Assembly: GCA_001687465.1 (NCBI GenBank)
Contig: LVLI01000338.1
Location: forward strand, 1-64,000
From: Halocafeteria seosinensis
Lineage: Eukaryota > Sar > Bigyra > Bicosoecida
Direction: 5' to 3'
DNA: 64,000 bases
Part shown: piece by piece, positions 1 through 64,000 of the stretch
Layout: every line of letters begins with the position of its first letter
Numbering within the stretch: position 1 is the stretch's first letter
The notes under the pieces: generated by a model
The model's input: the letters and a program-made list of their open reading frames with translations, nothing else
Told to the model about the DNA's origin: nothing
The model's database searches: none
Translations under genes and position numbers: made by a program

Positions 1-180
1 CCTACTACTTCCCAAACAGCAGAGAGGACAAGCTCTGTCACAGTTACTCCCGCTCCAAGTGAGACAGCCTCCCAGTCGAGAACAAGCAGCCACACTAGTA
101 CGCCTACAAGTTCTAAAACTTCATCGCCTACTACTTCTCAAACAGCAGAGAGGACAAATTCCGTCACAGTTACTTCCTCT
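1..180 (+). repeat. 126-bp tandem repeat in the stalk of A
   Basis: The segment encoding PTTSQTAERTSSVTVT at the left edge recurs from base 127 with few changes (PTTSQTAERTNSVTVT), giving a 126-bp (42-residue) period. The same period occurs in the stalk of protein D. Only one full unit and part of a second are visible, so the array may extend left. Confidence 0.75.
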
Positions 181-2247
181 CTCTGGGCTACGGGCACGAC
201 ATCTGATACGGCGATACCTCTACATACTGACACTCGGTCACCTGGCATGTCCAACAGTGCTTCATCCACTGCTACAGTTCCAATAGCATATAGCATTAAC
301 CCTTCTGTGACAAACAGTGGAAAACCTTCATCGACTGGCACACCTCTAAGCATCAGCACTCGCACACCTAGCATGACGGATGGTGAGTTCCCTACATTTA
401 CTTCGGCTGCTATGACATCTCCGAGCACAGGAAGTAGCACACCCAGGGAATCCGCCTCTTCGACTACGGTTGGACCGGATATGAAGACTAGAACGCAAAG
501 TCCCTCAGCTACGATAAGTGCCCCTACTCCGACAACACTGGGTACCGGACAGAGCACCACTAGTCCCAGTGAGACAAGGCTAATAGCGGCTACAAGGACA
601 GCTGAAACTGGTGTTCCTACGTCTACAAGCTCAGAAAGCGGAATAGTAGGCGGCAGCAGAACTTCTTCCCCCAGTGTCAGTGTATCCTTCACCGACAATG
701 GTCACACCAAGGCCGCTTCATATACCCAGCAACGAACAACTTCTATGCCGGTGGAGCGGAGTGGGACTGTTACAAGCTCGCTTTCGCCAGAACGCACAAG
801 GAGTAATACAATGAACGCTAGTCCGGTAACGTATTCACCGAGCTTGTCCGACACACCCAAAGAGTTCTCTCCCACCTCTTCGCAAACATTCCAAGGAATT
901 TATTCTGGAATTGTATCCAATTCTTCATACGTCAGCCCAGTTAATACGGGGTCGGATTGGCCATCGAGCTCGTTATCTAGTACGACGGCAAATCACCCAA
1001 CTCCTTCGGTTACCAAGACTGCGGAAGTGGAACGCAGTGTACTGCCTAGCTCGTTAGCAACAAGAACGCAAACGACGGCAACTGCTTCCATCATTTTCTA
1101 CGCCAGCTCAAGCAAGACTCCTATTGAAACCAAAGAGCACAATTCAACGTCACAATCACCTGCTGTGGATCTTACCCCGACACCAAGTGAGGAAGGCGAT
1201 AGCCTAGCGCCGTTATCGACTGCAGACGGAAAGAGCGAATTGAGTTCATTGCTACCATTAACTTCAGTGGTATTGTTGGTGACTTTGCTCATGTTATGTA
1301 TCATCTTCATCGTATATAGAAGACGACGCAACCAAAGGCAGACCAGGGTATTGAGAAATCCAGACTCAGTTTTGGCAAAACAGCTGGGGATTCCGATTGA
1401 TCAGCTTCGAACTAGTCAAGGTTTTACCTACACTAGCCACTTTAATATCCAGGGAGCCTCCGAACTCGCACTCGGGAGCGAAGCCAAGAGGGCAAAGCAG
1501 GCATCTATACAAGCTCACATGGAATCAAGTGTCACTTCGACGACGGCGTTGAATAACGGACAACTGGCATACATCAATCCTCTCGCCGGTACCGCATTAC
1601 CCCAAACCGCAGCGACCACAGAGCACAAGGATGATAGACGAGAAACTCGGAATAGATTTGCTCTTACTTCCCAGGAAACAAAGCAGAGGACGATAAGCGC
1701 TCAAACTCCTTCCAGCGTTAAACGAGGATCGATAGAGTGTCAGTCACCGATCTTCTTTCCTGGAGCTACAAGTCCCATGTCCTCAAAACAAGAGGTAGTA
1801 TTTGTTGACTTAAGCATGAAGGAGCACCATGCATCGAGCGATAACGTTCGTGTTGTTTCCGTGAACGCCCCGAAACTCGGTCATGGAGAAAAACGGACGC
1901 CGGCAAATAATAGACCTTTAGTGAAAGTGGCAATTGCGTCACAAGTCGACAAATCCAAGATGAATCGTATAGACCGCGCGAAATTGTCACTGCGCATCTG
2001 GAAGGCAAAGCTTCTCTCGGAACCGCCTCCTCTTATTGAAATCGAGATGACTGATTGCCCCGAAACGCCTTCCACTGAGTTCAAAAATACTGTGCAAGAG
2101 CGCCGGTTAGAATTCGCGAACTCAAGGATTGCCCAAAAAGGCGCTCTTTCGCCGGAAACTAAAGAGCATCACCAGAGTCAGTTGAAATTGGAATTGGCGC
2201 CAAGAGCAATATTCCAACCAAGATCAGTCAGAGCTAAACGTCGGTAG
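1..2247 (+). CDS. GLUG-stalk family surface protein A, 3' part (stalk, membrane helix, tail)
   Basis: The frame is open from base 1, so the gene starts left of the window; 748 residues are visible. Residues 1-410 are a Ser/Thr/Pro-rich stalk, probably O-glycosylated. A single hydrophobic helix (about 1246-1315) ends in YRRRRN, which predicts an outside stalk and inside tail. The tail has the family blocks: AKQLGIP, YINPLA, FVDLS followed by VRVVSVNAPKL, then KMNRIDRAKLSLRIWKAKLL with EPPPL, and ALSPETKEHHQ. The FVDL and APKL variants match protein D rather than E and F, so A and D form one subgroup. The head is outside the window; by analogy it would be the GLUG repeat domain. The tail is about 290 residues and ends KRR. 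Function is unknown; adhesion or recognition at the cell surface is inference. A decayed family member lies tail-to-tail 60 bp downstream. Confidence 0.85.
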   Translation, partial: PTTSQTAERTSSVTVTPAPSETASQSRTSSHTSTPTSSKTSSPTTSQTAERTNSVTVTSSLWATGTTSDTAIPLHTDTRSPGMSNSASSTATVPIAYSINPSVTNSGKPSSTGTPLSISTRTPSMTDGEFPTFTSAAMTSPSTGSSTPRESASSTTVGPDMKTRTQSPSATISAPTPTTLGTGQSTTSPSETRLIAATRTAETGVPTSTSSESGIVGGSRTSSPSVSVSFTDNGHTKAASYTQQRTTSMPVERSGTVTSSLSPERTRSNTMNASPVTYSPSLSDTPKEFSPTSSQTFQGIYSGIVSNSSYVSPVNTGSDWPSSSLSSTTANHPTPSVTKTAEVERSVLPSSLATRTQTTATASIIFYASSSKTPIETKEHNSTSQSPAVDLTPTPSEEGDSLAPLSTADGKSELSSLLPLTSVVLLVTLLMLCIIFIVYRRRRNQRQTRVLRNPDSVLAKQLGIPIDQLRTSQGFTYTSHFNIQGASELALGSEAKRAKQASIQAHMESSVTSTTALNNGQLAYINPLAGTALPQTAATTEHKDDRRETRNRFALTSQETKQRTISAQTPSSVKRGSIECQSPIFFPGATSPMSSKQEVVFVDLSMKEHHASSDNVRVVSVNAPKLGHGEKRTPANNRPLVKVAIASQVDKSKMNRIDRAKLSLRIWKAKLLSEPPPLIEIEMTDCPETPSTEFKNTVQERRLEFANSRIAQKGALSPETKEHHQSQLKLELAPRAIFQPRSVRAKRR

Positions 2248-2309
2248 CTCGTGATAAAAAACCTGCAATGTAATATCACTGACCGACCATACGTTTGTTC
2301 TATGTTAGA

Positions 2310-4027
2310 TTAGTTCCTGTGCGACTTTGATTTTAGGAAAATTTTCTTCTCACTAGCCGTCGGAGGCAATGTAGGGGTAAACTCTTTCTTGGAAATGCTC
2401 CCTCGGTTCATGCTTTCTCTTTGACACTTGTTCTCTTCTGCTTCTACTGAGATGTCTTTCCTCATCTCACTTTTACTCATTACAAATGCTAGGGTTTGAG
2501 CACGGGTATAGACTTGCTGCTTTTGGCTTGCTACCAGTAGGAGATCCCTCTGGGCGCTTTGGTAGTGTGCTGAAATTGTAGTGAATCTCGGGATCGACAC
2601 TGACTTGTACCAAAGGAGCAGGTCTGGCCAGAACTTTCGACTTCCATAGGGGCCAGCTAAGCCTTACTTTATCAGCAAACCGCATTCCGGTATAGTCCAG
2701 ATTGGAAGCCGATAGCAGACAGATTGGCTGGTTGTCGTCTGTGCGAATCTTGCTTTTGCTTTTGTGTCCACAGATATAACGGACATATTGCTCACGATCT
2801 TCGACGAAATCCGCGGATCCACTATGTCCACTCTTCCGTCGCCAGAACTGCTGGCTTAATAGATAGCGCTTTCCCGTGTCACTGCTTCATTATCTGAGGC
2901 ACGTGTATTCAGTGGATTGGCGCGATCAGACGTTGGTGCATTTCCAATATCAACTTGGCTCGAATGAAATTCCAGTTGCACTGTCCCCTGGGCTGATACT
3001 GGTAGAATTCTAATCTGATTGAGAGATAAACCAAGTTCAGCCGCATACATTTCAACAGTATTGGTGGGCTACTTTTATCTGTAATTACCCACACTTCGGA
3101 GGACCATTGTGTACGTCCACTGATTCGTAGAGTTTCCCTGTTATATCGCCAACATCTGCGGAATTTCCTGTTGTTCGTCAGACGCAAGACTCCCACCACT
3201 ACCAACCATGGGATCTGAGTATATAGAGTACCTGACCTCAAACGACTGCCTTCCAGAAAATATGTGCCCAATAAGTCCGCCAGAGCCTGAATCTAGGAGA
3301 GAGCCTGCAGCATAGCTGTTCTTTATTCTAACGGTGCCACTGTCTTCTCCTGTTCCGAAGCCACAGATTCCTCCTACATCCGCTTGTTCACTACTGCCGA
3401 TGCCTCCAATAGAGGAGCAGCGAAAGATATTAGGTAGGTTAAATCACCGCCCACGATTCCTCCTGAGCGGTCGTCAGTCATCTTACCTTTTGATGACGAG
3501 TAACTGATATCAATTTCACCGCCATTCTGGGCACATCGCCAACCACAGATTCCTCCACTGTATTCACCAGAAATTGTCCCACTCGAACTGGAAGAATGCA
3601 CTTTGATGAACTTTTGTTCAGCGCGAACGAGGAATCCTGCTTCTCTATTTGTGGCTCCGTTTAACATATGAACGTGAAGAATGAGAGGTGCTTGGTCTTA
3701 GGAGTCAACGACGTCGCTAATGGCGATTAATCCCAAGAAGTTTTCGATCCCCGAAAGGTCTCTAGTTAGTTTTTCCATTTCCCTCGAAGGTTTCATCCGG
3801 TCGAAGCAAAATGTAGTGTTCATCCGACTATCCGTAGTCTGCCCATCTGAGAACGGAGCAGTGCAATTGAAATAGTTTCGTCTCTGGGCTATACGAAAAG
3901 CATGGCTCCTGGTCGTCTTGAATGGCCGATCAGTGCTCGCACCGGTGGCTTCCTCCACAGACGGTAGTAAGAACCAATAATATACCGAGAAGGTCTGGCA
4001 CCCTAATTGAATGGTATTTACTGCCAA
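2310..4027 (-). pseudogene. Decayed GLUG-stalk family gene
   Basis: On the minus strand the family layout can be followed through several frames. From 4027 there is a decayed leader and cap with LTRDLSGIENFLGL. Near 3667-3290 come GLUG-type repeats (GTISGEYSGGICG, RSGGIVG, a further GGICG and GGLIG). Near 3250-3060 is the end cap, containing a stop. At 3050-2856 the tail begins with YAAELGLSLNQIRI, followed by RFADKVRLSWPLWKSKVLA (2685 down) and finally GSISKKEFTPTLPP (about 2390-2360). The frames do not join and the Ser/Thr stalk and membrane helix are absent or deleted, so no single product is possible. It is a relic of a full-length member facing the opposite way to A and B. Confidence 0.8.
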
Positions 4028-5498
4028 TTATCACGGAACGCATTCTTTAGAGGGTCAACGTGGTGCACCTTGTGGCTGGAACCGACTTGCTCTTCAGGTC
4101 AGGTGCAAAGGCACTTTGCTGGGAGGGGAGCCAACCAGTGGTCTCCAAAGTTTAGAACTCAACTAGCAAGCGCATCCACAATCAGTCGACGCTGCCAAAA
4201 GAGAAAAAAAAATTAACTCAATGGAGGACAATGATGCTCGAATCGAAGTCCAGTTCCTTGTCGATAAATCCAACGGTAACTTTTCCCAGTGCGCAATCGG
4301 GACAGAAGAACGCCTTGTGGTTTTATTTCAGGGTGAAAAATGTCCCGGTGTTGACAGACGAGGTATACAATGCCAACCTTCGCTTGTTTTTTCCTTGTGT
4401 GCCTTCTCGACGTTCAATACAGTCGTGGAGTCGCACGTGATCGCACGGAGGAATCTCCAATGGCCCGTTGTTGGCAACGGGTGCAATACTGTAATTCCAC
4501 TCCAGTGATAACTTTGATCTGGAATAAGGTATCTTCTGTCAGTACCGGACTGTCAAGATTCTATTCGGGCTGGGGTCCGAATGGTACGTGGCTTCGATCA
4601 TTCCGTACGTCTTTGGAACTTCCAATGGCACCCGTTCTCACCACCCGAAGGCCCAGCATTGAACCATCCCTTGCGGTGGTTATTTTTGTATGGGCAGCCG
4701 GGGCAGGTAATAGTGCCTGTCGAACATTCAGTGCAGCATTCCATAGAAATGCGCACAATGTGCTAAAACGCAAGACGCTTTGCGTTTTAGTTATTGTCGA
4801 ATGTCTTGTTCCTGTCGCAACAGTTACAAAAGTGATGGGTCTACTCTCCAAATTTCCCTTTTCTGGATGATCTCTGACTCTGGAAGGCCCGGAACTTCGA
4901 GGGGTGTATTTATGTATTGGGTATTCTCCCACCAGCTCTGGCGCTGGCGAGGTAATCGACAAGAATTCCAGAGTTTATTGGAACTGCCGCAGTGGTATCT
5001 TCAGGCATGGAAATGCCAACGGAGACCAGGCCCCACTCAGTATGCACAATTGACCACATGCCCTTCGTGATTCTTCAGGATTCACATTGAAGTTACCATC
5101 GCCGTTCAGAACGTTTCCGCCAATTTCCGACTGCTTCAACGGGCTTTGAGCCTCGATAAAGTGTCAATTGTTTCGTTTGGTTGACTCCCAGAATTTCGAA
5201 TCCATCGATACTCTCACATGGTACAGGGTTTAAGAAGAAAACATCCAGCCGGGCCACCTTGCGATAAGTCACCACTCTTTTTTTGAGCTGAAATTTGTCA
5301 TTAGAGACGGAACAGAGTTAGTTAGACGCTCCTGCAGAAGCCCACTAAGCAGCGATAGATACCCAAACGACAAACTTTGTGCGTCTTTCTCGCATTTTGC
5401 AATCTTATCATACCTTCCAGATCTAGAGGCGGTCTGGAAGAACGTTCTAGTCCCGGAATCCCACTACCAGCTGAGCTACGTCTGGCATCACTGGCCCT
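4028..5498. other. Intergenic stretch, nothing recognised
   Basis: No reading frame here resembles the family or any protein I recognise. Short overlapping frames occur on both strands (4221-4508 +, 4370-4870 +, 4561-4962 -) without motifs. The stretch may hold an older relic. A tRNA-like D-arm sequence sits at 5464-5479 on the minus strand, without a convincing T-arm. Confidence 0.4.
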
Positions 5499-8225
5499 AT
5501 GGTAAAAATGGGATTATACAGGAGATCTATGAGTTATGATGGTCGTCCAAGGACGGGCAAAAAACCAGCTTGCTCAACCCGATACTCGCACCTCTATGGA
5601 GTGTACGTAGGCATTACTGCAGCGTTGGTATCCTTAGCTCCCGTGGAGTCCGTAGTGACTTTCCCTAATGCGGTTTTGAAGGCCTTCCTCGAGCACACCA
5701 TTGATAAGACACCTCGAAGCCAAATCCTTTGCTCTGCTGAGAAAACGGTGCTCCTGCCTGGCAACTCTACGTTGACGGCCGGCCATGAAGACAGAAGCTG
5801 GGCTGAAGGGCCCTTGGCGGTTCTGCGACAGGGTCGATCACCTACGGCTTGTCAGGAACTCTTGCAGGGAGCTGTCAACGCAGTTGATGTAACAGGAAAA
5901 GAGCTCTTTCCTCTAGAGCACCGGGTTTCTCCGAGTTGTTTGGTAGCCGGATATGCCCAACTGCCATTTTCTTTGTCTCTCTGGTTCCGTTTTGCGCTGC
6001 GTCTGGTATACTGGAGTATTGGAGAGAAATGTCCTCATAAGAACATCATTGATGTTGTACTGCCTTGGACTTTCTGGACAGGCAAGCTTGGTCGAAGTGT
6101 GTGCACTCGTGCCAGGAATTACCACACAGTACTAAGCTTTAACGGATACTACATAAGAAACTGTGTCAATACGGAGCGTGGAGAGGGTTACTGCATTCGT
6201 GAAATACTTCCGGTAATATGCGGGGGGAAAAGACTTCGAGGTACATGCGCAACCCACATCTATAAGTGTATGATTACATCACATTCGTTGGAAACAACCA
6301 AAACGGTCAGGATACGTGGAGAACTGGAGACAAATTACGTGCTACTACGGAGGGCTAACATTACAAATGTCAATAGCGCGGCCTCCACGCGAAGTTCTGA
6401 TACCTTCTTGGAAACTATCCAATCATCATTACAAGGGGAAGTTCGTCGTTCCTCCGCTGTCTGGATTGACTCCTGGAGAAAAACTCCTGTACAATCCTCT
6501 TCTTCCCGGAAGTACGATAGTATTGGCAAAGCGCTCGTCAATCGGCAAGGTAGTAAACTGTCGACTCCCTTAACATGTGATTTTCGGTGGCTTAATTCTC
6601 GGGAATTTGCTTCAGCACCAACAATAACGCCCAATGATGAGCTAGAATATTTGCTGGATCGAGAATTGTCTGTTTCGTGGATGTCTATCGCTTCAGCGAC
6701 AAGTACTCGCAGGCATAAAGTGACAGTTGGATTCCTCCTTCCATGGCTACTAGGATTAGCTATGTTGCTCAGTCCGTCAGGCATCTGGAATAGCAGATGT
6801 AAGAGGGAGCAAGCCCATAGGAAGCGAATATTATGGTTTCGAAACTGGAGTGGCGCATGTATGGGTTCTAAAACCAAACTCGGAGCTATTTCTCTCACTA
6901 TCCTTATCATGTTGGCATGGATCAGTGGAGGGAGTGACTTACGAAGCAGTATTATAGAGGGAAGGGAACCGTGCTTTGCGCATAACCCGGATGCTAAGAT
7001 GTTCCAGATAAAGTGCAGTCGCGTGGAATGGAACACCGAGGGTTACGATGCAGAGACGTTTATTTCTCTGGATGCATTGGATACATTTGATGGTGGTGGG
7101 AACATCATTGACTTAAGTGGAGTCAGAGATTTTAGAGGGTTATTTACAATTATAAACATGAATGTGGTATCGTTTCACGAAGCCCCCGTCATTCGGAATA
7201 TTCATGTTATAAATGGAGACACTGCAGTAGGAGGTGGATTTATCGTTCAACAAAACCAAAGGCATTTTTCAGTTGACTCATGTAGCTCATCGGGGGAGAT
7301 ACACTCGAAAAGCGGAGGCATATGCGGTGCTAGGTGCGGTCGCGATAACGGCGAAATCGAGATACTGAATTCTTATTCAACCGGGACAATTAACGGCAAT
7401 GATGCTGGTGGTATCGCAGGACAAGCTACTGGACAAGGTGGTGGAATGGTCCGGATCTCCCGGTGTTACTCCACAGGTAGAATTAAAGCAGCTTGGGCAG
7501 GCGGTATCTGTGGTGACGAAGCTGGGCATAGTAGTGAAGTGCACATAACACAGTCGTATTCGATGGGGAGTATTGACGGTGAAGGCAGTGGTGGTATATG
7601 TGGTGACGAGCCAGCACACAGCAATGGCGAAGTACATATCAGTGATTGCTATAGTCGCGGAGCGATTTCCGCAGACCAGGCCGGAGGCATTACAGGAGCG
7701 TCCACGGGAGGCCGAGGCAGTCCACCCTCGGGAAGTGTATATATTTCTAGGACTTATGCTTCCGGTGCCCTAACAAATACCGGAGCTGGTGGATTGATTG
7801 GTAATATTGGCACGGGAGCAACCGGCACCATCAGCGTAAGACATTCCTTTGGTAGAGCAAGTATTGTGGGAAAAGATCTCGGCAATCACTTAAGAACGTT
7901 TGGTAATTCTCACTCCTTAGATGATATCCGAGAGAGACTAATTCGGGAGCGTGAAATATGGGTTGTTGCTGGAACCGATGAGCTACCCATTCTTCGCTTC
8001 CAACTCCCAAGTTTATCCCCAACCCCCTCTCCAACAACTTCAGCCACTCCTACAGCTACCAAAGCAACATCAAATTCACCGACAACATCGAGGACAGCTT
8101 CAAATTCAGGAAGTAATACGCCTTCATCCACCCCAACATCTACACCTACAATAACACCATCCAACTCGCCACATGTGTTTGGGACCAGGAGAGTCTTACC
8201 AGTACAACGACCCCAGAGGGTGTAA
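5499..8225 (+). CDS. GLUG-stalk family protein B, lacking membrane helix and tail
   Basis: The frame is open from ATG 5499 for 908 residues. Residues 1-390 match nothing I know. Next come two hydrophobic segments (TVGFLLPWLLGLAMLL and LGAISLTILIMLAWISGG), then the family cap starting SDLRSSIIEGREPCF at about residue 480, six GLUG-type repeats (GGICG, GGIAG, GGICG, GGICG, GGITG, GGLIG) and the end cap ELPILRFQL. The stalk is only about 65 residues and stops at PVQRPQRV, with no membrane helix or tail. Internal ATGs at 6681 and 6861 would give a protein starting just before the first or second hydrophobic segment; 6861 (MGSKTK) gives a textbook signal peptide. I keep the longest frame but think the true start is probably 6681 or 6861. 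The product would be secreted or held by its N-terminus. It may be a truncated allele rather than a working gene. Confidence 0.65.
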   Translation: MVKMGLYRRSMSYDGRPRTGKKPACSTRYSHLYGVYVGITAALVSLAPVESVVTFPNAVLKAFLEHTIDKTPRSQILCSAEKTVLLPGNSTLTAGHEDRSWAEGPLAVLRQGRSPTACQELLQGAVNAVDVTGKELFPLEHRVSPSCLVAGYAQLPFSLSLWFRFALRLVYWSIGEKCPHKNIIDVVLPWTFWTGKLGRSVCTRARNYHTVLSFNGYYIRNCVNTERGEGYCIREILPVICGGKRLRGTCATHIYKCMITSHSLETTKTVRIRGELETNYVLLRRANITNVNSAASTRSSDTFLETIQSSLQGEVRRSSAVWIDSWRKTPVQSSSSRKYDSIGKALVNRQGSKLSTPLTCDFRWLNSREFASAPTITPNDELEYLLDRELSVSWMSIASATSTRRHKVTVGFLLPWLLGLAMLLSPSGIWNSRCKREQAHRKRILWFRNWSGACMGSKTKLGAISLTILIMLAWISGGSDLRSSIIEGREPCFAHNPDAKMFQIKCSRVEWNTEGYDAETFISLDALDTFDGGGNIIDLSGVRDFRGLFTIINMNVVSFHEAPVIRNIHVINGDTAVGGGFIVQQNQRHFSVDSCSSSGEIHSKSGGICGARCGRDNGEIEILNSYSTGTINGNDAGGIAGQATGQGGGMVRISRCYSTGRIKAAWAGGICGDEAGHSSEVHITQSYSMGSIDGEGSGGICGDEPAHSNGEVHISDCYSRGAISADQAGGITGASTGGRGSPPSGSVYISRTYASGALTNTGAGGLIGNIGTGATGTISVRHSFGRASIVGKDLGNHLRTFGNSHSLDDIRERLIREREIWVVAGTDELPILRFQLPSLSPTPSPTTSATPTATKATSNSPTTSRTASNSGSNTPSSTPTSTPTITPSNSPHVFGTRRVLPVQRPQRV

Positions 8226-8938
8226 AATTGACAGACTGAAGTGAATCGTCTTATGGCGGAGGCTGCGGCAGATGTACTAGCATACTCCTACCTAATTCTA
8301 TATTTCAGCCACAACATGAGGAGTAAATCTACCTCGGATACCCTCCAGTATCCATATGAACATCCTCGCGCTACGGTATCAACTTTGGGAGGCGATTAGA
8401 CTAGTTTTCTTGCCACTGCGTTGGAAACGAAGCAAAGGGTACAACACGTGTTTCCTGCAGCAACCCTTCGATACAACGAACCATGATTAAGCTGTTCCGC
8501 CACGCAAACCGTGATTATGTTCGTTTTCTAACTTCCGGTGTCGAATTAACATCTTACAAGGTACCAAGAGCGCTAACTTAACGCGTCGGACTCTCACAAT
8601 ACCCTTGGTTCTTCGACTCGTCGGAATCGCTCGGATGTGTAGAAGTTTCAGGTTTAGTATCCACTTCAGCAGTAGAGGAAGCAACACCTTGAATTGGCGT
8701 TTCCTCATGTCAAATGGTAATGCATTCGAAGAAAGGTTTCTGTACAGTGTTTCAGAGTTGGTTCTTCGCTTCTGTTCGCTAGATTTGAACTAAATCTCTC
8801 GACTAGCTCGCGCAGGTTTTGCTGTGCGTAGTTAATCTCTCAAAATACACGACAAAGGTACTCGAGAAAAGCATAGTGTCACCACATATCCGAAGGTCAC
8901 TATAGAGTATGACCCACAACTGCAATGTTCCAGAGAGT
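8226..8938. other. Intergenic stretch, nothing recognised
   Basis: I looked for the missing membrane helix and tail of B downstream of its stop in all three plus frames and did not find them. Small frames on both strands carry no family blocks. Confidence 0.4.
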
Positions 8939-9640
8939 TTATTTTTCCTGAGTTGCAAGACTCATCGACGACCCTTGTGCTTGGGAGCGAAGCGTTGCGG
9001 CCGTCAGTCTGGAAGAGTCGCCTTGCTTTTTTGCGGTTCCTCGAAGCACGCTTGGATCAGTTGAGTAACACGATTTAACGATTGTGGTCTGGGTCTTCTT
9101 GGTGTAACGTGTCTTCATATGAGGCAATGGAAGGAAATCTGGGTTCAACGACGGCGATTGTCTTTGGCTTCGCGTAAATAGCACATTCCTCATGCTGCCT
9201 GGATGTCGTCGTCTCTTCAGACAATCACTTTCGGCCAACTCCTTCCCTCTAACGCGTCCGCTCCGAGGAGACGCCACCCGTGATCCTCGCAGTGGGTGCC
9301 GATGTGCTGCTTGATTTGCAGACAACATTTTCAAGTTGGATTCTTTTGCGGAGACGAATGGCGTATTAGCTGAAGTTAGGTGTGGTCATTTCGAGACAGA
9401 AAGTTCCGGGAAAGGGCGCTTGGGAAGTAGCTAAAGTCCACCGCCATTGAATGGGGGTCGACACTTTGGGTTTGCTCTATTTTTCGATTTATTGCTGCCT
9501 CCAGGTCGACGGTAGCCAGTGCTAGGTAGATGTCTAAATCCTTACGGTATTTGGGCTGAGTGACCCTAAGCTTTCGCTGCCATATATCATTTAATTTGAT
9601 AGGAAAATCTTTTGGCACACCACTGGCAGGCAATGTATTC
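8939..9640 (-). pseudogene. Relic of a D-type cytoplasmic tail
   Basis: The minus-strand frame at 9334-8939 aligns with the last 130 residues of D: KMLSANQAAHRHPLRG against LRMLSANQAKHGHQQGG, then a KRRRHPGSMRNVLF block and DPSVLRG, ending near TLRSQAQ. Upstream, at 9633-9376, a frame with KLNDIWQRKLRV and ATVDLEAAINRK resembles the LRQWKAKLL block and its follow-on, but is frameshifted. No stalk, membrane helix or head is found further upstream, so this is an isolated decayed 3' end. Confidence 0.7.
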
Positions 9641-10715
9641 TATTCCAAGTTCATATTTGAACACAATAAGCCACAGTACAAAAATGTAATGGATTGGAAG
9701 GAATAAACAGCACTTTTGCCTGCCCCCGCGTCCAAGGTATGGTATGCATTTAAATGGAATAGTACTCCTGTTCTACCCCTCTATCCAGAATGCAAAATCG
9801 CCGTGGAGGCTCGTCCACAACGTAGGCTACCTAACGGGCTGCACTCTCATTCCGGTGGGAATGCTCAGGCCTTTACTACTCTTACAATGCTCCCATTTGG
9901 AAGTTGACGAAGTCGCTACCCGGTGGATTCGTTTGCAGTCCCGTAGTTCCGTCCTTTCGCATTCTGCACCAGCTAATTTCTCATCTCTCTTTCAGGTTGT
10001 GTGGTTCCCACAACTGCTGCTGTACCAGCCGACGGTTGTATGTCTCGGAGATAAGTCAATTTTGCCCTCGACGCGGGGGCTTGGAAATAGGGTGCGTCAG
10101 CCCGACGGTACAGCAAACACCGTTCCCCAGGTCGCAGTATGTACATACACCGTCGCAACCGCCACGGTTTCTACAGTTCAGCGTGGTGTGCGGAAACTTC
10201 TAGGTACAATAAAATGGCAAAATAGAAACTCCCTTTCCCACCAGATTGGTCTGGAACGAATCTATTACTTGTAGTACCACGTGTTGGCGACACATACAGT
10301 AGGACACGTTCTGTCCTCCACGAATACGAATACGTAGGAGGAATACAAAGCACATCGGCTGCGCTACTCGGGCACGAGGGGGAACCTATGAGTACTATCA
10401 ATGCCAGGAATCCACCTTGTAAGTGTTTATTCCGGCCAAGACGGTAGCCTGCGAAGCACTGCGTTATTGTCCGACATATGAAAGCCGTAAAATAGCAATG
10501 GGGTAGTAGGGATGCATTCTGCTTCAGACACTGTCCGGTAACGAACAGGGTGGGAGGGGCTTGGAATCCAATGTTCTCGTCTATACAATGGACGATATTG
10601 ATATTGTATGGCCCAGAAAGGCTCTTTGGCTATACTGTGGAATCAAATCTACGTCCTGGTCTTCTTCTTGTAGTGCAGTAAATGAACGGTCAAGGTCCAT
10701 GGAGCAGTGAATAGC
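9641..10715. other. Intergenic stretch upstream of C
   Basis: It presumably contains the promoter of C. Overlapping frames of 60-176 codons exist on both strands (9744-10274 +, 10171-10401 -), but none shows a recognisable domain and their overlap argues against real genes. I could not define a TATA box or initiator. Confidence 0.35.
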
Positions 10716-13700
10716 ATGGCTTTCCACAAAGACAATATGAGCATCCTAGACCAATTCAAGCACTACAAGAACCACGATAGAAGTGATTCTTTGAGGGATT
10801 CAGCACATAGGAACTGCAGGGTGCTTCGCCTAGCAGCAGTGGTAGGCATGCTACTAGTTGGAATTCCCGCAACGGCAACCGATCTCCGGACAACAATTCT
10901 GAACGAGAATGAACCATGCATTAAATACAGTACAGACACCCTACTATTCAAACAAGTATGCGATATTGACTGGAGTGATAGAGGTTATGGCGATAATCAC
11001 CATATCACTTTGGAAGCCAAAGAGCAATACAACGGAAACGATTACGTCGTGGACTTAACAGGAATCGGTTCGTTCAAGGGAATGTTTCGAATGGACGATA
11101 TTATAGATAAAGCAGAGGATGCCCCCAAGATCCTCCATGTGCACATTCGAGGTGGAACTGTTGCCCCTGCAGGAGGGTTTATTGTCCGTGAGAAGCAGAA
11201 ATTTTTCCGCGTTGATGGTTGTAGCTCCAGTGGTGAGATTGGTGGTGGCGAGTGGAGTGCCGGAATAGCAGGATTCAGATCGGGCTATGACGGAGGACAT
11301 GTAGTCATCGAGAATTCGTATTCCAAGGGAGATATGACAGTAATCAGTTCTGGTGGGATAATTGGAGCCGACGCTGGGCGCAAAGGGGGGACGGTAGTCA
11401 TCTTGCGGTGCTTTTCCTTGGGACAAATTGGAAACTCTGGGGACGCCAGATCTGGAGGCGGTATCACTGGCTGGGGTCCTGCGTTTGTTGGTGGGTTGGT
11501 AAACATCACCCAATGTTACTCTTTGGGAAATATTGTTGGGTATGAAAGCGGTGGAATTCTTGGTGCAGATAGCGGCAGAGACAATGGGATTGTGTATGTA
11601 ACGGAATGCTTTACTTCAGGTAACGTTTCAGGCAACGCTGCAGGTGGTATTAGCGGAGACGAAACAGGGAGCACCAATGGCTTTGTTAAAATAAAAGATT
11701 CATACACTACAGGAGCAGTGAAGCACGATAGTGTGAAAACTGGAGGAGTCTGCGGCCAGCTAACCGGAACAACCGGTGGCACTGTAGTTATCGAGAATGT
11801 ATACATGTTATCCTCTCCTCCAGATCGCACGTTTATGATCGGGGAGGCGGAGGCCGATGCTAACAGCATCGTTGTGAGACGTTCTATTCACGAAGGCGCC
11901 TCAAATCTAGACCTCATAGATGAAGGTGACACCAGCGCTCTGCAGACTGAGCAGTATTCAGGCGACCTGGAGGATATTGAAGGGCAATTATATTCCCTTA
12001 ATGGAACCCCAGTCTGGTCAGACGCAACCTGGTTCGTACCCGCTCCTAACCAGTACCCGCAATTACGGGGAATCATGCGACCTTGGAACAAAGACAGCAG
12101 GTTCTACCCTCTACGACAACTCTCTTGCGGAACGGGTAGAGCTCCAAGGCACGACGACGTAGGGTGCATCCAATGTTCACCTCATCAAGCTGCAACTGCT
12201 TCGGACTTTGAATGCCATACTTGCAAATTTGGCTCCACTCCGGATGATGCCAAGCAAGGCTGTGTTAATTTGAGGGACCGGGAACCTTGCATTAATACGA
12301 ACACAAGTTTACACGTGGTCCAGGAATGTGATATTCACTGGATGAACAGAAACTATAGAAATGAAGACCATTTTCTATTGTGGCCTGGCGAGGTGTTTGA
12401 CGGAAAGGGCTACATGATCAACTTGAGCGGGATGACAGGATTCAAAGGAGTATTCGTCCTTAATGATAGCACGGTAAAATCGCTCGAACAGGCGCCTACG
12501 ATAAGGGGTGTCCATGTTATTAATGGAACAACCGCACCCAGGGGTGGATTCATCGTGCAACCCGACCAATCTTCCTTCACCGTATTCTGTTGTCGGACAA
12601 CGGGAGACATTGATGGAATGTATAGCGGTGGAATAGCTGGTAGTGACAGTGGGAAGATGGGGCAAGTGGTTATTGAGAATTCCTACTCCAGCGGTCGAAT
12701 AAGAGGGAAAGCCGCTGGGGGTATTGTTGGGCAATTTGCGGGCCGGAATGGGGGTGTGGTGAACATAACGAATTGCCACTCTACAGGTGATATCGAGAGA
12801 CCATATGCTGGGGGAATATGTGGGTCAGATACCGGAGTTAATGGGAGCGTCTATGTTGTCCGATCGGATTCATCCGGTGCTATTTCAGCGATAGGGTGCG
12901 GAGGAATTGCTGGAGCAAAGGGTGGGAACAACGGTCTCTTGCATGTTTTAGAGTGCTATAGCACTGGGAATATCAGCAACGACTGGGCGGGAGGCATTTG
13001 CGGCTATACCGCAGGAGCACATGATGGTGAGGTGCGGATTCAAAATTCGTACTCAACGGGCTATCTGCATCCAGAGACTGCCCAAACAGGTGGCATATGT
13101 GGCGCAGGGACAGGAGTGGATGGTGGTACGGTCTCCATTCGAGATGTTTACATGCTCTCTGTTCCACCACCACCGCGTACTAGGAGAACATTTCTGATTG
13201 GTCAAATTACGTCAGATGCCAGCCACGTGGAGGTGAAGTACTCTGTGCACGGAACACAAGACGGAACGACAAATGCTAGTACCATAGTTGAACAAGGCGC
13301 TGCAAGTATCCTGGAGAAGGAAGGCAATTCGGGAAACTTGTCAGACATTACGAGGAAACTGTACCAGACCGGATCACATCAATGGCCTGAGGAAATATGG
13401 TTTATTCACGTATATCAGAATGTTCGGTTTCCGCAACTACAAAGAAATCCGGAGGTGTCTCAAGCGAGCCCATCTCTCGCAGCAATGGTGTCCCCAAAGA
13501 AGACCCCTTCTAGCAGCGTATCCCGAAGTCCCAATACTACTCCTAGTTCGACATTGACAAAGACGGCATCTCCTACCAACACAGTCTCAAGCAGCCCATC
13601 TATGAGCACTACAAGAACTCCAACCCCAACTTCTTCACCAAGCACGAGTCCTAGTAGAAGCTCATCTAAAACGGCAAGTAGAACGACTTCGTTGACTCCC

Positions 13701-16700
13701 GCCACGAGTGCCTCAGAGACGTCTAGTAGGACTGAGACGGTGACTACTACAACGTCGACTTCACCCAGCCTGTCGACGTCGTCAACCGTCACACCGTCAG
13801 TCAGCGCAAGCCGGAGTCCTTCCACCACGGCTTCGTTAACTGCCTCCTCAACCAGCACTCCTACGATGAGTTCTTCGAGATCCGGTCCCAGTACACAGAG
13901 TGCAACCCAAAGCAAGACACCTTCATCTACCATCACCAATACTAAAACGCCCTCAAGAACCAAGACCAGTACGAAGACAGCAACCCAAACCTTTTCTAAG
14001 ACGCCGTCATTAAGCACCAGCCCCAGTAGCAGTTCGTCCGAAACGGGAAGTAAAACGGCTGTGTTGACTGCCTCCTCAACCAGCACTCCTACGATGCGCT
14101 CCTCGGAATCCCGTCACAGTACACAGAGTGCAACCCAAAGCAAGACACCTTCATCTACCATCACCAATACTAAAACGCCCTCAAGAACCAAGACCAGTAC
14201 GAAGACAGCAACCCAAACCTTTTCTAAGACGCCGTCATTAAGCACCAGCCCCAGTAGCAGTTCGTCCGAAACGGGAAGTAAAACGGCTGTGTTGACTGCC
14301 TCCTTAACCAGCACTCCTACGATGCGCTCCTCGGAATCCCGTCACAGTACACAGAGTGCAACCCAAAGCAAGACACCTTCATCTACCATCACCAATACTA
14401 AAACGCCCTCAAGAACCAAGACCAGTACGAAGACAGCAACCCAAACCTTTTCTAAGACGCCGTCATTAAGCATCAGCCCCAGTAGCAGTTCGTTCGAAAC
14501 GGCAAGTCGAACGGTTTCGTTGACTGCTTCCTCAACCAGTACTCCTACGATGAGCTCCTCGGAATCCCGTCACAGTACACAGAGTGCAACCCAAAGCAAG
14601 ACACCTTCATCTACCATCACCAATACTAAAACGCCCTCAAGAACCAAGACAAGTACGAAGACAGCAACCCAAACCTTTTCTAAGACGCCGTCATTAAGCA
14701 TCAGCCCCAGTAGCAGTTCGTCTGGAACGGCAAGTCGAACGGCTACCATGAGTTCCTCGGAGTCCCGTGGCAGCAGACAAACTGTTACCAAAACGGTCAC
14801 ACCTTCATCTGCCATCACCAAAACTAAGATTCCATCAGGATCCAAGACCAATACAAGGACGGTAGCCCCAACCTCCTGTGAGACGGCGTCATCAAGCATC
14901 AGTCCCAGTATCAGTTCGTCTGAAACGGCTTCGTTGGCGACCTCAGCTACCATGAGCTCCACGGAATCTGGTAGCAGTACACAAACTGTGACCCCAACTA
15001 TGACACCTTCATCTACCGTCGCCAAGACAGAACCATCTTCTGTATCGTCGATATCGTCTGCGAGTGGCTCCGGACGGAAAGCCACACCGGGAATGGCTAG
15101 AAGTACCTATGCGATCACACCAAGCACGCACGCACCTTCTACTCTGGAGACACCATCGCCTTGGAACACTACGGAGTCAAGTTCAGTAACACCCAGCCCC
15201 ACTGAAGTAGCTATGCTTACTCGTGCTGCGAGCTTATCGTCGCGCATACGTCCTCCCAACAGCTCGCCGGAAGGCGCTGCAAGGCCAACACTTACGCCAA
15301 GCTCATCATCTAGCCCAGCATCAACTCCGTCTGCAACGATAGCTACTTCGGCGACTTTGTCTCCCAGTATGACATCATCCAGAAGCGGTACAAGTACAGC
15401 CTCAGGTAGTACTACACCTTCAGCTACTCCGACTCAAACGGCAACATCCAGCGTTACATCGTCCAATTCTCCTACACCTACTCCTAGTACAACGACATTG
15501 AACGGCACAAAGAGCGTAGTTTCGGATTGTGGAACAGCTATACCTGGAAACTGCATTACGGCAATATATTCTTCAAGAGTCGACATTCCCGCCCCTCGAA
15601 CTCCTGGAGTGCCTGAACCTAATACTAGAAATCTGCGCACAATGTCGGAGGTCGTTGGGACAGTTCAGAGCACCCATGGACTGGTTCCCATAGCCAAAGT
15701 GGTTTGTCGCCAGGACATGGGTAGTGGACAATCGGTTGACAGGCTCTACTCAGGCTGTTCTGAGCAATTCCGGTCAACACAGCTAGACTTACCGCTACCG
15801 GCATCGCCTAGACTATCTGTGACCGGAAATGCATCTTGTGAGGGCAGGATGCAAAACAAGCCAAATTGTAGAATGCTGACTTTTAAAAGTAATTTAGAGT
15901 TTAAAGCCAATGCTTCCCAATGGATTCGCAGTCAAAGGCGTTTGGTGCAGCCGCCGGAAAGCAATGGGCGCATGCGCCGACTTGAAACTTCGTTGCTGGG
16001 GATTCCTGTTACATTAGAGCTCAGGCTGGATAGAGAAACCATTGTGACTGTTTCACAAGACGTTCGCATTGAGTTGGATGAACCAGAAGACGACGGGGAA
16101 GCGAGTAACGATGTCGATGCTGAGGAGTTTCTAAAATTGAGCCCTCAGTCAACCACGTTAGAAGGACAGCGCACAACGAGTCCACCGGCATTAATAAGCC
16201 GTGATATTCTTGTTAGCTTAGCGGAAGGAAGCATCTGGAAATGGGTGCCTCCGCGGGACGCTGAAGACTATATTGTGCTTCCGGATGCCGGCACGGCCAC
16301 CTCCACTGGCTCATTTGTGCAGACGGTATTTGCCCGCGTCCCCACGGCACCCAGTGGTGAAACGTCCCTCTCCGTTACGCTCTACGTCGTTAACCGTGAT
16401 GGTTCCGAATCAACTGCCAAATTGCAGCTCTTAGTTATAATAGAGGAGGCTGATACCTCTATTTCCTCGGAGTTGCTTTCTGTCAGTTTAAGCACTAGCG
16501 AACCAGCTTCGGTTCGTTCTTTGTTGATGATTAATGACGGAGCTCTTTCAGCACAGTGGACTGCTCAAGTTCTACTATCAGATGGATCGGAACCACATCA
16601 GTCTCCTTTTTGGGCACGGTTGCAACACTCTCACGGGACCGTCGGTGGGCACGGTTCCACTCAGAGCATACACCTGGTGTTCGATCCCTCTGCCGTCGAA

Positions 16701-19700
16701 AGTACTGGCAGAAGAACCGCGTGGCTCGTCATCGAAACGAATTCGTGGAAGGGGGAAATTCAAAGCTTCGCCGCTGACATGGACCCCCCAACAACAACTA
16801 TATCACAGTTAAACGGCACACGCTTCGTGGTGAAGTTGGAACTCTTAGTGACCTCCGTGTTTATATGCGATCCGCCTCAAGAGAACACAAAGCCACTGGA
16901 GACTTCGTTTTTATCGGTGAGCATAGTCAACACTGAAATACAGCCCATAGTTGTGAGACCAGTTCAGTTTACCGTTCAAGCCCCAAGAACTAACTTTACC
17001 CTCTCGCCAACATATGTCAACCGCGGGTTGCAGCTAGCACGCTGGCTGAGATTGTCTCCGCGATTTACTTCCATTGCTTCGGGTGTATCCAAAACCCTTC
17101 GCCTCGAAGCGTCGTATCTGCATGAGGAATTAAACCAATTATTGGGAAAAAACGATTGTCCCTGTCACTTTAACGTCACGTTTCAGCTGTTGGTATTCTT
17201 TGTGTCAGATTCCCGGAACGAGGAGCCTACAGATATTCGATCGTTGAAGCTATCCTTCTCTTTCATTCAAGGTGGGGCCATTCCGTTGAAATCCAGTGCT
17301 ACAGCGACTAATACAACCGTCACAGTAGGTGGAAGTAGCACAATCATCGTTACATTACGGGATACCTTCGAAAACCCTAATGCATTTGTAACCTTCCTCG
17401 AAAACGGGGAGCAGCAGAATACAGATGGGAACCCTCTTACAATAACCGTAACGCCCACTTCAGTGGTCAAAGTAACAAGCAAGAAGCGAATGGTGCCTGG
17501 CAGCGTGATAAGGGACCTCACCTTGCTGGTTGATGCCGTCTCCCTTGGAGAAGCATGGATTGACATTCGGATCAACGGAACCTCGATTCACGGATCGCCA
17601 ATGAAGATTACCTCTATCCCCGTAGACTGCCATGGTGTGTTTGAGGTTCCGACACCATTAGGTCTCGAGTGTGAATGCCAAGCGGGCTACCGTCGGGAGA
17701 AGGAGAGCAATGCGCGCTGCGTCGCTTGTGATGAAGGACGATTTTCCGATAAACCCACAAATGGCCAGGAGTGTAAACCGTGTTCTTCGGGACAATTTTC
17801 GGAACCAGGCAGTACGCGGTGTTACACGTGTCCAGACACTGGCGTCAACTGCTTCCAGGGGAAACTTCGGTTGAGGGATGGATTTTGGTGCGAAACATGC
17901 TCTTCTTCTTTTTCAAGTGATAATGGAGCCTCATCAAGAAGAGAGTCTATTGTTGAACGAGTATCACAGGGAGAGGAGGTAGTGTTCCATGAATGTCGCT
18001 TGGTCTCAGCTTGCAATGTAAACTCAACGTCGTTTAAGTCCGAGTGCTCGCGTGGTTATCAGGGGCCCGTGTGCGACGTGTGCGCCTCAAACTATGTCAA
18101 ATCGGCATCCATGACTGAGTGCACAAAATGTTCTGATTCGTCGGCTGACAAAGTGTGGACTGGCATCGGTGTTTGTGTCCTTATTTGTGCAGTAACAGGC
18201 GTGGCCTATCACCATTCGGAAGCTTCCGCTAACAAAGCTACTTCATCAAGGGCGGAGCCGAGCAACACACTTCCGAGCCAGGGTGCCGATCAGGTGGAGA
18301 GCATGGAGCAGCTGGAATGGTCAAAAAGTGTTAATCAAATTGGGTTAATTGTCATTGACTATTTTCAGATCATCACTATCATTGGGTCATTGGCTATTTC
18401 CCCGTTCGAGGGAGGATCTTCGTCTAACGTCGTCTCCAGATTATCCAACTTGGCATTGCTTAATCCTTCGCAAACGGCCCCCTTCCGCTGCGTGACCGGC
18501 TTTGACCTATTCACCAGTGTGCTTCTATCGATGATGTTTCCATTTGCCTTGGTTGTGGTTATACTGATATTGCAGCCATTTGTTGATCGGTTTATGGCTG
18601 GAAACGTTGGATTTTCAGCACATTTCGAAAATGCGTTTCCTACCATGGTGCTTTTCTTGGAGTTACTGCACACTTCTGTGACGAACGCTGCTATTGCTTC
18701 TCTGCGCGACTATCCTTACAAAATTGATTCAACGGATCGGTTGGCAATTTCTCTCGACATCGAATCGGGAAGTTCAGAGTACACAACTCTACGGTTGGTT
18801 GCCGTGCTGGTGGTAATTGTGTATGTGTTCGGGTTTCCACTTCTGTCAACGTTCTTACTGTGGACGCAGCTACGACTAGTAAAGACATCACAGGAAGCCA
18901 CGCGCATGTACTTTCGTTTCGCTAATGTCATCGGAGGATTCAACGTACTGCGAGGAGGTTACATGTGGCCTTGCATCGAGATTCTTCGAAAAGTTATTCT
19001 AGTATTTATCGACATTTACACTAAAACCCCGACAGAGGAATTAACGCTCGTAACTGCTGTCTTGCTGGTGAGTTACGTGATAGGCGTGCTGGTTCGTCCA
19101 TATAGAATATGGTGTCTGAATGCGGTTGAGCTACTCAAGATATTTTTAGCGGGAGCTACTACGGCTCTTGGAGCCTTGCGATTCGGCATCGAGGCGAGCA
19201 ATCTGGATGTCCCAGATGATTTTTCCATTACTCTTGTCCAGTCTTTTGTGATCGTTACTCAAATATTGATGGTGGTCAGCGCCGTACTGGCCGTCTTGTT
19301 GATCATTCCGCAGGCAGTACGTGAGATGAAGAAGAAGACACGAGAGTGGTGTTTGCTCACCTATAGTGTATTTAGGAGATGGTGGACCACTTTTAAAGAG
19401 CACGAACGAGTTTCTTCATCAGATGAAGGAGCCGAGAGTTTCCATGCTCTGGAGCAGAAAGCAGTTGAGGAATCTGATGAGAAACAACTGGTTACGGGTT
19501 CCCCCTCTACGTTGGAGGAAGGGCGGTATGCTGCAGGTAGACATGATTTTGAAGGACGTCATGACTTTTTGCATGGTAGTTCCATATGTTCGCCTGTGGA
19601 GCTTGGTTACCCCTCCTCCCGTCCCATGGCAGATGGCGATGAAGAACGACGACGTCGTATCAGTACATTGTACATGGGACTCCCAGGAGCAATATCAGAA

Positions 19701-19706
19701 GAATAG
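10716..19706 (+). CDS. Giant GLUG-stalk protein C with Cys-rich and multi-pass membrane domains
   Basis: A 2996-residue protein in one exon; ATG 10716 is the first ATG of the frame. A hydrophobic leader (LRLAAVVGMLLVGIPATA) precedes the first head: cap TDLRTTILNENEPC at about residue 55, six GLUG-type repeats, end cap. A short Cys-rich linker (468-515) leads to a second head with six repeats (518-910). The Ser/Thr stalk (911-1600) holds a 228-bp tandem array. Residues 1600-2305 are beta-rich, and the last part (about 2205-2300) ends WIDIRINGTSIHGSP, resembling a filamin-type Ig repeat. A Cys-rich region of the type before ephrin-receptor-like (GCC2/GCC3) domains follows (2307-2478; CVACDEGRFSDKP, CKPCSSGQFSEPG), then about 8-9 membrane helices (2478-2871) and an acidic cytoplasmic end. 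The family tail is absent. A receptor or mechanosensor role is inference. Confidence 0.88.
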   Translation: MAFHKDNMSILDQFKHYKNHDRSDSLRDSAHRNCRVLRLAAVVGMLLVGIPATATDLRTTILNENEPCIKYSTDTLLFKQVCDIDWSDRGYGDNHHITLEAKEQYNGNDYVVDLTGIGSFKGMFRMDDIIDKAEDAPKILHVHIRGGTVAPAGGFIVREKQKFFRVDGCSSSGEIGGGEWSAGIAGFRSGYDGGHVVIENSYSKGDMTVISSGGIIGADAGRKGGTVVILRCFSLGQIGNSGDARSGGGITGWGPAFVGGLVNITQCYSLGNIVGYESGGILGADSGRDNGIVYVTECFTSGNVSGNAAGGISGDETGSTNGFVKIKDSYTTGAVKHDSVKTGGVCGQLTGTTGGTVVIENVYMLSSPPDRTFMIGEAEADANSIVVRRSIHEGASNLDLIDEGDTSALQTEQYSGDLEDIEGQLYSLNGTPVWSDATWFVPAPNQYPQLRGIMRPWNKDSRFYPLRQLSCGTGRAPRHDDVGCIQCSPHQAATASDFECHTCKFGSTPDDAKQGCVNLRDREPCINTNTSLHVVQECDIHWMNRNYRNEDHFLLWPGEVFDGKGYMINLSGMTGFKGVFVLNDSTVKSLEQAPTIRGVHVINGTTAPRGGFIVQPDQSSFTVFCCRTTGDIDGMYSGGIAGSDSGKMGQVVIENSYSSGRIRGKAAGGIVGQFAGRNGGVVNITNCHSTGDIERPYAGGICGSDTGVNGSVYVVRSDSSGAISAIGCGGIAGAKGGNNGLLHVLECYSTGNISNDWAGGICGYTAGAHDGEVRIQNSYSTGYLHPETAQTGGICGAGTGVDGGTVSIRDVYMLSVPPPPRTRRTFLIGQITSDASHVEVKYSVHGTQDGTTNASTIVEQGAASILEKEGNSGNLSDITRKLYQTGSHQWPEEIWFIHVYQNVRFPQLQRNPEVSQASPSLAAMVSPKKTPSSSVSRSPNTTPSSTLTKTASPTNTVSSSPSMSTTRTPTPTSSPSTSPSRSSSKTASRTTSLTPATSASETSSRTETVTTTTSTSPSLSTSSTVTPSVSASRSPSTTASLTASSTSTPTMSSSRSGPSTQSATQSKTPSSTITNTKTPSRTKTSTKTATQTFSKTPSLSTSPSSSSSETGSKTAVLTASSTSTPTMRSSESRHSTQSATQSKTPSSTITNTKTPSRTKTSTKTATQTFSKTPSLSTSPSSSSSETGSKTAVLTASLTSTPTMRSSESRHSTQSATQSKTPSSTITNTKTPSRTKTSTKTATQTFSKTPSLSISPSSSSFETASRTVSLTASSTSTPTMSSSESRHSTQSATQSKTPSSTITNTKTPSRTKTSTKTATQTFSKTPSLSISPSSSSSGTASRTATMSSSESRGSRQTVTKTVTPSSAITKTKIPSGSKTNTRTVAPTSCETASSSISPSISSSETASLATSATMSSTESGSSTQTVTPTMTPSSTVAKTEPSSVSSISSASGSGRKATPGMARSTYAITPSTHAPSTLETPSPWNTTESSSVTPSPTEVAMLTRAASLSSRIRPPNSSPEGAARPTLTPSSSSSPASTPSATIATSATLSPSMTSSRSGTSTASGSTTPSATPTQTATSSVTSSNSPTPTPSTTTLNGTKSVVSDCGTAIPGNCITAIYSSRVDIPAPRTPGVPEPNTRNLRTMSEVVGTVQSTHGLVPIAKVVCRQDMGSGQSVDRLYSGCSEQFRSTQLDLPLPASPRLSVTGNASCEGRMQNKPNCRMLTFKSNLEFKANASQWIRSQRRLVQPPESNGRMRRLETSLLGIPVTLELRLDRETIVTVSQDVRIELDEPEDDGEASNDVDAEEFLKLSPQSTTLEGQRTTSPPALISRDILVSLAEGSIWKWVPPRDAEDYIVLPDAGTATSTGSFVQTVFARVPTAPSGETSLSVTLYVVNRDGSESTAKLQLLVIIEEADTSISSELLSVSLSTSEPASVRSLLMINDGALSAQWTAQVLLSDGSEPHQSPFWARLQHSHGTVGGHGSTQSIHLVFDPSAVESTGRRTAWLVIETNSWKGEIQSFAADMDPPTTTISQLNGTRFVVKLELLVTSVFICDPPQENTKPLETSFLSVSIVNTEIQPIVVRPVQFTVQAPRTNFTLSPTYVNRGLQLARWLRLSPRFTSIASGVSKTLRLEASYLHEELNQLLGKNDCPCHFNVTFQLLVFFVSDSRNEEPTDIRSLKLSFSFIQGGAIPLKSSATATNTTVTVGGSSTIIVTLRDTFENPNAFVTFLENGEQQNTDGNPLTITVTPTSVVKVTSKKRMVPGSVIRDLTLLVDAVSLGEAWIDIRINGTSIHGSPMKITSIPVDCHGVFEVPTPLGLECECQAGYRREKESNARCVACDEGRFSDKPTNGQECKPCSSGQFSEPGSTRCYTCPDTGVNCFQGKLRLRDGFWCETCSSSFSSDNGASSRRESIVERVSQGEEVVFHECRLVSACNVNSTSFKSECSRGYQGPVCDVCASNYVKSASMTECTKCSDSSADKVWTGIGVCVLICAVTGVAYHHSEASANKATSSRAEPSNTLPSQGADQVESMEQLEWSKSVNQIGLIVIDYFQIITIIGSLAISPFEGGSSSNVVSRLSNLALLNPSQTAPFRCVTGFDLFTSVLLSMMFPFALVVVILILQPFVDRFMAGNVGFSAHFENAFPTMVLFLELLHTSVTNAAIASLRDYPYKIDSTDRLAISLDIESGSSEYTTLRLVAVLVVIVYVFGFPLLSTFLLWTQLRLVKTSQEATRMYFRFANVIGGFNVLRGGYMWPCIEILRKVILVFIDIYTKTPTEELTLVTAVLLVSYVIGVLVRPYRIWCLNAVELLKIFLAGATTALGALRFGIEASNLDVPDDFSITLVQSFVIVTQILMVVSAVLAVLLIIPQAVREMKKKTREWCLLTYSVFRRWWTTFKEHERVSSSDEGAESFHALEQKAVEESDEKQLVTGSPSTLEEGRYAAGRHDFEGRHDFLHGSSICSPVELGYPSSRPMADGDEERRRRISTLYMGLPGAISEE
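13839..14750 (+). repeat. Four 228-bp tandem repeats in the stalk of C
   Basis: Units begin at 13839, 14067, 14295 and 14523, exactly 228 bp (76 residues) apart. Each encodes a TASSTSTPTM start, a SATQSKTPSSTITNTKTPSR core and a TFSKTPSLS end. Copies two and three differ at very few bases, so they are recent or homogenised. Degraded partial copies continue to about 15010. Because the unit is a multiple of three, gain or loss keeps the frame. Confidence 0.93.
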
Positions 19707-21872
19707 GGGGAAACAAAAAAAAAAAGGGGGAAACTGGATGGAAGGCATAACGTGTGATGTCAAATGATAATGCATCCGAGGGAGAGCTTCTGTACTCATC
19801 CTAAAATCGTGTTAACAGCGTTTCAGTGTTGGTTCTTCGCTTTTGTTCGCTATGTTCCAAATCAGTCGTCCGGGAGACCATATAGCAATGGCATTGCAGC
19901 GAAGTAACGACGTTTGAAAGTATCACGTATGGAACCATTAAGGTCTATTCTATGTCTGAGTACGCGGTTCGTTGATAAAATCATAATGCTTAAATCAAGC
20001 CATGGTTTGGGTGTCGTTGTGCGTGATTAGGACTTGACATGACTTTCTTCTAAGATAAGATAATCTCTCTAGCTACAGTCGTATCCAGAAAATCCAGGCC
20101 AGCATGTGCATAGATTATCTTTTCCACATTGCCCATGTCCCGAACATGAGCTTGCTGCGTGACAATGCGAAGATACAGTCCTTTAAAGACAACTTCAAGA
20201 TTGTACTTCAGAAGCTGTTTCTGAGCCTGACGGGTAACTCCGCTCGCATGTCCATACACTTTCACACAATTCGGGAAATCTGAGTGATATAAAATGACAT
20301 TTGTATCATCACAATGGCAAACAAATATGGGACGATGAACTATGTGCCGTACAAGACACTGAAAGTTTGCCAATGCTCCGCTTTCAGCTACCAAGTCCAA
20401 CTCCAAGCCCAAGCTCCAGTCCTTCAGTGACTGGAAACGTGACAACCGCCTCTACTTCCACAGTCTCTAGCTCAGTCACGCTATCCTACTCCGGGACTCT
20501 ATCCCTTCGACTTCACCCAGTCTGTCGGGTTCGTCATCGTCACCCCGTCACTCAGTTCAAGCGGTTTCACGAGATACGACGCTCCAGGAGCATCACACGG
20601 GGTCTGACAAACACGCGTCAGCTCGGAGTCTGTCATCAAAGCTAGAGGATCCCCGCTTACAGCTGCATTGATTTTTCGAGTTTTATAGATTCCGCACCAA
20701 ATTCTCAGGATCTTTCAAAGCGCTCGCCTTCGGGAGCCATCCGGCGCAAGCGAAGGATGTCGCCATTGTCCCCGTAAAATCCATGGGAGAAGAGAGTCCG
20801 TCGAAGTCGCAGAATTTTGGCAACCATTCACGATTGCGCCTTACAACTCGTTCCGTGTCGACACAGTGCTTGTACACAGATGGCAAAAATAAGGGCGGAA
20901 AAAGTTTATTCCTGATACTGTATCGACAGTACTGCTTCTCTCATTCTGATATCGATAGTACCATGGTACTGCTTCTCTCATTCTGGGCGGGTAGCCCTTG
21001 CAAAATAAATTTGGATGGGAGTTGTGCCAAGCAGTCTGATGGCAGAATATTTTGTAATGGTCAAGGAGAAACGTTTACGCACCTCAAGACTACATTGCTC
21101 GTATAGCCCGCCAAACAAGAGCCAAGTAAATTGCATTGTATCTGAAGTGGCGACTCACTCCAATGGCTACCTCAGGTTACCAGCCGGGCACAGATTTGTC
21201 CCTGCCACAAATCCAGTCTGAATGTCTTTGCATATCTGTAAGCGCAAAGAGAGAGCCAGATGTGGAGTAACTTGACCTTCTACTCGGTCTCCTCGGTACT
21301 GGGTTTTTCAGAGGAGCTACATATATTTATACTGTAGCACAAACCAAAGGCTGATAGGATTTTTAGACACCGCTTAATATATAAGATGCCGCTTCTTAAT
21401 ATAATGTTTCTTCAGAGACCACCTGCTGATAGACCTTATGCATGCTGTAGCTGTGTTGACTTCGCCGATGGCCATGTGGGGTTGCTGCGGAACAATCCAA
21501 GTGTTTGCCCAACGATGAAATCTTGACCGTGATCTTTGCTTGAAACCAAGGCCTAGGTAGCTACATTGTGATTAGCAGCCGGTAGTAGTACAATTTACAA
21601 CCGTACCGGTAGTACTTGCAAGCATCGGAGAGCAGCGATCGTAGCAGTGGAAGAAATTTTCACAGGTGGGTCAGAGTGTAGTGGACGACTAGACAGTGCT
21701 CCAGCAAATTGTCATTTACATCGTGCTTTCTATGAATACAAGAGAACGGGTAGTGTAGGAGACTGGAATGCTACAAATTCTTTTGTATCGCAAGAGCAAC
21801 ACGGGGACACAGCAGCTCCATTCCCAGCCAGCGTGGTATCCGCGTGTGGCTCGTTCTGATCGACATGTGGGC
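19707..21872. other. Intergenic stretch between convergent genes C and D
   Basis: C and D converge here. A run of A bases follows the C stop codon near 19714-19724. A relic lies at 20301-20645. A minus-strand frame at 20445-20050 (131 codons) has plausible protein composition but no motif I can name. A direct repeat of GTACTGCTTCTCTCATTCTG occurs near 20928 and 20965. Nothing else is recognised. Confidence 0.4.
20301..20645 (+). pseudogene. Relic of a GLUG-stalk head end and stalk
   Basis: The frame reads YHHNGKQIWDDELCAV, then ESLPMLRFQLPSPTPSPS, matching the end cap and stalk start of E (YHHGGVQQWDNEAWAV, then LPILRFQL). The Ser/Thr stretch continues about 35 residues and then degenerates. 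No GLUG repeats are found upstream and no membrane helix downstream, so only a fragment is left. Confidence 0.75.
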
Positions 21873-24800
21873 TCATCGATTTCCTCTGTGCCGGCGAGCG
21901 AAACGTTGCCGCCGTAACTCTGAAAGAGTAGTCTTGCTTTTCGTGGCTACCTGAAGCACGCTTGGGCCAGTCGGAGCAATATGATTTAGCGATTGTGGCC
22001 GTGATCCTCTTTTCTTGGAGTTTTCAGTTGAGGTGTCGGAAGGAAGTACTGGAGTAAATTCTTTCCTCCAATGACTTCTTGGGTTCGACACGCGGCGATG
22101 GTCTTTGGCTTCGCGTGATAGCACGTCCCTCATACTGCCTTGGTGTCGGCGCCTCTTCGCTCTCTCGGAGAGAGGGTGAATGACTCCCTTTTGAATTTTG
22201 CCTCTAACTTGTCTGCTCTGAGGAGACGTCACCCCTAGTCCTCCTTGTTGATGACCATGCTTTGCTTGGTTGGCTGACAGCATTCTTAAGTTGGATCCCT
22301 TTGCTGCGGCGAATGCCAGTGTGCTCGCTTGAGAAGTACCTGAAGAGCCAACCCGATTAAACGAGGAACGACCTCTTGGAGCTGCTCTTTCACTGGATTT
22401 ATTGTCCTCTCCAGTGTCGACAGTAACCAATGGGGGAGGCTCAGCGAGAAGTTTTGCCTTCCACTGCCTCAATTTAAGCCTCGTTTTGTCTGCACTGCGC
22501 ATGTCCGCTGTATTGATTTGGCTAACCAGCGCCACCTGCACGGGTTCATGACTTGCACTATGTTTTGTCGCCGAGTCCAGCTTTGGTGCTGTTACTGATA
22601 CCACACGGACACTATCAGCAGCCGAAGAGGCACCCGACGTATACCCACAGAGGTCCACAAATAACACTAGCGGACTGCTTCCCGGGGAATTAGCAGCGAC
22701 TGCCGTATTTGCATTCATTTTGTCTATTCGTGTCTCACCTGAGCATGCCCTGGTTCTTGTAACACTCCGCTGCACCGCTCTTCGTTGTGAAAGTGCAAAG
22801 GCATCTGATGTTTGTTTTTGATCACCATCGTTCAAGGGATTGATACACGTCGCCTTGTTTGCTGGGTTTGCCAAAGGATTGACATTAACAAGCCCACTTT
22901 CTCCAATAGCGGCTTTGGACTTGACTTCTGAACTCTGTTTAGCTTCCAAGGCGCCAATCGGCGTTGCCAAGAAACTGCTGTGTTGGCTACCATCTGCTTG
23001 CATTTCTTTAAAGCCCCCCAGTGCCGTAGACTGTTGTATACTTGAGGACAGCTTGAAGCTTTCCACAGGTATCCCCAGCTGAGCTGCATATAAGTGTCGA
23101 GGGTCAGTGGTATCCCGTGCCATACTCGTATTTCGTCGCCTCTTAAAGACAATCAAAATAAGAATCACTAGCAGTAGCATAGAGAACACGGAAATCATCG
23201 CAACTTGAGCTGGTACCGGCACTAGCTCAGCCTGCTGTGACGACACACTACTGAGAACCTCAGTTTCCGTCGAAGCAGTGGGTGTAGGTGAACTTGACTC
23301 AGCCACTGTTCCATTACCATGCGGGGCTGAACCACTAGCAAGAATCGGAGAAGGACTGCTTGTTAGGTTGGAGGCGCTTCCGTTAGCAAGGGAAGAAGAC
23401 GTATTGGCTGAAGACGCTGTAGGAGAAACCGTCGTCGATACTCTTATACCAAGATGTTTCGATGCACTGGGATGGCTAAAAGCCGATGCCCCCATCAAGT
23501 CCGACTGTACAGGTGCAGCAGTAAAGGAAGAGTTTCCAGCAACGACTGCTGCACTCTTTGTGGCATTAATGCTCCAAACGAGCATCGCAGAAGTGTTGAA
23601 ATTTGCTCCAGAGGGTGCTGGACTTACATGAGCAGAAAACCCTGACGGTGATGCAGACGCACCGGCTGGACTGTCTAATGAGACAGTTTCAACTGGGTCG
23701 GCACTTTTTCCGGTTGTGTTGCTATCTAAACCTGATGAGCTTTCATTAAAGGCGCTAGCAGTTGCGACAGTTCCAGTTCTCGAAACCTTGGGTGTTTGCA
23801 TGATCAATTCACTACTTGATGACCCTGATGATTCGTTGATCGAGCTCAATGAATCATTGGGAGATTGAGAAGGCCTCACTAGATCAACCCTGCTACTGGT
23901 AGCCGCGCTGCTGAGAGGAGTCCAAATAGACTCCGGATATGCAGTACGTTGTACTAGAGAATGGGTACTTGCGATACTCGTTATTGCTTCAGTTGCATTT
24001 GCCCTTCTTGTCGAAGTTGGGCTAACCGTGCTTGAATCCGCTGAGGCCGAGGATGACGCAGCCGTCATTGGTGTGTTGGACCTGCTGACAAAACGATGCA
24101 TAGTACTGTTGTTGCTTTGGAAAGTGAAGGAAGCGTGAGTCGGCGTTGGACTTCCTGCTCTTGAAGAAGAACTGGTAGACGAACTTGGCACACTCTCGAG
24201 AGGGGTGCTTGATGTGGACGGCGTGCTCGCGAGAGTTGAGCTTCTGGATACCGTATCGGAAATTGATGCGTTTGAAGAAGGTGAGCTAAAGCTAGTATTA
24301 GACGCTGGACTCGTAGCAGCAGCAGCTGTATCGCCTGGCATAGTAGAAACAATATCACTGAAGTTTGATGATGTCGCAATACTAAAGCCAAAGGTTGCCA
24401 CAGTGGGGCCAAAAGCGGTCGGAATAATGGAGATCGATGGGGAAATGCTGCGAGGGCTGCTCGTCGAAGCAGTACCGCTGCTGGTGCTAGACCGAGTTTC
24501 AGTCGGTATGTCCATGCTAGATACTAACGGAGGCGAGTAAATCACAGAGGATGAGACAGTTGATATCCGTGACCCTGACGGGGTTATAGTTGGTGAACTA
24601 GTTTCCGATTGCTCCGCCGTAGGACTAGCCGCTTTGGCAGTTGAATGCGTCGGTGAGTCGGACGGATCCCTAGAGCTAGTTGTTGAGAATGAAGCAGATG
24701 AGCTTTCTGCTGTTGCCGCACTGGTGCTTTGTGAGACAGGTATCGAGTTAGCGGAAGTAGCTGAGGCACTCATTGTCCATAGCATATCTGATTTTGTAGA

Positions 24801-27800
24801 GGAGCTAGACTCACTGGGCGACGTAGAAACGAATGCCCTTGATGAGATGGAGCCGCTACTTGTGGGACTTGAGCTACCCTTTGACGATGTTGATCTTGAG
24901 CAGCTTGGTGACGAGAATGGACTTGTGGAAACAGATAAGTTTGACGTAGAAGATTCACTGCTGTTTGCACTGTCCGTTGTGATCTGCGTTTCCGACGGAC
25001 TACTGGACGATGTCGAGGTAACGTGTGGGGTTGACGCGAACGGTCCAGTACATGTAGGGCTGGTGCTCTGCTTTTCCGATGGAATAATTGACGGCGTCGG
25101 AGAGCTTGGCTCGCTTGATGATGATGATGGGCTCTTGGAAACCGATGGGGTCGACGCGAACGACCCACTACTTGTTGGACTAGCCATTGCGCTCTGAGTC
25201 GGTGATGGGTTGATTGACGTAGTCGAAGAGCTTGACCAGTTTGGTGAAGAGGACGATGCCTTGGAAATGGAGGACGTGGGCGTCAATGATCCACTACTTG
25301 TTGCGCTCTGCGACGTGGCTGACGAACTTGACGAGCTTGAAGACGAAAGAGTCGTGGTAGCGGATGAGGTCACAGTGGATGACTCGCTACCTGCAGGACT
25401 CTTGAGAGAGCTCTGCGTGCCCGATTCACTACTCGTAGGACTCTTGGTAGCGCTCCACCTTTCTGATGGAGTAGCTAACGACGTTGAAGGGCTGAACTCC
25501 TTTGGTGTTAACAATGGGCTCTTGGAAACGGAAGAAGTCGCCATGAGGGATCCAGTACTTGTTGAACTAACTGTTCCGCTCTTAGTTGCTGACGGAGTGT
25601 TTGACGTGCTCACGGAACTCGAGGAGCTTGGCGGGGAAGACGGAATCTCTGAAATTGATGAGGTCGGCGTTGTGAATGCACTCTTTGTAGTACTTGTGGT
25701 GGCCGAGAGAGTGTTTGACATGGTCGAGGAGCTTGACCAACTTGGCGAAGAAGATGGATACTCGGAAACCAATGAGGTCGGTATGAATGATCCGCTCCCT
25801 GTAGGAATTGTGGTGACTGAGGGAGTGTTTGACCTGGTCGCGGAGCTTGACCAACTTGGCGAAGAAGATGAATTTTCGGAAACCGATGCGTTCGGTGGGA
25901 ATGATCCGCTCCCTGTCGGGCTTTTGGTGGCCCTTTGTGCGCCGGTTGGAGTGTTTGGCGTCATTGACGAGTTTGACCATCTTGACGAAGAAGATGGAGT
26001 CTCGCAAAGGGATGAGCTCGGCGTCAAAGATCCACTCCTTGTATAACTTGCGGTGGCGCTATGCGTTTCTGTAGGAGTGTTCGGAGCGCTCAAGGAGCTT
26101 GACCCGCTCGGTGAAAACGACGAAGTCTCGGAAGCGGAGGAAGTAGGCGTGAAAGACCCACTCCGTGTTGAACTTGTGCTGACACTGTGTGTTGCTGACG
26201 GAGTATTTGACATGGTCGAGGAGCTTGACCCGCTCGGTGAAAACAACGAAGTCTCGGAAACGGAGGAAGTAGGCGTGAAAGACGAAGTCTCGGAAACGGA
26301 GAAAGTAGGCGTGAAAGACTCACTCCGTGTTGGACTTGTGCTGATACTGTGTGTTGCTGACGGAGTATTTGACATGGTCGAGGAGCTTGACCCGCTCGGT
26401 GAAAACGACGAAGTCTCGGAAACGGAGAAAGTAGGCGTGTAAGACTCACTCCGTGTTGGACTTGTACTGACACTGTGTGTTGCTGACGGAGTATTTGACA
26501 TGGTCGAGGAGCTTGACCCGCTCGGTGAAAACGACGAAGTCTCGGAAACGGAGAACGTAGGAGTGGAAGACTCACTCCGTGTTGGACTTGTGCTGACACG
26601 GTGTGTTGCTGACGGAGTATTTGACATGGTCGAGGAGCCTGAGCCACTCGGTGAAAACGACGAAGTCTCGGAAACGGAGGAAGTAGGCGTGAAAGACTCA
26701 CCCCGTGTTGGACTTGTGCTGACGCTGTGTGTTGCTGACGGAGTATTCGACATGGTCGAGGAGCTTGAGCAGCTTGGGGACGAGGACGGAGTCTTCGAGG
26801 CTGATGACGTCGACGTTGGAGTGTCACTATTTGTTGCGCTCTGTGATGCCAACGCAAGATTTGATACTGTGGAGGAGCTTGACCCGCTTCGTGATAAAGA
26901 TGGCGTTGTCGAAGAGCTGGAGGTTGCGGTCCTCGTTACCGGTGGAGTTTCTGATGCTGCTGTAGCGCTAGACCAGCTGGGTGATGACGATGAAGTAATC
27001 GATCTCGATTTTGTTGCTATGGATGATTCACTACTGCTGGGGCTCCTTGACTCAGTCGTGGTTGGGGTGGTTGAGCTTGAAATTGAAGGGGTAGATGTGA
27101 TCGTCCTCGACGGACACAGAGAGTCTTCATACTTCGGAGGTATATCTAATAAATTTTCCTGCAATTCGGGGAAAGGATAATCACTTGTGTGTTGGCGAAA
27201 AACCCATATAGAAGAGGGCCACTTGTAATCTTCACGGCGATAAAGCTGACCCCTGATACGATTTAAATCACCTGAGTTGCCTTCGTTCGTGAACGTTGCC
27301 TCGTCTTCCATGTCGTTCACGAGCCTCGTTTTGTCTGTACTGCCGTCGCTGGTATCAGCACTGTGAACTGAGTACGTTACACTGACTTCTGCCTCAGAAG
27401 AGACACCCCCTATCAAGAACGACACAGGGCAAGATAACGCATATACATTTCTCACATGCACTATACCACCGCTGGTCCCCGTTGCCGCTCCACATATGGT
27501 ACCTCCATTCGTTCCTCTGTCTCTAATAGCTCCTGTGGTGTAGCAGTTCTGAATTTCAACGCTGCTCTGGTCTCCGTTAGCTGTTTGGACACCGCTAATA
27601 CCACCTGCCCTGTCACCTAAAACATCTCCGGTAGCAAAACATTGGGATACGACAACCGTTCCAAGTGAAGCTGCTGCGCGAGCGCCGCATAGTCCCCCGG
27701 CACCATCGCCTACAATATTTCCAGTTGAATAGCTTTTGGTTATTTCCCCAAAACCTTCCGTTCCAGCACCGGAACCAGCGATACCTCCACTCATTACTCC

Positions 27801-29888
27801 CTTAATCTCGCCATTAGAACTACAATGATCGACTTTGAAGTACTGCTGTCCATGCCGAATAATGAATCCCCCATCTGCAGCCGTGCTGCCCTTCCGCGTG
27901 TGCACATTTTTTATGATAGGAGCCGTTTCGCGGGAATGGACATTGGTATTGACAACAAATATCCCTGGGAACTCCTGAAATCCCTCCAAGTCCGTAACGT
28001 ATCCTTGCCCGTCAAAGGTCTGACTGGAATTCAGGAAGATGGGACTATTATTTGTATCCCTCCATTTGATATCGCATATTTGCACTAACAGCTTTGATTC
28101 GTCACATTTTGTGATACAGTCCACATCATCTCGAATTTTCCCGCAGCGAATGCACTCCGTTTGTTCGGTATCAGGTTCATACCCCCGGGGGCATTCCCGG
28201 CATTCTAGGTCTTGCTCATCGGCAACTGTACCAAACGGACACTGTACACACACTGTTCTGTCTTCATCTGGTTCCTCTCCTTGTTCGCATTCGCGGCATT
28301 CGAAATCTTCCTCACCAGCAACTGTACCGGACGGACATGGTATGCACTCTTTTCTGTCTTTGTCTGGTTGCTCTCCTTGTTCGCATTCGTGGCAATCTGA
28401 ACTGGATTCCTCAGCAACAGTACCTGCGGGACATGATTCGCATGTCGCCTGGTTCTCCTTTGGCTTTTCACCATGCGAACAGGAGTGACACTCAGACTCA
28501 GCCATAGTAGACACCTGATGTACCGGGCAGTCTGTGCATTCATCGTGATCCTCCGTGGGCTGGAAACCTACTCCACAGGCTTTGCACTTCATGTCTTGCT
28601 CTGGTCCACACAACGGTTCCGGATTTCTTCGTAAAAGTGGAAAGTGACGTAATGCACGCTCAGGAGGGATAAACCAAACCGCATCTGACCAGATTTGGTC
28701 GTCGTTAGTTTCGTAGAGTCGGTTCCGAATAACCTCCACAGTATCACAATTTCCCTCCATTTCAAGGATTTCTGCAGGCCAGTCCACATCCGAATCGATT
28801 ATGCGCTCCACCGAACGATGCACAGAGAACTTAACGGTCACTCTTTGTGGTGGGTCTCCACCTGATGTTCCAATGCCTCCAATCATATATGGTCTTTCTT
28901 CTGAGAGCATGTATGTGTTTTCGATCGTCACCATGCCACCATGGATCGCCGTTTTGGCTCCACATATTCCACCAGTGTTGGTATTGCTTTTAAGGATCCC
29001 TGTGGAATATGAGTCACGTATATCGAGATCTCCTTCGCTATGTGCTGCGCCGGCACCTGTCAATCCTCCAGAGTCTTCCCCCGCAATATCTCCCGTGGAG
29101 AAACACTGGGATATGTCTAGATCACCACCATCTCTACCAGCGTTCGCTCCCACGATACCACCCGCACGGTCTCCTTCAATTGTACCAGTGGAATGAGAAC
29201 GCTTTATCGAAGCTTTCCCTTCGTATGCACTATCGGCACCGGCGATTCCGCCACTTCCCTCTCCCGCTATCGTTCCTGTCGAGCTGCAACTATCGACTTT
29301 GAAAAACTGTTGCTCCACTTGAACAACAAAGCCAGCTCTAGCAGCCGTAGAGCCCCCAATAATGCGCACATTTTTTATAGTCGGGGCATCTTCAAAGCTT
29401 TTCACCTCAGAGCTTATTTTGAATAAACCAATGAATGACTCCACCTCTCCCAAATCTATTTTATACCCTTGTCCGTTGAAGCTCTCCCTGGGTTTCAGCA
29501 AGATGTAATCGTCATTTTCGTAGTCTCCCCACTCAATGCTATCCGTTTGAAGTAACTGGCCATGTTCGTCAGATTTAATCCAACCAACCTCATTCCTCAA
29601 ATTCGTCATGCTACATATTAGCGGTGGAGCGAAACACAGCAGTAAGAACACTAGTAAGTGGACGCTACTTGGTGATACTCTCGGGAGTCGGCGTCGCTGG
29701 GACTGTAAAGCAGGACAGTGAGCTAAAGATGACGATTTTCTGTTAGACTGCACATTCCTACGGTAGCATCCCAGCTTTGAGTCTTCCTCTTCTACACGAA
29801 TCCGCAGTGCATGTTGCACGACCACCACCAAAGCATCAAGTGCTAGCAAGAGGCGACTCAAATAAGCACTGGAGCCAACATTCATCAT
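21873..29888 (-). CDS. GLUG-stalk family protein D, two heads with a Cys-rich linker
   Basis: A single 2671-codon frame with ATG at 29888. The leader has two hydrophobic segments (LLLALDALVVVVQHAL, and VHLLVFLLLCFAPPLICS just before the head). Head 1 (about residues 95-420) has four GLUG-type repeats. Residues 426-590 form a Cys-rich linker with about four units of CxxCxxGxxPxxxxxxC (for example CPAGTVAEESSSDC), resembling GCC2/GCC3 or TNFR-like repeats. Head 2 (590-930) has four repeats. The stalk (about 930-2210) is almost only Ser, Thr, Pro and contains a 42-residue tandem array. The membrane helix (AMISVFSMLLLVILILIVF, near 2222) ends KRRRN, followed by a 430-residue tail with all family blocks: YAAQLGIP, VNPLA, FVDLC, VRVVSVTAPKL, RLKLRQWKAKLLAEPPPL. 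It is intact, the longest canonical-type member here, and the closest relative of A. Confidence 0.9.
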   Translation of the reverse strand: MMNVGSSAYLSRLLLALDALVVVVQHALRIRVEEEDSKLGCYRRNVQSNRKSSSLAHCPALQSQRRRLPRVSPSSVHLLVFLLLCFAPPLICSMTNLRNEVGWIKSDEHGQLLQTDSIEWGDYENDDYILLKPRESFNGQGYKIDLGEVESFIGLFKISSEVKSFEDAPTIKNVRIIGGSTAARAGFVVQVEQQFFKVDSCSSTGTIAGEGSGGIAGADSAYEGKASIKRSHSTGTIEGDRAGGIVGANAGRDGGDLDISQCFSTGDIAGEDSGGLTGAGAAHSEGDLDIRDSYSTGILKSNTNTGGICGAKTAIHGGMVTIENTYMLSEERPYMIGGIGTSGGDPPQRVTVKFSVHRSVERIIDSDVDWPAEILEMEGNCDTVEVIRNRLYETNDDQIWSDAVWFIPPERALRHFPLLRRNPEPLCGPEQDMKCKACGVGFQPTEDHDECTDCPVHQVSTMAESECHSCSHGEKPKENQATCESCPAGTVAEESSSDCHECEQGEQPDKDRKECIPCPSGTVAGEEDFECRECEQGEEPDEDRTVCVQCPFGTVADEQDLECRECPRGYEPDTEQTECIRCGKIRDDVDCITKCDESKLLVQICDIKWRDTNNSPIFLNSSQTFDGQGYVTDLEGFQEFPGIFVVNTNVHSRETAPIIKNVHTRKGSTAADGGFIIRHGQQYFKVDHCSSNGEIKGVMSGGIAGSGAGTEGFGEITKSYSTGNIVGDGAGGLCGARAAASLGTVVVSQCFATGDVLGDRAGGISGVQTANGDQSSVEIQNCYTTGAIRDRGTNGGTICGAATGTSGGIVHVRNVYALSCPVSFLIGGVSSEAEVSVTYSVHSADTSDGSTDKTRLVNDMEDEATFTNEGNSGDLNRIRGQLYRREDYKWPSSIWVFRQHTSDYPFPELQENLLDIPPKYEDSLCPSRTITSTPSISSSTTPTTTESRSPSSSESSIATKSRSITSSSSPSWSSATAASETPPVTRTATSSSSTTPSLSRSGSSSSTVSNLALASQSATNSDTPTSTSSASKTPSSSPSCSSSSTMSNTPSATHSVSTSPTRGESFTPTSSVSETSSFSPSGSGSSTMSNTPSATHRVSTSPTRSESSTPTFSVSETSSFSPSGSSSSTMSNTPSATHSVSTSPTRSESYTPTFSVSETSSFSPSGSSSSTMSNTPSATHSISTSPTRSESFTPTFSVSETSSFTPTSSVSETSLFSPSGSSSSTMSNTPSATHSVSTSSTRSGSFTPTSSASETSSFSPSGSSSLSAPNTPTETHSATASYTRSGSLTPSSSLCETPSSSSRWSNSSMTPNTPTGAQRATKSPTGSGSFPPNASVSENSSSSPSWSSSATRSNTPSVTTIPTGSGSFIPTSLVSEYPSSSPSWSSSSTMSNTLSATTSTTKSAFTTPTSSISEIPSSPPSSSSSVSTSNTPSATKSGTVSSTSTGSLMATSSVSKSPLLTPKEFSPSTSLATPSERWSATKSPTSSESGTQSSLKSPAGSESSTVTSSATTTLSSSSSSSSSATSQSATSSGSLTPTSSISKASSSSPNWSSSSTTSINPSPTQSAMASPTSSGSFASTPSVSKSPSSSSSEPSSPTPSIIPSEKQSTSPTCTGPFASTPHVTSTSSSSPSETQITTDSANSSESSTSNLSVSTSPFSSPSCSRSTSSKGSSSPTSSGSISSRAFVSTSPSESSSSTKSDMLWTMSASATSANSIPVSQSTSAATAESSSASFSTTSSRDPSDSPTHSTAKAASPTAEQSETSSPTITPSGSRISTVSSSVIYSPPLVSSMDIPTETRSSTSSGTASTSSPRSISPSISIIPTAFGPTVATFGFSIATSSNFSDIVSTMPGDTAAAATSPASNTSFSSPSSNASISDTVSRSSTLASTPSTSSTPLESVPSSSTSSSSRAGSPTPTHASFTFQSNNSTMHRFVSRSNTPMTAASSSASADSSTVSPTSTRRANATEAITSIASTHSLVQRTAYPESIWTPLSSAATSSRVDLVRPSQSPNDSLSSINESSGSSSSELIMQTPKVSRTGTVATASAFNESSSGLDSNTTGKSADPVETVSLDSPAGASASPSGFSAHVSPAPSGANFNTSAMLVWSINATKSAAVVAGNSSFTAAPVQSDLMGASAFSHPSASKHLGIRVSTTVSPTASSANTSSSLANGSASNLTSSPSPILASGSAPHGNGTVAESSSPTPTASTETEVLSSVSSQQAELVPVPAQVAMISVFSMLLLVILILIVFKRRRNTSMARDTTDPRHLYAAQLGIPVESFKLSSSIQQSTALGGFKEMQADGSQHSSFLATPIGALEAKQSSEVKSKAAIGESGLVNVNPLANPANKATCINPLNDGDQKQTSDAFALSQRRAVQRSVTRTRACSGETRIDKMNANTAVAANSPGSSPLVLFVDLCGYTSGASSAADSVRVVSVTAPKLDSATKHSASHEPVQVALVSQINTADMRSADKTRLKLRQWKAKLLAEPPPLVTVDTGEDNKSSERAAPRGRSSFNRVGSSGTSQASTLAFAAAKGSNLRMLSANQAKHGHQQGGLGVTSPQSRQVRGKIQKGVIHPLSERAKRRRHQGSMRDVLSREAKDHRRVSNPRSHWRKEFTPVLPSDTSTENSKKRGSRPQSLNHIAPTGPSVLQVATKSKTTLSELRRQRFARRHRGNR
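25594..26866 (-). repeat. 126-bp tandem repeats in the stalk of D
   Basis: Marker positions at 25822, 25948, 26074, 26200, 26362, 26488, 26614 and 26740 are 126 bp apart, except one step of 162 bp. That step contains an extra 36-bp partial duplication. Older copies at 25594 and 25708 are shortened by 12 bp. Each unit encodes 42 residues with SETSSFSPSGSSSSTMSNTP and SATHSVSTSPTRSES. The central copies are the most alike and the outer ones are diverged, as expected of expansion by unequal exchange. Confidence 0.93.
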
Positions 29889-32487
29889 CCGCCACTAAAT
29901 TCCAAAGAAATAAAGAAGCCTCAGCCTCGATCTCAAGTAGTGCTAGTTAGCGGTTGATAGTTTGGTCATGTAAGAATAAGGATTTCTCCTTTGTTTCTTC
30001 CCGCACTACTTGGCAGGGAACCGGGAATTGGCTGTTTGTTGGCAAGACCGGCGGCAAAAAATAATCTCCCGATGTCCAACGACACCAGTCCCTTTCTCCT
30101 TGTTATAATCGACTCTTTTTTTTTCTCAATGTCCCCGGGTAATGAATATTAAAGCCATTAAAAAGTAGATCGATAAATATCCTGGGAAGACCATCTGCAA
30201 CGGTCCGTATTGCGAAATCGAACGGTCTATCGTTTTTTCTTTGTTGGCGAATCGTCGAAGGGGGGAAAGTGCGATAGCTTGTTCTCGCCCGCAAAGAACG
30301 ACCATAAAATGCGTATTTACAGATACAGAACCGACGTGGAACAATAAGTTTAAAAAACAGAGGGTCGTTATTCACAACAAAAACAATACATCATGAAGGT
30401 GTAGTCTTCGTGTTCGAGGCGCCCAGGGCGGGGCCGGGGGATCCCACCTGCGGAAGGACTCGTTCTTAATGCTCGAAGTGCGATGTAACCTAGCCATGAG
30501 CAAGGCGTATACGATTGCATCAGTCCTGCTGTTTGTGTCGCAAGTAGAAACAACGCAGAAAGACGGACAACTTGACGTGCGATTGAGCGGACACATCAAA
30601 CTTCCTCCCAAACTGACACCGACCTGCAGAAATGCAAGTGGCACCTCTCGGTGATAGTTAAATGAATTACACAAATGAATGGTCGTACTTATTTAAATCA
30701 TGATGCGCCATGAGAACAACGTGTCGCTGTAGGAATTCATACTACGTGAATGGCTTCAGTTTTCACAGCCATGGTATGTGCTGGCCAACAGTACTGAGTA
30801 AGATAGAGGAATTGTGGCAAACTATTGTGCATGCATAGTTGCTCGATTGGCGCTAAAAGTGGATACTTAACCCTTCAAAACTTCTGGCTATAGTCTCAAG
30901 GAAGACAAGAGTCATGATCGTTAGCACAGAAGGCATCCAACATCACGTCTTCCAAGTGCACTACTTTTTCTTGCACTGGACTTTCCGGGGTGGAATGAAT
31001 AGCGGCGCGTGCTAGAGCCGATTTCCGCTGTATTGAGCTCTCGTAATTTTCCTCTTTCCTCTTGCGCCTACCGGTGAGTTTGACTTGCTAGATTGGAGAG
31101 AACCCTGCGTCGTGTTGAATGCCTGTCTAAAACCGGCGATACAGAGTCCTTTGAGGAGCTTATCGATGGTAGTAGCGAAACCGAAGAAGTGGATGTAGGG
31201 GATCCACTGCTTGTGAGGTTTGTGATGGAGCATTCCGTTTCCGACGATAACAGTTCTGATGAGGAGGATGACATCGGTGTACAACTTGACCAGGTCGCTG
31301 ACAACCCACTCCTTGAATCCGTGACGGTAAGGAGTACCCGTCATCTATGGGTTTGTGTCACGTGAAACTGCGGAACTTGTGCAGCTCGTGCTTGCTTGCA
31401 ATCTCCGACTGCACCCTGTCTGATGCTTCCAATGTGACTACTGTTATTAGTGCTGATGACAATTCCTCTTTTGCAGCGGCAGGACAAGAGTGGCCGCACG
31501 TAAAATGCGACTTCCTCTGCCATTGGCAATTCAGAAAGAGACTAAAACAAAACCTTTTGCGTTCCAAGTAGCCAAACTCTCCAAGCCGGTCAGCAGGGTT
31601 CTCGGCTGGTACGCTATGATCTCTTGCCCGAACATTACGTACCGACATGTGCATCCTCAAGTGTGGAAGGGCGCACGCACATATACTGTCGATCGCACCG
31701 AGACCTATATCGTATTGTGCCACATTATTTTTTCTTTCATTGTACATAGAATGGTTTTGAGGCTGGTCTAGTCTGTGACTGCGCCACGTGGCGGATGGTG
31801 ACACATGCTTCGCTGAGCTCGCTAAGTGAGTATAAGGAAATATTGAATGAGTGGGTACTTGATGGTCTAATCAAACACAATGACGTGTGAATTGGCTTCA
31901 TTCCGGCTAGTGGAGTACCATCGCGAATTCTCAGCAAATCTATTTCAATAATGTAGGTGCCGGGGTGTACGTTGCAGCATCGAGTACATTACTGATTCGT
32001 CGTTGCAACAGCGCTACAACTGCTATTTTGGGGCAACATTTGCCCTCAGATTAAATAAGAAATGCAAAACCTGCTGTATGGCATCAATCAACAATTTCTT
32101 CCTGTATTTTCTGGAGACTCCATTTTGAAACTTCAAACAGGCACCGCAGACGTATCGGACACGTGATTCAACCGGTTGTCACCCTTCACTTTGATGATGC
32201 TCAGCGATGCCTTCAAACCATTTCGACTTCGGGCCAGTTCCAGAACTAGGTCACGGACTATGCACTAGCGTCAATATACAAACGACAGAAATAGCTCAAT
32301 AGGCAAGTTCACATCACTTGGTTCGCCTCAGAGAATTAAACGTGTAAGGACTTCCTTACATCGGCGGAAGACTCACCAAATAACTGCATGCGATATTTGG
32401 CCAGTGGGACAGAGAATATGGGATTCATGTGTAAGCACTATGAAGGAACAGAGTATATGAATTCCATATCATCAGGAATGTTTTTGT
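29889..32487. other. Intergenic stretch between D and the WD40/EF-hand gene
   Basis: The upstream region of D and downstream region of the WD40 gene, 2.6 kb. One stalk relic is present at 31068-31304. Other short frames (30103-30375 -, 31358-31804 -) show no recognisable domain. A poly-T run lies near 30116-30125. Confidence 0.4.
31068..31304 (-). pseudogene. Relic of a D-like Ser/Thr stalk
   Basis: The minus-strand frame reads TSSGSPTSTSSVSLLPSISS and neighbouring Ser-rich sequence, similar to the stalk of D in composition and phrase (SGSxTPTSSVSE). It loses similarity at both ends and has no attached helix or tail. Low complexity makes the homology less certain than for the other relics. 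Confidence 0.5.
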
Positions 32488-35400
32488 TTATTGTTCTTGA
32501 AATGTTACGGACTTACGGCGACCTTGAGCAGGTTGATCACCGCTTTCTGCAGAGGCAGACGCAGGCTGCTGGGTAGCAGCAGCAGCAGTGGACGCATGCT
32601 GTCTTGGATAGATACCAGTCTGAGATGGATCGCCCTCTTCACTAGAATCGTATATCCCTTCACAATACTTGACCATAGAAGTAATATCACTAGGTCTAGC
32701 GTGTGGGAACACGACAGTGAGAAGTTCATCCAAGCGAATAAAACCATCGGCGTCGCTATCGATGCTATCGAACATCGTGGCAGCAAGGCGGCCAATACTA
32801 CTCTTATCCCAAGCCTTACTTTGAACAAACTCTCTAACATCAATCTTGCCATCCCTATCTGAGTCATGTAAGTCAAAGAGGGCCTTAACAGATAACACAT
32901 CAGCAGCAGACGCGGCGCCAAAACGGTATCGCGGCAATCGTCCTTTAATAGCACTTTGGAGCCGAGGCGAGTATTGCTCTACTGCTGTCTCATACAACGC
33001 ACCGCCAATTTCATCAAGCCCGACTCGTTGTTTACTACCCCAGTCACTAGTGCTAGTACCGCGGACTTGAGCAGGAGGTTTGGCAGGCGAACCTGACCCA
33101 CCAAATTTCGGGAAGCGCAGTTTTTGTGCTGGACCGTGCAACTCCAAAGACGGTAGCTTCGATGAATACGGGTCCCACTCGTCAGATAGCTCCCTTGATC
33201 GCTCTGCAGGTTCGGCGACAGACTCTTCGGCAGATGTCTTCTTCTGACGTTGCATGTGTTGCTGGCGCTTTCGTTGTTTTGCTTGTGTGATATGAGTAAT
33301 GGCGGGAATCCCAAGGTCATTGGTCGATTGTACGTTCTTGCTTTTGGTCGATTTCGACGGAGATGACCGCCCTTCTGAAGTGGAGGAGCGATAGATAACC
33401 GGTGTCCATTTGTTAAACAATTGCACTAGCTTCGGAATGCGTTTCTTGGTCGCTTCGGTGAGGTTCCCTTCTTCGTCGAATAGGTATGTGGGTGAATCCC
33501 CACTTGCTGGGGTTTCAGAAGCAGAATAGTTTTCTGGATCTCGAAGGTATTCGCTACTAACGCTTTGATACCTGGAATGATAAAGACCAAGAGCCTTGTG
33601 ATAATTAGACAGGAAACGCTGCCGCTTCTCCTCACTCTCTTGCTCGGACAATGCGCCGACGGACGCAGACTTTGCCACACTCTGACGGAATCTCTGCCGT
33701 TCTCCTTTAGCCACTTTGACGGCTTCCCTCTTAGCATTTTCTTGGCGTTCCTTTTCACACACCTCCAAATAGCGCACCGCATCACTAACGCTTTGTTCCA
33801 AGGAGTCGGCAGCACTACTTATCTGCTGAACCGTACCAAGAACACGTTCAGAGAACAGGTGGTTTACCAACCGGGACATTACGGGGTCGGTTTGGACGTC
33901 TGAAAAGAGTCCTTTCATCTTTGAATCGCTGATTCCGCTTTGCTGAGCATTCGAAGATCCAGATCCACGTGAGCCTTCACGAGCGCTTTTCTCTTCGTCG
34001 TCGCCAGTGGTCCTTCCGAAAAGCGGGCTTTGTTCTCCACTTTTCTGTAAATGCTGCTCCGACAGTTGATCAGTGAGACGCATAGCACGACGGACAAGCG
34101 ACGACTTGCTGCCTCCGGTCTGTCGACTCTTCATGGTGGAGCGGAAATCACCGCTTCCTCGAGTACGCATTATTGAAGAGGTTGTAAATTGACGAGTTTG
34201 CGGAGATGGCGAAGACGATTCCCCTCCCAGGCCTTCCTCATATTCACTTGTTTCGAAGAAAGGAGCTGAAGATATCCTGGAGAGTTGTTGCTTAGCAGTA
34301 GCAGCCGGTGCCTGACGATTCAGCGCTGTCTCCGACTGTGATCTATTCGTGGACCGCGAGTCTAACTTCAAACGCAGGTGCTCGTACCCTTCAAACATTC
34401 GTGAGCTTTGCCGAGAGGCGTTTTGTGAGACGTTAGCGACGTCCTTGTCATCTTGAGGAAGGTTTTTTTGAAGGAACGCCGAAGGTGTAGTGTCCACCTC
34501 CGCTCTTCGTTGCCTCGCTCGCGAATTTCTTTGCTTTTTCTGGTGCTCCTCCTCCTGGAGATGGGAATACTTCTTGACAAGCGGCTCTTGCCCTTGCTGT
34601 CTTAGATAGTGGTCTAGAACTTTTTCTATGCGACGATTTTGTGCTGGGTTACGCGCAGCAGTTGAATTAAACAAGTCATTTTCTCCCGTGTCGATATCTT
34701 CAGCATTTATGGGTTGGTCATCATCCTCGCGGCGCTCCCGAGAATCCACAGAAGTGTCAATAGCACTAGCCACAGAATCTTCGGAATTGTGTTGGGAATC
34801 ATCATCCTCCTCGTCCTCCGAATCCTCACCTTCCTCAATGGCCTTCTGACGGGCCGACGCAGACCTTCTTCGCGAGGTGGTGCGCCTACTGGATCGCCTC
34901 GTTGACTTGGTGTCATGATTTTGACCATTTTGATGGGCATCGATCAGTTCATTTACTTCTCTTTGCAGTCTCTTGCGAGCTTGCGTCAATGCTAACTGCC
35001 GATCATTTTCTGACATCTGACCAGTGAGACCCTCGTTAGCAGCAGCTTCTTCCAAGGTTTCGTGAAACGATTTAAGTTGTCCCATGATACCGGCATTGTT
35101 ACCTTGTCCCAAGAGACTAGCCTCATAGATAGCATCCATCAGTTCACCAAAACCATGAGGAAGACTTGCCACTGTGGGAAAATCCTCATGCGTTGGCAAA
35201 GTATCGCGGACTTCAGGATACTTCCGCAGCAGTTGCATGGCCTGCTGAATATCCCCCGCTACCACACACTTCTTTACGTCCTCTACCACAGCGTCTAATG
35301 CGCGGCCACTTTCGACAGAGGATGCACTTTGAATGCTACTCCGCCGTGCAGTCGTAGGTTTGGTAGCGGTTTCTTCTTGGGATACTCTGCTTCCACGCCT

Positions 35401-38400
35401 GTCCCCTCCCCGTTTGGCCGGCGCTTGAGTACGCTGGGCCTGGTATTGGGTAAACATTTCCTCTCGATTAAAGTGTACCCCGCGTAAGCCCCCAAATTCC
35501 CGCAGAGATTTTCGGTTCGCTTCAATTTTTCCAGATACCGAGGATGCCAATTTGGTAATTAGAGTTCGGCGCCGTTTTGGATCGGAAAGCTCCTTCTTGG
35601 TGGGTGGCTGTATGCGTGAAGGTTCTGAAGAGCTACCGTGGTCACCTGGAGCGTACATCTCTCCTGTTCCAGCTCCCGTGCGTCTCAGCTCATCCACCAT
35701 TTCTAACTCCCGAGATTGTTCCTCCGCTTCTATTTGGCTTTCAAGTTTAAAATCCGCTTGGTAGCGCTCGTAGAGTTGGCCAACTCTTTCCAGCATCATT
35801 TTCGTGTAGTTAATTTTTGTGTCAATCAGCTTCCTTTCGTCAGGGAAAAACCTCCACGGAACGGGTGTGGAGTTATCTTTCTTTCCAGCCTCATCGACTT
35901 TTCTGGCTAGCACACCCAACAGCTCTCCCTGTGGAAACGAACAGAACGAGCGTTAAAATTAATGCACTATATGTAGAATTAAAAGCGAGACAATACACAC
36001 CGTGACAGACCAAATCCGAACAGTGTGATCCGAAGAGAAGGTCAACACTGCCGGCGGAGTATCAATTTGCTCAAATCCTAGGATACTATCGTTTCCAGTT
36101 CGCCATTGTGCTAGGATCGGGACGTCCTTTGTAGATTCCATTGCCATCGGATGTAGTTGAGGGATCGAATCTAAAGAGCCTCGCCGGCCTGAGCCTCGTT
36201 GTTCCGTATTCTCTCTGTGGTCGCCAACCCGTTGTGTACTATGGCTTCTGACAGACGATTTACGCCGCTCTTCCTGATGACTACTTCGTTTAAGAGTACT
36301 CTGGCTTGCGGACGATGATTTGCGTCTCCCTTGCTTGCTCTCTTTCCGCGGAGGCGGGGCTTCATACAAAAAGAAGCTATCTCTTCGTTCGCCATCGTCC
36401 ATGTTAGCGAAGACTTCACGAAACGCGGGTAACGTCGCTGCGCGTTCCATGGCAAGGGCAAGGGCACTTTGCAAATCCCATACTTTGATCTTTCCGAGTC
36501 CATCCGAGACAAGAAGGACCCAAATGAGCTGTTCGTCGGTTTCACCAGCGCTGGTCTTCCCTGCACTCAAATCATAACCCCTCACGCGGACTTGATGAAG
36601 TCGAATTCCAGTGATTGGTGCACCGCTGGGCACAGAGTCAGGCTCAAAGCCCAGAGGCATTGTACTCGCCCGCCGGGCGCTCATCTTAATGGCGGAGCGG
36701 CGATGCTTCTTCCGAGATTTGTACATAAAGAAGCCACCTTCGTGTGGACAACGAGAATTAGCAGCCAAAAATTTGACAGTATTACTCTCTGGATCCCATG
36801 AGGTGGCGGGGACAGAATCAAAATATTGGACGGCTTTCTCCGCAGGATCTTCGATTACCTTTTCCGTACTCTGCTGTAACGCGGCTTTTGCCTGTTCCGG
36901 GGCTTGATTTTCAGCGTTTTCTTCACTGCGGCCTTCCTTCTTTTGCATTGAGGCTGTGGACTTCTCGCTTTCTTCACTCTTTTGTTTCTGGTACTCATCC
37001 AATGCAACCTGCTCGCAATGTTCGAGAGCGACACTTCTAGAGACGGGCTGGATGAGACCCCGCTTTTCATAATCTGAATTGATCAGCGTCACCAGAGGCT
37101 GCCGAATAACATCCATCGCATCAGCCCGAAGAGCCCAAATACAGAGCATTCCGTTGCTGTCGGCAGATATTAGCAATCGTTGACCAGGGATGAATTCCAA
37201 CGCGCTGATATCGGCATAATGACCGCTACAGACCCCCTCAAGGGTAAGAGCCCGGTAATGCCACACGTGGATGTCGCCTTGATTACTTCCTGTGACTACA
37301 GCTTCCAATTCACACGAAACTGCACAAGCGCTGATTGCATCATCATGAGCATCGTTTACCTCCTTGATTTTTGCAAAACTGTTAGTGTCAGAGTCATCCA
37401 GCAAGAGAAGCGTCCGGTCACAGCGAACGACTACGATACTGCGGTTATCATCAATATAGCGGATGGCAACTAGCTCCCTAACATGCGCAGTACTGTTCTT
37501 TCCCCAGCAATCATAGGTTTTCATCAAGACACCCGTCCTAGCGTTAGCGACGCTAACATGCCCACATTGGGATCCAAGTATAAGCTTCTTGTATTGTCCA
37601 TCAAACACAGCGCAGGTGATATCTGATGGTGCCAGATCATACCAAGTGCTCAACTGCTCACCCAAATATGAATGAATCCGTATGTTCTTGTTCACCACCG
37701 CGTAGAAGTTCATTGTCGTCGGATTCCATAGCACTTGGCTTACAATAAGTTTACTGGCTTCCGTAAGGACAGGTCGGAGACGATGTATTCGCTCGGCCCC
37801 GACGGTTACATTACCACTCACAGAGGATGCTTCCATAGTAGTAGGGGTATACTTGACAAGCTGATTGTCGCGAGTATACTGTTGTTGATGTTCACGAGGG
37901 ATCGAAGTCTTTAGTGTTAGTGTGGCAGTTGAGCCGACACCTTTGGATTCTCGGGCTCCGGAGCTGGTGGTTCCTCCTACACTTGCAGACGCCAAAGCTG
38001 GACTTCGGGTATCCAATGTTAACAGGCAGGTTGCGATGCCGGATTGCTTGTTGGTAATATCCCAAACTTTAACGACTCCAATCTGATCGATTGTCACACA
38101 ACGTGGAGGAGTATTCTTTAGTTCTTCGATATCGGAAATTCCAGAGGCCACGACGGACGGATCAGTTGAGGGTTCACTACCGTGAATCATCTTTCCACGG
38201 GAATCGTAAAGTTTTCGTCGAACAAGCTGCTGCGTTGTTACTACGCCTTCACCTTCCGTCTTTTTTTTCTCCGACGGAGGAGAGGAGTCTTCGCCAGATT
38301 CCTCTTCACTGGAAGACTTTTTCTTCGGCTCACGGGTTGTCTTCGCTTGTTGCATATGCTGCGCAGGTAGCATACAAAGATCAATGATAGGAGCACTATG

Positions 38401-40086
38401 CCCAGACATTCTCATAGCCAGATTGCCATGTTCTAAGTCCCATCCGAGCACCTCTGTATCATATCCTGAGGAGAAAAGCAAGCCAGCCTGAGGCACCCAG
38501 ACGATACGTTGGATGCTTCGTTTGTGGCCGGTCATATTCTTTACTAACCGCAGTACATGAGCAGAATCCGTATCCGTATCAACAGCCCGACGATTCGGCG
38601 CTCCTCCAGTTTTTCCCTCGTCAGAATCTTTCTGTTGCATACGTGCTCTTGCTTGCTGTCTCCTTGAATGACCACTTTCGCCTTCAATGGAGGGATGATG
38701 GATACTGCTCATCCCGATCGTCCGATCCAGCGATGAGGAGACCAGAAGCCGGTGAGGCTGAGGCCAAGGAGTTCCACCCCGCATTGAAGGGACGACACAT
38801 TGTAGACAGGTGATCCCATCCGTGTGACACTCATGACGATTGATTAGTACTTTCGAAGTCAGATCAAATACCCAAATGCTTGTATCCGTAGAGGAAGCGG
38901 CAAATAATAGATCCGCTGTAGTGGCCATACAAGTGATAATGCCGCGGGTGTGTAAGGATTCCACATATGTCAGATCACTCATAATACTTGAGAGACCATT
39001 TCGAGAGTCCGACCCATCTCCCAATGAAAGCAGCGACCGCTCCACTCTTTGTGCGATCTGAGTTGCCAGTGTTGCGGGAGGTCGCCAAAGAGAGATCCGA
39101 TTGTTGGACTGTGATACAGCAACTAATTTATGCTGAGGTATGTATATGACTCCCGTGACCGTTGGGACACTACCCATTTGTTGCAGTCGTGCCTTGTATA
39201 GAAACTCTTCCTGAGCGTCAATACTTCCCACTTCATCGCCCTCTCCAGAGTTCTTNCCCCTGCTCTTGTCGGTCCCGCCACTTGAACCTTTATTCGGACG
39301 AACTAGCGATTGATCTCCAGCAGAGCCAACATGCGATAGGACGTCCAATTCGCCAATCAACTGGAAAGTGTTAGGGTTTATCGCCTTGATCTGGGAACAT
39401 TCACTTTCAATGCTCCAAAGTTCATCAAAGTAGCTCATGTAATTCAAAGAGCGAACGAAATTATGACGTATAGCAGAGTCGTCAAAATCGGCGTCATACT
39501 CCAATTTCTGTAAGAGCGGGGACGCTTCAGTTTTGATAGCTTGTCCTCCGGCGTCGATACAATATGTTGTAAATTCGTCCCACTGCAGTACGCCATCGCC
39601 GTTCATATCAATTTCGGCAAACAAATCGACCAGGGAGATGGAAATATCAATTGTTTTCTTGGGCCAGGAGCCGGACGGTCGCTCTTTGTTTTTCACCATT
39701 TCATGAAGTGTTTTAAAGTTACATCCGGTGGCTTCCTCGGGGAGCACTTTGAGCATGACAAAGATAAACTGTGCCATGCTCAGTCCAGGCTCTTCATCCT
39801 TGTTCCCGCCCTCCTCGTAGTCACCACCGGAAGGGGGTGACTGGGAACTGCTCCTATTCATGTTATGAGAATTGGTACGAGCTGCGTGGATATGTGTCCG
39901 TTGACCAGGAAGTTCTAACGGCGGCACGGGGTCGCTCAGGTCCGATAAGCTCGCATAATAGCTGAACTCATTCTGAAGCGTCGTGAGCGCTTCCGTGCTC
40001 TTGAGAAGCATTATCATCTGCGAATGGCGCATTATAAAACAGTGAAAAGGAATGAAATAGCTGCCAAACAGTGAGCTTACCTCCAT
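32488..40086 (-). CDS. WD40 / EF-hand protein (WDR49-like), three exons
   Basis: Exons: 40081-40086, 36001-40017 and 32488-35928, about 2487 residues. The middle and last exons appear as separate frames but join exactly. The upstream frame ends HTVRIWSVT at GT and the downstream frame resumes GELLGVLARKVDEAGKK after AG, completing a WD strand. An N-terminal EF-hand loop (DMNGDGVLQWDE) is followed by more than 900 residues of WD40-type repeats (ISLWRPP, IWVFDLTSKVL, VLGWDLEHG, VWHYRAL, KVWDLQSA), a long charged Ser-rich low-complexity region, and a C-terminal EF-hand pair (DSDRDGKIDVRE, DSDADGFIRLDE). All three loops keep the calcium-binding acidic positions. Proteins combining EF-hands and WD40 in this order (WDR49 and relatives) are often cilium-linked; that role here is inference. 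An AATAAA-like signal overlaps the stop region. It is the only ordinary housekeeping-style gene within the cluster. Confidence 0.85.
35929..36000 (-). other. 72-bp intron of the WD40/EF-hand gene
   Basis: The donor is GTGTGTATTG at 36000 and the acceptor TTTCCACAG ends at 35929. The upstream frame hits a stop inside this interval, and removing it joins a WD motif (WSVT then GELLG) in phase 0. Confidence 0.88.
40018..40080 (-). other. Possible 63-bp first intron of the WD40/EF-hand gene
   Basis: A consensus donor GTAAGCTCAC follows ATGGAG, and the acceptor CATTCGCAG ends at 40018. The interval is a multiple of three without stops, so unspliced translation is also possible. Splicing would give a start of ME-MIMLLKS. 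Alternatively the first exon is 5' untranslated and translation begins at 40017. Confidence 0.6.
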
Positions 40087-42610
40087 TTTTCTCCCTCCTT
40101 ATTTTCCTTTTCCTCGAATGCTGGCCACTAGCTAACGACGCCACAAAGTGCGCCTTTGAATGGACTCTCCGAAAATGGCCTTGGGGTGTGTATAGCGTCC
40201 GAAATGGGCTCAGAAATGGGAGAGGAAGCGAAAACCAGCCAGACCGTTTAGAAGCGCGTTGCGACTTTTTCACACACAGCCTCCACTAATGCATTCTGTA
40301 TCCCCATCAATGCATTGCCCTCTTCCATCAGTCTAATATAAGTCAACCTTGACAATGGCGATGAAAACTCAATTTTAGACCTCCCTCCATTGAATGAATT
40401 CCTTGCGACCGACCGAGGAAGTCGCAAAAAATCTGCATGGAATGTGAAATTCTCCACTGGGAGTGTCATTGTGCCTATCTTGTTGCACATAGCAAGATCT
40501 GGGGATGAGTTCAACGGTTGTTAGGAAGCGCAAACAAAATGGGCGAGTGGGAAGAATTCGACGGAAATCCCGCTTATTGACACCGAAAGTAGAGTTGGTT
40601 GTAAAGGTGGGTGTACCATGTTCAGATGTCGCCGTTGCCCAATTGTGCTCGGTTGAGTGACTGTGATTTGAATCGACGTAGCTTTCCCATTATGTTTTCC
40701 TCTATAATAGCAAATGAACAAACTATTGTTTACCGGTGTGCTTGCAACCGTGAAAGCTGAAGAACTAGACTATATTGTATGTCGTCTACCAGCTTTGTAC
40801 AGTTGTCAGGGATGCGGAAGCAAATCTTCTATAACGGTACCCGTATCTCCGTTGCATACACAGCAGAGCTGCTTTATAGAATAAGTTTGAAATGCATTTT
40901 GCCCTACTACTACAACGTGTGGGAGTGAGTATTAGGTCCAACTGGATTTCCAATGAGCTCAGAGTTCTGTGGAGTACAATATTCATTACCTGTATACAAT
41001 GCTGCTCAAGCTAGCGTCCTAACGAAATCTCTTTCACGTATAGTGACATAAGATACCAACAGTCGCAGGGTACATTTGATTTGCATGGTTTGTGATCTTG
41101 GCTCCGTGACTTCCTACTCAATCTACGTCGCATGCTTTGCTAGAGCAGCTGCCAAAGAAGCGGACAACAACTTTCGATCCATACACGTGGACTTTTAACT
41201 TAACTACTATGGGAAGCTGATGAGATGCATTTTAAGGCTGACGCACTCGATGAATCGCAGGAGTAGGCATACACTACCACTGTACAGTAGACCTCTGTCC
41301 GTTGTACTGTACAAGTTGTACAGGTATATGTGGTACCTTACCCTGTACCGTGTTGTCATTGATCGATAGTAACTCATTATAAACAAGCAAAATGCTATTC
41401 AATTGACATACTGCGATTCCATTTGCGACGGCGCTGGATTGCAAACCGCCAATCAAAGCAACGGACGTGCTCGTACTCTCAGTGCGTGAACTCAGTAAGC
41501 TGCAACCCGAAGGGAAAGTATATAAAACAAGGACATAGTGGTGGCGCGAAAACAAGTAACAAACTATCGATTCAAAGAGTACGCAATGTGTCGATACCGC
41601 CACTCCGCGTGTCGCAATCTTCAGGAAAATGTGTTTGTCCTCTGGTTCACCTTCAGGCACTATGAAGCAACAGAACTGTCAGAAACCCCACATACCTGTG
41701 GTTTCTTTCGCATGCCGATATTGTGAGAAATGCTATACTGAACGTCGACCCTTGAGGACGAATGTTGCAGCATGTTCCAACAAGGTACAACTTGTACTGC
41801 TGAAATGCGTTCGTCCAAGTCCATATGGGAGAATCTATACCAAATACTCTTTTATGCTCACTCCAGATTAATTGCAAGTGGCATGCCAAGTACAATTGAG
41901 ATGTCGTCCCGTTTTTGTGGCTTCGTTGCTTGTGCCGTTCTTTGTGAGTCACTCGCACACTGTCCACTCTAGAGTTTGGATGTATGATCGCACTGCTTGC
42001 GATCACCTGCTGTCCATCGACAATCAGACGGCACCACGTGGAAGGTTGATTGTAACTGGCGTGTAATGCTGCTACCCAGGAACGATTCCCAGTTCTTCTA
42101 TCATAGATCACCGGTGCTAAACAGAGGGTGACAGCGTTGTAGTGCCACTGTATACCACCAGGCAAGAATTGACCGTCATTCGGTGATTTTGACCTTGTTT
42201 AGCACAAGAGTGGCTAAACGGACAAGGAATGCAAATAATTTTTCACTCTCTGCATTGCCTTGTCTGGAGAGAGTGGCAGAATAGTACCGTTGGGCTTGAG
42301 AGCCGTTGAACTTGTCTGCACCTGGTGGGCGGGTACGATCCATCCGCTCTGCTCACCAACAGAGAACACACAAATAAACGCACTTTCATACATGAACGCA
42401 ATGCGGAGAGTGGGATACACAGGTCTTGGTGGCAGTGAAAGAGACAAGACGCTTCAGGAGTCCTCTTGCTTTACTATATTGCATTAGTTGAGACTACCCC
42501 GGCGAACAGAAGCATTCCGAGAACGGTTAAAGCGGACGAAATCTAGTAGCCCCACAACGATCTCAGTTTCCATCCTGTTGATACGCACAATACAGCTAAG
42601 CGTTTCTATC
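40087..42610. other. Divergent intergenic region between the WD40 gene and E
   Basis: The two flanking genes point away from each other, so both promoters should be here. A TATAAA sits at 41521-41526. Frames at 41274-41660 and 41653-42165 on the minus strand are open but match nothing. The 41270-41350 stretch is rich in TGTAC words and short palindromes. No clear terminal repeats were found. Confidence 0.35.
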
Positions 42611-45505
42611 ATGAAGCTGAGCATTGCTTACTGGGCACCTGCGGAGACTCACAAGGGGAACGAATCCCACCATGTACCACCGACAGGATACAAGAGGAGG
42701 AAACCGGATACAGTTCATTCCGGTATGACGGATTTGGGGCGAGTCGTCATAAGTATTAGTTTGTTTACCGTGCTTGTCAAGGAGGCAGCGGGAGCGAATG
42801 TTGACTTGCGAGCCAATATCCAAGAGGGGAAGGAGCCTTGTTTTCAGTATTTCCCCAATAAGAATCTGTTTCGAATGAACTGTAGCATTCTCAATTGGGA
42901 AGAACAAGGTTACGGTGATGATACTCATATTTCACTTGAAGTGAAAGAGACATTTGATGGTGGTGGTAGCCAAGGAAACATAATTGATTTGAAAGGCATT
43001 GAAGACTTCTACGGGTTGTTTACGGTTGCGAAAGATGGAGAGAACATTGCGTCCTTGAATGAAGCTCCCTTGATCCGCCATGTTCATGTCAAGCACGGGA
43101 CAACTGCGTCCTCTGGAGGATTTGTTATTCGAAAATACCAGAAGTATTTTATCGTCGATTCATGTAGCGCTACAGGCGATATAACGGATAGTGCTGGTGG
43201 TATATGTGGTCATATGGTGGGCCACAATGAGGGGCATATCAAGATATCACATTCCTACTCAACAGGAACGATAAAGGGCAGTTTGGCAGGTGGTATCACC
43301 GGGGACGATACCGGATACGATCATGGAACTGTCAATATCACGCAATGTTACTCCACTGGAACTATTAAAGGGGGCAAATCAGGTGGTACATGTGGACGGG
43401 ATGCCGCTCGTGCTCACGGTCATGTGTATATCACACAGTCATATTCGACGGGAAATATTATTGGGAGCCACAGCGGTGGTATTGTCGGAGATGATGTAGC
43501 ACACGAGTATGGGGACTTACATATTATCGATTGTTATACCCGAGGAAATATTCGTGGTTCCTTGGCCGGAGGAATCACTGGGGAAAGCGCTGGGGGCTAC
43601 AACGATGTTCAGGAAGCTACAGGTGATATATACATTATTAACACGTATGCGTCTGGTGCAGTGAATAGAGACGATGCTGGTGGGCTCATTGGTGATATCG
43701 ACGGATCAACACGTGGTGTTATCAAAGTGCACTATTCGGTATACAATGATAGAGGTGGTGCGGGCCAAATCGTTGGAAGAAACCAGGGGAATGTTCTCGA
43801 AACGGTAGGCATTTCAGGCAATTTAGATGATATAAGAGGTCAACTCTATCATCACGGAGGGGTCCAGCAGTGGGACAATGAGGCATGGGCTGTCAATGGA
43901 CGTGATGCTCTGCCCATTCTTCGTTTCCAGCTAGTGGATCCAACCCCAACCCCAAGTCCATCGACGACTTCCGCGGCAACCCCCACTCCATCTACAACAC
44001 CGTCAAAGACGTCTACTCTCTCAAGTTCTCCCTCTAGATCAGTTACGCCGACACCATCTTTCAGCCCCACCACAAGTGCTTCAAGCTCGAAAACCCCATC
44101 GGCTAGTGTTTCGCCCTCCCAGACTCCTACATCAACAGCAACGCCGAGCCCTACGGCTTCTTTATCGACTACGCCTTCTAGTTCCAGTTCTCGAACGGAA
44201 ACGAGGACGTCTTCTGTCAGTGGAAGTTCTACCGCTTCCACTTCGACGACTGGTACACCTTCTGGGTCAACGTCTATGACGCCGAGTTGGACCCCGACTC
44301 GCAGCCCCCCGAGTTTATGTTCTTGTACAAGCACTCCCTCGTCCTCAAGCTCAGAAACCGTTACCTTGACTTTGACTCCGTGCCCAACAAGATCCACCGC
44401 GCTGACACCAAGCACGCCCACTTCTCCGACAACTAGTGCAAGCCGCAGTTCCATACACCCACTGCCGAAAACCCAGGATGGGAAATCCGCTAATGCAGGC
44501 CCTGTAATGCCAGGAGTGGCCCAATGGGCTGTGATTTCCGCCGTGAGCGTGATTATTTCTATGGCTGTGGCATTCATTCTCTACCGGCGATCAAGAAATC
44601 GCAATATGTCCAAGTTTACCGACGATCCGAAAAAAGTGTATGCTGCCCAGTTAGGTATACCCTCGAAAAATGTCAAAGTGATGTTTCCTGACAGAGATGG
44701 AAACGCTGCATTCCATATTCACTCTCTGAGTGTTGATGATGAAAATATGGAACTCGCTCATGTCAACCCCCTGAACTTACCGACAAATCGTGGGGAGTCT
44801 TCTTCAGGCCAATCCAATCCGTCATCCGTAAATACTCGACCGTCTCAAACCCAGTTCTCCTATCAGTCCCACACCGTGGCTCCAACGGTAAATAGTGGTG
44901 AAGCACCTGTGACGGTGGCCAATGGAGCAAAAACATTGGGGAGGGCTTCAGTGGAGCCTCCCCAAATAGTCTTTGTGGAACCTCGCGGTCAATCACTGAG
45001 CTCACACAGAGTTCGCATCGTTTCTTCCGCTGCGCCGAGTATTCAGCGTGTCCATAGAACAAGATCTCGAGGCGAATCGTGTCAAGTAAAGGTTGCTTCC
45101 ATAGTTGACCTTGACACCACGTCCATGAAGCGAATAGAACGTCTTAGACTGCGGTTGAGGCAATGGAAGTCAAAGGTGCTTGCTGAGCCTCCGCCTCTTG
45201 TCGAACTGGAAGTAGACAGTGTATCCTCTGAAACGAACAGCGGGGAGCTGTCCAGTAACGCTGCTGCCAGTTCTGACTCCGGTAGTGGTATCGCTCAATT
45301 GAAGTTTGCAAAACCTGATGTCCATGCCGCACGAAACACCCTTTCCGAAGAGACAAAGAACGACCGTTGCCGGCAACCTAGGATTGGTTCGATTGGTAAG
45401 AAAGAATTTACTCCAGTGCCTTCTCAAACCTCGCGTTCCTCGGCGAGGAGTGGTTTTACATCTGTCAAGCAGAAGGCTGCTGGCTCGCGCCGAGGAAAGA
45501 CGTGA
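42611..45505 (+). CDS. GLUG-stalk family protein E, canonical full-length member
   Basis: A 964-residue protein from the first ATG (42611); a second ATG at 42725 (MTDLGR) would place the hydrophobic segment VVISISLFTVLV as a normal signal peptide, cleaved near KEAAGA, and is my preferred alternative. The cap begins NVDLRANIQEGKEPCF and contains FDGGG, IDLKGIEDFYGLF and the APLIRHVHVKHGTTA strand. Six GLUG-type repeats follow (GGICG, GGITG, GGTCG, GGIVG, GGITG, GGLIG), then the end cap WDNEAWAV and LPILRFQL. The stalk is about 170 residues. The helix (WAVISAVSVIISMAVAFIL) ends YRRSRNRN, and the tail has VYAAQLGIP, HVNPLN, VFVEPRG, VRIVSSAAPS, VKVASIVDLDTTSMKRIERL, RQWKSKVLAEPPPL and KKEFTPVPS. 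This is the best reference for the family layout; every block is present in one exon. Confidence 0.92.
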   Translation: MKLSIAYWAPAETHKGNESHHVPPTGYKRRKPDTVHSGMTDLGRVVISISLFTVLVKEAAGANVDLRANIQEGKEPCFQYFPNKNLFRMNCSILNWEEQGYGDDTHISLEVKETFDGGGSQGNIIDLKGIEDFYGLFTVAKDGENIASLNEAPLIRHVHVKHGTTASSGGFVIRKYQKYFIVDSCSATGDITDSAGGICGHMVGHNEGHIKISHSYSTGTIKGSLAGGITGDDTGYDHGTVNITQCYSTGTIKGGKSGGTCGRDAARAHGHVYITQSYSTGNIIGSHSGGIVGDDVAHEYGDLHIIDCYTRGNIRGSLAGGITGESAGGYNDVQEATGDIYIINTYASGAVNRDDAGGLIGDIDGSTRGVIKVHYSVYNDRGGAGQIVGRNQGNVLETVGISGNLDDIRGQLYHHGGVQQWDNEAWAVNGRDALPILRFQLVDPTPTPSPSTTSAATPTPSTTPSKTSTLSSSPSRSVTPTPSFSPTTSASSSKTPSASVSPSQTPTSTATPSPTASLSTTPSSSSSRTETRTSSVSGSSTASTSTTGTPSGSTSMTPSWTPTRSPPSLCSCTSTPSSSSSETVTLTLTPCPTRSTALTPSTPTSPTTSASRSSIHPLPKTQDGKSANAGPVMPGVAQWAVISAVSVIISMAVAFILYRRSRNRNMSKFTDDPKKVYAAQLGIPSKNVKVMFPDRDGNAAFHIHSLSVDDENMELAHVNPLNLPTNRGESSSGQSNPSSVNTRPSQTQFSYQSHTVAPTVNSGEAPVTVANGAKTLGRASVEPPQIVFVEPRGQSLSSHRVRIVSSAAPSIQRVHRTRSRGESCQVKVASIVDLDTTSMKRIERLRLRLRQWKSKVLAEPPPLVELEVDSVSSETNSGELSSNAAASSDSGSGIAQLKFAKPDVHAARNTLSEETKNDRCRQPRIGSIGKKEFTPVPSQTSRSSARSGFTSVKQKAAGSRRGKT

Positions 45506-45959
45506 AAAGGTGAGTCCCGTGGTCATGCAGGGTCTACTAGACAAGCGGATATGCTCTTACCCATTGCAGGTAGTTTTTAACACTGTTACTATTTGCTCTT
45601 CAACACACAACTCTATTTGATTACGGAGCAGCAACATCATGTTTAGTCGTTGCAACTTGCACGACGATGGTTAAGCATGTCAGCCTCGTACGTTCACGTG
45701 TACGTTGACATGCGCGTATACATATTCCTGGTTGCTAAAGGAATTGTTTGGTTCGATGCTGCTTCCTACGGACTACATGCAATACAGTAGAGATGCCTTT
45801 GGTTTCCCCCCATGATCACTGTTGCATACCTACCTTTGAGCAGCTACATGTATTTTGCTGATGAGCGTTGTACTTTGCTAAGCATGGTCGAAGTGAACAT
45901 CCAAGACTCAAGAACCGTGAGTATCCTGTAAGATCTGAAAATTGCCGAACGACGCAATG
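45506..45959. other. Intergenic stretch downstream of E
   Basis: No gene or relic recognised. A near-palindromic run rich in CACGTGTACGTTGACATGCG lies near 45690-45720. Confidence 0.35.
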
Positions 45960-47067
45960 ACAGTCGTCCGACCCAACGGCAGCCAGCTCAACTCCAAGTG
46001 CCACCTCGACATCGACACCGAGTTCCACCTCGACGTCGACACCGACGTCTACATGGACGCCATCGCAGACACCTCCAAAGACATCTACCTCCTCGAGCTC
46101 TCCGTCTACAACGGTCACTCGAACAGCATCTTGGAGTGCAACACTGAGCTCCTCCGAGACACCATCTGGAACTGTTTTAGTTCCCAAAACTCCAAGATCT
46201 ACGATAACTACGAGTCCCTCAACAAGTTTCTCCAGTTCGATGACCATTTCACCGTCACGCTCAACATCGGGAACTACGGACAACACTGCTTCTACCAGTG
46301 TAAGCCTTACTTTGGCCACCGTTACGCTGTCGGGGTCAACGTCTGGGACAACTACATCCGCTGCGAGTTGCTCTGGTTCGGTGACGCCTTCCCTATCTTC
46401 GAGAACAAACTATATTGCGATGCATGCATCCCGCACTGGCGCGTCAAACAATTCAGACCCTATGGTGTCAGGAGTTGCTGAAGTGACTTTAACTTCCATA
46501 GTGAGCTGTATGGCCCTCCTGGCCTTAGCATTTATTCTCTCCCGGCGATCAAAGAATCGCAATATGTCCAAGCATGTCGACGATCCGAAAGTACTGTACG
46601 CAGCCCAGTTAGGTATATCCTTGAGCACAGTAAAAGTGATGTTCCCCGACACAGATGGAAACGCTGCATTCCAGATTCATCCTGTGAATGCTGATGACAA
46701 ACCTACGGAAGTAGCTCATGTGAACCTTCTACACCTTTGGGAAAAATCGTGCAAATCCTTCTCCAGACCGGTCGATTCCGTCGAACATTATACTAGAACA
46801 ACTGAAAACCAGTCCTTAGATCAAGCCCAGATTGTAGCTCCAACTTTAGATAGCGGTGGAAGAGAAACGGCAATCTCGGCGAAAGGAGCAGAGAGATCGA
46901 GGTCGGCTTCACTGGAAACTCCCACAGTCATCTTCGTGGAACGCAACGCTGAACCATTGAGCTTAGACGAAGTCCGAATTGTATCTACGGCTGCGCCAAA
47001 TTTGCAGCGAATTGATAAAACAGAATCTTCCGGCAAAACGGCATCACACTGTTGTCTCACCGGTTAG
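45960..47067 (+). pseudogene. Headless GLUG-stalk copy: stalk, membrane helix, broken tail
   Basis: From about 45970 the frame reads Ser/Thr stalk (TSTPSSTSTSTPTSTWTPSQ). It continues through a helix (TLTSIVSCMALLALAFIL, then SRRSKNRNMSK) into the tail: VLYAAQLGIS, VKVMFPDTDGNAAF, EVAHVNLLHL, VIFVERNAEPL, VRIVSTAAPNLQRIDK. It then stops at SHCCLTG where the VKVASVVDLD block should begin. No cap or GLUG repeats precede the stalk. The protein sequence up to the break is well kept, so the copy is young. An ATG at 46240 gives a 275-residue frame, but without a leader that product would not be a normal surface protein. The sequence after the break runs into the F reading frame. Confidence 0.75.
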
Positions 47068-47122
47068 TCAGGCTTCTATTGGTGCTACTATCCACATTAT
47101 TCGGCACACCGCAGTTAGCCCT

Positions 47123-48484
47123 ATGATTCACTGCCGTTCGGGACGAGTTTTCGTAGTCAACAGAGAGATGAGCCGTTTGGTGTTAACCACTGAACCGCTC
47201 CCAGCAAATTGCGCTTTCCGAAACAGTACCCCGTCTGGAATGAAACCTTGTTTTCCGTATTTTCCTAATGGCAAGTTATTCCAAACGACGCGTACTGTTC
47301 TCCGGCTGGAGGCACATAATTACGAAGCTGATATTTCCTTTGACGCAAAGAAGGCTTTTGATGATGGCAAGGGCATAGAAAATATCATTGACTTGAAGGA
47401 CTTGCCGAGAGGGTCTAGTGAATGGTTATCCGCAGAAGCAGATAAAGCGTTGAGCGCAGGTCCGCAGGGTAGCTCTGCCGCAGGAAGAAATGTATTGAGT
47501 ACAGCGTCCATAGGTAAAGTGATGGCATTTCCTTCTATGTCTGTTGCATATACGTCTGGCGATTGGTCCTTTATTTCTTCGGAGGGTGAATCGCACTACG
47601 CGGCTCACTCATTCCCGGTGGTATATCCTCTGTTGATACTGTTATCAACATTATTCTGCGCCGCACAGTTGGCTAATATTTTGATCATGAGCTGTGTCGA
47701 CTACAACTACCACCATCAATACCGGTCATCGTCAGCGTCAGCGAATGAACTCGGAATTGAATCCCGCTGGAAGGGGATGGTCGGTCGAGGCATTGATAGG
47801 ATTTCTTCGAGCAGCAAGAAGTTGAAACGACGAAAAATCCGGTCATACATGTATTCCACAAAAAGTATCATACAGACGCTCTTGTGCCTTAGCACTCTGT
47901 CGATCTGGGTATGGAACCCTGTGGATGCAAATGATTTGTACAAGGATATTGTTGATGGGGAAGGAGCTTGTCTCCAGCAGGTACTCATTGACCATCTGTT
48001 CACCCACCTCAAGTGGGAGGACCAAAAGTACGATGCTGACACTCAGGTGTCCGTGAAGATAGGCGAGACATCTGATGGGGATGGTCGCGTAGGAAATCTT
48101 ATTGGCTTAGGCGAGAATTTGCTGCACTATTTCAAGGCCACATTGTTGCTTCCTGAGGCACGTCTTGCCGTTGAAAACGATGTGCGTACCAGAGAGTCTC
48201 TTTCGGCAGGTACAGGTATTCATTATGGTACATGCTCTTCACGAGGAGGCAGGGCCATCCCTGTGCCTCAAATTGGAATGGGAGTCATTCTTAGTGCAGC
48301 ATACCTATTCATTTCCGCTACTATTCTACTGGATGGCTACCCGAAAGAGTCAGGCCCTCGCTGTGTGGGTGACTACCATCGAACGTCACCCAGTATCTGC
48401 TTGTATGGTAAAGAAGAGGAGATTAGTGGTTTGAACTTAGTTTGCAGCGGGAAACGGAGACGAAGTAAACTCCAAGCTCGCCAA
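47123..48484 (+). other. In-frame remnants of two older family leaders upstream of F
   Basis: Remnant 1 has GMKPCFPYFPNGKLFQTTRT and NIIDLKDL, matching the cap without its DLR start. Remnant 2 has a full leader (hydrophobic VVYPLLILLSTLFCAAQ, basic KKLKRRKIRS, hydrophobic SIIQTLLCLSTLSIWVW) followed by NDLYKDIVDGEGAC and HLKWEDQKYDADT, and stops resembling the cap near 48140. The third and intact leader follows. No stop codon occurs through all of this, which is notable for decayed sequence. Confidence 0.7.
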
Positions 48485-51400
48485 ATGGCTGTTGAATCAA
48501 TCGTTATATATTTCACCACGTTGGCAGCTATGTTGATACTCCCCGGGAAATCGCTCGCTCAAGACTCCGATGATTTGCGAGACAGTATCGTAGACGGCAA
48601 TGAAACTTGTTTCCAGTATTTCCCCGCTGACAATCTCTTTCGGATGACCTGCACTGTGCTCAACTGGAACACCAGCTACAGCAATGACGATGACCACACC
48701 CACATTACGCTTAAGGCGAAAGAGACATTTGATGGTGGTGGTCGTGAAGGAAATATCATTGAGTTGGGGGACACTCAAAGCTTCCCTGGATTATTCCGGG
48801 GTGATAATGACATCGGATCTTTGGATGAGGCTCCGTTGATTCGAAATGTCCATGTCAAGAATGGGAAAACTGCATTTGCAGGTGGATTTATTGTTCAACA
48901 AGATCAAAAGTATTTTGTCGTGGATTCATGTAGCTCAACAGGAGAGATCACGGCTGAGCATGCTGGTGGTATATGTGGTAAGGCGGGTGGCGACGGAGGC
49001 CACATTACAATATCGAATTCCTATTCGACAGGGACAATACAGGGTGGATTTGCAGGTGGTATCGCAGGAGGAGGTGTAGGATCCTATAGTGGGACTGTGA
49101 ATATCACCCAATGTTATTCCACTGGGACAATCCGGGGATACTCAGCAGGTGGTATCTGTGGGGACAATGCTGGTCATGAGAAAGGTCTCGTGTATATCAC
49201 GCAATCGTATTCCACAGGAACTATTCCGGGGGACCATAGTGGTGGAATTACTGGATATGCTCCAGCGCTTAATGATGGTGAAGTACATATACAAGATTGC
49301 TATACGCGAGGACATATTGCGGGTGATACAGCAGGAGGGATTGCTGGGGCATACAGAGAAACAGGCAAAGTATACATAACAAATACGTATGCTTCCGGTA
49401 TCGTCCACCATCAAAATAGTGGTGGAATCATTGGAGAGATAAATGATATTGCAAATGGTGTCCTCAACGTAAAATATTCGGTGTATAATGGCTCGAATGG
49501 GGCCCCTTTGGTCAGAGACGACAACTCCCACGAGGGTGTCTTGAACACGACAGGCATTTCAAACACTTTGGATGATATACAGGGTCAACTGTATCATTTT
49601 AAGGGCGTCCAGAAATGGGATAATGAAATCTGGGCTCTCAATGGCGCGGATACTCTGCCCATTTTGCGCTTTCAATTGATGCAACCACTCGAGCCTGTTG
49701 CAACTGTGGAGCCAAGTCCTTGTGTTGAAGCCCAACCGACATCCCAACGGACACAATTATCGCCCGCAACTCCGGCAGGTACTCCCTCTTCGCCTTCCGC
49801 TCCTGCTGACTTGCGAAGTAGGATCCAAAATGGGAACGAGCGTTGTTTTCAGTATTTGCCCGACGAAAGTCTTTTTCGAATGACGTGTACTGTTCTCAAG
49901 TGGGAAACCAGTAGGTACGATAGGAACACGCACATTAAGCTCAAGGTAAATGAGACATTTGATGGTGGTGGTCGCAACGGAAATATCATTGAGTTGGGGC
50001 ACACTCACGACTTACTTGGATTATTCCGGGTTGAAAATGATGGTGATGACATTGAGTCATTGGATGAAGCTCCGTTGATTCAGAATGTCAATGTCAAGAA
50101 TGGGCGCATTGCAGAAGGTGGTGGGTTTATTGTTCGAGAAGACCAAAAATATTTTATCGTGGACTCGTGTAGCTCTACAGGGTTGGTCACTAAGCATTAT
50201 GCTGGTGGTATATGTGGTCGTCATGCGGGTCGCAACGGAGGCCACATTAAGATATCGAATTCCCACTCTACAGGGGCAATACAGGGTAAACATGCAGCTG
50301 GTATCGCAGGAGGAGGTGTAGGATCCCACAGTGGGACTGTGAATATCACCCAATGTTATTCCACTGGGACAATTGGAGGAACTCATTCAGGTGGTATCTG
50401 TGGGGATAATGCTGGTCATACGAATGGTCTCGTGTATATCACGCAATCATATTCCACAGGAACTATCGACGGGAAACAGAGTGGTGGAATTACTGGATAT
50501 GCTCCAGCGCTTAATGATGGTGAAGTACATATACGAGATTGCTATACGCGAGGAAATATTGCGGGCGATACAGCAGGAGGGATTACTGGGGCATACACAG
50601 GAACAGGCAAAGTATACATAACAAATACGTATGCTTCCGGTATTGTCCACCATCAAAATAGTGGTGGAATCATTGGAGAGATAAATGATATTGCAAATGG
50701 TGTCATCAACGTAAAATATTCGGTGTATAATGGCTCGAATGGGGCCCCTATGGTCAGAGACGACAACTCCCACGAGGGTGGCTTGAACACGACAGGCATT
50801 TCAAACACTTTGAATGATATACAGGGTCAACTGTATCAGTATAATGGCGTCCAAAAATGGGATAATGAAATCTGGGCTCTCAGTGGCACTGATACTCTGC
50901 CCATTTTGCGCTTTCAGTTGTCCCAATCGTCAAGGGAGCCGAGCTCAACTCCAAGCGCCATGCCGACACCGACGCCGACATGGACGCCGTCTGAGACACC
51001 TCGAAGAACTCCTACTTCATCGAGCTCATCGTCCACCACAGTCACTCCTACATCGTCTTGGAGTGCAACACCGAGCTCCTCCACATCTATAACGCCGTCT
51101 GAGACACCTCCAAGAACCCCGACTTCGTCGAGCTCATCGTCCACCACAGTCACTCCTACACGATCTTGGAGTGCAACACCGAGTTCCTCCACATCTATTA
51201 CACCTTCCGGAACCGCTTCGCTTTCGAAAACTCCAACATCAGCGAGAACTCAGAGTCCCACAACGAGTGTTTCGAGCTCCATGACTGTTTCTATGACTAT
51301 TTCGCCGTCCAGCTCGACGTCGCGAAGTCGGTCGGCGAAAACTCATTCTGCCACTAAAAGTCCTACTGAATCCAGCTCAACCACGTCCACACCATCGAGC

Positions 51401-52963
51401 TCAGGTTCTGGAACGGTTACCTTTACAACGAGTTTCTCTAGTTCGATAGCGCCCTCCGTAGCTACGAATGCAAGCTTTACTCCGAACATTCCACCTCAAG
51501 ACTCTCCTGCTGACGTGTCAAAGAATTCAGACCCAATAATGTCCGGAGTGGCCCAAGTCGGTTTGTCGTCCGCGGTGTGTTGCATGGCACTCATTGCTCT
51601 GATTTTCATTGTATACCGGCGCCGAAGGAACAGCTATATGACCAAGCGGGCTGATGACCCGAAGGAAGTGTATGCAGCTCAGTTAGGAATACCCTTGGAT
51701 AATGTCAAAGTTATGTCACAGGGAAAACATGGCGGTGGCAATTTTCAGATCCACACCCTTGGTGCTAGCTTCAGCCGTGCGGATGCATCCGTCTCAGAGC
51801 ATGGGGAAAACAAGGAAGCACATATACTCTCCAAAAATCCAGATGGTGAAATGATGGAGGTAGCTCATGTAAATCCTTTGGATTCCTCGCAAAAGCAGGC
51901 AGAATATCACGATTCACCTTCCTGGGATCAGCACAATATATCTGAGAAATTCTCCCTCAATAAGGGAACTGTTCACCGAAGAGACCTACGCAGAATCGAT
52001 GAGTGCAATGCTAGAGTGGCCAAAGATGACGCGAGCACGGCCTATGCGACCGTTGCTGAGGGTGCAAGTAATGGGATCGAAAAGCTAGGAGCTAGCAACT
52101 TTGCTGCTGAGGAACAAGCAACAAGTTCCATCGTCACTCAGAATGAGAATTTATCCGAATTCGAGCTGGCCAATATCAACCCACTGGCTTCCACTGCACA
52201 GCGGCAACAACCTCAACACGAAAGGGGATTCTCCGATCCAGCCCAGTATACATCTCAAATGTTCTCGCTGGCGCAGAAGCAAGCTCATCGCAGAGCCGTT
52301 GGACAAGATGCGACGCCACATGTAGATGCTGGTGTTGTCCAACCTGGTGCACTGATAGCTGGCGAAGTGTCATCTCCGTCGACTTCAGTGGGCAAACCCC
52401 AAGTGATGTTCGTGGAACCAGGCGCACAGAAAGCGTCGACGGATAAAGTTCGAATCGTTTCCGCTGCTCCGCCAAACCTGCAACGTGCTGATAAAACGAA
52501 GTCCCACGATGGGACATCCGTGGTTAAGGTTGCTTCAGTAGTGGATCTTGATACCTCGGAGATGAAACGCATCGACCGTATGCGGCTTCAGCTGAGGCAA
52601 TGGAAGGCTAGGCTGCTGGCGGAACCCCCACCTCTTGTCGAAGTGGAAGTGAACGATTCATCGTCTGCACAAAGTAGCGCAGGGCTCTGGAAAACGACCG
52701 CTGCTAATCGGGACTGTGGTTCCAGTACAGCTGTTGCTCAACTGGATTTTGCGAAGAGGGATATTCATAACACACGAAGCATGCTCTCTCAAGAGGCGAA
52801 GCAACACCGCCGCCGTAAATTTGAGATTGGGTATGTGTCGAAAAAGGAATTTGCCCCTTCATTGCCTTCGCAAAATTCTAGTGCTTTGGGACGAAGCGTC
52901 TCTTCGTTTTCCGGGAAGAAAACTGTCGCCGTTGGCTCACGTCGAGCTCGTAGTAGGCGTTAG
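47123..52963 (+). CDS. GLUG-stalk family protein F, tandem heads
   Basis: The frame is open for 1946 residues from ATG 47123. Residues up to about 450 hold two decayed but in-frame leader and cap remnants. The working part begins around ATG 48485 (MAVESIVIYF), a good signal peptide before DDLRDSIVDGNETCF. Head 1 (48572-49700) and head 2 (49808-50930) each have the cap, six GLUG-type repeats and LPILRFQL; their repeat sections are nearly identical at DNA level. The stalk (50940-51520) has two 108-bp units. The helix (GLSSAVCCMALIALIFIV) ends YRRRRN. The tail is longer than in E, with two NPL blocks (HVNPLD, NINPLA), then VMFVEPGA, VRIVSAAPPNLQ, VKVASVVDLDTSEMKRIDRM, LRQWKARLLAEPPPL and KKEFAPSLPS. 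The start is uncertain (47123 or 48485). It is intact over the core and closest to E. Confidence 0.85.
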   Translation: MIHCRSGRVFVVNREMSRLVLTTEPLPANCAFRNSTPSGMKPCFPYFPNGKLFQTTRTVLRLEAHNYEADISFDAKKAFDDGKGIENIIDLKDLPRGSSEWLSAEADKALSAGPQGSSAAGRNVLSTASIGKVMAFPSMSVAYTSGDWSFISSEGESHYAAHSFPVVYPLLILLSTLFCAAQLANILIMSCVDYNYHHQYRSSSASANELGIESRWKGMVGRGIDRISSSSKKLKRRKIRSYMYSTKSIIQTLLCLSTLSIWVWNPVDANDLYKDIVDGEGACLQQVLIDHLFTHLKWEDQKYDADTQVSVKIGETSDGDGRVGNLIGLGENLLHYFKATLLLPEARLAVENDVRTRESLSAGTGIHYGTCSSRGGRAIPVPQIGMGVILSAAYLFISATILLDGYPKESGPRCVGDYHRTSPSICLYGKEEEISGLNLVCSGKRRRSKLQARQMAVESIVIYFTTLAAMLILPGKSLAQDSDDLRDSIVDGNETCFQYFPADNLFRMTCTVLNWNTSYSNDDDHTHITLKAKETFDGGGREGNIIELGDTQSFPGLFRGDNDIGSLDEAPLIRNVHVKNGKTAFAGGFIVQQDQKYFVVDSCSSTGEITAEHAGGICGKAGGDGGHITISNSYSTGTIQGGFAGGIAGGGVGSYSGTVNITQCYSTGTIRGYSAGGICGDNAGHEKGLVYITQSYSTGTIPGDHSGGITGYAPALNDGEVHIQDCYTRGHIAGDTAGGIAGAYRETGKVYITNTYASGIVHHQNSGGIIGEINDIANGVLNVKYSVYNGSNGAPLVRDDNSHEGVLNTTGISNTLDDIQGQLYHFKGVQKWDNEIWALNGADTLPILRFQLMQPLEPVATVEPSPCVEAQPTSQRTQLSPATPAGTPSSPSAPADLRSRIQNGNERCFQYLPDESLFRMTCTVLKWETSRYDRNTHIKLKVNETFDGGGRNGNIIELGHTHDLLGLFRVENDGDDIESLDEAPLIQNVNVKNGRIAEGGGFIVREDQKYFIVDSCSSTGLVTKHYAGGICGRHAGRNGGHIKISNSHSTGAIQGKHAAGIAGGGVGSHSGTVNITQCYSTGTIGGTHSGGICGDNAGHTNGLVYITQSYSTGTIDGKQSGGITGYAPALNDGEVHIRDCYTRGNIAGDTAGGITGAYTGTGKVYITNTYASGIVHHQNSGGIIGEINDIANGVINVKYSVYNGSNGAPMVRDDNSHEGGLNTTGISNTLNDIQGQLYQYNGVQKWDNEIWALSGTDTLPILRFQLSQSSREPSSTPSAMPTPTPTWTPSETPRRTPTSSSSSSTTVTPTSSWSATPSSSTSITPSETPPRTPTSSSSSSTTVTPTRSWSATPSSSTSITPSGTASLSKTPTSARTQSPTTSVSSSMTVSMTISPSSSTSRSRSAKTHSATKSPTESSSTTSTPSSSGSGTVTFTTSFSSSIAPSVATNASFTPNIPPQDSPADVSKNSDPIMSGVAQVGLSSAVCCMALIALIFIVYRRRRNSYMTKRADDPKEVYAAQLGIPLDNVKVMSQGKHGGGNFQIHTLGASFSRADASVSEHGENKEAHILSKNPDGEMMEVAHVNPLDSSQKQAEYHDSPSWDQHNISEKFSLNKGTVHRRDLRRIDECNARVAKDDASTAYATVAEGASNGIEKLGASNFAAEEQATSSIVTQNENLSEFELANINPLASTAQRQQPQHERGFSDPAQYTSQMFSLAQKQAHRRAVGQDATPHVDAGVVQPGALIAGEVSSPSTSVGKPQVMFVEPGAQKASTDKVRIVSAAPPNLQRADKTKSHDGTSVVKVASVVDLDTSEMKRIDRMRLQLRQWKARLLAEPPPLVEVEVNDSSSAQSSAGLWKTTAANRDCGSSTAVAQLDFAKRDIHNTRSMLSQEAKQHRRRKFEIGYVSKKEFAPSLPSQNSSALGRSVSSFSGKKTVAVGSRRARSRR
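48572..50930 (+). repeat. Direct duplication of the whole head of F
   Basis: The two heads start at 48572 and 49808 (offset 1236 bp); by the GLUG repeats the offset is 1242 bp, for example the same phrase at 49441 and 50683. The caps have drifted, while the 49140-49680 and 50380-50920 sections are almost the same base for base. That uneven divergence suggests gene conversion or a partial later exchange. Confidence 0.9.
50984..51199 (+). repeat. Two 108-bp tandem repeats in the stalk of F
   Basis: Units starting at 50984 and 51092 encode TPSETPRRTPTSSSSSSTTV with a SSWSATPSSSTSI end (36 residues). The headless copy upstream (45960-47067) carries one diverged unit (TPSQTPPKTSTSSSSPSTTV), so the unit predates the duplication of the two genes. 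Confidence 0.88.
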
Positions 52964-53356
52964 CTGAACTGGCTGACACCAGCCCACTCAAGGTCGTTTT
53001 TCATTTGCAAGAGGCTCAGCAAGGAGGGGAAGCCGCCAGTCTAGCCCAACTCATGTCCCTGACATTCTCATTGAAGGACCGTCGGCTTTGGTACCCAGGA
53101 TCGTAGTACAAACGAGAATGAAGACAGAATCGTGTGCATGCTCAGCGAAGATTTTCAGGCAACGTTCGAATTGGTTCCACTGTGCCTACGTTTGCAGCGT
53201 GTAAGGAAAATGAAGTCTCAGAACGAACTTGTCTTCTCCTGCGGGGTGCATTGTATTCACCACTTTAGCATCTATCGTGTACTGGGGGCGATTGAACAGC
53301 CATATGGTGCAACAAGGGGATCCTGTATGTAGAGATGTACTCCAAGGGTATGGGTA
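52964..53356. other. Intergenic stretch downstream of F
   Basis: Nothing recognised; probably includes the F terminator region and the degraded front of the following relic. Confidence 0.35.
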
Positions 53357-54152
53357 GTGAACTGCAAGTGTACACCCGCTGGATTCTCAGCCGAGCGCAG
53401 AACACGGCGAAAACGTGTAATCAACATATTATCCTGTCAGTTGGATAAAGGGCTATCCGATATAGAGCTGGCTAGCATTTATTCACCCTATGGTATGTCA
53501 AATTTACACCAAGCTCAGTACGAGAGCAGAGTGGAGAGGCAAGCCTCACCTTCAGGTCGGGATACATCTCAACCTACTCGCTGGCGAAGAACCATGTACC
53601 TAGAAGTTTACCTGGTAATGATTCGAAGCCATGCGTAAGCCGTAGTATAGTACAAGGCGGTACACCGGCAGATGTTGTAGAGGAGGCAAAGCGGCAGAGA
53701 GGAGTCTCCAAGTTGTCCTCGTGGAACCTGGCTCCCAAGCTACCTCTGCAGATAAAATCCGAATCATTTCCGCTTATATGCACGATGGAGGTAACACTAA
53801 GTCCGCAATGGAACCAGGGTTTAATGTTGCCGCTGTAGTTGATCTTGATACAGCGGAAATGAAACGCATCAACCGTAGGAGGCTGCAAGGCTTCTCGCGG
53901 AACTGTTATCTCTAGTGAAGTTCGAAGTAGATGGAAATCGCAAGAAGGACTGCTCCTAGTTCAACATATTCTATTGCTAGCAGTGGAGCTGTCGCTCAAA
54001 TAGGCCTTGCGAAACAGAAACCTCGTCGGAAGCATGACATTGGGTATGCGCCGAAGAAGGAATTTGCTCCTCGGTTACCTGCACGGAGCCCCCATTCCGG
54101 ACACAGCCTCTCGATAGTCCCCAAGAAAAACAACGGCAAAGTCTCGTCGTGA
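53357..54152 (+). pseudogene. Relic of an F-type cytoplasmic tail
   Basis: Three frames in order cover the tail of F. The first has GLSDIELASIYSPYG (against NLSEFELANINPLA) and TSQPTRWRR. The second has MEPGSQATSADKIRIISA and NVAAVVDLDTAEMKRINRRR. The third has IASSGAVAQIGLAKQKPRR, HDIGYAPKKEFAPRLP. Frameshifts separate them and the LRQWKARLL block is broken by a stop after RNCYL. It lies directly after F in the same orientation, consistent with a tandem duplication of F whose front part was lost. Confidence 0.82.
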
Positions 54153-54429
54153 ACGTGATAGGAATCGAGCCGCAAGAGGTCGAAAACTGTCGCTTGGTGG
54201 TCAACATTTCTTTTTCTCTTAGACCCCTCGCCGTATACCGTATGCATGCATCATCCGCAAACTGAAGCAATTCCAGAAATATGTAATCTTTCAATAAACC
54301 ACTGTTTTCTACCGTCCGTAGGAAATTTGGTAGCTGATAGGTGGCACGTTTGGAAACCTGCTATGTATAAGCTGTACGGGTGTCGATCCGGGAAAAATAA
54401 GTGGACTGTACTTTCCCTACCTCATCGAT

Positions 54430-56214
54430 CTACGGGTATATTTTGCACGACGTCATTGGCAGCCTCCTTGTTAGTCTGTTTCCTTGTGATGTAGCGGTAG
54501 TATGGCCGGAAGAATTAGCACGCGTCTCATTGCGAGTCGGAGTAGGAAGCATAGTGGGTAACTGTCGCATCTGGAAGCGAAGAATTGGTAGGGAGTCACT
54601 TCCATTCGGAGTCCAAACACTCTCGTTCCACCGTCGGGTACCACTAAAACTGTACAGTGTGCCACGAATTCCCGCTAGATTGTCAGAATTTCCTATAGGC
54701 ACCAGATTCTGTCCAGCGTCTTTCCCTACTATTGGTGCCCCCTCATTGCCTCGGTACACGGAGTACTTCACGAGAATATCACCTGAGGCTGTCTCAGGGA
54801 TTTGGCCAATAAGACATCCACCATTGTGCGACGCAACAAAGCCTGAAGCGTAGCACTTTGTTAAACGCACATCTCCGGAGGCGGACAAGTCGCCGCCGCC
54901 AGTGTGGCTTCCTGTAATTCCTCCGGCTTCTTCGCCCGTAATATTCCCCACCGTGTAACAGTCTGTGACGTGGACATCTCCATTGTTCATTGCTATAGTA
55001 GCCCCAACAATACCACCACTGTGCTCTCCTGGGATCTCCCCAGTACTGAAACACTCTTTGATGCGTACAGTTCCTTGGGACTTTCCCGCTCCTGCACCCA
55101 CTATTCCTCCAGTTCCACATCCTGAGGACACCGCTCCAATTCTTCCAGTTGAAAATGATTCATAAATGTCAATGTGACCGTATCGTTCACCGGCCGAAAA
55201 TCCACAAATTCCACCAGCGTCCTGCCCTTGGATGTCTCCTGTAGAAAAACAGCGCTCTATGGTGGCCATGCCCCGGAAACGTCCTGTATGACTACCGATT
55301 ATTCCACCTGCATTAATACCCACTATATGTCCCGTGGAGTGCGAGTTCACCACCTTGATCCGGCCCCCATCGGAGCCACATTCCCTTCCGCAGATGCCTC
55401 CTGCTCCATCATTTGTTATTGCTCCGGAGGAGCTGCAGGATTCCACAACGAAAAATCTCTGATGTCTTTGGAATATAAAGCCACCGTGCGATGCAGTTGT
55501 ACCATTCTTTATATGGACGTTTCGAACAACGGGTGCCTCTGCGAAGGAAGCTACGCTTTTAATTCTGAACAATCCTTCAAACTCTGTAACAGTGTGTAGA
55601 TCGATAGTGTGTCCCGCTCCTTCAAAAGTCTCATTGGAACTAAGGGAAATATAATCATCGGCTTTGTACCGTCTACTCCATAATAGCATGGTGCAGTTCA
55701 ATTTGAACTCCTTACGGCCGGGGAAAAACTCAAAGCATCGCTCAAACCCATGTATAATGTTGCTTCTCAAGTCCGTTGGAGCCGCCGATGCCGTGAGTAG
55801 ATCAGACGCGGATACAACCAATGTTACAAGAGGCAAGATTATTGACCTTCTGGGTTGCACTAACGTAGGGGTGCATCGCCTCTGAAAATGCTTGACGCAA
55901 TCGTTCTTTCTCCCCTTCTTCTGCCAAAGTTCTGACACCAGTTTCCGAAGTTGAAAAATTCGTGAAACGAGCCCTTCCGCGCCACCACAGCCAGTGCAGC
56001 CATGATACATGCCAATCAATCCCAGCAACAGTAGTACCAGTGTCGTTGTCTTTCTGGGAGATGGATCGTCTTTGCCTTGTTTTGAGAGAATGACACAGTC
56101 TCCGATGCTCCGGAGCGGAGCAGTTCGTAATTTACCACTGCTTCCCCAGCGCATGCTGGTGGTATTGCTCATTGCGATGGTGCGGTTTCTAATTTTCGTC
56201 TGGGAGGTTATCAT
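54430..56214 (-). CDS. GLUG-stalk family protein G, anchorless short form
   Basis: 594 residues from ATG 56214. The leader contains a first hydrophobic segment (TTTLVLLLLGLIGM) and, about 75 residues later, a second (SIILPLVTLVVSASDLL) immediately before PTDLRSNIIHGFERCF. The cap has FEGAGHTIDL, EFEGLFRI and VVRNVHIKNGTTA. Seven GLUG-type repeats follow, one more than usual (GGICG, GGIIG, GGICG, GGIVG, GGIVG, GGITG, GCLIG), then the end cap SLPILRFQM. Only about 45 residues of stalk remain before a stop at SCKIYP; there is no C-terminal helix or tail. No ATG lies next to the second hydrophobic segment, so the first segment should be translated. The product is secreted or anchored by the first helix. 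It points toward the F-tail relic, tail-to-tail. It could be a truncated allele, but the head shows no damage. Confidence 0.82.
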   Translation of the reverse strand: MITSQTKIRNRTIAMSNTTSMRWGSSGKLRTAPLRSIGDCVILSKQGKDDPSPRKTTTLVLLLLGLIGMYHGCTGCGGAEGLVSRIFQLRKLVSELWQKKGRKNDCVKHFQRRCTPTLVQPRRSIILPLVTLVVSASDLLTASAAPTDLRSNIIHGFERCFEFFPGRKEFKLNCTMLLWSRRYKADDYISLSSNETFEGAGHTIDLHTVTEFEGLFRIKSVASFAEAPVVRNVHIKNGTTASHGGFIFQRHQRFFVVESCSSSGAITNDGAGGICGRECGSDGGRIKVVNSHSTGHIVGINAGGIIGSHTGRFRGMATIERCFSTGDIQGQDAGGICGFSAGERYGHIDIYESFSTGRIGAVSSGCGTGGIVGAGAGKSQGTVRIKECFSTGEIPGEHSGGIVGATIAMNNGDVHVTDCYTVGNITGEEAGGITGSHTGGGDLSASGDVRLTKCYASGFVASHNGGCLIGQIPETASGDILVKYSVYRGNEGAPIVGKDAGQNLVPIGNSDNLAGIRGTLYSFSGTRRWNESVWTPNGSDSLPILRFQMRQLPTMLPTPTRNETRANSSGHTTATSQGNRLTRRLPMTSCKIYP

Positions 56215-56904
56215 ATATACAGCTTTGCAGAGTCGTATAGATGCGTCAAGCGTATTTTTCCAGAAGGGCCAGCCGTTGACCAACACTCAACGGTTCTCGT
56301 TGGGGTATGAGGGCGTATACTTTGTATCCAGGTCCAAGGACACGGAACAATAATGGTTAAGCTCATGATACCTTTGAACTCGATCAAGTCGACATGTTAT
56401 GTGTGTGTGTTCATTAGGTGCCCCGCTGGCCACCCTAGAGTCTGAGTACAGACGCCGATGGACAACAATCAATCTTTTGACATAATGGTATGACCCAAAT
56501 AATTATGAAAGCTCCAAATGGCATGCCAGTATGAGGATTGTACCTCTTGATGGTTTTAACTTGAGCATGAGTGATCTCGATTGAATTCGAATGTCGTTTT
56601 CCTTCTTCGATTCCACGATCACTCTTCTGCGGAATTCACGGAAGGCGCAGGGTAACTCACAGGTGAGGTACTGGAATTTTTCTGCGGAATTCACGGAAGG
56701 CGCAGGGTAACTCACAGGTGAGGTACTGGAAGTTCAGTGTGGGCCCTGATTGACAACGGTACTACGTCGTTACGGTAGTATGAAGATGTTGACGAGTTTG
56801 TTTGTTGGTGATGGTATTTTTTCCTTTGAAACATAAACAGAGAGAGTCGCGGTGGGAACTGTGTCTTCCAAAAGCATACGGCCAATGACCCAAACTACAA
56901 GGAC
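56215..56904. other. Intergenic stretch upstream of G
   Basis: Contains a 55-bp direct duplication (56625-56731) and no recognised gene. Confidence 0.4.
56625..56731 (+). repeat. 55-bp tandem duplication
   Basis: The segment starting TTCTGCGGAATTCACGGAAG at 56625 is repeated at 56680, matching base for base through GAGGTACTGGA. Two copies only; non-coding as far as I can see. Confidence 0.92.
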
Positions 56905-57085
56905 AATGGAGAAGACCTCAATTGGGATGACAAGCATGTAAAAGGCATTGCGAATGCATTGCAGGTCGATATTGCATTGAGGAATATTGATTTAAACAAT
57001 GGGTAATCACCGATAGTGGTGCTCAATATTTGGCGAATGCCCTGAGGGAAATGCTCCAGCATCACCTCTTTTATTGCGGACACAC
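56905..57085 (+). pseudogene. Relic of a leucine-rich-repeat gene
   Basis: The plus frame reads NGEDLNWDDKHVKGIANALQ and VDIALRNIDLNN. After a one-base frame change it continues ITDSGAQYLANALREMLQ. Together these match the ribonuclease-inhibitor type repeat (GxxxLAxALxxNxxLxxLDLxxNxIxDxGAxxLAxAL). A stop and a frameshift fall exactly between the two repeats and no other repeats are visible, so it is a fragment. Confidence 0.65.
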
Positions 57086-58029
57086 TCAGTCAACTGCGCA
57101 ATTTACTGTCGTTGTTGCTGTCAGACTGAAGACTTAAACCAGTGAGTGACAGCAAACCAACTTCTTGTCGCACGACCCACGGCAGCATGCCCATTCTCGT
57201 GAACCAGGCAGCTAATACGCTTCATAGGTTCGTATCAGAAGGACCAATAGCACAAGCTTCTCCTGCAAACTACCGGTATGTACAAGATGCCCCAAATTGA
57301 ACTGGTCTTGAGCGTCGCACGAAACCAACCCCCCATAGTATCGTGATCCCACTCAAAGGATATTCTACTTGGCTGTACATTGTGACGTCTACGGGTTGGT
57401 CACAACTACAGCACACGACGGACCTCCTATGCCTGCCTGCACAGTTCTCCGTGCAACTGTGAACGAACTCGGTTCTTCAGTTTCGCCATCCTATGCATCC
57501 CGTCCCATCTCCATCTCCTGCTGCTCCCTGCGATCACGATGACCAACTTTGGCTCCCTGAATCTTGCTGGTACATACATTCAGGCAAAGACCCTCAAGAA
57601 GCTCTATAGAAGGGACAATCACTTCTTTCGCATAGTTTTCGAGCGCTCCAGTCTTTACAACACGTTGTCTCACTGCAGCACATATGATAAAAAGACTATT
57701 AGAAACGTCATGCTAAATGGACCGAGAAATTCATCATGCGTTGCGCGGAACCGACGCCGTTGACGCAACGTTTCGGAAGCTCCCGTTCCATACGCGGATA
57801 CGAGAGAATAAATTTAGGATCTTCTCTGAATATGCTCACGGTGAACAAACGTTCTACAGTCTACCTTCTGATAGTGCGCCGTTCAGCCTACTTGGTGTTT
57901 TGGGAGTGATCAACGATTCATTGGGAGCAAGTCCCGATTTGACTTGCAGAATCGAAGCATCTCAGCAAGATGGCTTCCAGTTTCTCGCCAAAGAAGAGCT
58001 GTTTGCGACAAACCATGCTTTTCCTAAGA
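57086..58029. other. Intergenic stretch, nothing recognised
   Basis: Small frames at 57491-57673 (-), 57539-57763 (+) and the start of 57717-58223 (+) carry no recognisable motif. Confidence 0.35.
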
Positions 58030-58640
58030 TCCACTGTCCTTCGAGACGAGTTTTCCTGTTCGCCAGAGAGATGATCCTTTTGGCGGTCACCACTAAACCG
58101 CTCTCAACAAACTGCGATTTAGACAGTGGTATCCCGTCTGTAACGAACCCAGTTTACAGTATTTTCCTAATGAGAAGTTTTTTCAAACGGCGGGTACTGT
58201 TCCCGGTCTCAGGACCGACTTGAAGGACGGACCGGAAGAGTCTAGCAAATGGTTATCCGTTGTAGGACGAAAGATATTGAGCACAGTTGCTAGAGCAACC
58301 TGATGGCATTCCTTTCTAAGTGTGTTGCCGATATGTCTGGCAATTGCTCCTCCACTTCGGACGAAGGCGGGCTTCACTCACCCCGGGTGGTATACCCTCT
58401 CTTGATATTGTTGTCAGCAAAACTCTGCGCCGCACAGCTGGCTAATACTTTGGTCAAGGGTCCTGTCGGTTACAGCTACCGGCCACCATTAGGGAATGAT
58501 TCTACATTAACTGAAATCGGAATTAAACGCCACTGGCAGGGGACGGTTGGTCAAGGGCCAGTGCGTAGAACGTGCCATGTCGGTCCGATTATAGGCGTCG
58601 CAGGGCGGACAATAAGAAAGTTTGGTGGAGGCCTATAGCG
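58030..58640 (+). pseudogene. Decayed copy of the leader region upstream of F
   Basis: DNA and protein match 47140-47800: SRRVFLFAREMILLAVTTKP against SGRVFVVNREMSRLVLTTEP, and RVVYPLLILLSAKLCAAQLA against PVVYPLLILLSTLFCAAQLA, followed by EIGIKRHWQGTVGQG against ELGIESRWKGMVGRG. Frameshifts and deletions occur between the blocks (for example the PCFPYFPNG part is disrupted). It ends at GGGL with a stop. It shows that the F upstream region was once duplicated about 11 kb away in the same orientation. Confidence 0.8.
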
Positions 58641-59046
58641 ACCCACTGCTGGAGCTTCTTTCCAAGAGTAAGTGTCCTGGTGCAACTGTTCATCGCCAAG
58701 AATCATGCCGATACTTCCCCCAATACGGAAAAAAAATCGGATAAGGCATTTCCAGAGAATGATCCTAACATTACTGCCGTTCTGCCCCATACCATCGGGC
58801 GGCAAGCCTCGGCAGTGCAAATTATTTGGTTGCCAATGATCTATGAAGAAAGAACCTTGCAGCGCATTCCCCGCTCGAGCTCAAAAGACCCCAAACCTTG
58901 CAATTGTAGGACAAACAGCGCGTCCCTGTTCTAGTAATTTCTGTCGATTCTCCGATCAATCTAGCTTTCGATGATCGACAAACGTCGAAGTTGAGACCGC
59001 CATGCCAGTACGTACTATGGTACCTGTCTCCAGTATTAAGCATCGC
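58641..59046. other. Intergenic stretch downstream of the STRA6-like gene
   Basis: May hold further decay of the preceding relic; no clear motif and no clear terminator. Confidence 0.3.
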
Positions 59047-62000
59047 TCATTCCCAGACGGAAAACGGGTGTTCTTCATGACGCTTCAGCTGGTGACGCCG
59101 CATGTAGATCAATTGTGGGTTGTGATACAGAGTCACTGCAAGCCAGCACTTTGCTCGGAGCCGTTGCATGTTACTGTTCTTGTAGGCTCGTTTCGATATG
59201 CGTAATGGACCCTCAGACTCCAATGGTTTCTCAGCCATGGGATTCGTTCGTGGGGTGGAATCTTCGAGGCGCTTCTTCCGTTGCGCCTTGATATCTTCCC
59301 AGAGTGAGGAACATAAGACCATCACAATTGGGTTATTATGAAGATAGTCTATTAAGAGCATACTTCTGAAACTGTTATAAGCACCATCCAACGCAGCGAA
59401 CTTAGCCGGAAGTTTAGTATCATCAATTCGAAGGAATTCTCCCAAACCGAAGACAAAATGAATCTGCAAAGTGGTAAAAGGAGAGCCGGTCAAGAGTTGA
59501 AATAAGTAGTACCGCACCCGCGGTTGAAATAACAACCTTACTTACAGTAAACCTTGCTAAGACCATACTTAGACCTGTCACCAAAGCAGTCATTGAGTGG
59601 ACAACGTCGAACACCGAAAACAACCTCCGGTGTCGGATAACATTGCCGTTTATAATAAAACGAACGAGAATTAGCGATAAAATAGTATTCATCGCCGTTG
59701 TTGCTCCAACAAATCCGGTAAAATACTGAACCCACGGCTCGTTGCGAAGAAGACCCAGTTTTGGGTGCAGCAATATAGTCAGAACTGCTACCACCAAGGA
59801 AGTGAGAACGGTTATTCCTGTAGTTGCAAATGCTGCATGCCATACTTGCTGGGCAATAAACTGCGTGCTTTTAGCTAAGGACTGGTACTTGTTTATGGTT
59901 GAGAATCCATCACGACCACGCAGAACCGTCTGCCGATACCTGTAGAAGAAGGAGCTCCATATTCCGGCATTGGTTAATACTGCAAAGAACGCTCCAAATC
60001 CTACTCCGACATACACTCCCAACTTTATAATTTCAACCCCTTGATCTATAGTCAAACCGCTACTTTGGATTGTTTGAATAAACGTAGATGCTGCTGGTAG
60101 TCTGCGTGCAATTGCGGTCTTACCCTCCTCCTCCAGACGACTAAGTTGCTCTCTCACAGCAGCGTTATCCATCGCTACATTCGCCGCCTGCTGAATTATT
60201 TCCATGTCAACAGAACTTGCAGCCAGACCTGAAGCTTCAGCGGAAGCAGCATGAAGAGCTGCTTTTCCTTGGTCCAGTTCAAATGCGATGTGTCGGGAAA
60301 CAGCAATGCCTGTTAAAATAACTAACATAGTCAAAACAATGCTCATTCCCAGACTAACCAGTAAGCGCTGCGGGAAGAAAAAGTCTGTTTTAGTTTCATA
60401 CAGTTCGTGTTTCCGAGCTGGTGCAGTTTTTGCCAGCATGAATTTGTAGTACTTCTCTAAGAAAAACCCTTTAAGAATGTCGCAGGTACCTGCACTTTTT
60501 CTGTCGTATAACTGGTGCAAATTGCGTTCAATTGCACTCCTCTTCTTGTCAATTCTTCGCGCTTTCTTCAGGAACTCCATTTCCACGGCCTGAGCATGCT
60601 GTGATAGGGTACGTCCAGAAATCTCCGATAGTGAGTAGGATTCTGGTTGCAGAATGTATTCGGCGCGCGCTGGATCAGCTCTCTCCCATTGCGTTTGGTG
60701 CAGTAAAACTGACATAACATAATGCCGTCTGGCATTGCTCACCCTGTTCATCAAATAGAAGTCGTTGTAACGGCCGTCTGGCTCCCGTAACTCAGGGGGT
60801 ACGTTAGCAGCGTCGAGCAATTCCTCTCGAAACTTTCGAAGCGTGTGATAATTTTCCGTGAATCGCTTACGTCCTAGAGAGAGCAAACGGTGAACAAGAT
60901 ATTTAGAGTAGAGTAATCTTCTTCGATAGTAGGTGATGTTGTGGGCCACCCCAAGGTAACACCTCAAGGGGACTAGCGGGACACCATTTTCATTCAGTAG
61001 GATTGCAGTGCCCTTTTCACGCATCGTTCGTTTTGGAAACGTCAAACCACTTTCGGCCTCCGTATAGCTCCGACGAATACACAGTACCACAGAGAGACAC
61101 TTGAGCACTATAGGGAAACAGCAGCAACAACATCCACGACGAGGTTTCTTTCCGCTGCTCACAGCGTCTGCTTTTGTAACCAAGTACTCCATCACCACCA
61201 CGCGAATATAAAGATACATGGCAAATAACGCACAAACCACTGCAGAAGTGATAACCGTCCCAAAGAATGGGTCTGGGTATGACAGATATCGCGCTTGCTC
61301 CGCCAAGAACGTGAATCCTGCCAATGCTAAAACAAGGAAAATAAACATGGACCAGAATGAGGCGCAAGTCATAGCGCACTTGGGGTTTCTCGTGTTGTTT
61401 CCTACTAGAAGAGGTAGAGAAAATATCAGACCGCCTACTACAAACTGCCACCAGTTTTCTAGGCCCCTCTGATTAATTTCCACTGGATTCACAAGAGTAA
61501 CGGGGACAACCCTACTTCGTACGCCCTGAATAACGAAACGAAGGGTATATGCCCCACTACTTCCAGCAATGAAACGTAAATTATCAAATGAAGCGACACC
61601 GTCTTTCCCGACAATAGCGGTGTTGCCAGCTAGCACTGCAAAACCACTCTCATCGTCATCCAACATTGCAGTTGCAACGGCGCTGGCGAAGGCGGGATTA
61701 GCCTTCTGAGTTCCACCGCGTAACGTCCCACCTACTCTAATTGGATCCTCCATGGGGCTATTCAGGAACACTTCACTAGCAACTTTCTCGTTGAGAACGT
61801 TGGTTTCTTCTATGAGAGTCTCAACTTTAAACGGAGTAGAAGGTTTGCTGCTGGCTCCAGATACTGTAAAAAATGCAAAGGAATAGTTTCCTCGGCCACC
61901 AGAAATTAGAATGGGATTAAAGATGGCAATTCCATCCTTTTCCGTATCCTGGGCAATAATGGAGGGGGCAATCTGTCCTCTGCGGTAGTCTTCTCTCTTT

Positions 62001-64000
62001 ATCTCTTCACCATCCACTCCAATCTGCTTATGAATTTTCACATAGATCCTCTGACGAATGGCTGGAACGCCATCAGCCAGCGTAGCTTTCACACGGATTT
62101 CCCCCAGAGGAAGTTCGACATATCCATCCGAGGGATCTTCTGATAGGATAGTTAGGTGCTCTGCTGTGCTTTGCATCCTGAGCTCCGCATTAGACGAGCA
62201 CACACCTAAAGAGCAGAACCTTAGAGAGTAATCACCATCTATCTGAACGGGTGTTAAACTGGCTGAACCCACGCTTTGAAACACCGCCGTCATGTCCTTG
62301 ATGAATGCGGTCCCGCTCGAGTTCGCCAAAGACCCATAGCAACAAGAAGGTACATACGGCTCTAGTATATGTTGAGTTAAGCGTCTTGGAACATGAAGCA
62401 CAGGGTTCTGGATGTCAATACGCCAAAGCAAGGACAGCACGGCCCCCGCTCCCACTGGAGACTTCGCTGGATCTACGGTTATTACAAAAGCTGCATCATT
62501 AATTGTGCTATCAGCGAACAAGATGATCTGCAGTATGGGCTGCTGAACAAACGGAAACGAGGGTGTAATTACCTTTGACGGCGGTTGCAACACGTGGATA
62601 GCACGGACAGGGTTAAGTACATCCATCTCCAGAAACTCGTGCGAGATGATGGTGCTATTTCCTGTGAGCACGCTAAACCGAAGGGTCATTTTGCCCATCC
62701 CACTACAAGCAGATCCTTGTGCAGCGCAAGGGTCTCCGGCAGCGATGAGTACATCTGGAAAGCGAGCAATCCCTTCATCGTCACTAGGATCGGAGAAGAC
62801 TAAGTTGACCATACTGCCAGAGCATGTCTTTGGAGTCCGGTCCGGTACCTCAGAGTTCATACTACAAATAGCCCAATTCCCGTTGCCTATGCTCGTGGTG
62901 TTATCTGAGGATATGTACACCCTAGACCGAACTCCTTGAAGCGGACCACTTTCGCCAACGATTCTTACGGCCATATTGGACACCACGTCGAACCCAATCA
63001 TCCTGGGAGAGCTATAGTTCAAACGATTTCCAGTGATGCGGACTTCGTTCACTTGGCGGAAATAAAACGATACTATCGTCCGATTCATTCTTATCCCATT
63101 TACTGAAATAGAAAACAGAAGCCACCCAGGTGTATCTGGAGCGACACGTCCTGAGACTGCAAGGTTGCCTCGTTGGTTCCAATAACTTGTGACGTTATCA
63201 AAAAACGCATCGGATACAATCGTAGTACATCCTTCCAACGAATATGGGAACGGTATGCATCGTTGCATGATACCTGAGTACGATGGATATTCCAAATACA
63301 ATTCGGTGTAGCTCAGTAGTTCAAAGCTGATATCGAAGTCCCCGTCGTTGATCGGATTGCCTTCAGGGTCCATCATGCGCAATTCCACTTTAGGGAGCTC
63401 TCCCTCATGACCGGAGAGCGAAATGGGTGAAGACAGTGTGCCTTCATGATTTGCTAAATTCACTGAGTACACGGATCCTACTGTAGGAGCCAGAGACAGG
63501 GACATCCACTCAGAAGAGCACGGATAGGTGTTATTGGGGTTCCACGACGCAAACTTGACAAACAAGCTCTCTGGCGAACTAACAAATCCAGGTTCTAGGT
63601 ATATTATAGCAAAGCCCTCCGAATCTGTCACTGACGGAGATGATTCCAGAGTGGTAGACTTCGAACAAATTACATGCACTCTCACTCCTTCCACAGGCTG
63701 TCCGTAGTAATTCGTAGCTTGGATTGTAACGTTACCAGAATTGTCCCCGCGTGGAGAAGCCAACGGAAAGACATGCTTTGAATGAATTTGGATATTGGCA
63801 CAAAATATGTCATTATCTACCCACAATTCGTTATGAACCTCTAGCCGTAGCGCTCCTAGCGGTGTATCATTTCCAAGTTCCGTAAAGCCAATGAGATGCG
63901 TCCCGTTGTCAGAGGACGTGACACGAAACTCACTAAAGTGCATGAGCTGAAGACTCGCTGGCTCAGCAGTGTACGAAAGAGATACGGGAGCCAGCGCCTT
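59047..64000 (-). CDS. STRA6-like polytopic protein with large beta-rich ectodomain (5' end outside window)
   Basis: Two exons, 59546-64000 and 59047-59463, give 1623 visible residues; the frame stays open to the right edge, so the N-terminus is missing. The first half, to about 61480, is an ectodomain of beta-sandwich-like repeats with NxS/T sites (NVTIQATNYYGQPVEGVRVH, AVVGKDGVASFDNLRF type strands). About eight membrane helices follow, starting WWQFVVGGLIFSLPLLVG, then a Cys cluster (RRGCCCCCFP) and a long cytosolic helical region. The last helices (GVYVGVGFGAFFAVLTNAGI, GITVLTSLVVAVLTILL, FTGFVGATTAMNTILSLILV) and C-terminal motifs AYNSFRSMLLIDYLHNNPIV and TLYHNPQLIYMRR resemble the STRA6 family (retinol transporter type), in which such motifs end the protein. 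Substrate unknown. It is unrelated to the GLUG-stalk family, although C shares the general plan of a beta-rich ectodomain on a multi-pass domain. Confidence 0.72.
59464..59545 (-). other. 82-bp intron of the STRA6-like gene
   Basis: Consensus donor GTAAGTAAGG at 59545 and acceptor CCACTTTGCAG ending at 59464. Phase 0. Splicing joins LARFT to IHFVFGLGEFLRID and replaces an uninformative read-through end with a 138-residue exon carrying family-like motifs. Confidence 0.9.

Follow-up and report, generated by a model that had tools for sequence, protein, structure and literature searches.

The window studied here, the first 64,000 of the 70,095 bases of contig C246 in the 30.6-Mb, 605-contig assembly of Halocafeteria seosinensis, holds repeated copies of genes with GLUG-like heads, which raises the question of what kind of family they form and what their proteins do. 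An earlier note, made from the window's letters, described a clustered, possibly fast-evolving locus of single-pass surface proteins sharing one plan. On balance, we favour a large family with birth-and-death turnover, whose proteins are secreted or sit at the cell surface and whose variable-turn heads would act in adhesion, feeding or recognition.

Family members in the window

We searched the window by tblastn with one head and one tail, then with 14 pieces. Matches among the window copies reached E 2.9e-137, which rules out chance likeness. Six open frames carry nine heads with cap and GLUG-like repeats, and a seventh, at the left edge, has a stalk, membrane helix and tail without a head. 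At least seven further copies are broken or partial, three of them split over more than one frame. The member and relic counts and positions reported earlier were correct by this search (Table 1).

Table 1. Family features in the window. Full or near-full heads and units of membrane helix plus tail (TM+tail) were placed by tblastn.
Feature	Position	Strand	Contents
TM-class gene, 3' part	1..2247	+	5' end beyond window; Ser/Thr stalk; membrane helix ~1258-1314, then YRRRRN; TM+tail match 1309-2244
Broken copy	2593..3929	-	Head in three frames 3056-3929; tail fragment 2593-2829
Tag-class gene	5475..8225	+	N-terminal extension; hydrophobic leader ~6879-6935; head 6936-8006; short Ser/Thr stalk; C-terminal tag LPVQRPQRV 8196-8222
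Tail relic, two frames	8954..9502	-	
Multi-pass gene	10686..19706	+	Heads 10881-12068 and 12270-13442, short Cys-containing linker between; long Ser/Thr stalk; further region; six C-terminal hydrophobic segments ~18153-19308
Relic, head end	20268..20390	+	
TM-class gene	21873..29894	-	Heads 29555-28629 and 28151-27159, Ephrin_rec_like Cys-rich repeats between; long Ser/Thr stalk; membrane helix ~23204-23148; TM+tail 23153-21876
TM-class gene D	42488..45505	+	Leader ~42734-42799 (under the 19-residue hydropathy cut-off); head 42800-43933; stalk; membrane helix ~44525-44581; TM+tail 44504-45502
Headless fragment	45961..47067	+	Stalk, membrane helix and tail; tail match 46477-47040
TM-class ORF	46967..52963	+	Partial caps 47219-47404 and 47933-48259; hydrophobic leader ~48485-48541; heads 48572-49678 and 49808-50920; stalk; TM+tail 51536-52960
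Tail relic	53685..54149	+	
Gene without hydrophobic segment after head	54430..56286	-	Leader ~55845-55789; head 55773-54568; short Ser/Thr stretch; basic C-terminus RRLPMTSCKIYP; strict tag absent
Relic, three frames	58023..58557	+	Resembles N-terminal/cap region of 46967..52963 ORF

The plan said to be common to all members, a single-pass protein with RRRRN and a conserved tail, holds for the ORFs at 1-2247, 21873-29894, 42488-45505 and 46967-52963. However, no hydrophobic segment follows the head in the genes at 5475-8225 and 54430-56286, and the gene at 10686-19706 ends in six, carrying its heads on a multi-pass protein. Likewise, the LPILRFQL end cap is present as LPILRFQ(L/M) in five of nine heads but not in the four heads of two long ORFs. 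At 46967-48571, two partial caps lie in frame 5' of the full heads, both stopping after the first 60-110 head residues, and partial caps upstream of full heads are also seen at locus L011.

The minus strand also carries two long ORFs at 32488-40098, one with WD40 and EF-hand domains and one with EF-hand. Since a single 1,876-residue transcript (P0122, 38190-32491) spans both, they probably belong to the same gene, interrupted by a short intron or break. A large minus-strand ORF at 59423-64000 has no family head, about nine hydrophobic segments and a weak match to Big_1 (bacterial Ig-like).

The head is related to GLUG proteins

An alignment of the nine window heads spans 470 columns, 42 of them invariant. 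Each head consists of a cap and stacked 31-residue GLUG-type repeats, and is predicted with high confidence to be a beta-helix. The GLUG fold is known from bacteria and archaea and is also seen in giant viruses. Against the Pfam GLUG model (PF07581), window proteins scored at best 14.0 bits (curated cut-off 20.5); weak matches occurred in 6 of the 43 members of alignment A2 (best E 0.026), and one genomic place, L001, reached the cut-off (25.4 bits). The head is homologous to proteins that carry PF07581 by precomputed annotation, namely P0170 (E 1.3e-65), P0174 (E 3.4e-59), P0074 (E 4.9e-38) and P0090 (E 1.3e-11). Structural matches of the predicted head were led by IgA1 proteases (PDB 7uvk, 6xja, 3n6z), whose beta-helices we take to carry GLUG repeats; on that reading, the predicted fold is that of solved GLUG-bearing proteins. 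Thus, sequence and fold matches both support the proposed GLUG relationship. The family shares GG-I-x-G and S-x-G repeat signatures and the beta-helix with GLUG proteins and IgA1 proteases; unlike them, it adds an N-terminal cap, an end cap, a Ser/Thr stalk and a membrane tail or C-terminal tag. The pneumococcal surface adhesin PfbA (Streptococcus pneumoniae, 3zpp) was 10% identical over the aligned part, and no repeat or cap relation to it was established.

A beta-helix might instead be an enzyme degrading algal or bacterial polysaccharides. We regard this as very unlikely: the invariant residues of A2 are glycines plus W33, L46, Y283 and W363, and the positions where a charged or polar residue is almost always kept (D2, R4, E50, H96, Q114) lie in the cap.

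Copies are found throughout the genome

We next consider scale, for which all head and tail counts are lower bounds. The head of gene D gave at least 191 genomic matches at E <= 1e-5 (109 of 497 candidates scored); among the matches listed, at least 109, on 73 contigs, begin at head residue 1-3. Two relatives used as queries added 24 places, giving at least 133 on 85 contigs, a figure that leaves out five window heads. The tail of gene D had at least 75 matches, at no fewer than 60 loci on 30 contigs; 12 of these loci form an array on contig C30, where the one gene read has a GLUG head longer than that of D. Thus, the copies do cluster in the window, but copies elsewhere rule out a special local locus: this is one cluster of a genome-wide family. 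Within window and genome, the earlier description of a eukaryotic multigene family with Ser/Thr stalks, relics and a single-pass class with a conserved tail is supported.

The family does not appear to be subtelomeric, as the nine contigs with TTAGGG arrays (C8, C19, C102, C233, C276, C332, C348, C588, C592) are absent from the head and tail matches listed, a weak argument given that these lists are partial. A tenth contig, C314, has one internal 24-base TTAGGG match and carries family copies. Among 52 copies on contigs of known size, again from partial lists, there was no bias towards contig ends (median relative distance 0.43, as low in 16% of shuffles). Contigs C580, C525 and C359 have open frames of 5,735, 5,356 and 3,273 residues with several heads. 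Among the matches listed, the genome copy nearest to both other-source relatives tested was G000:C120:50209-51396 (49-51% identity), which is absent from the listed D-head matches.

Leaders, transcripts and the membrane class

In 26 of 31 ORFs, the 55 residues preceding the cap contain a hydrophobic 17-mer, which ends 2-17 residues from the cap; of blocks lying further upstream, 27 of 101 contain one. Many family ORFs stay open far upstream of the head, and 6 of 14 long N-terminal extensions are homologous to one another. Six family transcripts with GECG accessions in EukProt are 98.5-100% identical to the genomic loci that they match, among them P0002 of gene D (42611-45502, 99.8%), and a neighbouring WD40 gene matches at 98.6%; the transcripts therefore come from the same or a very near organism. 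In P0009/L023, an 80-base gap between gene and transcript fits an intron.

In the membrane class, the helix is followed by a basic run and a tail with DPxxxYAxQLGIP, VRIVSxxAPxL and RLxLRQWKAKLLAEPPPL blocks. The tail is related to that of P0124, P0139 and P0145 from other sources; its predicted model is mostly of low confidence, best at about residues 170-210. A hydrophobic segment after the head is absent in 21 of 26 family proteins, and the remaining five have a TM-class helix at least 100 residues after the head. The class makes up 3 of 47 distinct ORFs read to a stop, which does not give true class shares, as the sample leans to D-like heads, includes genes fetched by their tag, drops long genes and excludes the C30 gene and three head genes outside the window that ran off their loci. 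Its 12 'other' ORFs include tag-like ends, two truncated ends and the multi-pass window ORF.

A second class ends in a short basic tag

The earlier note overlooked a second class, in which no membrane helix follows the head and a conserved short basic motif lies near the stop. Among genomic non-TM ORFs, 27 of 43 had LP[VAIMT]Q within their final 60 residues; without the eight, seven of them strict hits, that were fetched by the tag's own DNA pattern, the figure is 20 of 35. The motif had the same placement in 3 of 17 GECG transcripts and 14 of 32 other-source relatives, against none of four TM or multi-pass ORFs and none of 144 other GLUG proteins. It begins 9-28 residues from the protein end. 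Elsewhere in the genomic non-TM, GECG and other-source sets it was found 0 times in 59,544 residues, and once in 132,226 residues of other GLUG proteins. The strict motif was picked after the sequences had been inspected, and a looser form also matched one of the four TM or multi-pass ORFs and one of the 144 other GLUG proteins. Full-length tagged proteins were the queries of the second protein search; in a head-only search, 4 of 10 relatives had the strict motif. Tag forms in relatives include LPVQYPRRSV and TQLPVQRPRR, and ORFs lacking the strict motif include variant-looking ends (INAPV..RC, SPQRPGR, APQRAKR), others being truncated or without a motif.

Two artefactual or wider readings of the tag were rejected. 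It is not intron read-through, as five transcripts of genes that lack the membrane tail stop at the same point as the genomic frames (P0004/L014, P0005/L015, P0006/L018, P0009/L023, P0014/L033). Nor is it a tag of other proteins: its exact DNA pattern had 17 matches against 12 for the reversed control, 11 of the 17 in or beside family copies and the other six in an unrelated ORF or in short frames open by chance. Built into a profile, 37 genomic ends picked up seven GECG proteins, one of them weakly (E 1.2), but at E <= 5 did not match the end of any family relative from another source, so tag conservation beyond this genome depends on the short motif. Over the last 20 codons of 12 close paralogs, dN/dS was 0.54 (one outlier included), against 0.44 for the stalk and 0.40 for the head; not being below either, it counts against the tag as a constrained element.

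The fuller form, roughly [KR]..LP(A/V)Q(R/Y)PxR, sits behind a low-complexity stalk both in this genome and in relatives up to about half identical. Tentatively, it could be a eukaryotic signal, not described before, that sorts or anchors proteins by their C-terminus; a dedicated receptor or transpeptidase-like enzyme would recognise it and fix GLUG heads in the cell coat, parallel to the membrane-anchored class. Sortase LPXTG anchoring does not fit, the motif being LPxQ with no hydrophobic segment after the head in the 21 proteins above; GPI anchoring does not fit either, as those 21 lack a C-terminal hydrophobic tail and the other five have the TM-class helix. In the open-licence literature, a search that included a written form of the tag led to the Trichomonas paper discussed below, in which that form was not found.

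Heads have a fixed core and variable turns

Across 23 full heads and D, the glycines and the serine of the repeat hardly vary and turns are most variable; 153 repeat units differ most in their turns and at the first position of the strand. For 881 dependent pairs of units, pooled dN/dS was 0.79 for turns, 0.25 for the strand face and 0.07 for the core, the last biased low because the unit search pattern fixed several glycines and residue classes; turn and most strand-face positions were left free. A scaffold whose loop changes are either tolerated or selected would fit these values, which do not amount to proof of selection. Whole heads are under purifying selection (dN/dS 0.40 and 0.51, two small sets), and four homologous N-terminal extensions gave 0.80 against 0.51 for the head. 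The dN/dS sets did not support positive selection. Thus, 'fast-evolving' holds in part, given these dN/dS values and a transcript-to-genome identity that for the family resembles that of the WD40 gene.

A tree built from 137 caps places 37 of the 44 relatives in a single clade, separate from the 69 sequences of this genome, and has three supported mixed clades, which suggests that expansion was mostly lineage-specific. Two other-source relatives had best identities to the genome of 49% and 51%, and 18 were at most 51% identical to sampled genome copies; the relatives tested are therefore not from this genome.

The closest viral fold was found in Cafeteria roenbergensis virus proteins E3T4R2 and E3T4G7, whose alignment with the head spans 349 columns (TM-score by query length 0.67; identity 27% for E3T4R2), the virus proteins being compared by head only. 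They are named for a Hint domain, whereas Pfam scans of six family ORF regions of the window found no Hint, and the genome had no match to Hint_2 (PF13403). This sharing raises the question of exchange or mimicry. Together with the relics common in the window, it could suggest a spreading viral or bacterial element, whose heads came in by transfer, rose in number with no function for the host and in many cases are now decaying. Purifying selection on heads, expression of family genes, and a tail and tag common to other-source relatives make this highly improbable.

Possible roles of the family

By computation, the plan runs from a leader, usually close before the head, through the head to a Ser/Thr/Pro-rich stalk and then either the membrane helix, basic residues and conserved tail or, in many genes, the short basic motif. 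This plan fits a surface or secreted recognition or adhesion family. The leader would direct entry into the secretory pathway, and the stalk, probably O-glycosylated, would keep the head at a distance from the cell. Variable turns, presented on the conserved scaffold, may bind ligands, either glycans or microbial or partner surfaces, and so serve adhesion, feeding or recognition. Copies of the TM class would remain in the membrane, where the tail may anchor the protein or report contact, and tag-class copies may be shed, or kept in the cell coat via the tag.

The main rival is a structural coat, in which heads and stalks assemble into an extracellular matrix or into a scale, wall or cyst, with the tag as their attachment, and turn variation is tolerated, not selected. 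The lack of a membrane helix after the head in those 21 proteins, near-neutral turns and the tag motif in other-source relatives all suit a coat. However, one class keeps its membrane helix and tail in other-source relatives, and two-head proteins, Cys-rich linkers and the multi-pass member are more receptor-like; we consider a coat rather unlikely, and prefer the recognition or adhesion reading.

To our knowledge, the nearest described organisation is that of the Trichomonas vaginalis BspA-like family. This is reported to be a very large eukaryotic family with a bacterial-type repeat head and two C-terminal classes, one with a membrane helix and cytoplasmic tail, the other with no helix but conserved C-terminal motifs (PMC2843621). 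The likeness is of organisation only: BspA-like heads are leucine-rich repeats, unlike the GLUG beta-helix, and their C-terminal motifs contain Cys, where this family has LPxQ(R/Y)PxR (PMC2843621). Pfam scans of six family ORF regions of the window found no LRR (TpLRR) families. The earlier note knew of no described eukaryotic family with the full combination, and titles and abstract openings in the open-licence literature, as far as the matches listed go, yielded no paper on a eukaryotic GLUG family; the GLUG papers among them were prokaryotic or unrelated by title. If correct, our reading would add one more, based on the GLUG fold, to the eukaryotic counterparts of large surface families with bacterial-type repeats; its repeat scaffold combines a fixed core with turns that vary, and it offers a short C-terminal tag.

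IMG/VR scans with P0024, A4, P0031, P0189 and P0032, which reach close relatives, found no relative. In metagenomic proteins P0017, P0024, P0028, P0160 and P0175, cap/GLUG heads occur together with a region of decapeptide repeats (PF25296), and further metagenomic cap/GLUG proteins carry DUF4347 or Hint.
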